Assembly: GCA_947452065.1 (NCBI GenBank) | Contig: CANGBB010000002.1 | Coordinates: forward strand, 186,001-250,000 | Source of the DNA: Gammaproteobacteria bacterium | Lineage (GTDB): Bacteria; Pseudomonadota; Gammaproteobacteria; Steroidobacterales; Steroidobacteraceae | Direction of reading: 5' to 3' | DNA length: 64,000 nucleotides | Shown here: in pieces, positions 1-64,000 of the stretch | How positions within the stretch are numbered: position 1 is the stretch's first letter | Layout: each line of letters begins with the position of its first letter | Notes under the pieces: model-generated | What the model was told of the DNA's origin: nothing | What the model saw: only the letters and a program-made list of their open reading frames with translations | Databases searched by the model: none | Position numbers and translations under genes: made by a program

Positions 1-1563
1 ACGGGTGACCAGCGCAATGTGGCCTTCTCCGCCAACCTGAACTACACGGCGTTTGACCGCCTGCAGCTCAGTGGCACGGTTCGCTACGAGGACTTCAATC
101 TGCAGACTCGGCCAATTCCGCCGCTGTTCCTGGTTGATACCGACGGCCAGCGTTATGTGAACGTACTGCCGAACAGCACAACTGCCTCGGCCACCACAAG
201 CGGCAATCCAAACTCGCCGTATGTGCTGCCGTATCGCATGAACCTCAGTGACGCTGATCTGAACACCATCCTGAACGCGTACGCGCCTCTTCAGGTGGGT
301 CTGGGTGCGACCACGTTCACGCTCAATGCGCAGTTTGACGTGACTCCCACCATCACCACCTATGCGCGCTTGGCCACAGGCACCAGCGCCAGCATGGCCG
401 ACGATTCGGGTCGGCGCCCGCAGACCGCCATCAACCTGACGCTGCCGGACGCCAAGGTGCCGGTGTTTGGTGGTAACGCCACTGCCGCGGCCATCGCTCG
501 CTCGGGACTGCCGTACGAGTACACCGTGGTGCTGCCGGATCGCAACAGTCGTCTGGCCAAGGGTGACATCACCCGCCAGATCACCTACGGATTGAAGTCG
601 CGCTGGTTCGACAACCGGTTGCAGCTCAATGTCGAGGGCTTCTACAACCGCTATGACAACAAGTCGCTGACCTTCATCACCGGAGCGTTCCCGACCGACG
701 TCTACAGCGCGCAGTTGAACCCCACCGCCAGCTCGGCGTGCACCAATACCGCACCGACCTCCGGTACGCCCTTCGTCATCGCTCTGGATTCGGCGGGCAC
801 GGTGGCCAATCGCGGCCTGAGCTGCTTCAACGTGTTCCAGCCGGTGGGTGGTCCCCTCGGCACGGGCGCGCCCTGGACCGGCACGCTGCTGACGCGTGGC
901 GCTGACGTCGATGTCACTTGGACGCCGACCGCAAGCGACCGCCTCGACGTCACGACCGAGTTCCTCAACACGGCTTATCTGGGTTCTCCGAACCTGCCAA
1001 CCGTGACGGTGGACTCGCTCAGGCCGTACGTGATCAGCGGCAGCAACGACACGCTGCTGGCTTATTACGCGCAAATCTTCAACGACTTCACGCCGGGCGT
1101 GAGGGGTCACCAGCTGGCCAATGCGCCGAAGATGACTCTCAACGCCACTTACCAGCATCGCTTCCGGCTGCAAAACGCCTGGACGATTACGCCGCGAATC
1201 CAGATGAACTACACCTCAGCGAAGTTCATCTCTTCGGGCGGCGCGGGCGTGCCTTCCACTGACTCCAACAACATCCTCGACAGCAACTGGGCCATCGAAA
1301 ATGGCCGCCGGCTGCCGGCAGTGGTGCCCACGAACCGCATCTACAATGTCTTCGTCCAGCTGATGGCTCCCAGCGGCAAGTGGTATGTCAACGGTTATGT
1401 GAATAACCTGAAGAACACCGCTGTCATGGGTTCCGCCTTCGGCCTGACGACGTACTCCGTCGGCAGCCGTGCCACCAATGATCTGCAGCAGATTGTCACT
1501 TCCGGCAATCTGCAGATTGGTGCACCGCGTGTCGTGGGTCTGACCATCGGCGCGCAGCTCTAA
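1..1563 (+). CDS. TonB-dependent receptor, C-terminal part (5' end outside window)
   Basis: Frame open from base 1; beta-barrel-like sequence (YARLATGTS, LQLNVEGFYNRYDNKS, YVNGYVNNLKN, terminal GLTIGAQL) typical of TonB-dependent receptors. Confidence 0.8.
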   Translation, partial: TGDQRNVAFSANLNYTAFDRLQLSGTVRYEDFNLQTRPIPPLFLVDTDGQRYVNVLPNSTTASATTSGNPNSPYVLPYRMNLSDADLNTILNAYAPLQVGLGATTFTLNAQFDVTPTITTYARLATGTSASMADDSGRRPQTAINLTLPDAKVPVFGGNATAAAIARSGLPYEYTVVLPDRNSRLAKGDITRQITYGLKSRWFDNRLQLNVEGFYNRYDNKSLTFITGAFPTDVYSAQLNPTASSACTNTAPTSGTPFVIALDSAGTVANRGLSCFNVFQPVGGPLGTGAPWTGTLLTRGADVDVTWTPTASDRLDVTTEFLNTAYLGSPNLPTVTVDSLRPYVISGSNDTLLAYYAQIFNDFTPGVRGHQLANAPKMTLNATYQHRFRLQNAWTITPRIQMNYTSAKFISSGGAGVPSTDSNNILDSNWAIENGRRLPAVVPTNRIYNVFVQLMAPSGKWYVNGYVNNLKNTAVMGSAFGLTTYSVGSRATNDLQQIVTSGNLQIGAPRVVGLTIGAQL

Positions 1564-1584
1564 AAAAGCTGCGGCGTAAACACA

Positions 1585-1629
1585 GCCCCTGCTTCTCTGG
1601 CCTCAGGTCAGAGAGGCAGGGGCTTTTTT
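1585..1629 (+). terminator. Rho-independent terminator downstream of the TonB-dependent receptor
   Basis: GCCCCTGC..TCTCTGgcctcaggtCAGAGAGGCAGGGGC followed by TTTTTT, between convergent genes. Confidence 0.85.
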
Positions 1630-1641
1630 CTGGTGATGACT

Positions 1642-4590
1642 TTACAGAGCCTCGTCCAATACGCGAGCGACGTGCAGGGCTTCGCGACCCGCGCCGTCAT
1701 GGATCTGGTGGCGGCAACTGGTGCCGTCAGCGACGATCAGATCGTTCTCGCCGGCTTTGCGTACGGCTGGTAGCAAATTCAGCTCGCCCATAGCCAGCGA
1801 GACATCAATCGTCTTGGCATCGAAACCGAACGCGCCGGCCATGCCGCAGCAGCTGCTCTCGATGGGTTTGACTTCCAATCCCGGGACGGCCTGCAACACT
1901 GTTGCCACGGGTCCCATGACATCGAACGCTTTCTGGTGGCAGTGGCCGTGCAGATGAGCAACGCGGCCTCCCTGATCCTTGAACCGCAGCGAGATTTTCT
2001 TCGCGGTCAGGTCGCTGGCCAGCAGCTCTTCGAACAGGATGAAGGCGCCGGTCGTGGAAGCGATCTCAGCTTTGGGCAGCAAGGCGGCCACTTCATCGCG
2101 GAAGGTCAGCAGGCAGGAGGGCTCCAGCCCCACGACGCGCGCACCAGCGGCCACCAGAGGTCGCAGTGCGTCCAGGGTGCGACGCACCTCAGCCCGGGCG
2201 TTTTCGACGTCACCCGCTGAAAGGTACGTGCGGCCGCAGCACAGCGGTCGATTGCCGTCGCTGGCCCGCACATGATGCAGGCGGTAGCCGGCGGCACGCA
2301 GTACGCGTTCAGCCGCCGCGAGATTCGCCGGCTCGAAATAGCGATTGAAGGTATCGCCGAACAGCACGATGTCGCGACCGTCGCCACGGACATCGGCGAC
2401 CGTTGAGGGCGTGCCGGCCTCGCGCCAAGGGCGGCGCCAGCGCGGCAAAGAGCGACGGGCGCTGAATCCGAGCAGCCTCTCGCTCAGCCAGGCCAGACCC
2501 GGGATCACATCACGAGTGTTCAGTAGAAGGCGGAACGCTGAGGCCAGCGAGGCATAGCGCGGCAGATGTGCAATCAGCCGTTCCTTCAGGGGGGTGCCAT
2601 GGCGGCCGTGATAGTGGTGTAAAAACTCCACTTTCATCTTCGCCATATCCACGCCGGCTGGGCAGTCGCGTTTGCAGCCCTTGCAGGACACACACAGGTC
2701 CATGGTGGCCTTCATCTCGGGTGAGGTGAAAGCCTCGCGGCCCAGCTGCCCTGATACGGCGAGCCGCAGCGTGTTGGCGCGGCCACGGGTCACATGCTGC
2801 TCGTTGCGCGTGACGCGATAGGAGGGGCACATCGTGCCGGCGGCGAACTGCCGGCAGGCGCCATTGTTGTTGCACATCTCAACTGCGCCGCCGAAGCTGC
2901 CCCAGTCAGACCAGTCGAGCGCCTCCTGCGCTGGTACCGCGACCCGATAGCCGGTGCCAAAGCGCATCACCGAGCGATCATCCATGCGATACGGGCGCAC
3001 GATCTTGCCGGGATTGAGCTGACTGTGCGGATCGAAGCTGTCCTTGAGGGTCTCGAAGGCGCGGGTGATCTGCGGACCGAAGCTGGGCTCGATGAACTCC
3101 GAGCGCGAGATGCCGTCGCCATGTTCGCCGGAGTAGGAGCCCTTGTAGCGCTTGACCAGATCGCAGGCGGCTTCGGCAATGGAGCGCATCTTGCCCACGT
3201 CGCCGGCATCCTTCATGTTCAGGATCGGCCGTACGTGCAGGCAGCCCACCGATGCATGGGCATACCAAGTGCCGCGGGTGCCATGCTGCGCAAAAAGGTT
3301 GGTGATCGCGTCCGTGTAATCCGCCAGCGATTCCAGCGGCACGGCGCAATCCTCGATGAATGACACCGGCTTGTCGTCGCCTTTCATCGAGACGAGGATG
3401 TTCAGGCAGGCTTCACGCATCTCCCAGACGCGGCGCTGGCGCGCGGGTTCCACCACCTGCACCACGCTGTCGGGGAAGCCATGATCAGCCATACAAGCGT
3501 CGAGCTCGGCCAGCTTGCGCTGCAGCGGCTCGAGTTCTTCACCGGCGAATTCGACCAGCAGCAGCGAGTTGGGCTTGCCACGAGTGATGTCGGCCAGCGT
3601 GCGCTGGAAGAGGGGAATGTCCGCGCCCAGCGTCAGTACGTTGTTGTCGACCAGTTCTACCGCGGTGGGTCCGAGGCGCACCAGGAATTGAGTGGTGGCC
3701 ATGCTGTCGCGGAAGGTCGGGAAATGGCAGACGCCCATGACCCGGTGCACCGGCAGGCGAGAGAGCCGCAGACGAAGCTGCGTGATGGCGGCCAGAGTTC
3801 CTTCAGAGCCCACCAGAAGCCCCGCGTAGTTGGGCGTGGCGCGCAGCAGCTCGTCGAGGTTGTAACCGCCGACACGACGCTGGACCTTGGGGAACATGCG
3901 CTCGATCTCGGCGCGCTCGGTCTCGGCCAGCGCACGGGCCGCCTGTGCCAGCTCCCGGATGCGCGCGGGGCCGGTCACCCCATCATGGCCATCCCTTGCG
4001 GGTGCGAACTCGAAGGCTTGGCCGTCGGCCAACAGGCCGGCGACGCCTGAGACGTTGTCGACCATCTTGCCGTAGCGCAGGGAGCGTGCGCCGCAGGAGT
4101 TGTTGCTGGTCATGCCGCCAAGCGTGCAGCGGGTGGCGGTCGAGGGCTCCACCGGAAAGAACAGTCCGTCAGCTTTGATGCGCGTGTTCAGCCGCTCGAG
4201 CACCATGCCCGGCTCGACGATGATCTCCCCGGCGGCCGGATCGTATTCCTTGACGGCATTAAAGTAGCGGCTGCAGTCTACTACCAGTCCTTCGCCCAGT
4301 GGCTGACCGTTCTGTGAGGTGCCCGCGCCGCGCATGATCACCGGCGTTCCGGCCTCGGCGGCGATCTTCAGCGTAGCCTCGATATCCGTGGCCGACTTCG
4401 GGAAGATCACGCCGGCGGGCATGATCTGGTAGATCGAGGCGTCGGTGCTGTAGCGGCCGCGCGTGAAGGTGTCGAAGTGCGCTTCGCCTTCCAGTTGCCC
4501 GGTGAGCTTGGTGCGCAGTTCCTCGAGGCGTGCACGGTGCGCCGCCGAGTAAACGGGCACGGTGCCGGGTCGGGACGTGGTCGGCGGCAT
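1642..4590 (-). CDS. FAD-binding oxidase/Fe-S fusion protein (D-2-hydroxyacid/D-lactate dehydrogenase type)
   Basis: FAD-binding PCMH-like N-terminus (MRGAGTSQNGQPLGEGLVVDCSRYFN), 4Fe-4S motif CVSCKGCKRDCPAG, two CCG motifs (LCCGRTYLSAG, SCCGMAGAFGFD). Confidence 0.85.
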   Translation of the reverse strand: MPPTTSRPGTVPVYSAAHRARLEELRTKLTGQLEGEAHFDTFTRGRYSTDASIYQIMPAGVIFPKSATDIEATLKIAAEAGTPVIMRGAGTSQNGQPLGEGLVVDCSRYFNAVKEYDPAAGEIIVEPGMVLERLNTRIKADGLFFPVEPSTATRCTLGGMTSNNSCGARSLRYGKMVDNVSGVAGLLADGQAFEFAPARDGHDGVTGPARIRELAQAARALAETERAEIERMFPKVQRRVGGYNLDELLRATPNYAGLLVGSEGTLAAITQLRLRLSRLPVHRVMGVCHFPTFRDSMATTQFLVRLGPTAVELVDNNVLTLGADIPLFQRTLADITRGKPNSLLLVEFAGEELEPLQRKLAELDACMADHGFPDSVVQVVEPARQRRVWEMREACLNILVSMKGDDKPVSFIEDCAVPLESLADYTDAITNLFAQHGTRGTWYAHASVGCLHVRPILNMKDAGDVGKMRSIAEAACDLVKRYKGSYSGEHGDGISRSEFIEPSFGPQITRAFETLKDSFDPHSQLNPGKIVRPYRMDDRSVMRFGTGYRVAVPAQEALDWSDWGSFGGAVEMCNNNGACRQFAAGTMCPSYRVTRNEQHVTRGRANTLRLAVSGQLGREAFTSPEMKATMDLCVSCKGCKRDCPAGVDMAKMKVEFLHHYHGRHGTPLKERLIAHLPRYASLASAFRLLLNTRDVIPGLAWLSERLLGFSARRSLPRWRRPWREAGTPSTVADVRGDGRDIVLFGDTFNRYFEPANLAAAERVLRAAGYRLHHVRASDGNRPLCCGRTYLSAGDVENARAEVRRTLDALRPLVAAGARVVGLEPSCLLTFRDEVAALLPKAEIASTTGAFILFEELLASDLTAKKISLRFKDQGGRVAHLHGHCHQKAFDVMGPVATVLQAVPGLEVKPIESSCCGMAGAFGFDAKTIDVSLAMGELNLLPAVRKAGENDLIVADGTSCRHQIHDGAGREALHVARVLDEAL

Positions 4591-4692
4591 GGCGAACGAT
4601 TCCTCTCTGATCCGGCGATAATTCTGCTCGCCAGATTATGGGGCTGGCTAATATATTGTACCGTTACCTTGAACCGATTGAGGATCGCGCCG

Positions 4693-5862
4693 ATGCGTTA
4701 TCTGCCTGGACGTCATTTTCTGCAGTTGCCGGGGCCGACCAACACGCCGCTCGCGGTCCTGCAGGCGCTGGCCATGCCGACAATCGACCATCGCGGACCG
4801 GCTTTTGGCGAGTTGGGCCTGGAAGTCATTGCCGCCATCAAGGGTATTTTCAATACCGAGCAGCCGGTCATCATTTATCCGGCCTCTGGAACCGGTGCGT
4901 GGGAGGCGGCGCTTGTCAACACGCTCTCGCCCGGCGATCAGGTTCTGATGTACGAGACCGGGCATTTCGCAACGCTGTGGCGTGCGATCGCCGTGCGTCT
5001 GGGGCTCACGCCCGAATTTATTCCCGGTGACTGGCGCAGCGGAACCGATCCGGCCGCCATCGGAGCGCGTCTTGCAGCGGACAAGACTCACCAGATCAAG
5101 GCCGTCGCAGTCGTGCACAACGAGACTTCGACCGGCGCAATGTCCGATATCGCCGCGGTCCGTCGTGCCATTGACGAGGCGCGGCATCCGGCGCTACTGA
5201 TGGTGGATACCGTCTCCGCGCTCGGGTCCGTGGACTATCGCCACGACGATTGGGGTGTGGACGTCTCGGTGGCCGGTTCGCAAAAAGGCCTGATGCTCCC
5301 GCCCGGCATGTCCTTCAACGCCGTGTCGGCCAAGGCACTGGCGGCATCGAAGAATGCGCGCCTGCCGCGCTCCTTCTGGGACTGGAATGAGTTCCTGACC
5401 ATCAACAAGAGGGGCTATTTCCCCTACACGCCCAACACCAACCTGATGCAGGCGATGAAAGTCGCGATCAATCTGCTGCACGAAGAAGGGCTGGAGAATG
5501 TGTTTGTGCGCCACGAGCGCGCTGCGGAGGCCACCCGCCGCTGCGTGCAGCATTGGGGCTTCGAGCTTCAGTGCCTGGTGCCGGCACAGCATTCGCCCAT
5601 CGTGACGGGCGTGCGTATGCCAGAAGGTGTCTCGGCCGACAAACTGCGCGCGGAAATCCTCACTCGCTGCAATATGACGCTGGGCAGTGGCCTTGGCCGA
5701 CTGGCGGACACGATGTACCGCATCGGTCATACCGGCGATTTCAGCGATGTCATGGTCACCGGCACGCTCTCTGGCATCGAGATGGGCATGAAGGCCCTCG
5801 GTATGTCGTATCGTCCGGGCGGTGTGCAGGTCGCCATGGACTATCTCGTCACTGGAAAGTGA
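4693..5862 (+). CDS. Class V aminotransferase (serine-glyoxylate/alanine-glyoxylate type)
   Basis: LPGPTNTP, MYETGHFATLW, HNETSTGAMSDI, VAGSQKGLMLPPG PLP-Lys motif; start chosen at MRYLPGRHF rather than the longer ORF start. Confidence 0.88.
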   Translation: MRYLPGRHFLQLPGPTNTPLAVLQALAMPTIDHRGPAFGELGLEVIAAIKGIFNTEQPVIIYPASGTGAWEAALVNTLSPGDQVLMYETGHFATLWRAIAVRLGLTPEFIPGDWRSGTDPAAIGARLAADKTHQIKAVAVVHNETSTGAMSDIAAVRRAIDEARHPALLMVDTVSALGSVDYRHDDWGVDVSVAGSQKGLMLPPGMSFNAVSAKALAASKNARLPRSFWDWNEFLTINKRGYFPYTPNTNLMQAMKVAINLLHEEGLENVFVRHERAAEATRRCVQHWGFELQCLVPAQHSPIVTGVRMPEGVSADKLRAEILTRCNMTLGSGLGRLADTMYRIGHTGDFSDVMVTGTLSGIEMGMKALGMSYRPGGVQVAMDYLVTGK

Positions 5863-6782
5863 AGCACGCCCTCATCGCAGCAGGCGTGTGCGGGCTGCTG
5901 CTGGCTGGCTGCGGCGAGCGCGCTGTGGCCGCCGCTGCAGTGGTGGCCGACGCAGCGCCGGCGAGTTGGGCCGCAGATATTGCCGAGATTCGTCGCATCG
6001 CCGCGCTGATTCCCGGGGCGCGTGCACTCCGCATCAATGTCGAGAAATTTGCTGAGAGCCGGCGTACCAAGAACTTCGCCGTGAAAGGCGCAGCGGCCGA
6101 GCCCAGTGTGCAGGCCCGCACCGCCTATCAGGTCGTGTACCCGGACGGTCAGATCATGATCGACTCCGGCATGAATCAGGAAATTCATCGTTACTTCGGT
6201 CGCGGCACCGAGGAGCCTTATTTTCCGGAGGCGGCTGAACGCGTACAGCGCGGTCTGCAAGCGGCGCGACTGATCCTGCTGACGCACGAGCATGGCGATC
6301 ATGTCGGTGGCGTGGTCGACTCGCCGCTTGCCGCACAGCTCGCGCCCAAGACCCTGCTGACGCTGGAGCAGCTGCGAACATTGCAGAGCGCCCCACAGGT
6401 GCCGCAGATCCGGCTCACTGACGTAGCGGCGCAGCGTTATCTCTTGATGGACTACGAGCGCTATCTGCCCGTGGCGCCCGGTATCGTGTTGATCAAGTCA
6501 CCCGGACACACGCCCGGGTCACAAATGATCTACATCGTGCTGCAGTCAGGTGCGGAATATCTCTTTGCCGGCGATGTGGCCTGGCACATGGATGGGATTC
6601 GTCAACAGGCACTCAAGGATGCGCCCTGGCTGACGGAGGATAGCGGCAACCTGTTGGTGCAGCTGGCTTGGCTGAATGTACTGCTACGCAATGCCGGTGC
6701 GCTGCACATTGTCGTCAGTCACGACGAGGATCAGCGGCTGGCCTATGTTGCTTCGCGCCTGCTTGGAGGGCGGTTCGAGTAG
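5859..6782 (+). CDS. MBL-fold metallo-hydrolase, predicted lipoprotein
   Basis: GTG start overlapping the upstream stop (GTGA); lipobox LLLAGC; HxHxDH motif LLTHEHGDHVGG; SPGHTPGSQ. Confidence 0.85.
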   Translation: MKHALIAAGVCGLLLAGCGERAVAAAAVVADAAPASWAADIAEIRRIAALIPGARALRINVEKFAESRRTKNFAVKGAAAEPSVQARTAYQVVYPDGQIMIDSGMNQEIHRYFGRGTEEPYFPEAAERVQRGLQAARLILLTHEHGDHVGGVVDSPLAAQLAPKTLLTLEQLRTLQSAPQVPQIRLTDVAAQRYLLMDYERYLPVAPGIVLIKSPGHTPGSQMIYIVLQSGAEYLFAGDVAWHMDGIRQQALKDAPWLTEDSGNLLVQLAWLNVLLRNAGALHIVVSHDEDQRLAYVASRLLGGRFE

Positions 6783-6840
6783 GCGCAGCGGCGTTACGGC
6801 CTGACGTTGCCGTATGCGCATGGTATCTTGAGCCTTAATT

Positions 6841-7548
6841 ATGTCCCTCGGCCACGACCACAATCATCACGATGAGGCGCACTTCACCGCCGGCGATGCG
6901 GTGCGTGACGTTGTCATCGGCATGTCGGATGGCCTGACCGTTCCCTTTGCATTGGCAGCCGGTCTGACTGGCGCCATCTCAGAGAATCGGCTGATCGTCA
7001 CGGCCGGCTTTGCTGAAATTGCCGCCGGTGCCATCGCCATGGGTCTGGGTGGCTATCTGGCCGCGCGCAGCGATGCCGAGCATTACGGGAGCGAGCTGGC
7101 CCGCGAGGAACAGGAAATCGTCAGTATCCCCGAGGCCGAGGCCAACGAGGTCCGCGAAATCTTCGAGGCCTATGGCATCAGCAGGGAAGAGTGTGAGCCC
7201 GTAGTGGCTTCGCTCAGGCGGCGGCCCAAGGATTGGGTGGCTTTCATGATGCGCTTCGAGCTCGGTCTCGAGACGCCGCGCCAGCATCGCGCATGGCAGA
7301 GTGCGCTGACCATTGCGGGTGCCTACATCGTTGGCGGCATTATCCCGCTCAGCGCCTACCTACTGATCGACGATGCTCGCGGCGCGCTCGAAGTCTCCAG
7401 TATCGTCACGCTGCTCGCGCTGGCTGTATTCGGTGGCATCAAGGGTCGCTTCACCGGTACGCCGGTACTGCGCAGCGCCTTGCAGACCTGTCTCATCGGC
7501 GGACTGGCTGCAGCCGCCGCATTCACCATCGCACGATGGATTGCCTGA
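6841..7548 (+). CDS. VIT1/CCC1 family iron/manganese transporter
   Basis: DVVIGMSDGLTVPFALAAGLTGA, AGAIAMGLGGYLAARSDAEHY; His-rich N-terminus HDHNHHDEAH. Confidence 0.88.
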   Translation: MSLGHDHNHHDEAHFTAGDAVRDVVIGMSDGLTVPFALAAGLTGAISENRLIVTAGFAEIAAGAIAMGLGGYLAARSDAEHYGSELAREEQEIVSIPEAEANEVREIFEAYGISREECEPVVASLRRRPKDWVAFMMRFELGLETPRQHRAWQSALTIAGAYIVGGIIPLSAYLLIDDARGALEVSSIVTLLALAVFGGIKGRFTGTPVLRSALQTCLIGGLAAAAAFTIARWIA

Positions 7549-7576
7549 TCCGCGAGCAACGATTCGGTAGCGCTGC

Positions 7577-9559
7577 ATGAGCGCAGAGCCGCTGGCACAA
7601 GTCCTGATCCTGCTGATCGCCTCCGTGCTGGTGGTGTCACTGGCGCGGCGTGTGGAGCTGCCGCCGATCCTCGGCTATCTCACGGTTGGCATGGTTTGCG
7701 GGCCTCTGGCGCTGGGCCTGCTGCCCGACACCGCCGCGACTCATACGCTGGCGGATATTGGTGTCGTGTTCCTGCTCTTCACGCTGGGCCTGGATTTTCG
7801 CTGGGCTCGTTTGGTCGCGATGCGCCGCGAGGTGTTTGGTCTCGGGGCGTTGCAGGTGCTCGCCACGGCGGCGCTCGGTGGCTTGCTGCTGCATCAGGCC
7901 GGTGCCGCCTGGCTGCCGGCTGTGGTCGCCGGTGGTGCCTTGGCCATGAGTTCCACCGCCATCGTGCTGCACCAATTGACGGAACAATCCGAACTCAATC
8001 GCACCCACGGCCGATTGTCTTTTGCGGTGCTGCTATTTCAGGATCTGGCATTCGTGCCGCTTCTGGCAGCGGCCACGGCGCTGACCTCGGGGCAGCAGCA
8101 ACGTAGCACCACTGAAATAGTGGAGTTGTTGCTCTCCGGTATCCTTGCGCTGGTGATCGTGCTGGCGGTCGGCCGCTGGCTGCTGCGGCCGTTGTTCTAC
8201 CAGATCGCACACAGTCGGCTACGAGAGCTGTTCACGCTGACTGTGCTGCTGGTGGTTCTGTCGTCGGCTTGGATCACGCAGCAGGTAGGTCTTTCGATGG
8301 CGCTGGGTGCGTTTCTCTCAGGCATGATGCTGGCGGAGACGGAATACCGGCATCAGATCGATTCTACGGTGCGCCCGTTCCGCGAGCTGCTGCTCGGCCT
8401 GTTCTTCATTTCTGTCGGCATGCTGCTGGACTTCAAGCTGATGCTGGGCCGCTTCTGGCTGGTTTCAGCGGTACTGCTGATTCTGCTGGTTGGAAAGGTG
8501 CTGGTCTCGGCCCTGATCACGCGCTTGTTCGTGCCCAATCATTTCCGTGCCGTGCGTACTGGCCTCGTTCTCGCTGGCGGGGGCGAATTCGGAGTGGCAT
8601 TGCTGACCTTGCTGCTCGGACGCGGCGGCGTACTTCCTGACGAAATCGCCCAGCCACTGCTCGTGGCGGTGGTGCTCAGCATGATCGTCAGCCCGCTGCT
8701 GATCCGCTACAACCGGCGTATTGCGCGCCTCGTGCTCGGCGAGCGCGGCCCACCGGCTGCTCTGCTCAACAGTGACGCACGCTTCACCAGCGAGCTGGCT
8801 GCACGCGAACACGTAATTCTGTGTGGATTCGGCCGTGTTGGTCAGAACATTGCCCGCGTGCTCGAGTCCCAAGGCTTTGAGTTCATCGCCGCCGACCTGG
8901 ATCCGGCGCGTATCCGTGTGGCCCGCGCGGCCGGAGAGCCCGTGGTATTCGGTGACTGCAGCGATGAGGAGTTGCTGCATAACGTTGGCCTGCAGAATGC
9001 CAGCGCTGTGATCGTGACCTTTGCCAATCCGTTGGTGTCGGTGGGTATTGTGCGTGCCATCCGGCGGCTGCGTGCCGATGTGCCTGTTCTGGTACGTACG
9101 CAGGACGATGTGGGCCTGACGGAACTGCGGCAGGCAGGTGCTACTGAGGTGGTCCCGGAGACCTTCGAGGCCAGCCTGATGCTGGTGTCACAGGTGCTGA
9201 TGCTGCTGAACGTGCCGGTGTCGCGGGTGGTGCGGACCATTGGGGATATCCGCAATGGTCGGTATGCCACGCTTCGCAGTATTTTTCGGCATACGGGTGT
9301 GGGTGCCATTGACGAAGACCATGCCTTCCGTGAGGAGCTGCGCACCGTGGTGCTGCCACCCTCAGCGTGGAGTACGGGTCGGACACTGGGCGAGGTCCGG
9401 AATCGCGGGGTGGAAGTCGCATTTACGGCCATCCGGCGCCAGGGCATTACCGGTCGGCAGCCTGACAACACGCTGGTGCTGCGCGAAGGGGATGTGGTGG
9501 TGATCTACGGCACACCGGAGGCACTGGAGCACGCAGAGGCGGTGCTGCTCGCCGGTTAG
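7577..9559 (+). CDS. Monovalent cation:proton antiporter-2 with TrkA-N domain (Kef/YbaL type)
   Basis: GYLTVGMVCGPLALGLLP, ADIGVVFLLFTLGLDF, SVGMLLDF; Rossmann VILCGFGRVGQNIARVL; C-terminal TrkA-C-like end. Confidence 0.9.
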   Translation: MSAEPLAQVLILLIASVLVVSLARRVELPPILGYLTVGMVCGPLALGLLPDTAATHTLADIGVVFLLFTLGLDFRWARLVAMRREVFGLGALQVLATAALGGLLLHQAGAAWLPAVVAGGALAMSSTAIVLHQLTEQSELNRTHGRLSFAVLLFQDLAFVPLLAAATALTSGQQQRSTTEIVELLLSGILALVIVLAVGRWLLRPLFYQIAHSRLRELFTLTVLLVVLSSAWITQQVGLSMALGAFLSGMMLAETEYRHQIDSTVRPFRELLLGLFFISVGMLLDFKLMLGRFWLVSAVLLILLVGKVLVSALITRLFVPNHFRAVRTGLVLAGGGEFGVALLTLLLGRGGVLPDEIAQPLLVAVVLSMIVSPLLIRYNRRIARLVLGERGPPAALLNSDARFTSELAAREHVILCGFGRVGQNIARVLESQGFEFIAADLDPARIRVARAAGEPVVFGDCSDEELLHNVGLQNASAVIVTFANPLVSVGIVRAIRRLRADVPVLVRTQDDVGLTELRQAGATEVVPETFEASLMLVSQVLMLLNVPVSRVVRTIGDIRNGRYATLRSIFRHTGVGAIDEDHAFREELRTVVLPPSAWSTGRTLGEVRNRGVEVAFTAIRRQGITGRQPDNTLVLREGDVVVIYGTPEALEHAEAVLLAG

Positions 9560-9561
9560 TT

Positions 9562-9598
9562 ATAGCTATTATCTATCAAAATCGTCATATAGATTGAT
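9562..9598. promoter_or_regulatory. Candidate OxyR-binding site upstream of dps
   Basis: ATAGCTATTATCTAT (9562-9576) matches the OxyR half-site ATAGnTnnnAnCTAT exactly; the second half is degenerate. Confidence 0.6.
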
Positions 9599-9658
9599 TG
9601 TCATCCGGGTCAGCCCATGGGCAAAATGCCGCTCAGGAGTTGAGAGAAGGAGATCGGC

Positions 9659-10129
9659 ATGCACAAGACCCGCAACGACATGACCCTGCGCACTCGCACC
9701 GCAATGGTCCAGTTGCTCAACGCACGCCTAGCCGATGCGCTGGATCTGGCCGCACAAGCCAAGCAGGCGCACTGGAATGTTCGCGGCGCGAATTTCATCG
9801 CGCTCCATGAACTGTTCGACAAACTACACGCAGTGGCCGGCGAGGCGGCCGATGAGCTCGCTGAGCGTGCTGTAGCGTTGGGCGGTATTGCGAGCGGCAC
9901 CCTGCAGACCGCTGCACGCAACACCACGCTCGCTCCATACCCGGAGGGCGTCAGTGAATCCCGTGCGCATCTGGAGGCATTGGCGGGCGCCTTCGCTTCT
10001 TTCGGCAAGAACATTCGCAAAGCCATCGATGTCGCCGATAAGGCCGGGGATGCGGACACCGCCGACCTCTTCACGGGTATTTCGCGTGATGCAGACAAAT
10101 ACCTGTGGATGCTGGAGGCGCATCTCTGA
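9659..10129 (+). CDS. dps: DNA starvation/stationary phase protection protein Dps
   Basis: QAHWNVRGANFIALHELFDKLH ferroxidase motif; D..DLFTGISRDADKYLWMLEAHL; RBS GAAGGAGA. Confidence 0.92.
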   Translation: MHKTRNDMTLRTRTAMVQLLNARLADALDLAAQAKQAHWNVRGANFIALHELFDKLHAVAGEAADELAERAVALGGIASGTLQTAARNTTLAPYPEGVSESRAHLEALAGAFASFGKNIRKAIDVADKAGDADTADLFTGISRDADKYLWMLEAHL

Positions 10130-10164
10130 GTCGCGAGACCGATACAGCCTCTGAATTGCCGGTC

Positions 10165-12960
10165 ATGACGCGGCCCCTGGAGTTGCGGACTGCTGCTCCA
10201 GGGGCTGATCTCGTCTTCGGCTGCAGCGATTTTGTCTCTGGGGTTCACGCCGCCAACCCAGGTTGGCTAGGTTCGCTGCAGAGCCAGCCTGCGGAACGAT
10301 TTGCAGACAGACTGCCGGCACCACAGCCCACGTCCGATCTGCTCGCTGAGGGTGAGGATGTATTCATGCGTCGGCTGCGCGTCTGGAGGCGCGAGGAGCT
10401 GGCGCGGATCGCCTGGCGCGATCTATGTGGTTGGGCCAGTGTCGAGGAAACGCTCCTTCAACTGAGTGACGCTGCGGATGAGGCGATCCGCAGTGCGCTG
10501 GCTTTTGCGCGCGAGAGTCTGCGGCCGCGCTTCGGTCTGCCGCGCAATGAACGCGGCGAGGAAGTGCCCTTCGTCGTGATCGGCATGGGCAAGCTCGGCG
10601 GCCATGAGCTGAACTTCTCGTCCGATATCGACCTGATATTCCTGTTCCGCGAGCATGGTGATACCGACGGGCCGCGCAGTCTGGCCAACGAGGAGTATTT
10701 CACCCGCCTCGGTCGGTTGTTGATTCGTCTGCTGGATCAGCGCACCGAAGATGGCTTCACCTATCGAGTTGACATGCGGCTCCGTCCCTTCGGGGAAAGT
10801 GGCCCGCTGGTGGCGAGCTTTGATGCGCTGGAGGATTACCTGCAGTCGCAGGGGCGAGACTGGGAGCGTTACGCTTGGGTGAAAGCCCGTGCCGTGACAG
10901 GTGCCGAAGCGTACGCAGACCTGTTCGCCAGCGTCGTGAGACCGTTTGTTTATCGGCGCTATCTCGATTTCGGTGTCTTTGAATCATTGCGTGACATGAA
11001 GGCGATGATCGAGCGCGAGGTGGAGCGCCGCGAGCTGCATGACAACGTCAAGCTCGGACCCGGCGGCATCCGCGAGATCGAGTTCGTGGTGCAGGCCATG
11101 CAGCTGATTCGCGGGGGGCAGGACCGGCGACTGCAGGGCGCATCGCTGCTGGAAATCCTGCCGCGCCTCGAAGGCAGTCGCTTGCTGCCCGCCAGTGCGG
11201 TGACCGAGTTGCGCAGTGCTTACCTGTACCTGCGCCGGCTGGAAAACAGGCTGCAGATGCTGCGCGACCAGCAGGCTCATTCATTGCCCGAGGACGAGGT
11301 ATCGCAGTTACGGATTGCGCGTGCCATGGGCCATGAGGCGTGGTCCTCGCTCCGTCAGGAGCTTGAAGTTCAGCGCGCCGTGGTTGCGCGCCATTTTGCT
11401 GCGCTCATCTTTGGGGAATCCGCTGCGACGGGAAGAGCGGGTGCGGTGGGTGCCGCCTTGTCCGGCTGGGCTGATGCCGACTCCAGTCCAGAGCGGCTGG
11501 TTGAAGTTCTGCGCGCTCAGGGCATGGCTCATGCTGATCAGATTGCACCGCTTCTGATCGACCTTGCCGGGTCAGCACTGCTGCGCCGCCTAGATGAGGT
11601 GGGTCGCCGACGACTGGTTCAGCTTGTCCCTGTACTGCTCCATGACGTGACGTTGGTGTCTGCGCCGGTGGAGACCCTGCGCCGGCTGCTGCGCGTACTT
11701 GAATCGATTGGACCACGCTCGGCCTATTTCTCGTTGCTGCTCGAAAATCCTGTGGCGCGCCGCAGGCTCGTCGAACTTGCGACACACGGAGAATTTCTCA
11801 TGCAGCAGGTGGCCACGTATCCGGTGCTGCTCGATGAACTCATCGACGCGGGCAGCCCCGACACCTTGCCTGATCGGTCGGCGTTGGTTGCTGATCTTGC
11901 TGGACGTATGGAGCAGCTCGACCCCGGTGATGAGGAGGCGGAGCTGAATCAGTTGCGCCACTTTCAGCGTATTGCACTGTTCCGCGTAGCGATGGCCGAT
12001 GTGATTGGGAAGCTGCCGCTGATGCGTGTCAGTGACCGGCTCACGGATATCGCCGAGGTCATTCTCGAGCGCGCGATGACACTGGCCTGGCAGCAGGTGA
12101 CCCGGCAGCTCGGTGTCCCCTCCTGTGGGCAGGGTGCGGCGCGGCGCCCGGTGCGCCTATGTGCGGTTGGTTACGGCAAACTCGGCGGTTTCGAGCTGGG
12201 CTACAGCTCAGACCTTGATCTGGTTTTCCTGCATGACTCCGCCGGCGAGGACCAGCAGACCGATGGCGTGAAGAGTGTGGATAACCAGATTTTTTTCGTG
12301 CGCTATGTGCAGCGTCTGGTGCATTTGCTGAGTTATCACTCGGCAGCGGGTCGGCTGTATGAAGTGGATATGCGGCTGCGTCCCAGCGGTAAGGGCGGCA
12401 TGCTGATCACTCAGCTCGACAGCTTCGGTGACTATCAGCGCCAAGAAGCCTGGACGTGGGAGCATCAGGCGCTTTTGCATGCGCGTGCCGTTGCCGGCGA
12501 TCCGCAGTTGCGCGCGCGCTTCGAGGCGCTGCGAATGGACATACTGCGTGAGGCGATTCGTCGCGACAAGCTGCGTGCCGATGTGCAGCAGATGCGCCAG
12601 CGGATGCGCAATGAACTCTCGCAGGCCGTTGCCGACGAATTCGATGTGAAGCAGGATCCCGGTGGCATCGCTGACATTGAGTTTATGGCCCAGTACTGGG
12701 CGCTGCGCTGGGCGAAGGATCATCCGCCGGTGGCTTTGTTTTCCGACACCATCCGTCAGCTGGAGTCAGTGGCCTCGGCCGACCTGCGACCGCAGGTTGA
12801 GATTGACCTACTGACGAACGCTTATCGCGCCTATCGCGCTTGTCTCCATCATCGAGCACTGGATGGCAAGGGCGCAGTCATTTCCGATAAGGAATTCCGC
12901 GCTGAGCGTGAGGCCGTTCAGGCCATTTGGCACGCCGCGATGGAATCTGGATCCACCTGA
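10165..12960 (+). CDS. glnE: Bifunctional glutamine synthetase adenylyltransferase/deadenylase
   Basis: Two nucleotidyltransferase motifs: GMGKLGGHELNFSSDIDLIFLF and GYGKLGGFELGYSSDLDLVFLH; GPGGIREIEFVVQAMQLIRGG. Confidence 0.95.
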   Translation: MTRPLELRTAAPGADLVFGCSDFVSGVHAANPGWLGSLQSQPAERFADRLPAPQPTSDLLAEGEDVFMRRLRVWRREELARIAWRDLCGWASVEETLLQLSDAADEAIRSALAFARESLRPRFGLPRNERGEEVPFVVIGMGKLGGHELNFSSDIDLIFLFREHGDTDGPRSLANEEYFTRLGRLLIRLLDQRTEDGFTYRVDMRLRPFGESGPLVASFDALEDYLQSQGRDWERYAWVKARAVTGAEAYADLFASVVRPFVYRRYLDFGVFESLRDMKAMIEREVERRELHDNVKLGPGGIREIEFVVQAMQLIRGGQDRRLQGASLLEILPRLEGSRLLPASAVTELRSAYLYLRRLENRLQMLRDQQAHSLPEDEVSQLRIARAMGHEAWSSLRQELEVQRAVVARHFAALIFGESAATGRAGAVGAALSGWADADSSPERLVEVLRAQGMAHADQIAPLLIDLAGSALLRRLDEVGRRRLVQLVPVLLHDVTLVSAPVETLRRLLRVLESIGPRSAYFSLLLENPVARRRLVELATHGEFLMQQVATYPVLLDELIDAGSPDTLPDRSALVADLAGRMEQLDPGDEEAELNQLRHFQRIALFRVAMADVIGKLPLMRVSDRLTDIAEVILERAMTLAWQQVTRQLGVPSCGQGAARRPVRLCAVGYGKLGGFELGYSSDLDLVFLHDSAGEDQQTDGVKSVDNQIFFVRYVQRLVHLLSYHSAAGRLYEVDMRLRPSGKGGMLITQLDSFGDYQRQEAWTWEHQALLHARAVAGDPQLRARFEALRMDILREAIRRDKLRADVQQMRQRMRNELSQAVADEFDVKQDPGGIADIEFMAQYWALRWAKDHPPVALFSDTIRQLESVASADLRPQVEIDLLTNAYRAYRACLHHRALDGKGAVISDKEFRAEREAVQAIWHAAMESGST

Positions 12961-12967
12961 GGTAATC

Positions 12968-13867
12968 ATGGCCGACATCAAGCTCAAGGACCTGAAGTAT
13001 CTGGTGGCCGTGGCGGACACGCGCCACTTTGGTCGTGCGGCGGCGCGCTGTTTTGTGAGTCAGCCAACGCTGTCCACGCAGCTGAAGAAGCTCGAGCAGT
13101 ACCTTGGTTTGCAACTGGTCGAGCGTCATCCGCGCCGCGTCACACTCACTGCCGCGGGCGAGCGAATAGTCGAGCGTGCCCGGCGCATCGTTGAGGCCAG
13201 TGACGAAGTGATGGAGATTGCACGCGCCGAGCATGATCCGCTTGCGGGCCGTCTGCGCGTAGCGCTGCTGCCCACCATCGGTCCGTACCTGCTGCCGCTG
13301 GTGATACAGAAAATCCGCAAGGCGCTGCCGCGCCTCGAGCTGATGCTCTATGAATATCAGACCGCGCCGATGTTGGATGAACTGCAGGCCGGCGGCATTG
13401 ATTTGGGCATCTTGGCGCTGCCGGTACATGGCGCTGCGCTGGCGACGAGGCCTCTTTACGATGAGCCATTCGCCGTACTGGCGCCGGCGGGACACCCATT
13501 CGCGACGCGTAGCGCGCTGAAGCCGGCCGATCTGGCCGGTGAGACACTGCTGCTGCTGGAAGAGGGCCATTGCCTGCGTGATCAGGCGCTGGATGTCTGC
13601 AGTCGCGTCGATGTCAGCGAGCGCCAGGACTTCCGCGCCACCAGTATTGAGACGCTGCGGCAGATGGTGGCTGCAGGGGCGGGCATCACGCTGATGCCGG
13701 AACTGGCGAGCCGCGGTGCTTATGCGGCCGCCCGAGGGGTCGTGCTCCGCCCGTTTGCTAAGCCTCAGCCGGTGCGGAGCGTTGGCGGAGCCTGGCGCCG
13801 CAGCAGCGGACGCGGAGCGGCCATCGCCGCATTGTTGGATGTTATCGAGGCGACCATCAGTTTTTAG
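12968..13867 (+). CDS. oxyR: LysR-family hydrogen peroxide regulator OxyR
   Basis: HTH FGRAAARCFVSQPTLSTQLKKLE; redox motif GHCLRDQALDVC with Cys-Cys spacing as in OxyR. Confidence 0.92.
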   Translation: MADIKLKDLKYLVAVADTRHFGRAAARCFVSQPTLSTQLKKLEQYLGLQLVERHPRRVTLTAAGERIVERARRIVEASDEVMEIARAEHDPLAGRLRVALLPTIGPYLLPLVIQKIRKALPRLELMLYEYQTAPMLDELQAGGIDLGILALPVHGAALATRPLYDEPFAVLAPAGHPFATRSALKPADLAGETLLLLEEGHCLRDQALDVCSRVDVSERQDFRATSIETLRQMVAAGAGITLMPELASRGAYAAARGVVLRPFAKPQPVRSVGGAWRRSSGRGAAIAALLDVIEATISF

Positions 13868-13919
13868 TTAAAGTCCTGTGTGCCGGGCGCCGCCTGGCCA
13901 TCGAACGCAAGGAGAATGC

Positions 13920-14360
13920 ATGCACCCGTTTCCACATCGTTACGTCATTCAGGCCCGTAGTGGCAGCGAAGGCCCGGTCACGCTCAGCAGTGCTGAATCG
14001 CCGGATATCGCGTCGAACTCCCCACCTGAATTCGATGGCCCACCCGGCTACTGGTCACCCGAGACACTACTGTGTTCGGCTGTCGGCGACTGCTTCGTTC
14101 TCAGTTTCCGTGCGGTCGCACGCGCCTCGCGGCTGGCTTGGTCGAACCTCTCAGTGCAGGTGGAGGGTACGCTGGAGCGGGTGGATGGGGTCACGCGTTT
14201 CACGCGCTTTACCACCCACGCTGTATTGGAAGTGCCGGCGGGTACGGATGTCGAAAAAGCCCGCTCGCTGCTCGACAAGGCCGAACACATCTGCCTGATC
14301 TCCAACTCGCTCAATGGTGAAAGTGTTCTGAATGCCGAGGTGCGGGTGGCGAGCGCCTGA
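13920..14360 (+). CDS. OsmC family peroxiredoxin-like protein
   Basis: PETLLCSAVGDCFVLSFRAVAR and KAEHICLISNSL, the two OsmC/Ohr cysteine motifs. Confidence 0.85.
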   Translation: MHPFPHRYVIQARSGSEGPVTLSSAESPDIASNSPPEFDGPPGYWSPETLLCSAVGDCFVLSFRAVARASRLAWSNLSVQVEGTLERVDGVTRFTRFTTHAVLEVPAGTDVEKARSLLDKAEHICLISNSLNGESVLNAEVRVASA

Positions 14361-14392
14361 CGCTGTTAAACAGGGCCACGAAAGAAGAGGCA

Positions 14393-14671
14393 ATGACCAT
14401 GGATACCACTGATCTTCGCAGTAATCTGGCGAGCCTTCATCAGCAGCTGACGCACAATCCCGCACTCGACGCGGAATCGCGTCAGCTACTACTTACTGTC
14501 CTGCATGACATCGAGCAGCTGGTGCAGCAACCTTCTGCGGGTGCTGCGCTGGCTGCACCGGCTGAACGGCATCGCGTTACAGAACTGGTTGCGCGTTTCG
14601 ATGCCGATCATCCGACCTTGGCGGCGGGGCTGCGCCAGCTGGTGGATACGCTTGGTAAGTTGGGCATCTGA
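14393..14671 (+). CDS. Small DUF4404-like protein
   Basis: 92 aa, LRSNLASLHQQLTHNPALDAESRQLLLTVLHDIEQL; C-terminal LRQLVDTLGKLGI. Confidence 0.65.
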   Translation: MTMDTTDLRSNLASLHQQLTHNPALDAESRQLLLTVLHDIEQLVQQPSAGAALAAPAERHRVTELVARFDADHPTLAAGLRQLVDTLGKLGI

Positions 14672-14879
14672 TCTTGTTCCCGCTGCTCCGTGAGTGGTGA
14701 GCGTGCATCCAGATCCGACTTTCGAGGCGCAGTCCAATCGGCTCGAGGGCGTCATTCGCTATACGTCGCTGGCGGCCTGAAAGCGGTGCTGCAGTTAGCG
14801 CGACCTGAATAGGTACTATGCGTGCTGCGCCCCGCTTCGTCGCCGGGCATCATTGCGGTTGGATCGTCCCTGATGGAGA

Positions 14880-15716
14880 GTGCATTCGATGCACATGAAC
14901 GCCAACGATGACGGTAATGGCTTAGACGCGCTTTTGCCCGACGCCATGGCGCGGAAGGCCGAGCAACTCGGCGTCACCAAGGCCCAGCGTGACAATCTGC
15001 GTCTGTTCATGCTGGCGGTGCTTGCGGGCGCTTTCATAGCGCTCGGCGCCATGTTTTCCACGGTGGTGGCTACCGGGGCAGGGGCACTGCCCTTCGGTGT
15101 GGCGCGACTGCTGATCGGCCTGAGCTTTTCGATCGGACTGATCCTGGTGGTGGTTGGCGGTGCGGAGCTCTTCACGGGCGATGCGTTGATGGTGATGGCC
15201 GTTGCCAGCGGTCGACTGGCCTGGCGTCGTCTACTCTCCGCGTGGGCGGTGATCTATGCGGGAAACTTTGTCGGCGCTGCCGGTACGGCCGTCCTAGTGT
15301 GGCTTTCTGGAATGGCCGAATTCAACGGGGGTGGCGTTGGTCAGACGGCGCTGGCCATTGCCGTGGGTAAGGTCGGACTCGCGCCGTTCCCGGCATTCTT
15401 TCTTGGCGTGCTGTGCAATGTGCTGGTGTGCCTGGCCGTGTGGCTGTCGTTCAGCGCTCGTTCAGTGGCCGACAAGATTCTGGCTGTGGTGCCGCCTGTG
15501 GCGGCATTCGTCGCTGCGGGTCTCGAGCATTCGGTCGCCAACATGTATTTCATCCCGCTAGGGCTCCTGCTGCAGGCGCAGCACGTCACCCATTTCATCG
15601 GTCTGGATCTGGCGGGTTTGATGCGCAATCTCATACCGGTCACTCTCGGAAATGTGTTTGGGGGTGCCGTACTGGTGGGTGTTGTCTACTGGCTGATCTA
15701 CCTGCGGCGTCCATAG
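14880..15716 (+). CDS. Formate/nitrite transporter family protein
   Basis: FNT features: LAGAFIALGAMFSTVV, GGAELFTGDALM, GNFVGAAG, GVLCNVLVCLAVWL, EHSVANMYFIPLGLL. Confidence 0.9.
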   Translation: MHSMHMNANDDGNGLDALLPDAMARKAEQLGVTKAQRDNLRLFMLAVLAGAFIALGAMFSTVVATGAGALPFGVARLLIGLSFSIGLILVVVGGAELFTGDALMVMAVASGRLAWRRLLSAWAVIYAGNFVGAAGTAVLVWLSGMAEFNGGGVGQTALAIAVGKVGLAPFPAFFLGVLCNVLVCLAVWLSFSARSVADKILAVVPPVAAFVAAGLEHSVANMYFIPLGLLLQAQHVTHFIGLDLAGLMRNLIPVTLGNVFGGAVLVGVVYWLIYLRRP

Positions 15717-15835
15717 CTCGCCGTAGGCATACGTCCGGGTCCGACGAACCCGGGTGACTGCGTATTCCTGCTTATGTACAGGCCGTCGAGTGGCTTTGAA
15801 AATGCCCGCTGGGATGTTGCGTCCGGGCGAGGCTG

Positions 15836-17095
15836 ATGAATACAGGCCAGTCGAGTATTTCACTGCTGCTCTGGTTGCGCGGCCATGCCGGTCGGGTGCT
15901 GCTGTTGCTCACCGTCGGTGTGCTCGCGGTCAGCTTGGGGCCGCGCGCCCTCTATGGACCGCGGGTCACGATGGAGAGCGTTGTACAGCGGGACTTTGTG
16001 CAGACGGTGGTGGCCAGCGGCCGTGTCGAGACCCCGCATCGATCCTCGATTGGCGTGCAGATTACAGGCACTGTGCGGGCAGTCCCTGTCAGGGAAGGTC
16101 AACAGGTGGCGGCCGGCGCCACGTTGATCGAACTCGATTCCGACGAACTGCGTGCTGCGCTGGAACAGGCCAATCTCGCCGTCAATCAAGCCCAAGCCAA
16201 GCTTAGACAATTGCGTGAAGTGCAAGCGCCCGTGGCCACAGAAGCTCTGCGGCAGGCTGAAGTCAATCACACAACCGCCGCCGATACGGTCGATCGTTAT
16301 CGCAGTCTCATGTCGCGTGGATTCATTGGGCAGGCTGAGCTCGATCAGGCGGAGCGTGCTGAACGTGTTGCCGCTTCGCAGTTGACCGCCGCGCGCAGCC
16401 AACTGGCGACTCTGCAATCTCAGGGTAGTGACATGGCCGCTGCTCAGGCCGGGCTGGCGCAGGCCGTAGCCGGCGCACAGGCCGCCAAGGCGCGGCTCCG
16501 ATATGCGACGGTGCGTGCACCGGTGGCCGGCACGCTGATCTCGCGTGCTGTTGAACCGGGCGATGTGGTGACTCCGGGCAAGGTGCTGATGGAGCTTTCA
16601 CCGGCTGGTGAGACGGAGCTCGTCGTGCAGATCGACGAGAAAAACCTGCACTTGCTGAAAGTCGGCCAGACTGCGCAGGCGTCGGCCGATGCCTACCCGC
16701 AGCTGCGATTTCCAGCGCAGCTGCAATACATTAATCCCGGCGTCGATGCGCAGCGCGGCTCCGTCGAGGTCAAGCTGGGTGTGCCGCGGCCGCCGGCGTA
16801 TCTGATGCAGGACATGACGGTGTCGGTCGATATCGAAGTGGCACGCCGTGAAAAGGCGGTATTGCTGCCGGCGGATGCACTGCGCGATGCGGAAGGCGGG
16901 CGACCCTGGGTCATGCGCTTCAATGGTGGGCGCGCCCATCGGCAGCCTGTAACCGTCGGGCTGCGCAGCGGCGGCTGGTGCGAGGTGCTGGATGGTCTTA
17001 GCCCGGGCGATCGCGTGGTTCCGGTCGCGACCAGTACCAGTCAGGTGATTGAGGGCAGTCGCATCCGAGTGGCCGAAAACTCTGTCGTGCCATGA
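15836..17095 (+). CDS. HlyD/MacA-type membrane fusion (adaptor) protein
   Basis: ASGRVETPHRSSIGVQITGTVRAVPVREGQQVAAGATLIELDSDEL; RAPVAGTLISRAVEPGDVVTPG. Confidence 0.88.
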   Translation: MNTGQSSISLLLWLRGHAGRVLLLLTVGVLAVSLGPRALYGPRVTMESVVQRDFVQTVVASGRVETPHRSSIGVQITGTVRAVPVREGQQVAAGATLIELDSDELRAALEQANLAVNQAQAKLRQLREVQAPVATEALRQAEVNHTTAADTVDRYRSLMSRGFIGQAELDQAERAERVAASQLTAARSQLATLQSQGSDMAAAQAGLAQAVAGAQAAKARLRYATVRAPVAGTLISRAVEPGDVVTPGKVLMELSPAGETELVVQIDEKNLHLLKVGQTAQASADAYPQLRFPAQLQYINPGVDAQRGSVEVKLGVPRPPAYLMQDMTVSVDIEVARREKAVLLPADALRDAEGGRPWVMRFNGGRAHRQPVTVGLRSGGWCEVLDGLSPGDRVVPVATSTSQVIEGSRIRVAENSVVP

Positions 17096-18366
17096 GAGCA
17101 AATTCTGGTGGCGCTGTACCGATCAGTCAGCGGCCATTGTCGCGTTGGCTGCCCTTTGAATGGATCGTCGCCACACGATTCCTCACGGAGGGTCGCATGC
17201 AGACCGGCTTCATTGCTGGCGGCATAGCCATCGGGGTTGGCGTGATCGTGTTCATGTCAGCACTACTGGTCGGCGTGCAATCCAACATCGTCAAACGTGT
17301 GCTCACCGGTCAGCCGCACATCCAATTGCTTCCGCCGAAAGAGGTGGCGCGAACGCTCCATCAGACCTCGGCTAATGCGATCAATGCTGCGATCGTGCAG
17401 CCGCCGCTGCAGCGACTGAAGGGGATCGATCAGTGGCAGAGTATCGTGCAGCAAATCCGTGCCTGGCAGGATGTGAATGTCGTGGCTCCGGGTGTCAGTG
17501 GCTCGGCACTGGCTGTGCGCGGCGAGGCCAGTCGCGCGATCACTGTAAATGGAGTCGAGCCCGCTTTTTTCTATCGCATTGTTCCAATGCCTGAAAAGAT
17601 GGTACGCGGAAGCTCTCGGCTGACAGCCACGGATATGCTGATCGGCACGGAGCTGGCCGACATGCTCGGGGTGGGCGTGGGCGACAAGCTACGTGTGACC
17701 GCTGCGAATGGTGTGGCTAATACATTGCAGATTACGGGCATCTTTGATCTGGGTAACAAGGGTGCCAATAGCCGTATCACCTATGTGGCGCTGCATACGG
17801 CACAGAGTCTTCTGGGGCTTCCGGGGGGCGTTACCAATATTGATGTCACTGTCCAAGATGTCTATGCAGCTGAAGATGTTGCGGTGCGCATTACTGCGGC
17901 CACTGGCGTCGAGGCAGACAGCTGGATTCGCACCAACGAGCAGTTCTTCACAGCGATGCATACGCAGTCGACTGTGAACGTTGCCATCCGCTTCTTTGTT
18001 GCGCTGTCAGTGGCTTTCGGAATTGCTAGTGTGTTGGTGGTCACCGTTGTGCAGAAGTCACGCGAGATCGGCATCCTGCGTGCGATGGGGATCTCGCGCA
18101 GCCAGATCCTGCGAATTTTTCTACTACAGGGAGGCCTGCTCGGGTTCCTCGGAGCCTGCCTGGGGTCGATTCTCGGAGGCGTGGCCCTGGCCATCTGGCA
18201 GCGTATGGCGCTGAACGCCGATGGCACACCAATGTTCGCCATATCTTTCGATCCTGTTCTCTACGCGGTCGCGCTGGCTTTGGCCACGGTCACCGGACTG
18301 CTCGCTGCCTATGCGCCTGCGCTGCGCGCTGCACGACTCGAGCCGGTAGTCGCGATCCGTGGCTAA
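17092..18366 (+). CDS. ABC transporter permease, FtsX/MacB/LolC type
   Basis: Start overlaps upstream stop (ATGA); [36 protein letters not shown]-terminal P-x2[14 protein letters not shown]. Confidence 0.88.
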
Positions 18367-19084
18367 CTCGCCCATGGTGCCCGTGGTGCAACTGCACGGT
18401 GTGTGCAAGTCATTCAACGTGGGTCGGCCCAACGAAACGGAGGTTCTGCACGGCATTGATCTGGTGCTCGAGCGCGGTGAGTTCTGTGCTGTGATGGGGC
18501 CCTCTGGATCGGGCAAAAGCACATTGCTGAATATTGTCGGTCTACTCGATCGCCCGACAAGCGGTCGGCTTACCGTGCGTGGGGACGAGACTACGCAGCT
18601 GGACGATGCGGCGCTGACCCGGCTGCGGGGCCACACCATCGGTTTCGTTTTCCAGTACCACTATCTGATCAGTGCTTTTACTGCGCTGGAGAATGTGATG
18701 ATGCCGCTGCTCAGCGACGCAGGCTTCCCAAATCAGGCCATCGAGCGCCGGGCCGCTGATCTGCTTGAGAGCGTGCAGCTGACTCCGTGGCGTGATCAGC
18801 CCGCTGCGCAGTTGTCCGGCGGGCAGCAGCAGCGCGTGGCGCTGGCACGTGCACTGGCGATGAAGCCGGCGCTTCTCCTGGCCGACGAGCCCACCGGCAA
18901 TCTCGACAGCGCCAGCGCGGACGCGGTTTTCAATCTCATCCGGGAGGTGAATCAGACTGAGGGTACCAGCGTCCTATTTGTGACCCATAACCCGTCGTTG
19001 GCGCAGCGCTGCGATCGAATCATTCGCGTCGTGGACGGGAGGATCGTCGACGGCTCATCCGCTGCGCTAGACTTGCAGCCATGA
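18359..19084 (+). CDS. ABC transporter ATP-binding protein (LolD/MacB type)
   Basis: Walker [10 protein letters not shown], signature [15 protein letters not shown], Walker [14 protein letters not shown]. Confidence 0.93.
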
Positions 19085-19497
19085 AGCCAGCGATTCGGCC
19101 CCTGCGTGGACGCCTGCTGATGCCAGCTCTTTGCGTGGGGCTGGTTCTGGCTGCGACGCTCGTCACTGCCCATCATTCGCTGGCCAGCTACGACGATGAT
19201 CAGATCGTCGAGATCGACGGCACATTGAAAGATACGAAGATCGCTAATCCACACACGCTGTTTTGGGTGACGGTGCCGGCGAGGGGAGCGGGTGCCGCCA
19301 GTACCGTGTGGACAGTCGAGACAGCGGGGTCCGCATTTATTCTCCGCAGCATCGAGGGGCCGCTGCGTGATCAGTTCGCGTCAGGCCAAAAAGTACGAGT
19401 CACCCTGCATCCCGCGCGGGACGGTGGCCATACCGGGCTGCTGGTGCAGATGCAGTTTGCTGACGGCCGTGTCTTGAATGGGGTGCCCGTCAAATAG
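19081..19497 (+). CDS. Exported DUF6152-like protein (copy 1), coupled to the ABC operon
   Basis: ATGA overlap with the ABC ATPase; signal peptide then [16 protein letters not shown] motif shared with 35889 and 37499 ORFs. Confidence 0.75.
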
Positions 19498-19528
19498 TTG
19501 CGACGGGCACCCATCGAGCGATCGCAGG

Positions 19529-19843
19529 CTATTTGGTTTTGCGGCTCGCTGCGCTGCTGGCAGCGTTGTCGCTCGGGCCGCTGCTTGAGCTGCTGGCGCT
19601 GGAAGCAGCAGCGCTGCTCGGTACGGGCTCCGTGCCGGGCATGCCGCATTTGGCGAACTTCTTGGTCTTGATATCACGGCACTTGCCGGTCGCGGGCGTG
19701 GCCGTCTGACACAGCTTTGCTTCGACGAACTTGCCGTTGTCGCGGCACTTTCCCGCTGCATCCAGAGCGGGCGCAGCCGAGACCGTACCGGTCAGCAGGC
19801 TGGCGAAGGCGAGGGTGGCCAGAAACACATGAATCTTGTGCAT
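19529..19843 (-). CDS. Small secreted Cys-containing protein (PsiF-like)
   Basis: Signal peptide; two GKCRD elements (AGKCRDNGKF..AKLC, TGKCRDIKTKKFAKCG); Ser/Ala-rich tail. Confidence 0.55.
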   Translation of the reverse strand: MHKIHVFLATLAFASLLTGTVSAAPALDAAGKCRDNGKFVEAKLCQTATPATGKCRDIKTKKFAKCGMPGTEPVPSSAAASSASSSSSGPSDNAASSAASRKTK

Positions 19844-19915
19844 GGGTGATCCTCCAGGTTGGGAACGTCAGTATCCCACGAGCCGCGTGCGGAGCGTAGA
19901 AGCTGCGCCGGAAGA

Positions 19916-20632
19916 TCAGGGGTGGGTCAGGCGCTGTGCGAGTTTGGCGCGCAGCTCGGCCCTTGCTGCGGCCACTTCGCGTTGGTATTCGGGGCTGGCA
20001 TTCATTGCCGCATGCACGGCATACGCCAGCGGACGACTAGCCGCGAGATCGCTCGGATAATGTACGCCGCACATCAGCCGGTTATGTGCATAGTCATCAG
20101 CACGCGCAAGGAGCTGATCCCGCAACTCTGGAATCATGTCGATCAGTGACAGGGCCATCAGATAGCCGACCGTGGTGTGACCACTCGGATAGGAATCTGC
20201 AACGGTCTTCGTCCTGCAGACGGGCTGCAAAGTCTTGTCGAGGTTGTAGGGACGTACGCGTTTGAAATCGTTCTTGGCAGGATCGACGATGGCACTTTCC
20301 GTCTCGTTGACCCTGGCGCCTAGCGCCGCCGTCAGGGGCAGTGCAGCCGGTGTGAAGTCGCTCCCCAGAGCGTCGCGGAAGAGAAAAATGGATTCGTCGT
20401 TTTCATCGGCCACCGCACGCATCACCTGTGCCGGAGTACGCAGCGTCTGCAGCCGGTGCAGTTCGGCGAGGTCGGCTTGAGTGATTGCCGAGTTGGCAGC
20501 GGGTGGCGTAGGCAGGATGTCGAAGGCGTGGATCTGAGGTGCGTCCACATAGGGCGCAGCGAGGCTCCACACAGGCAGCAGTGCCAACAAGCCACCGACG
20601 ATCAGCGTAGTTCGGCAAGACGGAGTGCGCAT
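19916..20632 (-). CDS. Class A (PAP2-type) acid phosphatase
   Basis: Signal peptide; KTVADSYPSGHTTVGYLMAL and NRLMCGVHYPSDLAASR motifs. Confidence 0.85.
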   Translation of the reverse strand: MRTPSCRTTLIVGGLLALLPVWSLAAPYVDAPQIHAFDILPTPPAANSAITQADLAELHRLQTLRTPAQVMRAVADENDESIFLFRDALGSDFTPAALPLTAALGARVNETESAIVDPAKNDFKRVRPYNLDKTLQPVCRTKTVADSYPSGHTTVGYLMALSLIDMIPELRDQLLARADDYAHNRLMCGVHYPSDLAASRPLAYAVHAAMNASPEYQREVAAARAELRAKLAQRLTHP

Positions 20633-20784
20633 GGCTCAATCTCCTTGGAAGCGCTGCCAGTTGGAAGCACTGCGAACAGGTCTGCGCTGTCGCAAGCAGC
20701 GCCGCGGTGTGGCACTGGACGCCGCCAGTGCCACCCACAGCATCGCTGACCTTGGCGTGCCAGGGTCAGCCAACGAGTCAACTA

Positions 20785-20991
20785 TCAGGCCTGAGGGGCC
20801 TCTTTGTTCTGCTCGATCCAGAGCAGCGCGGCCTCGACATCAGCCAGTTCCGCGGCATTGAAGCCCGGTACCCGCGAGCCACCGGCCTCGGCCTTGATGC
20901 GGTTGAGTTCGCCATTGGCCTGGGCATGCACCCACACCAGTCCGCGACGCACCTTGGCGGTGAACTTCTGCTGCTTGCTCTCTTCGGTCAT
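20785..20991 (-). CDS. Small hypothetical protein
   Basis: 68 aa, MTEESKQQKFTAKVRRGLVWVHAQANGELNR; codon usage and minus-strand position consistent with a gene. Confidence 0.5.
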   Translation of the reverse strand: MTEESKQQKFTAKVRRGLVWVHAQANGELNRIKAEAGGSRVPGFNAAELADVEAALLWIEQNKEAPQA

Positions 20992-21106
20992 GGATAGTCT
21001 CTCTGTTAAGTAAGAAAATCAGTCCTGCGGCGGTTTGCCGAGCCGGCATTGTATCGCCGGCCGGGTGGCGTCGCAGTCAGAATTGATACGGAGCCTTCAG
21101 ACCCGA

Positions 21107-21814
21107 TCAGGGTGTGCCACTCGGCAGGTCGAAGACGAGAATCTCCCCCTGCCGGCCATGGGTCAATTCCAGCTGCCCGGAATCGATGAGCAGCGCATCG
21201 CCGGCTGTCAGTACCTCACCATTCGCGGTGAGCGAGCCGCGGGCCAGATGTGCATAGAGTAGGCGACCCGACGCGCATTGCATTGTGCTGCGTTCCTCGC
21301 CATCAAAAAGACCGGCGTAAAGCCGCGCCTGTTGGTGTATGCGGAGCGACCCGTCGGTGCCATCCGGCGAGGCGATGAGCCGCAGGCGCCCGCGCTTCTC
21401 GGCAGCACTGAAGGTGCGCTCTTCGTAGCCCGGCGCGATGCCCAGGATTTCGGGTTGGATCCAGATCTGCAGAAAATGCACGGGCTGCGTTGAGGAATGG
21501 TTGAACTCACTGTGCCGCACGCCACTACCCGCACTCATCCGCTGCACATCGCCGGGGCGGAGTACCGAACTGCTGCCCGTTGAGTCGCGATGGGCGAGTT
21601 CGCCTTCGAGCACATAGCTGATGATTTCCATATCGCGATGACCATGCGTGGGGAAGCCGCTCCCCGGTGTCACGCGATCCTCGTTGATCACGCGCAACGG
21701 CCCGACACCCATGAAGCGCGGATCGAAATAGTCAGCGAAAGAAAAAGTGTGCCAAGAGTCGAGCCAACCATGGTTGGCGTGGCCGCGTTGTTCACTACGA
21801 CGTATCTGCAGCAT
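21107..21814 (-). CDS. Pirin family protein (YhaK type)
   Basis: GWLDSWHTFSFADYFDPRFMGVGPLRVINEDRV, FPTHGHRDMEIISYVLEGELAHRDS, GSGVRHSEFN. Confidence 0.92.
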   Translation of the reverse strand: MLQIRRSEQRGHANHGWLDSWHTFSFADYFDPRFMGVGPLRVINEDRVTPGSGFPTHGHRDMEIISYVLEGELAHRDSTGSSSVLRPGDVQRMSAGSGVRHSEFNHSSTQPVHFLQIWIQPEILGIAPGYEERTFSAAEKRGRLRLIASPDGTDGSLRIHQQARLYAGLFDGEERSTMQCASGRLLYAHLARGSLTANGEVLTAGDALLIDSGQLELTHGRQGEILVFDLPSGTP

Positions 21815-21858
21815 GCGATTTCCGGTGATGAGGCGAGGTTTTCTAAATGCCCGGCTAC

Positions 21859-22206
21859 TCAGGGCGCGATGGTGAACTTCACCGTGCCGGGCATGACGTG
21901 GCCGTCCGGGCCGGTGGCGCGGTAGAGCAGTGTGTATTCGCCAGGGGCGAGTTTCGGCGCAGGCAGGGTGACACGCTCGGCCGCTACGCTGGGTACCGGG
22001 CTGATTTCCTGCGTATCCATCTCACCGGTTTTCTGTAGTGTGACTCTCGAGAGTGTTGCTGGCTCGTTGAAGGTCAGCGTGAACTCAGTGGGCGCCTTCT
22101 TTAGTGTTTCACCGTTGGCGGGTGTCGTCGCAGTGGCCATGGCATGCGCGATGGCAAGCAGCGGCAGCAGTAATGCGATGGTGAATGGCGCGATAGGATC
22201 TTTCAT
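21859..22206 (-). CDS. copC: CopC-domain copper-binding protein
   Basis: Signal peptide AIA|HAMATATTPANGETL; LTFNEPA; C-terminal GPDGHVMPGTVKFTI. Confidence 0.85.
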   Translation of the reverse strand: MKDPIAPFTIALLLPLLAIAHAMATATTPANGETLKKAPTEFTLTFNEPATLSRVTLQKTGEMDTQEISPVPSVAAERVTLPAPKLAPGEYTLLYRATGPDGHVMPGTVKFTIAP

Positions 22207-22240
22207 CACGATCTCCTGAAAAATAACCTGAAAATATTGC

Positions 22241-23545
22241 TTAACGATGATGGGATGAATGATCGGTCTCGTCCGCTTCCGAACGCGCTGTAATGCGGCG
22301 CGCACGGGGTTGCTGGTCGCCGCTGTACCAGCCCGGATCCACGCCATCCCGGTAATCGGGTCTGACCCGGAGCAGTGTCATCATGCCGCCCATGCCAATG
22401 GGCCCGAAGGGTCCGCGACCCATCGCCATCGGCAGCGTGTTCTCTGGCCCCTGCATGTGTCCCATCGATGCGTGCTCCGCATGCTCATACATGCCATTAC
22501 CGCCCATTGGCTGATAGTCCGGCAGCAGCGCTCCGAGGCGATCGGCCAGTGCTGCCTGCGCCACGCCTACCGGATTAGGGATGCCGTGGCCCATCGCATT
22601 CATCGTGTGATGCGACATGTGACAGTGCAGCGCCCAGTCGCCTGGATTGTCGGCTACGAACTCCAGATCGCGCGTCTGACCGACGCCAACGATCTCTGTG
22701 ACCTCCGGACGCCAGCTTACCTGCGGCCAGCGCCCCCCGTCCGATCCTGTGACCATGAAACGGTGACCATGTAGATGGATCGGATGATTGAACATCGACA
22801 GGTTGGCGATGCGGATACGAACGCGCTCGCCGAGCCGCACATTCAGCATGTCAATGGCCGGAAAAACCTTGCTGTTGAAGGTCCAAAGATCAAAATCGGT
22901 CATCACCGAAGGATCCGGCCGGTAGCTGCCAGGTCGCAGCGCATAGTTGTGGAGGATGAACGCGAAGTCGCGCTGACATACTGGCTGGTGCTGTATGCGT
23001 GGATGCACTATGAAAAGACCCATCATGCCGAACGCCATCTGCGTCATTTCATCAGCATGCGGGTGGTACAGATAAGTGCCGTTCTGTCGGAGCGTGAATT
23101 CATAGGCCCAGGTTTCGCCGACGCCGATGGGGGGCTGCGTCAGTCCGGACACACCATCCATGCCATTGGGCAGCAGGATGCCGTGCCAATGCACTGAGGT
23201 TGGCTCGGGTAGGTTATTGGTCACCAAGATGCGCACGCGATCCCCTTCGACCGCTTCAATGGTGGGTCCCGGCGTGCTGCCGTTGTAGCCCCAGCAGCGC
23301 GCCTTGCAGCCCGGTGCAAACTCGTGCTCAAACTCGCTGGCGATGAGGTGGTATTCCTTCGCGCCATCGACCATGCGCCAGTCCAGCGAACGACCATTGA
23401 GAGTGGTGACCCGTCCTGGAGTTGTCTGTGTGGTCGCGGCCGTTCCTGGCGTGGCTGGCGCCTGTGCGCCGTCGGTTTTGCCGGGGGGCAGGGCGGTGAC
23501 AGCGACGCCCGCACCCATGAGCAGATTGCGACGTGACACGTGCAT
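22241..23545 (-). CDS. Multicopper oxidase with twin-arginine signal (CopA type)
   Basis: MHVSRRNLLMGAG; copper motifs HWHGILLPNG, YHPHADE, NHPIHLHGHRF, HCHMSHHTMNAMGHG; Met/His-rich C-terminus. Confidence 0.9.
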   Translation of the reverse strand: MHVSRRNLLMGAGVAVTALPPGKTDGAQAPATPGTAATTQTTPGRVTTLNGRSLDWRMVDGAKEYHLIASEFEHEFAPGCKARCWGYNGSTPGPTIEAVEGDRVRILVTNNLPEPTSVHWHGILLPNGMDGVSGLTQPPIGVGETWAYEFTLRQNGTYLYHPHADEMTQMAFGMMGLFIVHPRIQHQPVCQRDFAFILHNYALRPGSYRPDPSVMTDFDLWTFNSKVFPAIDMLNVRLGERVRIRIANLSMFNHPIHLHGHRFMVTGSDGGRWPQVSWRPEVTEIVGVGQTRDLEFVADNPGDWALHCHMSHHTMNAMGHGIPNPVGVAQAALADRLGALLPDYQPMGGNGMYEHAEHASMGHMQGPENTLPMAMGRGPFGPIGMGGMMTLLRVRPDYRDGVDPGWYSGDQQPRARRITARSEADETDHSSHHR

Positions 23546-23547
23546 GG

Positions 23548-24915
23548 TTAATTCCCTCTGACAGGCATCGGCAGCGGTGCGCCGAGTGCGCGTGCCAACG
23601 CCACACGGCTCTGCCACCAGGACTGCAAGGCGTCGACTGCGCCCTCATAGGCTGAATAGGACTGCTGGCGAGCCAGCAGCAGCTCGAAGGGGCCGGTGAG
23701 CATGAAATTGGCTTGCTCACTCAATCGCGCGACGATCGATTCGCGCTGCGGAATGAGTCGCTCACGATACTGTCTGTACTCGTCGTAGGCTCGAGCCAGT
23801 TGCTCTAGCTGCGCATCGACTTCCGCGTCGATGGAGACTTCGAGCTGCCGCACATGGGCCTCGGCCAGTTGCAGCTCTGCAGTTGCGCGCGCCACGGCGC
23901 TCTGTCCCTGCGAAAACAGCGGCAGTTCGATGCCAGCGCCGATACCAGTGCGTCGGCTGTCTCCCTCCTGTTCACCCAAGACGCTGACCGCGCTGCCGCC
24001 CAGCAGGCGGAAACGACGCGTTGCCGCCAGTCGCAATGAGACCGACTCCACCTCGCTGCGCGCGGCGGCCAGATCCAGTCGCTGGCTGCGGGCCTCAGCG
24101 TGCAGCTGCTGGGCTTCGAAAGTCAGCGCTTCGGCGGCCGGAAGGTTCGTGGGTAGCTGCAGTGCCGGATCGGTTGCGGTCAGTCCTAGAATCTGGCGTA
24201 GACGGGAACGGCTGCGGCTGGCATCGCGCTCGCTTCGACTCAGCGAGAGGGCGGCCTCGGTGCCAGCAGCGGCCTGCAGCGCCGTCTCGACGGCATTGAT
24301 GTTGCCGGCCAGACGGTATTGCTCCGCCAGCTCTGCGGCAGTCTGGGCGCTCTCCGCGATAGCGCGACGCACCGACAATCGTTGCTGTGAGGCCGCCGCT
24401 TCCAGCCAGGCGTCGAGAGTGTCCAGAGCCAACGCGTAGAGCTTTGCGGCAAGCTGCTGCTGCGCGGCGCGTAGCTCTACAGCCCCGTACTGACGCCGCG
24501 AGGGGAGTCTGATCAGATCGTCGAGACTGAATCCGAGTGTGCCATCCAGCTTGCGATCACCGCCGTGCGGGCTGGGCCACAGCCACGCCAAGCCGAGTTG
24601 CGGGTTAGCCGGCCGGCTCGCAGCAAAGATATCAGCGGTGCTGATGCCCAGTTGGGCACAAGCGGCTTGTGCATCGGCATTGCGCAGCCACGCAACGCGT
24701 ATGGCAGCCGTGGCGTCCAGTGGGGCCGCCAGCAGAGTCCGCAGCTCGTTTTCGGCTGCCTCTGCATTATCTGGAAACTGCGCCAGCGTGCCGGCAGACC
24801 GCTGCAGCAAGGCCTGCGCCTGCTGACGGCTGGACTGCACAGGAACTGTGCTGCAGCCCGACGATACGCCGAGTGTCGCCGCGGCGGTGATCACACTCAG
24901 GAGACGGAATTTCAT
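23548..24915 (-). CDS. TolC/OEP-family outer membrane lipoprotein
   Basis: Lipobox VSSGC; paired coiled-coil OEP repeats (AVELRAAQQQLAAKLYALALDTLDAWLEAAA; IELPLFSQGQSAVARATAELQLAE). Confidence 0.82.
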   Translation of the reverse strand: MKFRLLSVITAAATLGVSSGCSTVPVQSSRQQAQALLQRSAGTLAQFPDNAEAAENELRTLLAAPLDATAAIRVAWLRNADAQAACAQLGISTADIFAASRPANPQLGLAWLWPSPHGGDRKLDGTLGFSLDDLIRLPSRRQYGAVELRAAQQQLAAKLYALALDTLDAWLEAAASQQRLSVRRAIAESAQTAAELAEQYRLAGNINAVETALQAAAGTEAALSLSRSERDASRSRSRLRQILGLTATDPALQLPTNLPAAEALTFEAQQLHAEARSQRLDLAAARSEVESVSLRLAATRRFRLLGGSAVSVLGEQEGDSRRTGIGAGIELPLFSQGQSAVARATAELQLAEAHVRQLEVSIDAEVDAQLEQLARAYDEYRQYRERLIPQRESIVARLSEQANFMLTGPFELLLARQQSYSAYEGAVDALQSWWQSRVALARALGAPLPMPVRGN

Positions 24916-24981
24916 GACGGTCCGAGGCTACGCGGGCCACCGCATGAATTCAATGCGGACCTGTTGCAGTCAGGCCTGCAA

Positions 24982-26586
24982 TCAGGCCTGCAGTCCCTGC
25001 TTGTCCAGATACTCGTCGTAGGTGCCCCTGAACTCGCTGAATTGGCCGTCGGGTCGCATCTCGATGATGCGCGTGGCCAGGCTGCCGACGAACTCGCGGT
25101 CATGCGAGACGAAGATCAGCGTGCCGGGATACTTCTCAAGGCCGATCTGCAGCGACTCGATGGTTTCCATGTCCATATGGTTGGTCGGCTCATCCATCAG
25201 CATGACGTTCGGCTTGGTCAGGATCAGCTTGCCGTAGATCATGCGGCCCTTCTCGCCGCCCGAGAGCACCGTCACCGGTTTTTTGGTCTCGTCGCCTGAG
25301 AACAGCAGGCGTCCGAGCGTGCCGCGCACTAATTGGTCATCGTCGGCCTTGCCGGTCCAGTTTGACATCCATGCGAACAGATCGATTCGCTCGGCAAATT
25401 CCGCCTGCGGATCCTGCGGCATGTAGCCGCGCTGCGCGTTCTCGACCCAGTTGATCTGTCCGTGAGTGGGTGTGAGTTCGCCGGCCAGGCAGCGCATCAG
25501 TGTGGTCTTGCCGATACCGTTCGGACCAATGATGGCCACGCGCTCACCGGCTTCCACATGGAGGCTGAACTTGGTGAATACATCGCGATCAGTGCCGGGA
25601 TAGCGAAAACTCAGTTCCTCAATATTGACCGCCGAGCGATGCAGCTTCACTTTCTGCTCGAAGCGGATGAAGGGATTCTGTCGCGAGGACGGGCGGATCT
25701 CCTCGATCTTGATCTTTTCCAGCTGGCGGCGGCGCGACGTGGCCTGACGCGCCTTGGACGCATTGGCCGAGAAGCGACGGATGAATTCCTGCAGGTCAGA
25801 GATCTTGTCTTTGGCCTTGGCGTTGGCCGCTTCGACCCGCTGACGCGCCTGCACTGAGGCGAGCATGAAGTCGTCGTAGTTGCCCGGGTAGATCTTCAGC
25901 TGCTGGAAATCCAGATCAGCAATGTGCGTGCAGACCTGGTTCAGGAAGTGGCGATCGTGACTGATGATGATCATCGTCGCGTCGTATTCGTTCAGCGCGC
26001 GCTCCAGCCAGCCAATGGAATGGATGTCGAGGTTGTTGGTGGGCTCGTCGAGCAGCAGCACGTCAGGGCTTGAGAACAGCGCCTGAGCAAGCAGCACGCG
26101 CAGCTTCAGACCCGGCGGGACTTCACGCATCGGACCGTTGTGGAAGTTATCGCCGATGCCGGCATCCAGCAGAATGCTGCCGGCGCGCGCCTCGGCTGTG
26201 TAGCCGCCGTATTCGGCAAACTTGCCCTCGAGCTCCGCTGCTTTCATGAAGTCGGCGTCACTGGCTTCGGGGTTGGCGTAAATGCGGTCGCGCTCCTGCA
26301 TCGCCGCCCACATCTCGCGGTGCCCCTGCATCACCACGTCCAGCACACGCTCGTCTTCATAAGCGAACTGGTTCTGGTTCAGCTTGCCGAGCCGCAGTCC
26401 CGGTTGCAGGATCACGTCGCCCGAGCTTTGCTCAAGGTCGCCGCCGAGAATTTTCATCAGCGTCGACTTGCCACAGCCATTGGCGCCGATCAGGCCATAA
26501 CGATTGCCGTCGGAAAAGGTGACCGAGACCTGCTCAAACAGCGGCTTCGCGTCGAACTGGATACTGAGATTGACGGTTGAAAGCAT
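24982..26586 (-). CDS. ABC-F family ATPase (YbiT-like)
   Basis: Two Walker A ([18 protein letters not shown]), two Walker B with [38 protein letters not shown] start. Confidence 0.92.
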
Positions 26587-26754
26587 GAGTGTCCGGGGCT
26601 GGCTTCTCGCCAAGCCCTGCAAGTTGCTGCGCCAAGGGGAGGACACCGATCGATGCCGCAGCCAGTGCTGCGCCAACCCTGCGTTGTCCGGAACTCCGTT
26701 GCCGCCTAAGGTCCGGCTACGGGAGCGTCAATTTAGCACAAAACGCCCCATTCC

Positions 26755-29298
26755 TCAGTTTTCGGAGCGCGCTTGCCTGACGGCTGCAAGCCGCAGCCGC
26801 CGAGTCCGCGCCAGCGGCGAAATCATCAGCAACATGACCAGCGTCAGACCATCGAAGGCGCCGCCACCACCGGATTTGGCGCTGCCGCCGCCGGCGGCAG
26901 CGATGACGGTGATCTGGGCCGATGCGCTGCTGCCAACATCACCTTGGGCCACTGCAGTGACTGTGACGGTGCCGGCAGAGGGGACGGTGGCCGGAGGCGT
27001 ATACACACCCGTACTGCTGATGGTCCCAACCGTTGCATTGCCGCCCGCAATGCCATCCACCAGCCAATTCACCGCGTTCGAGGCGGCGCCATTGATGGTG
27101 GCGGTGAACAACAGGTTGGTGCCGCCAGTCGTGACTGTGGCGGTCGCCGGCGAGAGAGTCACGACATAAGGACTGATGAGCGTGACCTGAGCTGTGCCAG
27201 TGGTGCCACTGGCGTCAGTGGATGTCGCGCTGATGGTCACGATTGCCGGAGAGGGCAGCACGGCTGGAGCGGTATACACGCCGCTGCTGGAGATCGTGCC
27301 GAACGTAGCGTTGCCGCCGATGATGCCATTGACCCGCCAGATGACGGGCAGGATGCCGGTGTTTGTCACCGTAGCGCTGAAGGCCTGAGTGCCTTTGGTT
27401 AGCACTCTGGCGCTTGATGGGGAAACGCTCACCGAGACGGTTCCGGCGGGCGTGATCGTCAGATTTTGTAGGCACGCATTACTTCCGGCACTGACCGGAG
27501 CGGTGGTCGTGGCGCTGGTGGCACCAACGACTACGTCGGCCGTGTCCTGGCGACCGGCATCATCGGTGATGGTCAGACGCATCGTGAAAGAGCCGCTCGG
27601 CGGTGCTACGACCGTGGCGGTGCTGGTGCTCGCACCGGTGATCCCCGGTGGATTGCCACCCGGATTGACGACTGACCACGCGTAGCTTCTGACGCTGCGT
27701 CCACAGGCGGCACTGCTGCCACCACCTTCCAACACCACATTTTGACCCGCCGACACACTGGCTGGAACGCGGATCGCAGCAATCGGACGAAGTGCCGCTG
27801 CCACCGCGCCTGCAGCGTTGACCATGCCGGCACCGCAGGTCTGGTTCGTGCAGATGCATTCCTTGTTCTGAACATCAGAAGAGCTGGTGGGCACGTGACA
27901 GACGAGTGAAGTGGTCGATGAAGTGGTCGGAAACGGACTGGCGCTTTCACGCAGTCTTGCAATCAGCTGCGTGGAGGCCAGATTGCCATTGACTGACACC
28001 ATGAGTCCGGCAATGCCAGCCACGATGGGCGATGAGAAACTCGTACCTAGATTGGTGTTGAACTGATCGCTGTAGCCGTTGCTGCCCGGCGTGGTTGTAC
28101 CGAGGTTCACGGTTGTATCGATGGAGTAGAGGCAGGGTTGGCCGCTCGCGGAGTTGACACAATTACCCGCTGGGGCAGACACGGTCACCTCGGGACCCAG
28201 ACTGCTGAAACCCACCTTGGTGCCGATGTGACGCAATCCGGCTACGGCGGCGACACCGGTGCAGTTGCCCGGTGCATCGACGGGGCCACCTTCATTGCCG
28301 GCTGAAACCACTACCAAGGTGCCCAGCGCAACGACCTGGTTCACGGCGAGCTGGTAGCTGTTGGTGCAGGCGCCGGATCCGCCCAGACTCATATTGATGA
28401 TGCGCGCGGGGAACGGGTTGTCGGGCACGCCATTCACGTGAATACCGGCGGCCCAGAGCATTCCGGCGATGATGTCGGAGTCATAGCCGCCGCATTTACC
28501 CATGACGCGCACCGGCAGAATCCAGCCATTCCAGTTGAGGCCGGCGATGCCAGTGGAGTTGTTGCCGAGGGCACCGAGAATGCCGGCAACGCGGGTGCCA
28601 TGCCATGAACTGTCTTCGGTGGTGCAGCCCTTGAATTGCGAAGTGCCGGTGTCCGTGGTGGTGATCCAGTCACCGGGGTCAGAGGCATCGGCATCGCGAC
28701 CGTCGGTGTCATTGGCTGAGGGGATGTCGGCAATGAAATCGTAGCCCGGCAGGAGTTTTCCGCCGAAGCCAGCGCGCAGCAGGTCCGGGTGGTCGAAGCG
28801 CACGCCGGTGTCCAGTTCCGCGATCACCAGTCCATTGCTACCCGTCGTGGCATCCCAGGCATCGACAGCATTAACGGCCGACGGAGTGGTCGATGCTTTC
28901 TGCAAATACCATTGGCCGCTGAAGTTCGGATCGTTAGGCATGGCATGTGCGTAGCGGCGCTGATCAATCTCGACGAATTGCACTGAGGGGTCAGCGCGCA
29001 GACGTGTCAACATGGCCGGGATGGATTCGCCGCTGCTTTCGGGTTGTACCTGCAGGGCATGCAGCCCGCTCGAGAGATGACGCGCGGCGAGTAATTTCAG
29101 ATGATGCCGCCCGGCGAGAGCGGTGGGGCCTGCGGTGCTGCTGTCCGCGAGCTTAATCAGCAGTCGATGATTGGTCGCTCCCACTTCTACTGTGGCCGCG
29201 GGTTGGCGGGTCACTGGGTTGAATTCGGCCGCGCCACTCCAGCTCGCAACAATGACCACGAAGACAATTGGCAGCAATTGTCGCCAGCGATGAATCAT
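26755..29298 (-). CDS. Secreted S8 (subtilisin-like) serine peptidase with Ig-like repeats and a C-terminal sorting-like segment
   Basis: Catalytic motifs ELDTGVRFDHPD, DSSWHGTRVAGI, GTSFSSPIVAGIAG; Big2-like repeats; tail GGGSAKSGGGGAFDGLTLVMLLMISPLARTRRLRL; RBS AGGA before ATG at 29298. Confidence 0.9.
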   Translation of the reverse strand: MIHRWRQLLPIVFVVIVASWSGAAEFNPVTRQPAATVEVGATNHRLLIKLADSSTAGPTALAGRHHLKLLAARHLSSGLHALQVQPESSGESIPAMLTRLRADPSVQFVEIDQRRYAHAMPNDPNFSGQWYLQKASTTPSAVNAVDAWDATTGSNGLVIAELDTGVRFDHPDLLRAGFGGKLLPGYDFIADIPSANDTDGRDADASDPGDWITTTDTGTSQFKGCTTEDSSWHGTRVAGILGALGNNSTGIAGLNWNGWILPVRVMGKCGGYDSDIIAGMLWAAGIHVNGVPDNPFPARIINMSLGGSGACTNSYQLAVNQVVALGTLVVVSAGNEGGPVDAPGNCTGVAAVAGLRHIGTKVGFSSLGPEVTVSAPAGNCVNSASGQPCLYSIDTTVNLGTTTPGSNGYSDQFNTNLGTSFSSPIVAGIAGLMVSVNGNLASTQLIARLRESASPFPTTSSTTSLVCHVPTSSSDVQNKECICTNQTCGAGMVNAAGAVAAALRPIAAIRVPASVSAGQNVVLEGGGSSAACGRSVRSYAWSVVNPGGNPPGITGASTSTATVVAPPSGSFTMRLTITDDAGRQDTADVVVGATSATTTAPVSAGSNACLQNLTITPAGTVSVSVSPSSARVLTKGTQAFSATVTNTGILPVIWRVNGIIGGNATFGTISSSGVYTAPAVLPSPAIVTISATSTDASGTTGTAQVTLISPYVVTLSPATATVTTGGTNLLFTATINGAASNAVNWLVDGIAGGNATVGTISSTGVYTPPATVPSAGTVTVTAVAQGDVGSSASAQITVIAAAGGGSAKSGGGGAFDGLTLVMLLMISPLARTRRLRLAAVRQARSEN

Positions 29299-29314
29299 TA
29301 TTTTTCCTGTTTTT

Positions 29315-29764
29315 TTATTCGGCATGGCGCTGCTGGAGTTCACTGTCCGTAGCGGGCTTTCGTCTGGCGTCGATGTCTACCGACTGAATACGCGCATCGG
29401 TGCGCAGTCTCGCCAGACCACGCTGGCATTGCTGCGCACTTCCCGAGGCACTGAGCAGAAAGACAAACGAGGTTGATCCGGCTTCACGCACGAAGGTCAG
29501 CTGCACGCGTGCAGCCCGGGCCAGGCTTGCAACCACCGTGGGCACTGGCGGCTGTGGAGCGGGCGGGTTCATTACTACGATGATCTGCAGACTGCAGCGG
29601 TTGGAGGCTGACGGTGTTGGATTCGTTGCAGCCAGGGCGTTTGTGGCGGTGCCCAGCCATGCCATGAAGGCCATCACCCGGCCGCAGTTTCGCAGGCCTC
29701 GCGAATGGCTCTGTGGATTCTTGTTCACGCCTGACATGTTCGCATGCCCGGTCGCGCTCGTCAT
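29315..29764 (-). CDS. Small exported protein resembling the propeptide of the adjacent S8 peptidase
   Basis: Signal-like N-terminus; LARLRTDARIQSVDIDARRK aligns with LTRLRADPSVQFVEIDQRRY of the peptidase prodomain. Confidence 0.65.
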   Translation of the reverse strand: MTSATGHANMSGVNKNPQSHSRGLRNCGRVMAFMAWLGTATNALAATNPTPSASNRCSLQIIVVMNPPAPQPPVPTVVASLARAARVQLTFVREAGSTSFVFLLSASGSAQQCQRGLARLRTDARIQSVDIDARRKPATDSELQQRHAE

Positions 29765-29785
29765 GCCGGCATCGCCGCTGCCAGA

Positions 29786-30889
29786 CTAGCGGATCTCGGC
29801 CAACCCGCCATGCACCCCGCGGGGCGACAACAGTACCTGCCACAGCTGGTTGCGCCGTGCCCGGAATGAGGCCGCACAGATCTGCAGGTAGTAGCGCCAC
29901 ATCCGTTTGAAGCGCTCGCCGTACTGCGGTGCGATATGTGGCCAATGGGCATCAAAGCGGGCCAGCCAGGCCATCAGCGTGCGGTCATAGTCGGGACCAA
30001 AGCCATGCCAGTCCTCGATCACCCACTGCCGTTCGACCGCAGTGGCGATCTGAGTCATCGCCGGAATGATGGAGTTGGGAAATATGTAGCGTTCGATCCA
30101 CGGATCGGTTGTCTTCGAGGAATGATTGGCGCCAATGGTGTGCAGCAGGAACAGGCCGTCGGGAGCCAGCAGCTCGCGCACCTTGGTGAAATAGGCGCGG
30201 TAGTTGCGCGGGCCAACATGTTCGAACATCCCCAGTGAATAGATTCGATCGAAGCGTCCCTGCAGGTCGCGGTAATCCTGCAGCAGAATTTCAACCGGTA
30301 GGCCGCGGCAGCGCTCGCGGGCCGCAAGGGCTTGGTTGCGGGAGACGGTGACGCCAGTGACCTCGACACCGTAGCGTTCTGCTGCAAACTGTGCGGCTCC
30401 GCCCCAACCACAGCCGATATCGAGTACGCGCATGCCGCGCTGCAGTCGCAGCTTGCGACAGACCAAGTCGAGTTTGTGCTCCTGCGCGGTGGCCAAGTCG
30501 TTCGTGTGGCGCCAGTAGCCGCAGCTGTAGATCATGCGTGGATCGAGCATGCCGCCATACAGATCGTCCCCGGCATCGTAATGATGTTCGCCGACCTGAA
30601 AAGCCCGGCCGCGGCTCTGTGCATTGCGGAGGCGGGCCAGTACTGTCGCGATACGCTCGTGCAGTTGGCCGACGCAACCGTCCACCTGCGCATCCATCAG
30701 TCGCGTGAACAACTCGTCAAGGCGTTCGCAGTCCCACCAGCCGTCCATGTAGGCCTCGCCAGCGCCCAGTGAGCCGTGCAGCAGGACCCGTCGAACCATG
30801 CGCGGATCGTGCACGCTGAGGTCCCAGGGACGAGTGCCGTCAATTCTGATGTCGGCTGCAGCGAGTAGTGTCTGGAATTTGCGATCCAT
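29786..30889 (-). CDS. Cyclopropane-fatty-acyl-phospholipid synthase family methyltransferase
   Basis: YSCGYW, GMRVLDIGCGWGGAAQFAAERYGVEVTGVTVSRNQ, FDRIYSLGMFEHVGPRNY. Confidence 0.9.
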   Translation of the reverse strand: MDRKFQTLLAAADIRIDGTRPWDLSVHDPRMVRRVLLHGSLGAGEAYMDGWWDCERLDELFTRLMDAQVDGCVGQLHERIATVLARLRNAQSRGRAFQVGEHHYDAGDDLYGGMLDPRMIYSCGYWRHTNDLATAQEHKLDLVCRKLRLQRGMRVLDIGCGWGGAAQFAAERYGVEVTGVTVSRNQALAARERCRGLPVEILLQDYRDLQGRFDRIYSLGMFEHVGPRNYRAYFTKVRELLAPDGLFLLHTIGANHSSKTTDPWIERYIFPNSIIPAMTQIATAVERQWVIEDWHGFGPDYDRTLMAWLARFDAHWPHIAPQYGERFKRMWRYYLQICAASFRARRNQLWQVLLSPRGVHGGLAEIR

Positions 30890-31143
30890 GGTCCCCCGAC
30901 GCCGGTTCAGTCCGCTAACACGGGTTGTATCGGACTGAGTCGCGCTGCTGTCCTGGACGATGACCGTTGTCACGATGGCCTCCACAAGATCGCCTATTCG
31001 CTGGCAAGGGTAAGGAGCGAATAAGACGCCGGAATCGTGGGAATCCGTAGGTGGTATGGTGGATTGACCCAAGCTCACGGAGGGGTACGGCACCCGGCAG
31101 GTTCGGCCGGCCCGACCGGCCCGAGGGCGCGCTACAATGCCGC

Positions 31144-32613
31144 ATGACTTCAGTGATCCCCGTTACCTTGCTCGCGGTCTTCGTATTTGTGGCATTGGTC
31201 GCGCTGGCCCTCGGCGTGCTGGCGCTTCGGAGCGCGCGGCAGCGCGGTGATGTGGCGCCCGATCTGCGCGCCGAGTTCGATCGGAATCGCACTGAGTCGC
31301 AGGCCGCTGCGCGTGAGCTGCGCGGTGAACTGTCAGAGAGCGTCACTCGCCTGAGTACGCAGGTCTCCAGTCAGATGACGCAGATTGCGACAGTTCAGAA
31401 CAACCAGATCGAGGCCTTCTCGCGCCAGCTGACTGAACTCACGGCGGCGAACGAGCGCCGCCTGCTGGAACTGCGTGCGACGGTTGATGCCAAGCTTGGC
31501 GAAGCCAAGGAGGATGCACGCCTCGGCCGAGAAGAGAGCGGGCTCACGCTGCGGCGTTTCGCGGATACCGTCAATCAGCAACTCGTTACTGTCCAGCAGG
31601 CCAGCGATCAGCGCATGGCGGAAATGCGCCAGATGGTCGAGTCACGGCTTGAGTCCATTCAGAAGGACAATGGCGAGAAGCTCGAGAAGATGCGCCAGAC
31701 CGTGGACGAAAAGCTCCACGCCACGCTCGAGCAGCGCCTCGGCGAGTCGTTCAAGACGGTTCGCGACCAGCTCGACAAGGTGCACATGGGTATCGGCGAG
31801 ATGCAGTCGCTGGCGGCCGGGGTCGGTGATCTCAAGCGCGTACTGTCGAACGTCAAGACGCGCGGCACCTGGGGTGAGGTGCAGCTCGAGAACCTGCTGG
31901 ACCAACTGCTCACCCGCGACCAGTTCGAGAAGAATGTTGAGACACGGCCCGGTTCGGGTGAGCGTGTTGAGATTGCGATCCGTCTGCCGGGCCGGGCGGG
32001 CGAGGGGCAGGTCTGGCTGCCGATCGATTCCAAGTTCCCGGTGGAGGATTACGAGCGGTTGTTGGGCGCGCAGGACGTGGGCGACGTAGCGGGGATGGAA
32101 AACTTTTCGAAGGCGATCGAGACGCGGCTGAAGGTCGAGGCCAGATCGATCCGCGACAAATACATCGAGGCCCCGCACACCACCGATTTCGCGCTGCTGT
32201 TCCTGCCCACGGAAGGCCTGTATGCCGAGGCGTTGCGGCGACCGGGACTCTCGGACCAGTTGCAGCGTGAGTACCGCGTGACCATCGCCGGACCGACCAC
32301 GCTCACCGCGCTGCTCAACAGTCTGCAGATGGGCTTCCGCACGCTGGCGATCGAGAAACGTTCATCGGAGGTCTGGCAGGTACTGGGCGCCGTGAAGAGC
32401 GAGTTCGGCAAGTTTGGCGACGTGCTAGTAAAGACCCGCGAGCAGATCCGCAGGGCCGCTGAGTCGATCGACAAGGCCGAGGTCCGTACGCGGCAGATCA
32501 GCCGCAAACTCCGTGGCGTAGAAGCGCTGCCCGAGGCACAGGCGCGCAGCCTGCTGGAGGGCGATGCCGAGACTGATCGCAGTGCTCCGGAGTCGTCTGA
32601 AAGCCAGGAATAG
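31144..32613 (+). CDS. rmuC: DNA recombination protein RmuC
   Basis: N-terminal TM, long coiled coil, GTWGEVQLENLLDQLL, PIDSKFPVEDYERL, LLFLPTEGLYAEAL. Confidence 0.93.
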   Translation: MTSVIPVTLLAVFVFVALVALALGVLALRSARQRGDVAPDLRAEFDRNRTESQAAARELRGELSESVTRLSTQVSSQMTQIATVQNNQIEAFSRQLTELTAANERRLLELRATVDAKLGEAKEDARLGREESGLTLRRFADTVNQQLVTVQQASDQRMAEMRQMVESRLESIQKDNGEKLEKMRQTVDEKLHATLEQRLGESFKTVRDQLDKVHMGIGEMQSLAAGVGDLKRVLSNVKTRGTWGEVQLENLLDQLLTRDQFEKNVETRPGSGERVEIAIRLPGRAGEGQVWLPIDSKFPVEDYERLLGAQDVGDVAGMENFSKAIETRLKVEARSIRDKYIEAPHTTDFALLFLPTEGLYAEALRRPGLSDQLQREYRVTIAGPTTLTALLNSLQMGFRTLAIEKRSSEVWQVLGAVKSEFGKFGDVLVKTREQIRRAAESIDKAEVRTRQISRKLRGVEALPEAQARSLLEGDAETDRSAPESSESQE

Positions 32614-32646
32614 ACGGCAGAGGCTCCGCGGCGTCTGACGTCCTAA

Positions 32647-33732
32647 TCAAGGTTTGATCGGCAAATATTTCTTCAGGTCTTTCTGACCAACTTCTGCGCC
32701 ATAGACGATGCCGTCGCGACTGACGGCCACGCCCTCAGCGGCACTCGATCCGCGGTAATCGGGTGCCGTGTTGGGATCGGGGATGAACGCGCGTAGCGAG
32801 CCGTCGCGCGCACTGCCGATACGAATGCCGCGGCGCCAACTGCCGTGCTCGGCTGAGACGCCGCCAGACTCAGAGTCAGCAACGTAGAGCGTGTCGTCAC
32901 GGCGATCGATGAAAATGCCACTGGGTCGGCTGAACTGCGTCCACTGGGCGATGAAGTGGCCCTGCTGATCAAAAATCTGCAGACGGTTGTTGCCACGATC
33001 ACCAACAAACAGTCGACCGTGTGAATCCAATGCGAGGCAGTGAGGCGTATCCATCTCGCCTGGACCTGAACCCATCGTGCCCCATTCCATGAGGAATTTT
33101 CCGTTTCGGTCGAACTTCAAGATACGCGCGCTGCTGCGGCCACCGTCGCTGACGAAGATGTCGCCGTTATCCGCGATCGCCACAGCCTTGGGTCCATCGA
33201 ACTGGTTGGGCCCCGTGCCCGCAACGCCGGGGGTGCCGAGCATCATCAGCACCTGACCGGTGGGGCTGAACTTGATGGCGACATAACCCTTGCCGGGCAT
33301 CCCTCGTTCATCGGTGACCCAAATGTTGCCCTCCTGATCGGCGGTGATGCCGTGAGGAAAGACGAAGAGGTCAGCGCCAATCGCACGGATGAGCTTGCCG
33401 GAGGGTTCGAATTCGAGGATCGGTGCGAGATGCGAGTCACCGCAGCCGCCGGGATAGGCTTGGCCGCAGCGCTCGGCCACCCAGATATGGCCCTGCGGAT
33501 CGATGGTAACACCCGCGGTAGATCCCCAAGGCCGGCCGTCGGGCAACTTGGCCCAGTCAGCAACAGTGCGATAGGGGTTCGGCAGTCCCTCGTTGGTTGG
33601 TGTGCCCCAAGGCGTGCTCGGCGCTGCGGTGATACTTCCGGACTGAGCCGACAACTGAACGGCTGCGCCGGAGGCGAGCAGTGCAGTTGCACAGAGTGCG
33701 ACGATGCGCCAGTACCCGTTCTCCCCCGTCAT
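32647..33732 (-). CDS. Secreted NHL-repeat beta-propeller protein
   Basis: Repeated GITADQEGNIWVTD, GPKAVAIADNGDIFVSD, PHCLALDSHGRLFVGDRGNNRLQIFD motifs. Confidence 0.85.
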   Translation of the reverse strand: MTGENGYWRIVALCATALLASGAAVQLSAQSGSITAAPSTPWGTPTNEGLPNPYRTVADWAKLPDGRPWGSTAGVTIDPQGHIWVAERCGQAYPGGCGDSHLAPILEFEPSGKLIRAIGADLFVFPHGITADQEGNIWVTDERGMPGKGYVAIKFSPTGQVLMMLGTPGVAGTGPNQFDGPKAVAIADNGDIFVSDGGRSSARILKFDRNGKFLMEWGTMGSGPGEMDTPHCLALDSHGRLFVGDRGNNRLQIFDQQGHFIAQWTQFSRPSGIFIDRRDDTLYVADSESGGVSAEHGSWRRGIRIGSARDGSLRAFIPDPNTAPDYRGSSAAEGVAVSRDGIVYGAEVGQKDLKKYLPIKP

Positions 33733-33748
33733 GCCCGTTCTCCCCCGA

Positions 33749-34729
33749 TCAGCGCCGTTGTGTATCCGCTGAGGTGCTCCCGCCACGGACAGCGCGTACA
33801 TGCAGCGCATCCGTTTTGTCATTGTAGCTAATAAGTCCGTAGCGGAAGTCGACGGTCCACGCGCGTTCGGTGCGTTGGCCCAGTGTTGTCGAAGACCAAA
33901 ACAACGCGGCTGCAGTGTCCGGGAAGAAGCGAGTGTCCACGCTGGGCTTGGTCATGGACGGCGAGGAGATGGATTCCAGTTCCTTGAGATTGGGCAAGCG
34001 CCAATCCTTTTGGCCACCCAGGTCCAACGCAGCCACGTACTTCAGAGCGTCTTCCCAGTTCGCAGTGGCGAGCCCTTCCTTCTGCTGCCACACCAGACCG
34101 GTCCGGCGGTCGGTCACCGTACCGTCGCTGTTATCCTTGAACGGTGCCGCGCCCGGAGTACCGAGCTCTGCGCCGCGTACGCAACGAACGTGGTATTTTT
34201 TCTTGCCGCCTCCGCTGACGGTTTCACTCTTCGGATGAGCGCCGGTACCGCCGCCGGCATTCACTGCCCAAGCATAAGAGGGATTATCGACACGCTCCTC
34301 GATGGCCCACCAGTATTCCGCCTCCGACTTGGTGAAGACCCCAGTGTCCATCGCGGGGCGATTCATCTGATGATTGGTGATGCTGAACAGTTCATGCACG
34401 TAGGGTAGGCGCCAGTCTTTCTTGCCACCCAGCGCAAGGTCTTTGCAGTAGGTAATGCCGGTCGTCCAAAGCTGCTCGCCGGCATCGGCCTGCTGCCATT
34501 GCAGACCGGTCACCAGATCGGTGACCGTGCCGTCGTTGTTGACCTGATAGGACGGAGCGTTGATGGTGTAGAAACTGTCCTCACCGGCAGTCTGCGTATA
34601 ACGCTGGGTTTGGCCGGTGTCCGGCAAGCGCAGCATCGTCCACGGCGTGTTGGCGGGAGTCTGGGCTGAGGCTTGGAGGGCGACGCTCAGTGTCGCTGCG
34701 ATCAAAAGGCTGCTTCGGCGTTGGGCCAT
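33749..34729 (-). CDS. Secreted DUF1566 (Lcl-type) protein with two domain copies
   Basis: Two copies of VTDxxTGLxWQQ...LGGxKDWRLPxxxEL. Confidence 0.85.
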   Translation of the reverse strand: MAQRRSSLLIAATLSVALQASAQTPANTPWTMLRLPDTGQTQRYTQTAGEDSFYTINAPSYQVNNDGTVTDLVTGLQWQQADAGEQLWTTGITYCKDLALGGKKDWRLPYVHELFSITNHQMNRPAMDTGVFTKSEAEYWWAIEERVDNPSYAWAVNAGGGTGAHPKSETVSGGGKKKYHVRCVRGAELGTPGAAPFKDNSDGTVTDRRTGLVWQQKEGLATANWEDALKYVAALDLGGQKDWRLPNLKELESISSPSMTKPSVDTRFFPDTAAALFWSSTTLGQRTERAWTVDFRYGLISYNDKTDALHVRAVRGGSTSADTQRR

Positions 34730-35025
34730 GACGGGTCAATCTCCGCTGGGGAATGGATAACTGCCTGGAAGACGGAGCGCCTCCCGGAAACGACCGTCCT
34801 AGTCTGGCAATCGATAAATGGCGCGCCAGAATAGGCGGTCGTCCCCGCGCATTGCAAACGGTGAGCGTCCGACCGTGGCGGGCTGTGGTGGTAATCCGGA
34901 TTGACCAGACCGCGGCGATGGGGCGTTGTAGAATCCGGTGGCACAATTATTCAAAGCGGTGACCTCCTGAAGGATCACCCGCAAGCCAATGTCACGGACT
35001 GTCGTGTCAGCCAGAGGGGGCGGAG

Positions 35026-35853
35026 ATGAGCAGGACTCGCGCGGTTTTGGGCGGTGTTGTCATGGCGGCGCTGTTGTCGTGTGCGCCGGTATCTCTTGTT
35101 TGGGCTGCGGCGCCTTCGGCTGGCTCCGACATTCCGGTGCGTGATCTTTCCGGCACCTGGACCCCGGAGCGTGACGGCGCCGGCAATGGCGGGCCCGGTC
35201 CGGCCAGCATGCCTTCCGACGGTAAGCACGAACCGCCCTACACCCCGGCCGCAATCGAGAAGATGAAGGCCTATCACCCCGGCAACGGTGTGCTGCAGGT
35301 ACCGCCCAGCCAGATCAACGATCCGGCAGTGATCTTCTGCGACCCGCAGGGCATGCCCCGTATGGATCTGTACGAGTTTCGCGCCCTCCATATCGTGCAG
35401 CAGAAGCTGAAGATGTTTCTGCTCTATCAATACGACAAAGTCTGGCGCCAGATCTGGTCCGATGGGCGCGATCTGCCCAAGGATCCGGAGCCGCAGTGGA
35501 TGGGCTACTCGGTGGGCAAGTGGGAGGACGACACCACCTTCGTGGTGCTGACCAATGGTGTCGATGACCAGACCTGGCTCGACAAGACCGCGCGGCCCCA
35601 CAGCGATCAGATGGTGGTGGAAGAGCGGTTTCATCGAATCAGCAAGGACATTATGGAACTGACCGTCACCATCGATGATCCGCTCATGTACACGGCGAAG
35701 TGGAAACCACTCGACAAATTCCGCATGAAGCTCATGCCCGATACCTACGAGCCGCCCGAGATGATGTGCTCGGTATCCGAGTACATGCGTTACAACAAGC
35801 GCATGGGGTTTGGTAATCCGACCGCCACCAATGGCATCGGCATGGACAAGTAA
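35026..35853 (+). CDS. Exported protein of undescribed 'GMP/SDQ' family (copy 1)
   Basis: Signal peptide; DLSGTW, FCDPQGMPRM, GYSVGKWEDDTTFV, PHSDQMVVEERFH, MMCSVSEY shared with ORF 46180..46956. Confidence 0.75.
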   Translation: MSRTRAVLGGVVMAALLSCAPVSLVWAAAPSAGSDIPVRDLSGTWTPERDGAGNGGPGPASMPSDGKHEPPYTPAAIEKMKAYHPGNGVLQVPPSQINDPAVIFCDPQGMPRMDLYEFRALHIVQQKLKMFLLYQYDKVWRQIWSDGRDLPKDPEPQWMGYSVGKWEDDTTFVVLTNGVDDQTWLDKTARPHSDQMVVEERFHRISKDIMELTVTIDDPLMYTAKWKPLDKFRMKLMPDTYEPPEMMCSVSEYMRYNKRMGFGNPTATNGIGMDK

Positions 35854-35888
35854 GTGACTGTGCAAACGGATCGACCAGGAGAAACTGT

Positions 35889-36323
35889 ATGAAAGCTGGA
35901 TCGGTAGTCCTTCGGTGCGTCGTTATCCTCGGATGTGTGATGACGCGCTCAGCGCTCGCGCATCATTCCGCTGTGGCCTATGACACCACGCAGTCGGTCA
36001 CACTGACCGGCACTGTGGTGGAGTGGTTGTGGGCCAACCCGCACTGCTCGCTGTCCTTCGACGTCAAGGACCCAAGCGGTAAGGTCCAGCGCTGGTCGGC
36101 CGAAACCGTGCCGCCGGCAGATCTGTTATCGCGTGGCTGGAGCAGAAAGATGTTTCAACCCGGCGATACAGTAACGGTGTCAATGAATCCCGGTCGTCAT
36201 GGCGAGCCTATCGGACGCATCAACACGGTAACGGTCAACGGCAAGACTTTTGGTGGTGCAGTACCGGGCGCAAACCGCGGTGGTGGTGCGCCCGGCGGTG
36301 ATGGCGGCATGGCCGCGAACTGA
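35889..36323 (+). CDS. Exported DUF6152-like protein (copy 2)
   Basis: Signal peptide SALA|HHSAVAYD; LWANPHCSLSFDV; Gly-rich tail. Confidence 0.8.
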   Translation: MKAGSVVLRCVVILGCVMTRSALAHHSAVAYDTTQSVTLTGTVVEWLWANPHCSLSFDVKDPSGKVQRWSAETVPPADLLSRGWSRKMFQPGDTVTVSMNPGRHGEPIGRINTVTVNGKTFGGAVPGANRGGGAPGGDGGMAAN

Positions 36324-36359
36324 TACGGTGGTGTTGGCGCGCGGCAGGGATGAACAGCT

Positions 36360-37451
36360 ATGAAAAATGATTTACGGAAACTTCGGCTTGTTGCGGTGCT
36401 GTTAGCCGGCGCCGCCTTCGCAGCCGCTGGCGCAGAGCGTGCGCGTGCAGCAGAGACCAGATCGCTCACCGTGCCAGATACGCAGATGGCCATCGTGCAG
36501 ACCGGTAATGGTGGGCCGGAAGTCCTGCAATACCAGCGCATTCCGGTGCTCGCGCCCAGAGCGGGTGAAGTGCTCATCAAGGTTGTGGCTGCAGCAATCA
36601 ATCCGATCGAATGGCGCAACCGTACGGGCGGCCCGCGACCGCAGGGCGGAGCAGTTGCCGCCTCCGTGCCGGGCGGTGATCTGGCCGGAATCGTGGTGCG
36701 GTTGGGCGAAGGTGTCACTAACGTGAAGGTGGGCGACGCCGTTTTTGCCAAGCTCGGTCCGGGCCAGCCCGGACTGAATGGTGCGTATGCCCAGTACGCG
36801 GTCGCTCCCGCTAATCAGGTAATGCCCAAGCCATCCGGTCAGACTTTCTCCGAAGCCTGCGGTCTGGCCACAGTGGGTATGACTGCGATGCGCGCCCTGG
36901 ATCATGCGCAGCTGGCTTCCGGCGAGCGGGTATTCATCAACGGTATCGGCGGTGGCATTGGCTCATCCGCAGCACAGATAGCGCGAGCGCGTGGCGCTCA
37001 AGTGCTGGGTACCGCCTCTGGCCGGCACCATGAATACCTTCGCTCCATCGGCGTCAGCGAGGTGATCGATTATCAGAAAGAGCAGTTCGACAAGGTGATC
37101 AATCAGCCGGTGGATGTGGTCATCGAAACTGTCAGCACCGAGACGGCGAACCAGGCGCTCAACATACTCAAGCCCGGTGGGCGATTGGTCAGCATCGCCG
37201 GCGCTGCGAGTGCCGAACTGTGCAGCGCGAAGGGCGTTCAGTGCGCGCGTATTGGCGGTGCCGTTGGCCGTTCGAACAATGAGCTGATGTCAGAGATCAG
37301 CCGCCTTGCCGAAGCTGGCCTGTACAAGCTGCACGTGGATGCCACGTTCCCGCTGGAGCAGGCCGGTGCGGCTCAGGATCTGAATCACAGCGTCGGGACC
37401 ACTGGAAAGGTGGTGCTGATCGTGGATCCGACACTGGCGGGAGAGCGGTAA
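36360..37451 (+). CDS. Exported MDR/zinc-type NADP-dependent oxidoreductase (quinone oxidoreductase-like)
   Basis: AAAINPIEWRNR, PGGDLAGIVVRLGEGV, GERVFINGIGGGIGSSAAQIARARGAQVLGT; N-terminal signal-like segment. Confidence 0.85.
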   Translation: MKNDLRKLRLVAVLLAGAAFAAAGAERARAAETRSLTVPDTQMAIVQTGNGGPEVLQYQRIPVLAPRAGEVLIKVVAAAINPIEWRNRTGGPRPQGGAVAASVPGGDLAGIVVRLGEGVTNVKVGDAVFAKLGPGQPGLNGAYAQYAVAPANQVMPKPSGQTFSEACGLATVGMTAMRALDHAQLASGERVFINGIGGGIGSSAAQIARARGAQVLGTASGRHHEYLRSIGVSEVIDYQKEQFDKVINQPVDVVIETVSTETANQALNILKPGGRLVSIAGAASAELCSAKGVQCARIGGAVGRSNNELMSEISRLAEAGLYKLHVDATFPLEQAGAAQDLNHSVGTTGKVVLIVDPTLAGER

Positions 37452-37498
37452 CGATCAGCCGCTCGGCCCGCCCTGCGCGCCGACGGCCTTGAGACTGC

Positions 37499-38548
37499 TC
37501 AAAGCGTGCAGTCGTAGCGCTCGAGCGTCAGTCCCGGGCGGTACTGCCAATACTTTGATGTGGTCGTTGGTGTGGATGAGCGGGCCGGATCCATCGTCGT
37601 GGCGGTGTATTGCAGACGATTGCGATCTGCACTGAGCTCGAAAGTTTCGGTCAGGCGGGTTTGATCGCCGAGCGTGCGATTATCAATCTTGGTCGTGGTC
37701 ACCACCAGTTTCTTCTCGCCGCTACCGACCCAAACACCGGTTGAGTAGCCCAGCCCGCTGCGTGTCGCGCGGCTATCGTCATGGGTGCTGCTGATGTGAA
37801 TGACACGTACCTGATCGTTCTCTTCCAGCTTCAGCAGAACATCGGCACCGTTCTTCACGAACTGGATCGGATAAGGATTGCCCATCGCCAGCGGCATCGC
37901 CTTCGGTGCACAGTAGCTGGCCGAGGAGGGCAGCACGGCCGAAGCGGTACGAGCCGGTGTAGCGCGGCCACCCGACGCTGCGCCCGTGTTGCTCGCTGCC
38001 GCCTTCTGGGCCGTCAACTTCTGAGCCGCCGCAGCATGGCTTTCGGGATCACCATAGACGGTGGTCCAGACGGCAAAGATGGATGCCGGCCGTTTGTTGA
38101 TATCTGGCTCCGTGACGGTGCCCGCCAGCTTGGCAGCATCGCCGACATGCTCGCCGGACCAGCGCGGCTTGCCATCGACCGAGAAGACAACTTCGCGATT
38201 GTCGGGCAGCAGCAGGTGGTTCATGAAGAGGCTGGTCTGGTTGGCTACACCGCCATAGCCAGCCACTTTCACGACCTGTCCGACCCTGACGAGATTGGGG
38301 GTCACATCCATTCGTGACAGCTGCGCTACCGATGCGCTCTCAATGGCCCATACCTGGGCCGTGGGCTTGCCCGCATCCACCGTGATCTGCATGCGGACAT
38401 GAGGGTTCTTCCATTCCAGCTGCGTGATCACGCCGCTGATCTCGACCTCAGGGTCGTTGCCCCGGTAATTGGATGACCAGCTGTGATGCGCTGCCGCGGA
38501 CGCCGCCAGCAGCAGCCCCGTCACGAGAAACGGAACGCGATGTTTCAT
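37499..38548 (-). CDS. Exported DUF6152-like protein with C-terminal extension (copy 3)
   Basis: Signal peptide ASAAA|HHSWSSNY; LEWKNPHVRMQ; extra C-terminal domain ending YWQYRPGLTLERYDCTL. Confidence 0.75.
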   Translation of the reverse strand: MKHRVPFLVTGLLLAASAAAHHSWSSNYRGNDPEVEISGVITQLEWKNPHVRMQITVDAGKPTAQVWAIESASVAQLSRMDVTPNLVRVGQVVKVAGYGGVANQTSLFMNHLLLPDNREVVFSVDGKPRWSGEHVGDAAKLAGTVTEPDINKRPASIFAVWTTVYGDPESHAAAAQKLTAQKAAASNTGAASGGRATPARTASAVLPSSASYCAPKAMPLAMGNPYPIQFVKNGADVLLKLEENDQVRVIHISSTHDDSRATRSGLGYSTGVWVGSGEKKLVVTTTKIDNRTLGDQTRLTETFELSADRNRLQYTATTMDPARSSTPTTTSKYWQYRPGLTLERYDCTL

Positions 38549-38755
38549 TATTTGTTCCCCCTGTTGGCGTCCCACGATAGGAGTCTGGGCGCGCTTTTTC
38601 AAATACCCCTCAAGGGTAAAGCACAAAGTGTGTTTCGTGCGCGCTCCTGGGGCCGTTCTTGATGATTCTTGAAGCATGGGGACTGTCCCCCGGAGGGCAT
38701 TTTGCGGAAACTGGTTTATCGCTCCCCCAGCGACTCGAGTTGTGAGGATTGGCCC

Positions 38756-40213
38756 ATGAGTGATTCCGTCAAGCCGACTCCATTTGCCGCCTCTTTGACG
38801 CGCCGCAGCTTTGTCGGTGCCGCGGCAGCGGCATCCGTGGCGGCGGTGACCCGAGCGCAGGGTGTGCGCCCCGAGTCGCGGCCGAATTTCCTCTTCCTGA
38901 TGGCCGATGACATGGGCTACGCGGATCTGTCCTGCTATGGACGCCGCGACTACACGACGCCCTACCTCGACCGTCTGGCTGGCGAGGGCGTGAAGTTGAC
39001 GCATGCCTATGCAAATTCCCCGGTCTGCACGGCCAGCCGCACTGCGCTCGTCACCGGCCGTTATCAGTACCGGACCGACGTGGGGCTCTACGAACCGCTG
39101 GCGGGCGAGAACGTTGGGTTGCCGGCGGGTCATCCCACCATCGCCTCGACCCTGAAGAAGTCAGGTTACGGCACTGCTCTGGTTGGGAAGTGGCATGTGG
39201 GCAATGTGCCGCAGTATGGTCCGCTGAAGTACGGCTACGACCATTTCTGGGGATTCGGTGGCGGTGCACTCGATTACTTCACTCACAAAGTAGGTGAACC
39301 CGACAGCGCGCTCGGCCTCTGGGATGGCGAGATCACCAAAGACGAGCACGGGTATCTCACCGATCTGATTGCCGATAAGAGCATCGGCCTGATACGCGAT
39401 TACACCAAGGCCAAGACGCCGTTCCTGCTCAGCGTCCACTTCAACGCGCCGCACTGGCCCTGGGAGGGTCCTGAGGACGAGGCGCTGGCCAAGCAGGGTG
39501 GGCTGTCGAGCTATCAGGCCGGCAACCTCGCTACCTATGGCGCGATGGTCCGTCGCATGGACGTAGCCATCGGCAAGATATTGCAGGAAGTGGAGCGACT
39601 TGGCATTGGGCGCAACACCGTGGTGGTGTTCACCAGTGACAACGGTGGCGAGCGGTTCTCTGACACTTGGCCGTTCACCGGCAAGAAGACCGAGCTGCTG
39701 GAAGGTGGTTTGCGGGTGCCGGCGATTGTGCGCTGGCCGGGTCGTATCCGCGCCGGCAGTACCAGCACCCAGGTGTGCATGAACATGGACTGGATGCCGA
39801 CCTTCGTGTCGCTGGCGGGCGGACAGATTGATCCGGCGTTTCCCACCGACGGCATGGATCTCAGCGCCGTGCTCACCGGCAAGTCGGCACCCGTGTCGCG
39901 CAAGGTTTTCTGGCGCTACCGTGCCAATGCGCAGCGCGCCATGCGCGACGGCGACATGAAGTGGCTCAAGATCAACGACAACCAGTTCCTGTTCAATGTC
40001 GTCGCCGATCCGCTCGAGCGCGCCAACCTCCGCTATAAGCAGCCTGAGTTGTTCAATCGCATGGTCGAGGAATTCGATCGCTGGAACGACACGATGCTGC
40101 CCGAGAATCGCGTCAAGACGTCCTACAGTTTCCGCCCCGCGCAGATGGCCGATCACTACAACCCGATTGGTGTGCCAGCCGCTGCAGCGACGGGCCCGGA
40201 AAATGCGGAATAA
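38756..40213 (+). CDS. Type I sulfatase (arylsulfatase family), twin-arginine signal
   Basis: LTRRSFVGAAAAASVAA; NFLFLMADDMGYADLSCYGRRDYTTPYLDRLA; sulfatase signature CTASR (39025-39039); FTSDNGGER. Confidence 0.93.
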   Translation: MSDSVKPTPFAASLTRRSFVGAAAAASVAAVTRAQGVRPESRPNFLFLMADDMGYADLSCYGRRDYTTPYLDRLAGEGVKLTHAYANSPVCTASRTALVTGRYQYRTDVGLYEPLAGENVGLPAGHPTIASTLKKSGYGTALVGKWHVGNVPQYGPLKYGYDHFWGFGGGALDYFTHKVGEPDSALGLWDGEITKDEHGYLTDLIADKSIGLIRDYTKAKTPFLLSVHFNAPHWPWEGPEDEALAKQGGLSSYQAGNLATYGAMVRRMDVAIGKILQEVERLGIGRNTVVVFTSDNGGERFSDTWPFTGKKTELLEGGLRVPAIVRWPGRIRAGSTSTQVCMNMDWMPTFVSLAGGQIDPAFPTDGMDLSAVLTGKSAPVSRKVFWRYRANAQRAMRDGDMKWLKINDNQFLFNVVADPLERANLRYKQPELFNRMVEEFDRWNDTMLPENRVKTSYSFRPAQMADHYNPIGVPAAAATGPENAE

Positions 40214-40251
40214 ATTCAACTCATAAAATTCAGAGTGTCAGGGGAAGGGCT

Positions 40252-41499
40252 ATGAAATTGCAGGCTATCCGTCGAGTGATGATGTCAGTGGGCGCCGTAC
40301 TGGCGGTGAGTGTGGCAGTGGTCTCGGCGGCTCCGTCCGTTTTTCCGACCGGCCTGACGATTTCCAAGCCCGGCATACAGCCCGGCTATGTGGTCTTTGC
40401 CTCGCCCGATGGCTTTGCGTATGTCATCGATGCCAAGGGTCAGGTTGCGGCCAAGTGGCCTGCGCCCGAGGCGAACTCGGTCATGGGTTACACGCGTCCG
40501 CTCGCCAATGGCAACCTGCTGGCGCGCACGGGTCCGCTGAAGCTGCCTACGGCCGCTACGGAAGCTGGCGGATATGGTGAGAGCACTGCGGTGCCCAGCG
40601 TCGTGGAGTTCAATCAGCAGGGCAAGCTGGTGTGGAAGTACACCGATGGCGAGCGTGGACTGCATCACGACGAAGAGCGCAAGGCCAACGGCAATACCGT
40701 GCTCGTGTGCAGCAAGACACTCAAGCGCCCGGAAATCTCCAAGCGCGCACTGACCGATGACTGTCTCATTGAGGTCGACCCCAGCGGCAAGGTGGTCTGG
40801 GAATGGCAGACCGCAGATCACTTCGACGAACTCGGTCTCGACGATGCGGCCAAGGCCGACATCATGACGGCCTATGGTGCAGCGGTGAAGTCGGTTCCGG
40901 ACAGCCCCTTCGACTGGGCTCACATGAACGCGGCCAGCCCCATCCCGGAAAACACCGGCAACACGGATCCGCGCTTCAAGGCCGGTAACATCGTCGTCAG
41001 TTACCGGCATCTGAGCACCGTCGCGGTGGTCGATCGCGACTCGAAGAAGATCGTCTGGACAGCCATCGGGACGACACTGGGTCAGCATCACACCCACATG
41101 ATCGCCGGCGGCTTGCCGGGAGCCGGGAACATCCTGGTGTTCGACAATGGTAATAACGACGTGGGCCGTAACCCGCGCCGTATGCAGAGTCGCCCGAATT
41201 CACGCGTCGTGGAAATCAACCCGATTGATAACAAAATCGTGTGGGAATACACCGCCGAGAAGAGCAACCGTCCGATGTGGACCTTCGTCAGTCATTACAT
41301 CAGCAGCGCCGAGCGCCAACCAAATGGCAACACGCTGATCTGCGAGGGGTCCAATGGCCGAATCTTCGAGGTGACGCCGGCCGGCGAGATCGTCTGGGAG
41401 TTCATCAACCCCTATGCGAAGCTCAACGGCAAGATCAACGACAACACGGTGTTTCGCGCCGCCAAGGTCCCGGAAAGCTGGCTGCGGGCCAAGTCATAG
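40252..41499 (+). CDS. Arylsulfotransferase (ASST)-like secreted beta-propeller, copy 1
   Basis: Signal peptide; DWAHMNAASPIP..NIVVSYRHLSTVAVVDRDSKKIVW pattern and GQHHTHM; paralog at 47378..48628. Confidence 0.75.
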   Translation: MKLQAIRRVMMSVGAVLAVSVAVVSAAPSVFPTGLTISKPGIQPGYVVFASPDGFAYVIDAKGQVAAKWPAPEANSVMGYTRPLANGNLLARTGPLKLPTAATEAGGYGESTAVPSVVEFNQQGKLVWKYTDGERGLHHDEERKANGNTVLVCSKTLKRPEISKRALTDDCLIEVDPSGKVVWEWQTADHFDELGLDDAAKADIMTAYGAAVKSVPDSPFDWAHMNAASPIPENTGNTDPRFKAGNIVVSYRHLSTVAVVDRDSKKIVWTAIGTTLGQHHTHMIAGGLPGAGNILVFDNGNNDVGRNPRRMQSRPNSRVVEINPIDNKIVWEYTAEKSNRPMWTFVSHYISSAERQPNGNTLICEGSNGRIFEVTPAGEIVWEFINPYAKLNGKINDNTVFRAAKVPESWLRAKS

Positions 41500-41530
41500 C
41501 GCCGGCCTGGGGGTAGGGGCTTACCCCGGG

Positions 41531-41568
41531 TTCACAAACGGATGACCAATGACCGATACTGGTCATCC
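41531..41568 (+). promoter_or_regulatory. Candidate promoter TTCACA-N18-GATACT overlapped by perfect inverted repeat GGATGACCA-N11-TGGTCATCC
   Basis: Arms at 41540-41548 and 41560-41568, ending 2 nt before the patatin ATG at 41571. Confidence 0.45.
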
Positions 41569-41570
41569 GC

Positions 41571-44072
41571 ATGAACAGCACACCGGACCCGCGAGCGCCG
41601 TTGCAGGAGAAAGAGCTGCGCATAGCACTCGTGTGCTTTGGCGGCGTCTCGCTGGCTGTTTATATCCACGGCGTCACCGCGGAAATCCTTAAGCTTGTGC
41701 GCGCCTCCGCCGCGCTGCATTCGATCAGCGACCGTGACCGGTCCGAGTCGCTGGGCTATGCCGACATTTCCGATCGCAACGCTACCGGCTTCGACACCGA
41801 GGCGGTGTACTTCCAGTTGCTGCGCGATATCGGTCGCACTGTGGACCTGCGGGTCATCGTGGATGTCATCGCCGGCGCCTCCGCCGGTGGCATCAACGCC
41901 ACCATGCTCGCGCGCGCGCTCAGTCACGATCTGCCGATGAGCAGTCTGCGCGACCTGTGGCTGGACAACGGCGATGTTGCTGAGCTGCTTGCACCCGAGG
42001 CCCGTGCCGGCCGCTGGAGCAAGTGGTTTCTGAGGCCGCTCCTGTGGCTTGCCCATGCATTGGGTCTGGCGAAATTCCGCGATCTGGAAATTCGGCGCAA
42101 GCTGTCGCTGTTCCTGCGTTCGCGCTGGTTTCAGCCGCCGCTGGACGGCAGCAGGATGCTGGCGTTGATGTACGACGCTGTCACGGCCATGGGCGAGCCG
42201 CGTCATCCCGCCGCGTCCCTGCTGCCTTCTCATCAGGCGCTCGATCTCTACGTCACACTGACTGACTATCACGGCTATCAGAAACTGGTGCAGATCCACG
42301 ATCCACCGGCAATCTACGAGCGCGAACACCGCCATGTGCTGCACTTCCGTTGTCGGCGCGATGGCGGGCTGTTGCCCGATAGTGATTTCACGCTGGCCAA
42401 TGCCCCGGAACTGGCCTTCGCGGCGCGCGCCACATCCTCTTTCCCCGGTGCATTTCCGCCCGCGCAGATCGGCGAGATGGATGTCTTCCTGCGACAACGG
42501 GCCGTGAGCTGGCCGCGGCGCGGGGAATTCATCCGGCGCAACTTCGAGCCATACCAGCAGGCCAACATCGATCCGGTCACCGTTCCGTTCATCGACGGCA
42601 GCGTGGTCAACAACCGACCGTTCCGCGAAGCTCTCGCAGCGATACGCGGCCGCGCCGCTTACCGGGATGTGGACCGGCGTGTGGTCTATATCGATCCGGA
42701 TCCAGCGCTTCCCGGTGCGCCGACTCATCACGATCTACCGGGATTTTTTGCCACGTTGCGTGGCGCATCTTCGGATATCCCGCGTGCCCAACCGGTGGCC
42801 GATGAGCTGGGCTGGGTCAATGAGTTTAATGAGCAGGCCCGTCATCTGAAGGAAGTCGTGCGCGTGGCGCGGCCGCAAATCGATCGCTATGTGGCCAACC
42901 TCATGGCGGCGAGTGACCAATCGAGACTCAGCGTGGAGCAGATCGGACGGTGGCGCGAGCAGGCTACCGAGCAGGCGCGGAGTGAGGCGGGTTTTGCCTA
43001 CGATAGCTACGTACAGCTGAACCTCGCGTCATGTCGCGCACTGCTGTCTCGCCAGATCATGGCTATCCGCGGCGTGCATCCCAAGTCGCCTTTTGCGCGC
43101 GGAATTTCCGCAGTCATCGACGCCTGGGCTGAGCGGGCCGGCTTGATGTATCAGCCCGCCGGTGCCTCTGCTGCGCACGGCGTTGAAGTGCGCTGGCTGC
43201 AGGTGCTGCGGGCTTTCAACATCGATTACTACAAGCGCCGGCTGAGTTTCCTGATCCGTGGACAGAATCGTCTGCAGCAGCTGGCCGAGGCGCCAGGTAG
43301 TCAGCCCATCACCGCTGCCGCCGTGCAAAGTCTCAAGGGTGAGTTCTACGCTCGCCTCGAAGTGTTGCAACATCGCGAGCCCGGCAGCGCCGCCCCTGAC
43401 GCGGCCATACTGGCGTTGATTGCAGAGATCTTCGCCGTCGGTCCGGCAGCGGATCAGACCGGCGACATGGCTGTGTACGCACAGCAGCGCATCGTGCAGT
43501 GTGCATCACAGCTCGATCAGCTCGTCGAGCGGTTGACCGCTCAGCTGGATCTGGAAGGAACAACCCGCGAACTGGATCAGCTACTGGTGACCAGCCTCGA
43601 CGGCAGTTGGCCACCGGAGGCCCGGCGCGAAGTGCTGGTGAATTACCTCGGTTTCCCCTTTTGGGACATCCTCACATTCCCACTGATGCGTTGGCCGGAA
43701 ATGGGCGAGTTCGACGAAGTGCTGGTTGATCGCATCAGCGCCCGTGACGCCAAACTGCTCAATCAACTCGCCTGTGCGCAATCAGTGCGCGGCGTGGAAT
43801 ACGCCCACTTTGCGGCGTTCTTGTCGCGCTCTTATCGCGAGAACGACTATCTGCTTGGACGGCTCCATGGACTCGATCGCCTGGTGGATATTGTCTGTAA
43901 TTCTGCTGGCGCCGAAGCGATCCGCAATCTCGATATCGTCGGACTGAAGCTTCGCGGCTTCAACGCCATCCTCGATGCTGAGGAATCACACCTGCCAAAC
44001 ATCGCCGGGACGATCGCTGAGCTGCGTCGCTGCTTCGCGTCGGGTCGGGAGTCTGTCGGAGGGCGTACGTGA
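41571..44072 (+). CDS. Patatin-like phospholipase family protein, long form (DUF3376 type)
   Basis: RIALVCFGGVSLAVYIHGVTAEILKL; IAGASAGGINATMLARAL (GASAG); FIDGSVVNNRPF. Confidence 0.88.
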   Translation: MNSTPDPRAPLQEKELRIALVCFGGVSLAVYIHGVTAEILKLVRASAALHSISDRDRSESLGYADISDRNATGFDTEAVYFQLLRDIGRTVDLRVIVDVIAGASAGGINATMLARALSHDLPMSSLRDLWLDNGDVAELLAPEARAGRWSKWFLRPLLWLAHALGLAKFRDLEIRRKLSLFLRSRWFQPPLDGSRMLALMYDAVTAMGEPRHPAASLLPSHQALDLYVTLTDYHGYQKLVQIHDPPAIYEREHRHVLHFRCRRDGGLLPDSDFTLANAPELAFAARATSSFPGAFPPAQIGEMDVFLRQRAVSWPRRGEFIRRNFEPYQQANIDPVTVPFIDGSVVNNRPFREALAAIRGRAAYRDVDRRVVYIDPDPALPGAPTHHDLPGFFATLRGASSDIPRAQPVADELGWVNEFNEQARHLKEVVRVARPQIDRYVANLMAASDQSRLSVEQIGRWREQATEQARSEAGFAYDSYVQLNLASCRALLSRQIMAIRGVHPKSPFARGISAVIDAWAERAGLMYQPAGASAAHGVEVRWLQVLRAFNIDYYKRRLSFLIRGQNRLQQLAEAPGSQPITAAAVQSLKGEFYARLEVLQHREPGSAAPDAAILALIAEIFAVGPAADQTGDMAVYAQQRIVQCASQLDQLVERLTAQLDLEGTTRELDQLLVTSLDGSWPPEARREVLVNYLGFPFWDILTFPLMRWPEMGEFDEVLVDRISARDAKLLNQLACAQSVRGVEYAHFAAFLSRSYRENDYLLGRLHGLDRLVDIVCNSAGAEAIRNLDIVGLKLRGFNAILDAEESHLPNIAGTIAELRRCFASGRESVGGRT

Positions 44073-45193
44073 GCCGGATCAAGAATCTGTTGTTTGCAAT
44101 CATCGGCGTGCTGGCCGGGACGCTGATTGCGCTTTTCCTGCTGGAGTTGGCATTGGGCGGATGGATCTTTCAGGATGCCTGGAAGGCCACGCGTTCGCTG
44201 AATATTGTCCGCAATCAGACAATCCACTATTCAGTGGAATCGATCTATGGGCGGGGCGCCCCAAAGATCACCTATACGCGTGATCGCAACGGCCTGCGCG
44301 GTCGTTGCGAAGATCCGCGCCGTATCGATGTATTGACCGTCGGCGGTTCCACCACCGACCAGCGTTACATCACCGACGGTCAGACATTTCAGGATCAGCT
44401 TGCGGCACAGGTCCAACAGAAATTGGGCAGAGAGCTGCGGGTCTGTAATGCCGGTGTCGATGGGCATAGCACCTTCGGACATATCGCAGCGTTTGAGAAA
44501 TGGTTTCCTTTGATTAACGGTTTGCATCCGCAATACGTAATGCTTTATATCGGCATCAATGACGCGGGCTTCCGTCTGCAGCCGATGCCCGAACGCGATC
44601 CCGAGCAGGTCACCGGTCTGCGAGCCAAGATTGCCCAGGCATTTCGTGAGAAGAGCGCGCTGTACGGTCTCGACCAGACGCTCTCGGCGATCCTGCATCG
44701 TGGCGGCGAAAACCGTTATGCGCGCCATGGCGCTGCGCTGCCGCCGGAGCAGGACTATGTGGCGACTGCCACTTCGTCAGGTATTGATGAATTGATCGCA
44801 GCCAATGTTGCCGGCTATTCGGCTCGCCTCGCGACCATCCTCGGTGATATTCGCCAGATGGGCGCGCGGCCCATCTGCGTCACGCAGCCGACGCGCATGT
44901 GGATCGGGCAGGGTGAGACGCTGCGTGGTCTACCCGAAGCTTTTCGATTCAATGGTGTTGCGTATAACGGGCTGGATTATCGCGCCTCATTGCTGGCGCT
45001 GAACAAGGCCATGGAGCAACTGTGCACCGAAGTAGGCGGCGTTTTTATCGATGTGCATGCCAGAGAGTTCTCGCCCGGAGATTTCTATGATCCCGTGCAC
45101 ATGACGCCGGTGGGCGCCAGCCGGCTGGCGGGATACCTGTTCGAGGAAATGGACCGACGCGAACTCTTTACCGCCGCCTACGCGGGTCGATAG
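44069..45193 (+). CDS. SGNH/GDSL hydrolase family protein, membrane-anchored
   Basis: N-terminal TM; LTVGGSTTDQRY, CNAGVDGHSTFGH, YIGINDAG, DPVHMTPVGAS; GTGA overlap with upstream gene. Confidence 0.85.
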   Translation: MSRIKNLLFAIIGVLAGTLIALFLLELALGGWIFQDAWKATRSLNIVRNQTIHYSVESIYGRGAPKITYTRDRNGLRGRCEDPRRIDVLTVGGSTTDQRYITDGQTFQDQLAAQVQQKLGRELRVCNAGVDGHSTFGHIAAFEKWFPLINGLHPQYVMLYIGINDAGFRLQPMPERDPEQVTGLRAKIAQAFREKSALYGLDQTLSAILHRGGENRYARHGAALPPEQDYVATATSSGIDELIAANVAGYSARLATILGDIRQMGARPICVTQPTRMWIGQGETLRGLPEAFRFNGVAYNGLDYRASLLALNKAMEQLCTEVGGVFIDVHAREFSPGDFYDPVHMTPVGASRLAGYLFEEMDRRELFTAAYAGR

Positions 45194-45606
45194 ACCTGCG
45201 CAAAGCGCGCGGCGGCAGCGATGCCGTGATCGCCGGGCGAATACTGCAACAACCAGTCCCCGGCAGCACCGTGCAGCCAGTCACCGCTGACGGTGCGGCG
45301 CACTGCAAAGGGCTCATCGATTCGTCGAGCCAGCACCGGAAAAGGGATATTGCGGTACTCGCCAGAGTCTCCATGGTGCAGCGGTGCCACGGGCTGGTAG
45401 CGCGCATCGAAGCGCTCGCGCGCCACGCACCAGGTATCGCCGTCCGCGCCGGTGAGAAGCGCGTCAGCGCAGCGGTAGTGGTTCGGGCCAACCTTGGACA
45501 TCAGCACGCCATCCGCGACTGCAAAGGTCACGGTCACGACCTCCTGTTTCACGTAGGTGCCGGCACCCGGATCGCTCCGCAGATCGACGTCGATGAATTC
45601 AAGCAT
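45178..45606 (-). CDS. PGDYG-domain-like protein
   Basis: LQYSPGDHGIAAAARFAQVY near C-terminus; convergent 16 bp overlap with the GDSL gene. Confidence 0.6.
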   Translation of the reverse strand: MLEFIDVDLRSDPGAGTYVKQEVVTVTFAVADGVLMSKVGPNHYRCADALLTGADGDTWCVARERFDARYQPVAPLHHGDSGEYRNIPFPVLARRIDEPFAVRRTVSGDWLHGAAGDWLLQYSPGDHGIAAAARFAQVYRPA

Positions 45607-45640
45607 GTGCTTCGTCAGTATCCGGTTATCCGCAGGCCAC

Positions 45641-46060
45641 TCATGGGCCGGGTGGAGGAGGCGTGCCCGGCGGAGGCGGAGGACCCGGTGCCTCGCTCAA
45701 CTCGACGAACCCGTCGCTGTTCTTGTCCATCTGCCTGAAATCGGCCAGAAACTCATCCTTCGAGACCTTGCCGTCGCCATTCGCATCAAAGCTGCCGATG
45801 AAATCGCCGCCACCCTGCGGAGCCTCCGCGGCGTCGACCAAGCCATCATGACTGGCGTCCATCTTGGCAAAGTCGGCCAGATATTCGTCGAGCGAGATCT
45901 TGCCGTCGCCGTTGGTATCGAACTTCTTGATGAACCCAGCGCCGCTCGGCGGCGGCCCACTCGGCGGCCCGGGAGGGGGTGCGTTCTGCGCGAAAGCCGG
46001 CGATGACAGCGCCAGCGCAGCCAATAGCAGCCCGCCGGCCAATAGCCCGTGAAACTTCAT
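45641..46060 (-). CDS. Secreted EF-hand protein
   Basis: Signal peptide; DTNGDGKISLDE, DASHDGLVDAAE, DANGDGKVSKDE, DKNSDGFVELSE; Pro-rich flanks. Confidence 0.88.
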   Translation of the reverse strand: MKFHGLLAGGLLLAALALSSPAFAQNAPPPGPPSGPPPSGAGFIKKFDTNGDGKISLDEYLADFAKMDASHDGLVDAAEAPQGGGDFIGSFDANGDGKVSKDEFLADFRQMDKNSDGFVELSEAPGPPPPPGTPPPPGP

Positions 46061-46179
46061 GTGCTGATGCTCCTGAAAACTGGCAGCATTCTAGGCTAGA
46101 AGACCATGTGTTGGCAGATGAACGTGGTGACAGAGTCTCCGCGTCAACTGCTCTCCTAAAGGCTGACGGGGGTCAATCA

Positions 46180-46956
46180 ATGAACAGATACGCAGGTTTC
46201 GCGCTCTCGCTGGTTGGGCTGGCGTTTGCGGCATCAGCGGCCACACCGGCATCTCGATCCAAAGCCATTCCCGATATTGGCGGCACGTGGGAAACCGTTC
46301 GTGATGTCAGCCGCGTCATCGTTGACGAAAAGGGTGGAACCCGGCCGCAATATCAGGTGGCCGCTGTCCAGCAGGCGCGGCTTAAGCCGCAGTACCAGCA
46401 GGAGAAGGAGGCGCGTGCCAAAGCCGCTAGTGCAGCGGATGCCAGTGGCGTGCCCATCGTCGGTCGCACCGCCCAGTGTCAGGGCAGCGGCATGCCTCAC
46501 ATGATGAACGGCACCTTCCCGACGGAGATTCTGCAAAGCAAGGGGCAGATCACGATCATCCAGGAAATCTACACTCAGGTGCGCCGCATCTATCTCGACA
46601 AGCCACAGAAAAAACTCGAGGACCTTGAGCCGGGTTTCTACGGACACTCGGTTGGTCATTGGGATAACGGCGTGTTGTATGTAGACACCATCGGCATCAA
46701 GGCCGCATGGAATATGGGTACGCCTAATTCCGATCAGATACACGTCAAGGAAAAAATCTATCTGGGCGCTGACGGATTGTTGCACGATGACATCACCGTG
46801 GAGGATCCCGTGGTGCTTGAGGCGCCGTACTCATACACCGTGACCTATAAGCGCCTGCCGGACTACGAGATGCTCGAGTACATATGCGAGGACAATCACT
46901 ATTACATAGATGAGAATGGTCGCCAGGCCGTGCGTCCTGAGGCGTCAGGCAAGTAG
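46180..46956 (+). CDS. Exported protein of undescribed 'GMP/SDQ' family (copy 2)
   Basis: Signal peptide; DIGGTWE, CQGSGMPHM, GHSVGHWDNGVLYVD, NSDQIHVKEKIY, YICEDNHYY. Confidence 0.75.
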   Translation: MNRYAGFALSLVGLAFAASAATPASRSKAIPDIGGTWETVRDVSRVIVDEKGGTRPQYQVAAVQQARLKPQYQQEKEARAKAASAADASGVPIVGRTAQCQGSGMPHMMNGTFPTEILQSKGQITIIQEIYTQVRRIYLDKPQKKLEDLEPGFYGHSVGHWDNGVLYVDTIGIKAAWNMGTPNSDQIHVKEKIYLGADGLLHDDITVEDPVVLEAPYSYTVTYKRLPDYEMLEYICEDNHYYIDENGRQAVRPEASGK

Positions 46957-46967
46957 TCGCGTGCCGA

Positions 46968-47213
46968 CTACTTGCCCCAACGCCAGCGCGGCGGCTCGCC
47001 CGTGCGCCAGCAGATGGCGACCAGCAGGAGCGTCAGTGCGGTGATGCCCACGAAGTATCCAATCGGGTATTCGCTGGGTGGAAGCCAGCGGGTATTCGCC
47101 CACAGCAGGGTGAGGTAACCACCGATGACTGCCCATCCCTGCCAGCAAGTGGGCGGGCCCCAGCCCCAACCATAGGTCTTTGCAGGGAACCAATACCGTG
47201 GCTTCTCGTCCAT
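46968..47213 (-). CDS. Small Trp-rich two-TM membrane protein
   Basis: MDEKPRYWFPAKTYGWGWGPPTCWQGW..; two hydrophobic segments. Confidence 0.65.
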   Translation of the reverse strand: MDEKPRYWFPAKTYGWGWGPPTCWQGWAVIGGYLTLLWANTRWLPPSEYPIGYFVGITALTLLLVAICWRTGEPPRWRWGK

Positions 47214-47377
47214 GTTGCCTCCGGGCCGCACGTGGCACCTAATCCAAAAGCATACACCGGTGGGCTTGAACCTGGATCGCAGTGCCAGGTCGGCCATGCG
47301 TTCCAATGGACGTCCGTCAGGTGCTGTTTTAGTGTTGAGCAACATTGACCAAACAATAAACATTCATGGGGGGTTAC

Positions 47378-48628
47378 ATGGGTCAGGATATTTTCCGTTG
47401 TAAATGGCTGACAGGTGTCGTCAGCTCGTTACTCGCGGCTGCGATCGGCGCGGCCCCGTCAGTGTTCCCGACGGGCATGACGATCTCCAAACCCGGTGTG
47501 CAGCCCGGGTACGTGGTCTTTGGAGCGCCGGATGGGTCTGCCTATGCGATTGACGTCAAGGGTCAGGTGGCAGCTAAGTGGTCCGCTCCCGAGGCCAATA
47601 CGCTCATTGGCTACGCGCGTCCTTTGGCCAACGGTAATCTGCTGGCACGTACTTCCGTAGCTCGACAGGCAGCGGCCGCTGCAGGTGGCTATGCCGAAGC
47701 CGCCGCTGTGCCCTCATCAGTGGAGTTCGGGCAGGATGGCAAGCTGGTGTGGAAATACACCGACTCGGTGCGTGGTCTGCATCACGATCTTGAGCGTATG
47801 GAAAACGGCAACACGCTGTTCGTCTGTGCCAATGACATCGACCGGCCCGATATCTCCAAGCGCAAGCTGCGCGATGACTGTCTGATCGAAGTGGACAAGG
47901 CGGGCAAGGTCGTCTGGGAGTGGAAGACGATCGACCACCTTGATGAACTCGGTCTTCCGCAGGAAGCGAAGGACGCGATCATGAACGGCTACGGTGGCAC
48001 TCGCACCGGTCTGGGTGCGCCGCCGGCTACAAGCGCGTTCGACTATCTACACATGAATGCGGCCAGTCCGATCCCATCGGGCCTTGGCTACACCGATCCG
48101 CGCTTCCGCGCCGGCAACATCGTCGTCAGCTATCGCTATATCAACACCATTGCTGTCATCGACCGTGCGTCGGGCAAGATCGTCTGGAAGATGGTGGGCG
48201 TCTCCATCGGCCAGCACCACACACACTTCATCCCACCGGGACTGCCTGGGGCGGGTCATCTGCTGGTGTTCGACAACGGTCTGGTGGACGAGAACACGAA
48301 TCCGATGCGCATCAGCAGTCGGCCGAACTCACGGGTGCTGGAAATTGATCCTCTGACCGACAAGATCGTCTGGCATTACTCGGCCGATATGAGCAACCGT
48401 CCGATCTGGACGTTCTACAGTCACTACATCAGTGGTGCGCAGCGGCAGCCGAATGGCAATACGCTGATTTGTGAAGGCGCCAACGGTCGTATCTTCGAAG
48501 TGACGCCGGCCGGAGAGATCGTGTGGGAGTTCGTGAACCCTTATGCCAAGAAGGAAGGGAACAGTACCGACAACACGGTGTTTCGCGCTGCCAAGGTGCC
48601 GGAAGGCTGGCTGCAGGCGAAGAAGTAG
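47378..48628 (+). CDS. Arylsulfotransferase (ASST)-like secreted beta-propeller, copy 2
   Basis: Aligns end to end with copy 1 (APSVFPTGMTISKPGVQPGYVVFGAPDGSAYAIDVKGQVAAKW; GQHHTHF); start could also be 47366. Confidence 0.75.
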   Translation: MGQDIFRCKWLTGVVSSLLAAAIGAAPSVFPTGMTISKPGVQPGYVVFGAPDGSAYAIDVKGQVAAKWSAPEANTLIGYARPLANGNLLARTSVARQAAAAAGGYAEAAAVPSSVEFGQDGKLVWKYTDSVRGLHHDLERMENGNTLFVCANDIDRPDISKRKLRDDCLIEVDKAGKVVWEWKTIDHLDELGLPQEAKDAIMNGYGGTRTGLGAPPATSAFDYLHMNAASPIPSGLGYTDPRFRAGNIVVSYRYINTIAVIDRASGKIVWKMVGVSIGQHHTHFIPPGLPGAGHLLVFDNGLVDENTNPMRISSRPNSRVLEIDPLTDKIVWHYSADMSNRPIWTFYSHYISGAQRQPNGNTLICEGANGRIFEVTPAGEIVWEFVNPYAKKEGNSTDNTVFRAAKVPEGWLQAKK

Positions 48629-48638
48629 CGTTTGAATT

Positions 48639-48670
48639 CATCAGGTGGCGGCGCCGGCCGCCACCTGATG
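48639..48670. terminator. Perfect 14-bp stem, 4-nt loop hairpin between convergent genes
   Basis: CATCAGGTGGCGGC-GCCG-GCCGCCACCTGATG; no U-tract. Confidence 0.6.
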
Positions 48671-48671
48671 G

Positions 48672-49355
48672 CTAATGCCTCGTAACCTGCAGGTTGGCGA
48701 AGTGCGCCACGGTCTTTGGACCGATCCATAGAGCCAGTGCGCCCTTGGACTGCCCATTCTTGAGATCATTTACCACCAACGTGGGCTGGGCGACGCCATT
48801 CACGTAGAGGCGTGCCTTGTCACCCTGCACCTCGATTTTCACATGCGTCCACTCGCCCATCACCAGATCCGCATAGGTCTCATACTTCCCCGGTGTCTCC
48901 ATGCGTAACCTCTGCCATGGGAAATCAGGAGGGGCCTCGTATTGCACCGCGTGATTTCGCTGCAGCTGGTCCTCGGCGCGACCGTTCCTTGGTCGCAGGT
49001 AAAAGGTCTCGTAACGGGTGCCATCCTGCGACATGCGAAACGCCAGTCCGGTGAAGCCGCGGAATTCCGCAGCCGCTCCGGGCAGCGTATCGCCGACCAA
49101 GTCCAGTTCGATCACGCCGTTGGTAAAGTCTGTGCCCGCAATGATTGCGAAACGCTGTCCGTCCGGTATGTCCGCAGGAGCCGTATCCGCTACGCGCACC
49201 GCATTGCGGCCCTGATACGTGACGACTTCGGTGCTGACATTCCTCGCTTGCAACCCGCGAAGATCAAGCGGAACGGCTGCGGCTTGTCCCCAGCTCAAAG
49301 GAGTTGAGGCAAGAGCAGTGAGGGCGAGAGCGGAGATGAAGTACTGGCTTCGCAT
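48672..49355 (-). CDS. Secreted LamG/DUF1080-like (concanavalin-type) protein
   Basis: Signal peptide; FTNGVIELDLVGDTLPGAAAEFRGFTGLAFRMSQDGTRYETFYLRPRNG; WTHVKIEVQGDKARLYVNG. Confidence 0.75.
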   Translation of the reverse strand: MRSQYFISALALTALASTPLSWGQAAAVPLDLRGLQARNVSTEVVTYQGRNAVRVADTAPADIPDGQRFAIIAGTDFTNGVIELDLVGDTLPGAAAEFRGFTGLAFRMSQDGTRYETFYLRPRNGRAEDQLQRNHAVQYEAPPDFPWQRLRMETPGKYETYADLVMGEWTHVKIEVQGDKARLYVNGVAQPTLVVNDLKNGQSKGALALWIGPKTVAHFANLQVTRH

Positions 49356-49550
49356 GTCTGATCACCTGTGAATGGGGCCGGACGCTCCGCCCGGACGACT
49401 TAACGATTCAGTCAGTTGACTATAGGCCTTAGGGAAGCCCATCGCCAGAGCCGACCGGACCGGACCGATTGCTGAGCTGGGATCAGGCAGAGTAGGCTGC
49501 GCCCCGACAAAAAGAGTTTTCGCCAGGCTAAGGATTCCACTGGCTTTCTG

Positions 49551-52289
49551 ATGAGAAAAACGATCAGAGCGATAGGCCTTGTTTCCGTCTGCGCGGCATC
49601 GCTGGCGGCCTGTGGGGGTGGATCAAGTCCGCCGCCCACCTATTCAGTCACAGGCACCGTCAGTGGGCTTTCCGGCGCGGGCCTGGTTCTTCAGAACAAT
49701 GGAGCGAATGATCTCTCGCTAACCACCAACGGGACCTTCACGATCAGCACGGCGGCAGCGCCCGGATCAACCTATGGCGTCACAGTCAAAACGCAGCCGA
49801 CGAACCTGAGTCAAACCTGTGTGGTAAGCAATGCCACGGGGGCGGTGGCCAATGCCAACGTTTCCAACATAGCCGTCACCTGCACAACGAATTCCTACTC
49901 CGTTATCGCGAGTGTCAGTGGACTTGCTGGAGTGGGGTTGGTGCTTCAGAACAACGGTGGCGCCGACATAACCGTCGGTGGTAATGGCGCCGTTGCAATC
50001 AATGCCGCGCTTGCATCAGGATCGGCCTACAACGTCACCATCAAGGCGCAGCCTGTTTCGCCAAGCCAGACCTGTTCGGTTACCAAGGGTTCCGGCACTG
50101 TGACGAGTGCCAATATTTCCGATATCGCAATTATCTGTTCAACAAATTCCTATCCCATCGGAGTATCGGTCAGCGGGCTATCGGGCTCTGGACTGGTTTT
50201 GCAGAACAATGGTGGGAGTGATCTCACGATTGCCGCCAATGGCGCCTATACATTTGCCAGCCAGGTGCTTTCGGGCGCTCCTTACTCAGTGACCGTAAAG
50301 AGTCAGCCCGTCTCTCCCAGCCAGATCTGTTCAGTGACGGCTGGCAGCGGTATCGTCGTCAACGCAGCTGTCAGTTCGGTAAGCATTGTCTGCTCTAATA
50401 CTTATTCGGTCGGTGGAACGGTGTCGGGGCTGCTCGGTAGCGGACTTGTTCTTCAGAACAACGGCCTCGACAGGGTTTCCATCTCCGGTAACGGCAGCTT
50501 CACGTTTCCCGATCGAGTCGCAGCCAACGGAGCCTATGCGGTAACCGTGTTGACGCAGCCTGCCAGTCCGGCTCAGTTGTGTAGCGTTTCCGGCGCCAGC
50601 GGTACAGTGACTTCCAGCAATGTTGCCAATGTGGCAGTGAGCTGTTCATCAACCCTGTCTGGCTCGTTGACAGTCGACTGTGTTGGTGCCAATTGCGGCG
50701 CGAGCAATAGCACCACCTATGCCGGAAGCGGAATTGGGGTGTGGCGCTACAACAATACCTCCAGCGCCCTGTCGGCCACTCTGAACATTTCGATCAGTGG
50801 CGTTTCAGCAGGGAAGAAAGCGCTGCTGCTTTTCACTAACGGGGGCGGCAATGCGACCGCGACCGCTCCCTCGTTTGGTTCGTCTGCGACGATGACTCAA
50901 GTTCAGTCTACTACTCATCTGTCGGCTTCTAATCAATCGCCGGAGCTGGTTGCTCAAAGCGAAGAGGATGCAGCTCATAATCATGTCTTCCAGCTCAAGC
51001 GTGAGATCAAGGCTGAGCTAGCTAGAACGGCTGCGTTGACGAAACAAGGGGTTCCGTCGATGGTCCGTCCCGCTGCAGCACCGGCGCCCCTGCCAACGAC
51101 CAATGTGGGACAAGCGCGAGTGTGGGCCGACAACTTTCAGAGCTACACAAATCCGGATAACTACAACACTACGGCGCGCAAGACCTGCGCAGTTTCGACT
51201 GGCCGAACAGTCGTGTTCTGGGTGGATGATGTCGCTTGGACATCCGGAAAGTTTACGCAGTCGCTGGTGGATCAGTTTGCGGCTGCATTCTGTGGGTCGA
51301 GTGGCGGATATGAACGGCTGGTGGCGCTGATTGGGGATATTTGGGGGCCTCACTCCTACGCGCAGTTTATGAGTGATTCGTCCTCACTTCAGGACGTCAA
51401 CATCGTCTTGGTTCCGACAACTTTTGGGTACGGCGGCTATGCGTGCGTTTATTGCGGGCTGTTGGGATCCTGGTATCGAAAAAACGATCCAACATCGAAG
51501 TACGTCAATCAGCCCGGAGCTCTCGCATTCTTCATCAACATCAGCAAGTTTTCAGGGGCTTCTACGTCCGCCAGTACCGTTAATTACTATTCATCCTCGC
51601 TGATTCATGAATCTCAGCACATGATCAATTTTTATCAGCGTTATATAAAACGCGATCAGGACCACGAAGATTGGCTGGAAGAAACCTCAGCCATGATGGC
51701 TGAAGACATTGTCTCAGCGGCAGTGATCAGCAATACCGATGGAACGCCCTATGGCGCCATGAAGACCATCCGCATACCGGGTTATTTGGCTACTGGCGGT
51801 GGTCGTAGCTATATCAATTGGGTGACGCTGGACTCAATCAGCTACGACATCGGGGGTTCCTTCGGTGCATTCATCAACAGACGTTTTGGGATAACGGTAT
51901 TCAAATCGCTGGTCACCAACTGCAACGACGGAACCCTCGGGGTCTCCAGTTACCAATGCCTGGATTCTCTGTTGCGCTCGAATGGCAGTAGCGGTTTGGC
52001 CGATGACTTTGCCCGCATGGGTGCATCTTTGTTTGGGTTGATGCCGGCCACAGGGGTCCCTGCGCAATACGGGTTCCCTTCAAAAGTAGATTCGGGATAC
52101 ACGCTCGGGGCCGTTGATGCCTCCGCGTTTTCGTCACAGCGGCCGGCGAGTACATCGGGCGCTGGTTCCACGCTTGATGCCACAACGCATACCTACACCA
52201 CAGAAACTGTCTCTGCCGGCAAGTCCAGCTATACAAGAAACGGTGTCATTGTTCCTGCGGGCTCATCGGTCACTTTAGTTTTGCAGTGA
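49551..52289 (+). CDS. M30-like (hyicolysin-type) metalloprotease lipoprotein with four tandem ~85-aa N-terminal repeats
   Basis: Lipobox LAAC; HExxH in SLIHESQHMINFYQ (51606-51620) followed by WLEETSAMMAEDIV. Confidence 0.8.
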   Translation: MRKTIRAIGLVSVCAASLAACGGGSSPPPTYSVTGTVSGLSGAGLVLQNNGANDLSLTTNGTFTISTAAAPGSTYGVTVKTQPTNLSQTCVVSNATGAVANANVSNIAVTCTTNSYSVIASVSGLAGVGLVLQNNGGADITVGGNGAVAINAALASGSAYNVTIKAQPVSPSQTCSVTKGSGTVTSANISDIAIICSTNSYPIGVSVSGLSGSGLVLQNNGGSDLTIAANGAYTFASQVLSGAPYSVTVKSQPVSPSQICSVTAGSGIVVNAAVSSVSIVCSNTYSVGGTVSGLLGSGLVLQNNGLDRVSISGNGSFTFPDRVAANGAYAVTVLTQPASPAQLCSVSGASGTVTSSNVANVAVSCSSTLSGSLTVDCVGANCGASNSTTYAGSGIGVWRYNNTSSALSATLNISISGVSAGKKALLLFTNGGGNATATAPSFGSSATMTQVQSTTHLSASNQSPELVAQSEEDAAHNHVFQLKREIKAELARTAALTKQGVPSMVRPAAAPAPLPTTNVGQARVWADNFQSYTNPDNYNTTARKTCAVSTGRTVVFWVDDVAWTSGKFTQSLVDQFAAAFCGSSGGYERLVALIGDIWGPHSYAQFMSDSSSLQDVNIVLVPTTFGYGGYACVYCGLLGSWYRKNDPTSKYVNQPGALAFFINISKFSGASTSASTVNYYSSSLIHESQHMINFYQRYIKRDQDHEDWLEETSAMMAEDIVSAAVISNTDGTPYGAMKTIRIPGYLATGGGRSYINWVTLDSISYDIGGSFGAFINRRFGITVFKSLVTNCNDGTLGVSSYQCLDSLLRSNGSSGLADDFARMGASLFGLMPATGVPAQYGFPSKVDSGYTLGAVDASAFSSQRPASTSGAGSTLDATTHTYTTETVSAGKSSYTRNGVIVPAGSSVTLVLQ
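49641..50648 (+). repeat. Four tandem ~252-255 bp coding repeats
   Basis: Repeat starts 49641, 49896, 50151, 50403; consensus YSVxxxVSGLxGxGLVLQNNG..NG..Y.VTVKxQPxSPSQxCSV..GxVxxANVSxIAVxCS; two Cys per repeat. Confidence 0.9.
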
Positions 52290-52393
52290 TCCCATGCAGA
52301 GCCGTAGCGGGGGACAAACAGTGGGTGCTAATGGCCTTGATGAAGTGGCGGCCAGTGCATCAATCCCACAGTCGGCTGTGTGATTGCCAAAGA

Positions 52394-52470
<77 letters not shown>

Positions 52471-52503
52471 ATTTGCGGTCTCGATCTCTACTCGTCTTCG
52501 CCG

Positions 52504-53622
52504 TCAGTGCGTTCGCTCGATCGCGAAGCGCGCCAGCGCGGCCAGTCCGTCGCGGTAGGGTGACGGGTGGAGGGCCGTGAGTGCTGCCTGAGCTTTCTCG
52601 GCTTCGGCGGCGGCGAGCCGCGCAGTGTACTGAAGCCCTCCCAGCGATTCAATTGCGCTGAAGATCAGCTCCAGCTTGTCCAGTCCGCCGGTGGCAATGG
52701 CGTCGCGGATCGCGGTGGCCGTTGCCTGAGCGCGCTGACCTTCGGGACTGCTGCCGCCTTTCCGGGCGGTCGCTTCGGCTTCGCGCAGCGCATGGATCAG
52801 CGGCAGGGTCGGTTTGCCTTCGGCCAGATCGTCGCCGAGGTTCTTGCCGCGCGTGTCCGGGTCGGACTGGTAATCCATGGCATCGTCCACCAGCTGGTAG
52901 GCAATGCCCAGATGGCGACCGTAGTCGGCGAGGGCGCGTTGCACCGTCGGCGTGGCGCCGGCGAGTACGGCGGCCACCTCGGCACCGGCCTGGAATAGCT
53001 GTGCGGTCTTGCGATCGATGACCTGCAGATAGCGTTCCTCGGTGGTGTCGGCGTCGCGCGCATTCATCAACTGCAGCACTTCGCCTTCGGCGATCACGTT
53101 GGTGGCATTGGCCATGATCTCGATGACGCGGGTGGATTCCACGGCGGCCATCATCTGGAAGGCGCGCGAGTACACGAAGTCACCAACCAGCACGCTGGCC
53201 TGGTTGCCGAACATTTCATTGGCCGTGAGCCGTCCGCGCCGCCGCGAGCTGTTATCCACTACATCATCGTGAAGCAGGGTGGCGGTGTGGATGAATTCAA
53301 TGAAGGTCGCGGCCATCACATGATCGGCCTCGGGACTGGCGGCTACCGCAGCCGCAGGGCCGCTCTGGGCGGCGCGCGCTGCAAGCAGGACCAGCAGCGG
53401 GCGCAGGCGCTTTCCGCCGCCACCGATGATGTGCTCGGCGATCTGGTCCACCAGCGGTACGGCGCTCTTGAGGCGGGCACGGATGCAGGCGTCGACCGCG
53501 ATCAGGTCGTCCCTGACCGGGGCGCGGATGGCTCCCAGTGCCTCCCCGGAAGGGCCTGGCGCCCCCGCGGCGGCAGGGCGCGGAACCGGCAGCGCGGCCA
53601 GCGACTGTTTGAGGCTATCCAA
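52504..53622 (-). CDS. ispB: Polyprenyl (octaprenyl) diphosphate synthase
   Basis: GGGGKRLRPLLVLLAA, LLHDDVVDNSSRRRG, YQLVDDAMDY; TTG start (LDSLKQSLAAL) proposed, longer ORF runs into the rplU promoter. Confidence 0.9.
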   Translation of the reverse strand: MDSLKQSLAALPVPRPAAAGAPGPSGEALGAIRAPVRDDLIAVDACIRARLKSAVPLVDQIAEHIIGGGGKRLRPLLVLLAARAAQSGPAAAVAASPEADHVMAATFIEFIHTATLLHDDVVDNSSRRRGRLTANEMFGNQASVLVGDFVYSRAFQMMAAVESTRVIEIMANATNVIAEGEVLQLMNARDADTTEERYLQVIDRKTAQLFQAGAEVAAVLAGATPTVQRALADYGRHLGIAYQLVDDAMDYQSDPDTRGKNLGDDLAEGKPTLPLIHALREAEATARKGGSSPEGQRAQATATAIRDAIATGGLDKLELIFSAIESLGGLQYTARLAAAEAEKAQAALTALHPSPYRDGLAALARFAIERTH

Positions 53623-53650
53623 CTGCCTGATTCTCCATGTTAAAGCGCGT

Positions 53651-53679
53651 TTGACCGCCCCCGTTCTGGCCGTTAGAAT
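53651..53679 (+). promoter_or_regulatory. Sigma70-like promoter of rplU-rpmA
   Basis: TTGACC - 17 nt - TAGAAT. Confidence 0.6.
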
Positions 53680-53741
53680 GCGCGACCTTTCCGCCAGCGA
53701 CCAATAGGGTCGTGCGGGCGTGTTCAAACGGAGTGCTGACA

Positions 53742-54053
53742 ATGTACGCGGTTATCGCCACGGGCGGCAAACAATATCGGGTCGAGAAGGATGGCGTGCT
53801 GCGTGTGGAGAAGCTGGACGCCGACGTCGGTGCCACAGTGAGCTTCGAGCAGGTGCTGATGGTCGCTGATGGCGACAAGATCACGCTTGGCAAGCCGCTG
53901 GTTGCAGGCGCCAAGGTCAGTGCCACGGTCGAGAAGCACGGTCGCACCGATAAGGTCGTCATCGTGAAATTCCGTCGCCGCAAGCACTATCGTCGCGGCG
54001 GCACGCACCGCCAGCATTACACTCAGGTGCGCATCACCGGCATTGCCGGCTGA
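53742..54053 (+). CDS. rplU: 50S ribosomal protein L21
   Basis: [37 protein letters not shown]. Confidence 0.97.
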
Positions 54054-54089
54054 TCGGCTTAACAGACAACAGGTTTCTGGAGCAGTCAC

Positions 54090-54347
54090 ATGGCACATAA
54101 AAAGGCAGGCGGCAGTACACGCAACGGCCGCGAGTCCCACAGCAAGCGCCTTGGCGTCAAGGTGTTCGGCGGCGAGCAGGTCAATGCTGGCAACATCATC
54201 GTCCGTCAGCGCGGCACGCGCATGAATGCGGGCCTGAACGTCGGCGTCGGCACCGATCACACGCTGTTCGCCCTCAAGCCGGGCCGCGTGCAGTTCAACC
54301 GCAAGGGACCGATGCAGAAAATGTTCGTCCACGTGCTGGCGGACTGA
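54090..54347 (+). CDS. rpmA: 50S ribosomal protein L27
   Basis: [29 protein letters not shown]. Confidence 0.97.
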
Positions 54348-54386
54348 AGTTCCGCAGCAGGTACGGTTCCGGCTATCCGGACAGTG

Positions 54387-54420
54387 AAAGCCCCGGCCCA
54401 GTGCCGGGGCTTTTGTTTTT
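54387..54420 (+). terminator. Rho-independent terminator after rpmA
   Basis: AAAGCCCCGGcccagtgCCGGGGCTTTTGTTTTT. Confidence 0.9.
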
Positions 54421-54447
54421 GGCCCTCGTTCGTCATAGGCTCACAGC

Positions 54448-55659
54448 ATGAAATTCGTCGACGAAGCCCTTTTGAAGGTGCAGGCCGGTCACGGCGGCCG
54501 CGGCTGCCTGAGTTTCCGCCGCGAGAAGTTCATCCCCTTTGGTGGCCCGGATGGTGGCGACGGAGGTGTGGGCGGCAGCGTCTGGCTGCGCGCGAAGGAA
54601 GGCATCAACACGCTGGCCGACTTCCGCATCCAGCGCACTTTCAAGGCCAAGAATGGTGAGCCTGGTTCGGGCAACGACTGCTTCGGCCGCGGCGGTGAAG
54701 ATCTCTACGTCGACGTGCCGGTGGGCACGACGATCAAGGACGTGGAAACAGACGAGGAATTGGGCGATCTCAAGACCGCCGGTGAAGTGCTACTTGTGGC
54801 CAAGGGCGGCAAGGGCGGTTGGGGAAATCTGCGCTTCAAGACCAGCACCAACCGCGCGCCGCGTCAGTTCGGCTCAGGCCTGCCCGGTGAAAAGCGCACG
54901 CTGGCCTTGGAACTGAAGGTCATTGCCGATGTGGGTCTGCTGGGTCTGCCGAATGCCGGCAAGAGCACGCTGATCAGTGTGCTGTCAGCTGCGCGGCCCA
55001 AGGTTGCGGACTATCCGTTCACCACGCTGTATCCCAATCTCGGCGTGGTCTATTGCGGTGAGCAGCGCAGCTTTGTCATGGCCGACATCCCCGGGCTGAT
55101 CGAAGGTGCGGCGGACGGCGCGGGCCTGGGCATTCGCTTTCTCAAGCATCTGCAGCGCACGCGGGTGTTGCTGCATCTGGTCGACATCCTGCCGCCCGAT
55201 CCGGAAGCTGATCCGGTGCGTGATGCCAAGGCCATCGTCGGCGAGTTGCGCAAGTTCAGCGCCTCGCTGGTGAAGAAGCCGCGCTGGCTGGTGCTCAACA
55301 AGCGCGATCTGGTGCCGGATGATGAGGCCGAGCGGATTGCACGCGCCATCGTCGCCGGGCTGCGCCATACCGGACCCTGTTTCCTGATTTCGGCGGCGGC
55401 GCAGCGTGGGACGCGCGAGCTGGCCGATGCCGTGATGAATTTCATTGACGGTCAGCCGGCGCCGGCTAATCCCTACTTCGTGGCGACGCGGCGCGCTGGT
55501 GCGAAGACCACAGGCGCGGCGAAGCCCAAAGCCAAGGCCAAGGCCAAGGCCAAGGCCAAGGCCAAAGCCAAGTCGGGCGGAAAGGCTCAGCCCCGCAAGC
55601 GGTCCGTCAGCGCTGGGGGGCGGTCATCGCAGCGTCGTCCGGCAGCCAAGAAGAAGTGA
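54448..55659 (+). CDS. obgE: GTPase ObgE/CgtA
   Basis: [49 protein letters not shown]; lysine/alanine-rich tail. Confidence 0.96.
55528..55572 (+). repeat. In-frame (AARGCC)n microsatellite encoding (KA)n in the ObgE tail
   Basis: AAAGCC(AAGGCC)nAAAGCCAAG. Confidence 0.9.
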
Positions 55660-55680
55660 GCCCTTCTCACCCTCGATCCG

Positions 55681-56031
55681 ATGCGTAACCAGAAAGTCAG
55701 GCAGAGGATCGCGGCGGGCAAGATGCGCCTGCGCATCCGTGACCTGCGAAACCTGGGTCCTCGTTCCGAGCAGTTGCTGGCCGAAATCGGCATCTACAGC
55801 GCGGCGCAGCTGCGCGAGCGTGGCGCGGTGCGCACCTATGTGCAGCTCAAGCGCGCCGGCGTGGCGCATTCACTCAACATGCTCTGGGCGTTAGCAGGTG
55901 CGATGGAGCCGTGGCCCGAAGGGCGGCACTGGCGCGAGGTGTCGCGAGGCGATACTCGGCTGTCGCTCCTGCTGGCGGTCGAGGATCTGGAGCAGACCCT
56001 TGCCTCAGCGGCACCAAGACAGCCGAATTGA
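55681..56031 (+). CDS. TfoX C-terminal-domain protein (no N-terminal TfoX domain)
   Basis: LRNLGPRSEQLLAEIGIYSAAQLRERGAVRTYVQLKRAGVAHSLNMLWALAGAM. Confidence 0.8.
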   Translation: MRNQKVRQRIAAGKMRLRIRDLRNLGPRSEQLLAEIGIYSAAQLRERGAVRTYVQLKRAGVAHSLNMLWALAGAMEPWPEGRHWREVSRGDTRLSLLLAVEDLEQTLASAAPRQPN

Positions 56032-56036
56032 ATGCA

Positions 56037-56061
56037 GCGCGGGCCCGGAGGGGGCCCGCGC
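56037..56061. terminator. Hairpin between convergent tfoX-C-like gene and rpsT
   Basis: GCGCGGGCCC-ggagg-GGGCCCGCGC; no clear U-tract. Confidence 0.5.
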
Positions 56062-56071
56062 GGTAGGTCTG

Positions 56072-56335
56072 TTAGGCCAACGCCTTGACGCGCTTGGCGA
56101 GGCGGCTCTTGTGGCGAGCGGCCTGATTGCGGTGAATGATCTTCTTGTTCACCAGCGTGTCGATGAGCGGCACGGCGGCTTCATAGCTGGTCTTGGCTGC
56201 AGTCTTGTTGCCTGATTCGACAGCATCGCTGACCTTGCGGATGGCGCTGCGCATGCGCGAACGCAGGGCGACATTGCGCGCCCGGTGAACAACGGCCTGA
56301 CGAGCCGCTTTTTCCGCTGACTTGGTGTTTGCCAC
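56072..56335 (-). CDS. rpsT: 30S ribosomal protein S20
   Basis: MANTKSAEKAARQAVVHRARNVALRSRMRSAIRKV. Confidence 0.97.
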   Translation of the reverse strand: MANTKSAEKAARQAVVHRARNVALRSRMRSAIRKVSDAVESGNKTAAKTSYEAAVPLIDTLVNKKIIHRNQAARHKSRLAKRVKALA

Positions 56336-56426
56336 GCCTGACTCCGCTCAACTCATTGAAAGGCCGCGTAGTTTGATGAGCGGGTGCACCCTTGTCAATC
56401 GGCCTCCGGTATAGTCGCCGGGATTC

Positions 56427-58007
56427 ATGAGCCGCACACTGATCAGAGGCACCCGGATCACGGGTCTAAACACCCTGCTGTCGCGCATCACGGGCCTGGT
56501 GCGCGATCAGGCCATTGCCGCTGCCATCGGCCTCGGCGCGGCCTCCGATACCTTCTTTGTGGTCTACGCCATCCCCAATTTCCTCCGCCGGCTGTTCGCC
56601 GAGGGGGCGTTTTCCCAGTCTTTTGTGCCCGTCCTGTCCGAATACCGGGCCCGTCGTGAGCTGGCCGAGGTCCGGGGGCTGGTGGCCGACACGGCCGGTA
56701 CCCTCGGTCTGGTACTGCTGGCGGTGACCGTAATCGGGGTACTGGCCGCCCCGGCGATCATTCTGGTCTATGCCGGCGGGTTCGCCGCCCAGGGCGGGGA
56801 TCGCTTCGCGCTGGCCGTGGAGATGTTCCGCTGGGTGTTTCCCTACGTCCTGTTCATCTCGCTGACCTCGCTCTATGCCGGGGTGCTGAACAGTTACCAG
56901 CGCTTTGCGCTGCCGGCCTTCACCCAGGTCATCCAGAACGTGCTGCTCATCGGCGTTGCGGTGGGCGTGGCGGCGCACAGCAGCCGACCCGGTCCGGTGC
57001 TCGCCATCGGTGTGTTCATCTCGGGCGTGTTGCAGCTGCTCTCGCTCCTGCCATCGGTGGCGCGTCTGAAACTGTTTTCGTGGCCGCGCTGGCGGCCGCG
57101 GGCAGAGGGCGTCAAGCGGATTCTCAAGCTGATGGTGCCGGGCATCGTCGGTTCGTCGATGTCGCAGCTCTCGCTGCTGCTTAACTCCGCGATCTCCTCG
57201 TTCCTCGCAGTGGGCAGCATCAGCGCGCTGTATATCGCCGATCGACTGATGGAGTTCCCGCTGGGCGTGTTCAGCATTGCGCTGGGGACGGTGATCCTGC
57301 CCAGCCTGTCCGCTCAGCATGCGCGGCAGGACAGTCAGGAGTTCTCCGACACACTCGACTGGGCGTTGCGCCTGACGGTGTTGCTGGTGGCCCCGGCCAT
57401 GATCGGCATGCTCTTCTTCTCCGGCCCGATGGTGGCGGCGGTATTCGGCTTCCGCAAAGTGGCGGCCGGCGGCATCGCGGGCATCCAGATGGCCAGCTAT
57501 GCGCTGGTCGCGTATTCATGGGGCGTGATGACCTTCAGTCTCATCAAGGTGCTGGCGCCCGGCTACTACGCGCGTCAGGACACGAAGACGCCGGTGCGTG
57601 CGGCTCTCATCGCACTGGCAGTGAATGTGTCGATCAACGTCGGCATCGTGGTGCCGGCGGTGTGGTTCGGCTTTAAGTCTCCGTATCTGTTGCTGGCGAC
57701 ATCCACCTGCATTGCCTCGGCGGTCAACGCCTTCCTGCTGTGGCGCGGCTTGCAGCGCAGCGGCGTGTTGCGGCCAACGCAGGCCTGGGCACGCCTTCTG
57801 CCGCGCGTGGCGTTGGGCTGCGCGATGATGGCGTTGCTGCTGGGATGGCTGTCCGGTGATCTGCAGCAGTGGATGGCGCTGCCGTTGTGGCTGCGATTGT
57901 TACGCTGCTTCGGCGACATTCTTCTGGCCGCGCTGCTCTATTTTCTGGTGCTTTACGTCAGCGGATTGCGTCCGCGCGACATGCGGCATGGCGGCACGTC
58001 GTCGTGA
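56427..58007 (+). CDS. murJ: Lipid II flippase MurJ
   Basis: GLVRDQAIAAAIGLGAASDTFFVVYAIPNFLRRLFAEGAFSQSFVPVLSEY. Confidence 0.96.
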   Translation: MSRTLIRGTRITGLNTLLSRITGLVRDQAIAAAIGLGAASDTFFVVYAIPNFLRRLFAEGAFSQSFVPVLSEYRARRELAEVRGLVADTAGTLGLVLLAVTVIGVLAAPAIILVYAGGFAAQGGDRFALAVEMFRWVFPYVLFISLTSLYAGVLNSYQRFALPAFTQVIQNVLLIGVAVGVAAHSSRPGPVLAIGVFISGVLQLLSLLPSVARLKLFSWPRWRPRAEGVKRILKLMVPGIVGSSMSQLSLLLNSAISSFLAVGSISALYIADRLMEFPLGVFSIALGTVILPSLSAQHARQDSQEFSDTLDWALRLTVLLVAPAMIGMLFFSGPMVAAVFGFRKVAAGGIAGIQMASYALVAYSWGVMTFSLIKVLAPGYYARQDTKTPVRAALIALAVNVSINVGIVVPAVWFGFKSPYLLLATSTCIASAVNAFLLWRGLQRSGVLRPTQAWARLLPRVALGCAMMALLLGWLSGDLQQWMALPLWLRLLRCFGDILLAALLYFLVLYVSGLRPRDMRHGGTSS

Positions 58008-58951
58008 GATTGCTGCGCGCCAGCTCGGCCCAGCCGGCTTTGGGTGCGGTGGCGGCCGGTGGCGGTTATGTCGCGACCATTGGTGGTTTTGACGGCATTC
58101 ACATTGGTCATCAGCATCTGATTGCGCGTGCACGGGAGCAGGCCAGAGCGCTGCAGTGTGAGTCGATGCTGGTGAGCTTCGAACCGTTGCCGCTGGAATT
58201 TCTTCGCGCCGCTGATCCGCCGGCGCGCCTGACGAATTTTCGCGAGCGCTGGCGAGTGTTGCAGGCCACCGGTATTGATGTGCTGTGCCTGCTGCGCTTT
58301 GACGCCGCACTGCGCTCGCTCAGCGCGGCGCAATTTCTGACTCTGCTGCGCAACCTCGGTATCCGCCAGATGATCATCGGTCATGATTTCCGCTTCGGCC
58401 AACGCGCCGAGGGGGACGCCGAGTGGTCGCGCGCCCGGGCCGCGGAATTTGGCCTGAGCGTGGAGGTGGTCGAACCGGTCAAGGTCGGTGATCAGCGGGT
58501 CGGATCGCGGCTGGTGCGCGAGGCGCTCGCGGCCGGCGACATGGCGCAGGCGGCCCGATGGCTGGGACGCCCCTTTTCAATGCGCGGCCGGGTGCAGCGT
58601 GGGGCGCAGCTCGGTCGCCAGCTGGGCTTTCCGACCGTGAACATCGCGCCACGTCGACGCCGCTTGCCGCTTTCAGGTATTTTTGCAGTGCGTGTACAGA
58701 CTGACAGCCTGCCGGCGCGCGGATGGCCTGGCGTGGCCAGTCTTGGCACTCGTCCAGTGGTCAACGGTGTTGAGCCGCTGCTGGAAGTGCACCTGTTCGA
58801 CTACAGCGGTGATCTCTATGGTCATGAGCTGGAGGTGGAGTTCATTGCGCGACTGCGTGATGAACTGCACTTCGACTCTTTGGAGCCGATGATCGAGCAG
58901 ATGCATCGTGATGCCGCGGATGCCCGCCGTGCGCTGGCCGGTGCCGTCTGA
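58004..58951 (+). CDS. ribF: Bifunctional riboflavin kinase/FAD synthetase
   Basis: GTGA overlap with murJ; TIGGFDGIHIGHQHLI, IIGHDFRFGQRAEGD, GRQLGFPTVNI. Confidence 0.95.
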   Translation: MRLLRASSAQPALGAVAAGGGYVATIGGFDGIHIGHQHLIARAREQARALQCESMLVSFEPLPLEFLRAADPPARLTNFRERWRVLQATGIDVLCLLRFDAALRSLSAAQFLTLLRNLGIRQMIIGHDFRFGQRAEGDAEWSRARAAEFGLSVEVVEPVKVGDQRVGSRLVREALAAGDMAQAARWLGRPFSMRGRVQRGAQLGRQLGFPTVNIAPRRRRLPLSGIFAVRVQTDSLPARGWPGVASLGTRPVVNGVEPLLEVHLFDYSGDLYGHELEVEFIARLRDELHFDSLEPMIEQMHRDAADARRALAGAV

Positions 58952-58999
58952 ATGAACTGCGCTGATCTGCGAGCGCGTTGAACTGGATTGGATGGACAA

Positions 59000-61846
59000 G
59001 TGACCGATTACAAGCTGACCGTGAATCTTCCCCAGACGTCCTTCCCGATGAAGGCCGATCTGGCGCAGCGCGAACCGCAACAGCTCAGTCGCTGGGCGGA
59101 GCAAAACATTTACGCCCAGATTCGCGCCGCGTCGCGCGGTCGTCCGAAGTTCGTGCTGCATGACGGGCCGCCCTATGCGAACGGACCGATCCACATCGGT
59201 CACTCGGTCAACAAGATTCTCAAGGACGTCATCGTCAAGTCGCGCACGCTCGATGGCTTCGATGCGCCCTATACGCCGGGCTGGGATTGCCATGGACTGC
59301 CGATCGAGTTGGCGGTGGAGAAGAAGCACGGTAAGCCGGGCCAGAAGCTCGATGCCAAGGCCTTTCGTGCAGCCTGCCGCGCGTTTGCGATGGAGCAGGT
59401 CAACGGTCAGCGCGCGGACTTCGAGCGCTTGGGTGTGTTTGCCGACTGGCAGTTGCCGTATCTGACGATGGATCCGCGATTCGAGGCGCAACAGGTGCGT
59501 GCGCTCGGCAAGATCATTCGCAACGGGCATTTGTATCGCGGCCTGAAGCCGGTGCACTGGTGTCTCGATTGCCGCTCGGCGCTGGCTGAAGCGGAGGTCG
59601 AATACGAAGATCGCACGTCGACGGCCATCGACGTGGCCTTCAATGTCGTCGATGTGGCCGACTTCGCACAGCGCGTGGGTATTGCACCCGCCGCGCTGAC
59701 CACTGCGCCCGGCGTGAAGGCCTCGCTGGTGATCTGGACCACCACGCCTTGGACGCTGCCGGCCAACGAGGCTGTGGCACTCAACCCTGAACTCGATTAC
59801 ATCGCGGTGGCGGTGAAGCAGCCAGAACACGCGGCAGAGAGCCCGGCAACGGCCGTGTTGGTGTTGGCCGCTGCACTGGCGCCGGCTTGCCTGCAACGCT
59901 ACGGCCTAGGCGCAACGCATGAGCTCGCGCACTTCAAGGGCGCGGTGCTCGAAGGCCTGTCGCTGCAGCATCCTTGGCTGGCGAAGCAGGTGCCGGTGAT
60001 CCTCGGTGACCACGTCACCATCGACGCCGGTACCGGCGCCGTACACACCGCGCCCGCGCACGGCCAGGAGGACTACATCGCCGGTCGGCGTTATGGTCTG
60101 CCCGTGATCAATCCGGTGCAGGGCGATGGACGCTTCGTACCTGGAACCGAGTTGGTTGCCGGCATGAAAGTCGCTGATGCCAATGCGGTGGTCATCGCGG
60201 CGCTGGCCGAGCGTGGCCATCTTCTGCACCAGGCGGCGCATCCGCACAGCTACCCGCACTGCTGGCGCCACAAGACGCCAGTCATTTTCCGTGCCACCTC
60301 GCAGTGGTTCATCAGCATGGAGGCGCAGGGCCTGCGTGCCAACGCATTGCGCGATATTCGCACCGTGAAGTGGACTCCGGAGTGGGGCGAGGCGCGTATC
60401 TACGGCATGATCGAGAAGCGACCGGACTGGTGTCTGTCGCGGCAGCGCACCTGGGGTGTGCCCATCACGCTGTTCACGCACAAGGTCTCCGGTGAATTGC
60501 ATCCGCGAAGTGTGGAACTGATCGATCAAGTGGCTGCGGGGATCGAGAAGGAAGGGATCGAGTATTGGTTCTCGTTGGATGCCGCGCAGCTGCTCGGCGC
60601 CGAGGCTGACGACTACGACAAAGTCACGGACGTGATGGACGTGTGGGCCGACTCGGGTCTCTCGTTCGAATGCGTAGCGGCGCTGGCGCCCGACTTTGCA
60701 GCGCCGGTGGATCTATATCTTGAGGGCTCCGATCAGCATCGCGGCTGGTTCCACAGTTCGCTGCTGATGTCCGAGGCGCTGTATGGTCGTGCGCCTTACC
60801 GCGGCGTGCTGACGCACGGCTTCACGGTGGACGACAAGGGCCGCAAGATGTCCAAGTCGCTCGGCAACGTCATCGCGCCGCAGACCATCAACAAGACCCT
60901 GGGCGCTGACGTGCTGCGTCTGTGGGTGGCGGCTACCGACTACGCCAACGAAATGAGCGTCTCCGATGAGATCCTCAAGCGCGTCAGCGAGTCCTATCGC
61001 CGCATGCGCAACACGCTGCGCTTCCTGCTGGGCAATCTCAATGGCTTCGTGCCGGGCGATGCGCTGCCGGTGGAAGAAATGGTTGCGCTGGATCGCTGGG
61101 CTATTGCGCGTACCGCTGCGCTGCAGACTGAGATCATCGCCGCCTATCGCGATTACAACTTCCACAGCATCTACCAGAAGATCCACAACTTCTGCGTCGT
61201 GGATCTGGGCGGTCTGTATCTCGACGTGCTGAAAGATCGCCTTTACACCACGCCGGCGAACGGTCGTGCGCGACGCTCGGCGCAGACCGCGCTGTGGCAT
61301 GTCGCCGAGGCAATGGTCCGCTGGCTGGCTCCGATTCTCTCGTTCACCGCCGAGGAGATCTGGCGCGCGCTGCCGGGCGAGCGTTCCGAGTCGGTGTTCC
61401 TCTCGGTCTGGCACACGCTGCCGGCGGTACGCAGTGACGACATGGACTGGGAGCGTGCTTTTGCGCTGCGCAGCGATGTCGCGCGAGAGCTTGAGCAGCT
61501 GCGCACGGCGGGCGCCATCGGTGCGCCGCTTGAGGCCGAGGTCGATGTGTTTTGCCGGAGCGAATACCACAGTGCCTTTGCAGGCTTTGGCGACGAGCTG
61601 CGCTTCCTGCTGATCACGTCGGCGGCGCGTGTGCATGTCGTGGACGCTGCGCCTGCAGACGCTGCGGTGGCGAGCAGCGTTGCCGCCGAGGGCGTCTGGA
61701 TCCGTGTGCAGGCGGGTACGCATGCCAAGTGCGTGCGCTGCTGGCATCAGCGCGCCGATGTTGGCACTGATGCTGCGCATCCCGAGCTCTGTCATCGCTG
61801 CGCCGGCAACCTGCAGTTGCCCGGCGAACAGCGGCGCGTGTGCTGA
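59000..61846 (+). CDS. ileS: Isoleucyl-tRNA synthetase
   Basis: [34 protein letters not shown]-terminal zinc motif [16 protein letters not shown]. Confidence 0.97.
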
Positions 61847-62364
61847 TGCCAGAGTCGATCCGCTTCCTCTCGGAAAAGATCGCCAGCCCATTGCGCTGGT
61901 TGTGGCTCAGTGGACTGCTCATTGTGCTCGATCAGTGGAGCAAGGCTGCGGTCACCGCCCGTTTCGAGATGTACAAGACCCTGCGTGTGCTGCCCGTGTT
62001 CAATCTCACCCTGGCGCATAACACTGGGGTGGCCTTCAGTGTCTTTGCGCATGGCTCGGGCTGGCAGCGTTGGGTCTTCAGTGCGCTGGCGCTGGTGGTG
62101 TCGGTGGTGCTGGTGGGTTGGCTGCGTGCCTTGCCGCGCCACGCGCACCTGACAGCCAGTGCGCTGTCGCTGATCATCGCAGGTGCGCTGGGCAACATGT
62201 TCGATCGACTGCGCTTCGGCTATGTGGTCGATTTTCTGCAGTGGCACTGGGCAGAGCATTACTTCCCGGCTTTCAATGTTGCGGACGCCGCGATCACGGT
62301 GGGCGCCGGCCTGCTGATCCTCGAGTCCGTTCTCTCATCGCGCGGTCATCGAGCGGGGGGCTGA
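61846..62364 (+). CDS. lspA: Lipoprotein signal peptidase
   Basis: [40 protein letters not shown]. Confidence 0.95.
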
Positions 62365-62366
62365 TC

Positions 62367-63314
62367 GTGCGCGTGTTGTTGGCCAATCCCCGAGGTTTCT
62401 GTGCCGGCGTTGATCGCGCCATCGAGATCGTCGAGCGTGCACTGTCGCTGTTCGGCGCACCGATCTACGTTCGTCATGAGGTGGTGCATAACCGCAATGT
62501 TGTGGAGCGGTTGCGCGGGCTGGGTGCGGTGTTCGTCCAGGAGTTGGACGAGGTGCCGGATGATGCCACCGTGATTTTCTCGGCGCATGGTGTCTCCGCA
62601 GCTGTGGAGGCCGAGGCAAATCGCCGCGGCTTGCAGGTATTCGATGCGACCTGTCCGCTGGTGACCAAGGTGCACATGGAAGTGGGGCGCTTTGCGCGTG
62701 AGGCGCGCGAAGTCATCCTCATCGGTCATGCCGGTCACCCGGAGGTGGAGGGCACCATGGGTCGTTTCGATACGCGCCATGGCGGCCGCATCCTGCTGGT
62801 CGAGAGTGTCGACGATGTGCTGCGGTTGCAGGTGCGTGATCCGGAGCGTCTGGCCTTCGTTACGCAGACCACGCTCTCGGTCGATGACACATCGGCGATT
62901 GTGACGGCCTTGCGGGAGCGGTTTCCCTCGCTGCAGTCACCTCGCAAGGAAGATATCTGCTACGCCACACAGAACCGTCAGGAAGCAGTGAAAGAGCTAC
63001 TGCGTGACTGCGACGTGCTCGTGGTCGTGGGCTCCAAGGCCAGTTCTAATTCAAATCGACTGCGTGAACTGGCGGATCGTGTGGATGTGCCCGGCTATCT
63101 CGTTGATGGTGCGGATGACCTGCAACGTGAATGGTTTGACGGTCGGCGTGCGGTCGGTGTCACAGCGGGTGCATCAGCGCCGGAGTCGTTGGTGCAGCAG
63201 GTGCTGGCGCGGCTGCGTGAGTGGGGCGGCGAGGCTCCCGCGGAACTGCAGGGCCGCGAAGAGCATGTGGTATTCGCTCTGCCCAAGGCACTGCGTCAGG
63301 CCGTTACGCGTTGA
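62367..63314 (+). CDS. ispH: 4-hydroxy-3-methylbut-2-enyl diphosphate reductase
   Basis: [25 protein letters not shown]-type motif, [19 protein letters not shown]. Confidence 0.96.
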
Positions 63315-63325
63315 CGGTCGGCGGT

Positions 63326-63820
63326 TCAGTCCACGTCTTTACGCAGCCAAAATTCCGATTCGATGCTCAGCAAGGTGCCGGAGGCATCCTGTATAGCCCG
63401 CACACCGCGCTCGACGCGCGCCTGAGCGCTGCGTAGAGATCGACCCGTTGCAGCGATCGTAAAATGACGGGCGCGGCGCTGGCCGTCGCTGAGCTCAAAG
63501 AATCGGGCATCCTCGCCGCCGTCGCGCACCGTGAAATCGTAGTTGTCGTCGCTCATTCCTGGAATTGGGATGCGTGTGCGCGCATCCGGCAGTCTTGCGG
63601 CCGCAGTGCTCGCCAGTGCCGCCTGGGCCGCGGCAATGCCGGCCTCGGCGGCTGCGAACGCGCGCAGTCTGTAGAGCTCATTGCTGCTCATCATCAGTTC
63701 CAGGAGCGATGACTGCGTGGTCCCCAGTGCCAGCAGCGTCAGTGCGCCCAGCAGCACCAGCATCGCCGGTAATATGTTGCCGCGTTCGCGTTCGCGTTTA
63801 TCGATGGAGGTGCTAGTCAC
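63326..63820 (-). CDS. pilX: Type IV pilus minor pilin/assembly protein PilX-like
   Basis: RERGNILPAMLVLLGALTLLALGTTQSSLLELMMSSN; AFAAAEAGIAAAQ. Confidence 0.8.
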   Translation of the reverse strand: MTSTSIDKRERERGNILPAMLVLLGALTLLALGTTQSSLLELMMSSNELYRLRAFAAAEAGIAAAQAALASTAAARLPDARTRIPIPGMSDDNYDFTVRDGGEDARFFELSDGQRRARHFTIAATGRSLRSAQARVERGVRAIQDASGTLLSIESEFWLRKDVD

Positions 63821-64000
63821 GGCGTCGCGTTTCGCAGTGCGAAACGCCGGCTGATCAGCATGCGACGGAATGATTGCTCCGTTGCCTCCGGTATTGCGAC
63901 AACGTTCGCATAGCGGTAGGGCTGTGTGTCTCGATAGCCCGGCTCGGCAGTCGTGGCGCGCACGCGCAGCCAGAGCTGCACCATGCGGATGCGTTCGGTG
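63817..64000 (-). CDS. pilW: Type IV pilus PilW-like C-terminus (partial, continues beyond window)
   Basis: Translates to ..TERIRMVQLWLRVRATTAEPGYRD..FRRMLISRRFALRNATP*, stop overlapping pilX GTG start. Confidence 0.75.
   Translation of the reverse strand, partial: TERIRMVQLWLRVRATTAEPGYRDTQPYRYANVVAIPEATEQSFRRMLISRRFALRNATP

Follow-up and report, generated by a model that had tools for sequence, protein, structure and literature searches.

The DUF6152 proteins encoded in the window (the whole analysed stretch of 64,000 nucleotides) belong to a conserved gene set that suggests an undescribed bacterial metal-handling system. All 287 members of the family that were examined carry two histidines at the predicted mature N-terminus and a third in a downstream Pro-His pair, most lie next to or are fused with a second exported domain (CTD), and they co-occur with a membrane protein, DUF6644, a remote relative of CopD, itself a membrane protein for copper. 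We give about an even chance to the reading in which DUF6152 is an OB-fold counterpart of CopC that, together with a CopD-like DUF6644, handles a transition metal through its N-terminal His-His and the NPH His. The relevant genes of the window are the following.

19081..19497, + strand: DUF6152 gene 1, short form, 138 aa, 66.4 bits against PF19649; signal peptide codons 19081-19170, HH codons 19171-19176, NPH codons 19246-19254
35026..35853, + strand: stand-alone exported CTD protein, 275 aa, 36 bp upstream of gene 2, its partner
35889..36323, + strand: DUF6152 gene 2, short form, 144 aa, 90.7 bits against PF19649; HH codons 35961-35966, NPH codons 36036-36044; structure model md7adba353294
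37499..38548, - strand: DUF6152 gene 3, a DUF6152-CTD fusion, 349 aa, 50.4 bits against PF19649; HH codons 38488-38483, NPH codons 38407-38399, CTD about 38176-37502; folded as model m885eef44e258
45934..46953, + strand: second stand-alone CTD reading frame, 340 aa stop to stop, without adjacent DUF6152

In the profile search the three DUF6152 genes all exceed the curated cut-off of PF19649 (27 bits). The earlier note had described them as three DUF6152-type paralogs with an HHS start and an NPH motif, and the translations match that description: the second motif of gene 1 ends in IANPH, while genes 2 and 3 read ...SALA/HHSAVAYD...WANPH and ...SAAA/HHSWSSNY...WKNPH, with the predicted cleavage at the slash. 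The distances from the first His to the NPH His, given there as 27, 27 and 29 residues, are likewise correct. A size of about 110 aa, assigned to all three proteins, is wrong for the 37499 gene, whose 349 aa product joins DUF6152 to a C-terminal domain of about 225 aa; this fusion had been overlooked, as had the membership of the genes in a conserved multi-gene module.

A motif-blind profile, built solely from the region after NPH, yielded 287 distinct DUF6152 domains. HH and PH are present in 287 of 287 (285 by script and two apparent exceptions by inspection), which rules out chance or artefact as the source of the pattern, and the full NPH is found in 276. Many of these copies share less than 30% identity and still keep HH. 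In an alignment of 81 sequences the strictly invariant columns are H1, H2, P27 and H28 only, followed by the near-invariant G68 (99%), N26 (98%) and E48 (94%). The HHS start and fixed spacing proposed earlier thus hold in part: HH and PH are kept family-wide, but the third letter is variable (Ser in 86%) and the distance between H1 and the NPH His ranges from 26 to 31 residues, being mostly 27.

Concerning the mature N-terminus, an AxA-type site directly precedes HH in the predictions for 220 copies, with a small residue (A/G/S/C/T) at -1 in 94% and at -3 in 81%, in agreement with the placement of HH right behind a signal peptidase-like site claimed from the three genes. All 22 DUF6152 domains of the source genome start with HH at the signal-peptide junction. 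The alignment of the family against cleavage sites, which the earlier note had proposed, gives a His as predicted residue 1 of the mature protein, and a second conserved His follows in the sequence (PH in 287 of 287; H2 is invariant as well). With HH and the His of NPH unchanged throughout the family and HH exactly at the predicted cleavage site, a free N-terminal His is expected.

DUF6152 is predicted to be an exported OB-fold-like protein, the best Foldseek matches of its models, among 50 matches listed, being the OB folds PriB, SSB and Rim1; model confidence is lower over residues 1-10 than elsewhere. As the protein is exported, a role in nucleic-acid binding, as in PriB and SSB, is unlikely. 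No significant sequence relative of solved structure was found for DUF6152 (best E 0.61), the fusion or CTD, and no LPMO appears among the 50 Foldseek matches listed for either model. Direct-coupling analysis recovers the beta2-beta3 hairpin and shows no single outstanding pairing register for the N-terminus, where residues 3 and 7 co-vary weakly with E48. Couplings among the invariant His are zero-variance artefacts, hence co-variation counts as weak support for a closeness of the three His in the fold.

The partner domain CTD is found at most 300 bp from DUF6152 at 71 of 79 independent loci. In the source genome it is adjacent or fused in 21 of the 22 DUF6152 copies (fused in 14), gene 1 being the sole copy without a CTD partner, and across 40 related genomes both families are present in 11 and neither in 27. 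A G-x-W motif is conserved near the start of the domain. Foldseek matches to CRABP2 and iFABP are weak (E 6e-4 to 5e-3, TM by target 0.42-0.60), and on this weak match CTD is predicted to fold like the lipid-binding calycins. There is no Pfam or NCBIfam model for CTD and no NCBIfam model for DUF6152; a match to TIGR02269 (NCBIfam) fell far under its cut-off and was disregarded.

Of 40 related genomes, 12 contain DUF6152, and precisely these 12 also contain the membrane partner DUF6644. It lies at most 300 bp from DUF6152 or CTD at 29 of its 40 loci and forms a gene doublet at 35 of them. It carries an invariant His together with positively charged residues, and in a single hhalign comparison with the CopD profile (92%, 130 columns, E 6e-7) its invariant His falls on the invariant His of CopD; reversed and shuffled controls gave 0.4% and at most 22%. 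These profiles point to a remote relationship between DUF6644 and CopD, the best of 8 DUF6644 proteins scoring 18.5 bits, below the CopD (PF05425) cut-off of 32.1 bits.

Taken as a metal-handling system, the module would work as follows. Signal peptidase would cut DUF6152 directly before the invariant His-His, so that a single transition-metal ion, Cu(II) being the likeliest, could be held by the N-terminal His (through its amino group and imidazole), His2, the His of the NPH turn and possibly Glu48. DUF6152 would act with DUF6644, often encoded as a doublet, and in most copies with CTD, the second exported protein and a putative beta-barrel. In the periplasm, the N-terminal-His protein would take up the metal, free or complexed with a ligand, and pass it to the membrane protein; the putatively calycin-like CTD may have an organic ligand or a chelate as its cargo, with the many paralogs matching many such ligands. 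This reading is supported by the CopD-related partner and by metal-type neighbours at several copies, namely DUF411, a PpoB2 'copper chaperone' with DUF1326, and FecCD. Several CTD-less or single DUF6152 copies adjoin copper or iron-chelate genes, and siderophore-type ABC genes lie nearby in Azospirillum, whose DUF6152 and DUF6644 genes overlap each other.

The module has a patchy distribution that includes Pseudomonadota as well as Acidobacteriota. A viral origin was rejected, as no relative of the fusion protein turned up when viral contigs were scanned with it. Its copy number is odd for the metal-handling reading: DUF6152 occurs 22 times in the source genome and 47 times in a relative of 1.6 Mb, about one copy per 34 kb, which is unexpected for plain metal homeostasis. 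Also against that reading are the lower model confidence at residues 1-10, the 4 DUF6644 genes for 22 DUF6152 in the source genome, the catabolic neighbours of the expanded copies and the position of gene 1 in an efflux-type ABC operon. The neighbours in question include TonB receptors, PQQ dehydrogenases, sulfatases and SnoaL/hydrolase proteins; the survey of the expanded copies brought out no single pathway, but a mixture of catabolic rather than metal genes.

These same neighbours, and the diverged paralogs that can number 47 in one genome, favour instead a periplasmic redox enzyme, in which a mononuclear copper of the histidine-brace type on the OB domain would oxidise hydrophobic substrates held in the calycin-like CTD, DUF6644 would supply electrons from the membrane and the paralogs would be substrate-specific isoforms. 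The likeness of the CTD model to retinoid- and fatty-acid-binding proteins fits this idea, as does a weak match of one DUF6644-type protein to COX15-CtaA (E 0.007). However, the residue pattern of known oxygenases is absent, the match of CTD to calycins is weak, and the singletons adjoin metal or chelate genes, not catabolic ones, so we consider an enzyme unlikely, though the strongest competitor. In its most specific form, DUF6152-CTD pairs would be copper oxygenases or peroxygenases of a new class, with a His-His/NPH site on an OB fold, hydrophobic substrates in the calycin-like partner, electrons delivered via DUF6644 and dozens of substrate-specific isoforms in one genome, which we regard as improbable.

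It is comparably doubtful that HH and NPH are structural or partner-binding residues, e.g. a docking surface for CTD or DUF6644. The almost constant presence of CTD makes a constrained interface plausible, and P27, N26 and G68 do look structural; however, HH and PH are equally conserved in fusions and in copies without adjacent CTD, and an HH at the processed N-terminus in 287 of 287 domains, many below 30% identity, would be unusual for an interface. Least probable of all is heme binding by the conserved His, with DUF6152 as a CcmE-like OB-fold carrier and DUF6644 as a membrane heme protein, since, despite the predicted OB fold shared with CcmE, the FecCD-type importers beside some copies and the invariant His and positive charges of DUF6644, the His position is not CcmE-like, the strict position of HH at the mature N-terminus speaks for a role of the amino group, one that heme does not require, and the DUF411 and PpoB2 neighbours are of copper type.

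Returning to metal handling, the closest parallel is CopC/CopD (PF04234/PF05425), with which the module shares an exported protein with a predicted N-terminal His and a partner whose invariant-His helix aligns with CopD. It differs in the predicted OB fold, which is not the CopC fold, in having two N-terminal His, in a DUF6644 that does not reach the CopD cut-off and is encoded by two short genes, and in the extra CTD partner. DUF6152 was rejected as a CopC itself (no Pfam match to PF04234; hhalign 9.6%). CusF and CcmE are periplasmic OB folds that carry copper or heme; they and PriB/SSB share with DUF6152 the predicted fold, but no significant sequence relation, and its candidate ligands are unlike those of CusF and CcmE. 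LPMOs resemble it in the mature N-terminal His and an internal His proposed to chelate the metal (the histidine brace), but there is no family match to DUF6152 and no sign of polysaccharide activity.

Signal strapping has revealed the N-terminal-His exported families DUF4198, DUF6702, Ang-1 and Ang-2, which bind Ni, Zn, Co or Cu, the N-terminal His being kept in 79% of DUF4198 and 65% of DUF6702 (PMC12537917). Like DUF6152, these were uncharacterised exported proteins with a His right behind the signal peptide, and two of the families are attached to membrane permeases; they are other families with other folds, metal binding is demonstrated there and predicted for DUF6152, and the His is 100% conserved in DUF6152, which is absent from that paper. 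YcnI (DUF1775) is reported to have an N-terminal-His copper domain that acts with the membrane copper transporter YcnJ (PMC8424229, PMC12362106); it too is another family, DUF6152 having His-His plus the NPH His. Searches of open-licence PMC papers found none naming DUF6152, PF19649 or DUF6644 and none combining 'histidine brace' with 'OB fold'.

N-terminal-His metalloproteins are topical, from LPMOs, CopC and YcnI to the recent DUF4198, DUF6702 and anglerases, and a site of two N-terminal and one internal His on a predicted OB fold was found in none of the papers searched. If DUF6152 binds copper, it would represent a CopC/CopD-like system on an unrelated periplasmic domain; if catalytic, a large overlooked enzyme family. 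Either way, three uncharacterised families (DUF6152, DUF6644 and CTD) come under one testable hypothesis.

A final point concerns the surroundings of gene 1, where the assignments were made by reading the sequence, except for CopC (Pfam).

15836-17095, + strand: HlyD-like adaptor
17092-18366, + strand: MacB/FtsX-type permease
18359-19084, + strand: ABC ATPase
21859-22347, - strand: CopC
22241-23617, - strand: multicopper oxidase-like gene
23548-24915, - strand: TolC-like gene

The HlyD/MacB-type ABC operon (15836..19084, + strand) was not seen beside DUF6152 at the other loci examined. Its successive genes overlap and the last overlaps gene 1, the final gene of the operon; the CopC cluster (21859..24915) lies 2.4 kb from gene 1.

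All three window genes score above the Pfam threshold for DUF6152 (PF19649), and their sequences and spacings from the first His of the mature protein to the NPH His are exactly as the earlier note gave them. Together with the copper genes nearby, they are:

19081-19497, + strand: DUF6152 gene 1, ...IANPH, spacing 27
35889-36323, + strand: DUF6152 gene 2, SALA|HHSAVAYD...WANPH, spacing 27
37499-38548, - strand: DUF6152 gene 3, SAAA|HHSWSSNY...WKNPH, spacing 29
21859-24915, - strand: CopC, then multicopper-oxidase-like, then TolC-like genes, 2.4 kb from gene 1

Gene 3 had been taken for a ~110-aa protein, which is wrong, since it encodes a DUF6152 domain fused to a C-terminal domain (CTD) roughly 225 residues long.

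Conservation was assessed with a profile built solely from the region after NPH in order to avoid circularity. In the source genome (2.17 Mb) its hits coincide with the 22 DUF6152 domains of the Pfam model, and over all DNA sampled it retrieves 287 distinct domains. Both HH and PH are present in 285 of these by script and in the remaining two on inspection, a pattern that exceeds chance. In an alignment of 81 sequences, H1, H2, P27 and H28 (the NPH His) are the only invariant columns, while E48 is conserved in 94% and W45 in 91%. Of the HHS motif proposed previously the HH part stands, but its Ser is kept in only 86%, and the motif is better read as HH. Its position directly behind a signal peptidase I-like site is borne out, as a small residue (A, S, G, C or T) occupies position -1 in 94% and position -3 in 81% of 220 copies, a preference corresponding to the signal peptidase I pattern. 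The single copy of genome G146 (L143:1009-1779 / L247) carries a signal resembling the twin-arginine (Tat) type, MQRREFVQLAALLGSGGGIADALA|HHGW, and therefore may be exported in a folded state.

The taxonomic distribution is patchy, with DUF6152 found in only 12 of 40 genomes (the source genome and relatives), several of them with 10-20 copies; across the class it is rare, at 5 of 273 other genomes. Genome G029 (loci L041-L060; same order, 1.6 Mb, 35% G+C in the stretches sampled) harbors 47 DUF6152 and 44 CTD matches, several arranged as tandem arrays, and represents an extreme paralog expansion within a small genome.

The AlphaFold2 model of DUF6152 (81 sequences) shows a mean pLDDT of 85, with values exceeding 90 through most of the stretch 11-90 and lower ones for the first ten residues. 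Foldseek ranks PriB- and SSB-type OB folds highest among PDB structures (E from 2e-3); a sequence-profile search brings up PriB as well, though below significance. In the model of the gene 3 fusion (pLDDT 89, pTM 0.85) the N-terminal part again matches OB folds and the C-terminal part, weakly, retinoid- and fatty-acid-binding proteins, which makes a calycin-like barrel the probable fold of the CTD. Mean-field coupling analysis of 287 sequences (effectively 165) picks out the beta2-beta3 hairpin, where Glu48 pairs with residue 30, two residues from the NPH His. Residues 3 and 7 are weakly linked to Glu48; since no single N-terminal pairing register stands out, coupling of the N-terminus to this region near the NPH His is suggestive only.

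The CTD, which has no model in Pfam or NCBIfam, has stand-alone homologues, for example the protein at 35026-35853 of the window, and a further frame lies at 45934-46953. Of 79 independent loci in Gamma- and Alphaproteobacteria and Acidobacteriota, 71 have a DUF6152 gene and a stand-alone CTD gene no more than 300 bp apart. In the source genome 14 DUF6152 copies are CTD fusions and 7 of the 8 short ones have a CTD neighbour, gene 1 being the only copy without a CTD partner. Among the 40 genomes, 11 have both domains, one DUF6152 alone, one CTD alone and 27 neither. This unnamed family is large, with 24 matches in the source genome and 51 and 71 in relatives G006 and G009, and hence also exists independently of DUF6152. 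Two nearly invariant Cys, a conserved Arg and Glu and a G-x-W motif suggest a disulfide-locked barrel, and 203 of 244 stand-alone frames have a signal-peptide-like N-terminus by a heuristic.

Several of the DUF6152 copies that lack a CTD neighbour directly adjoin a gene for a small membrane protein of DUF6644 type (PF20349), and operons of DUF6152, CTD and two DUF6644 genes are recurrent. Across the 40 genomes DUF6644 and DUF6152 share one distribution, as the same 12 have both and the other 28 neither. Simple counting puts the chance of this at 1 in 5.6 billion; kinship of the genomes makes the true figure larger, but nine members of the same genus have neither family. According to NCBI annotation, both genes overlap in Azospirillum ramasamyi, and a DUF6644 doublet lies near DUF6152 in Novosphingobium humi. 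The DUF6644 and CopD profiles align over 130 columns with a probability of 92%, invariant His on invariant His (reversed profile, 0.4%; block-shuffled profiles, at most 22%). As DUF6644 proteins fall below the Pfam CopD cut-off, profile comparison places them as relatives of CopD, not members.

Concerning function, the original observation is confirmed and greatly extended, and its metal-binding interpretation is partly supported. In the most likely mechanism, export and signal-peptide cleavage would expose His1-His2, whose amino terminus and imidazoles would coordinate a transition metal together with the NPH His and, perhaps, Glu48. The metal would most likely be Cu(II), with Ni, Zn or Fe as possible alternatives. 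From the OB protein the metal, alone or complexed with a ligand, would go on to the CopD-like DUF6644 pair, and the CTD barrel may bind the organic partner. The analysis shows the sequence conservation, the cleavage context, the gene linkage and the relation to CopD; metal binding, which metal it is and the direction of transfer are inferred. CopC/CopD is the nearest functional analogue, but sequence comparison reveals no relation of DUF6152 to CopC. A search of the source genome for CopD found none, though CopC is present. Genes beside single or CTD-less copies include DUF411, a PpoB2 'Copper chaperone' together with DUF1326, and FecCD permeases; the DUF6152 neighbour in Azospirillum is an ABC transporter of siderophore type. 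The numerous CTD-linked copies occur near TonB receptors, PQQ dehydrogenases, sulfatases, SnoaL/hydrolase proteins and others, with no one common pathway among these neighbours. The main rival reading, a copper redox enzyme with the CTD as substrate holder, would explain the paralog numbers better. N-terminal-His metal handling by the DUF6152 module is partly supported, and a catalytic role is possible.

The nearest precedent is the 'signal strapping' study (PMC12537917), which demonstrated that four further families with an N-terminal His, of which two are attached to permeases, bind metal. Conservation of that His amounts there to 79% of DUF4198 and 65% of DUF6702 members, whereas it reaches 100% in DUF6152, which that study does not mention; no paper naming DUF6152 or DUF6644 was found among the open-licence PMC papers searched.

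Some further arrangements were observed. A PpoB2 (PF09948) and DUF1326 pair (L250:5171-6575, genome G016) lies one gene from a DUF6152-CTD-DUF6644-DUF6644 cluster. Gene 1 is the last member of an operon (15836-19497) whose other, overlapping genes encode an HlyD-like protein, a MacB-type permease and an ABC ATPase, a setting not seen around the other DUF6152 copies examined. Adjoining the fusion gene, a sulfatase-like and an arylsulfotransferase-like gene (Pfam ASST match) stand side by side (38669-41499), and sulfatases near DUF6152 copies are recurrent in the source genome and in G029.
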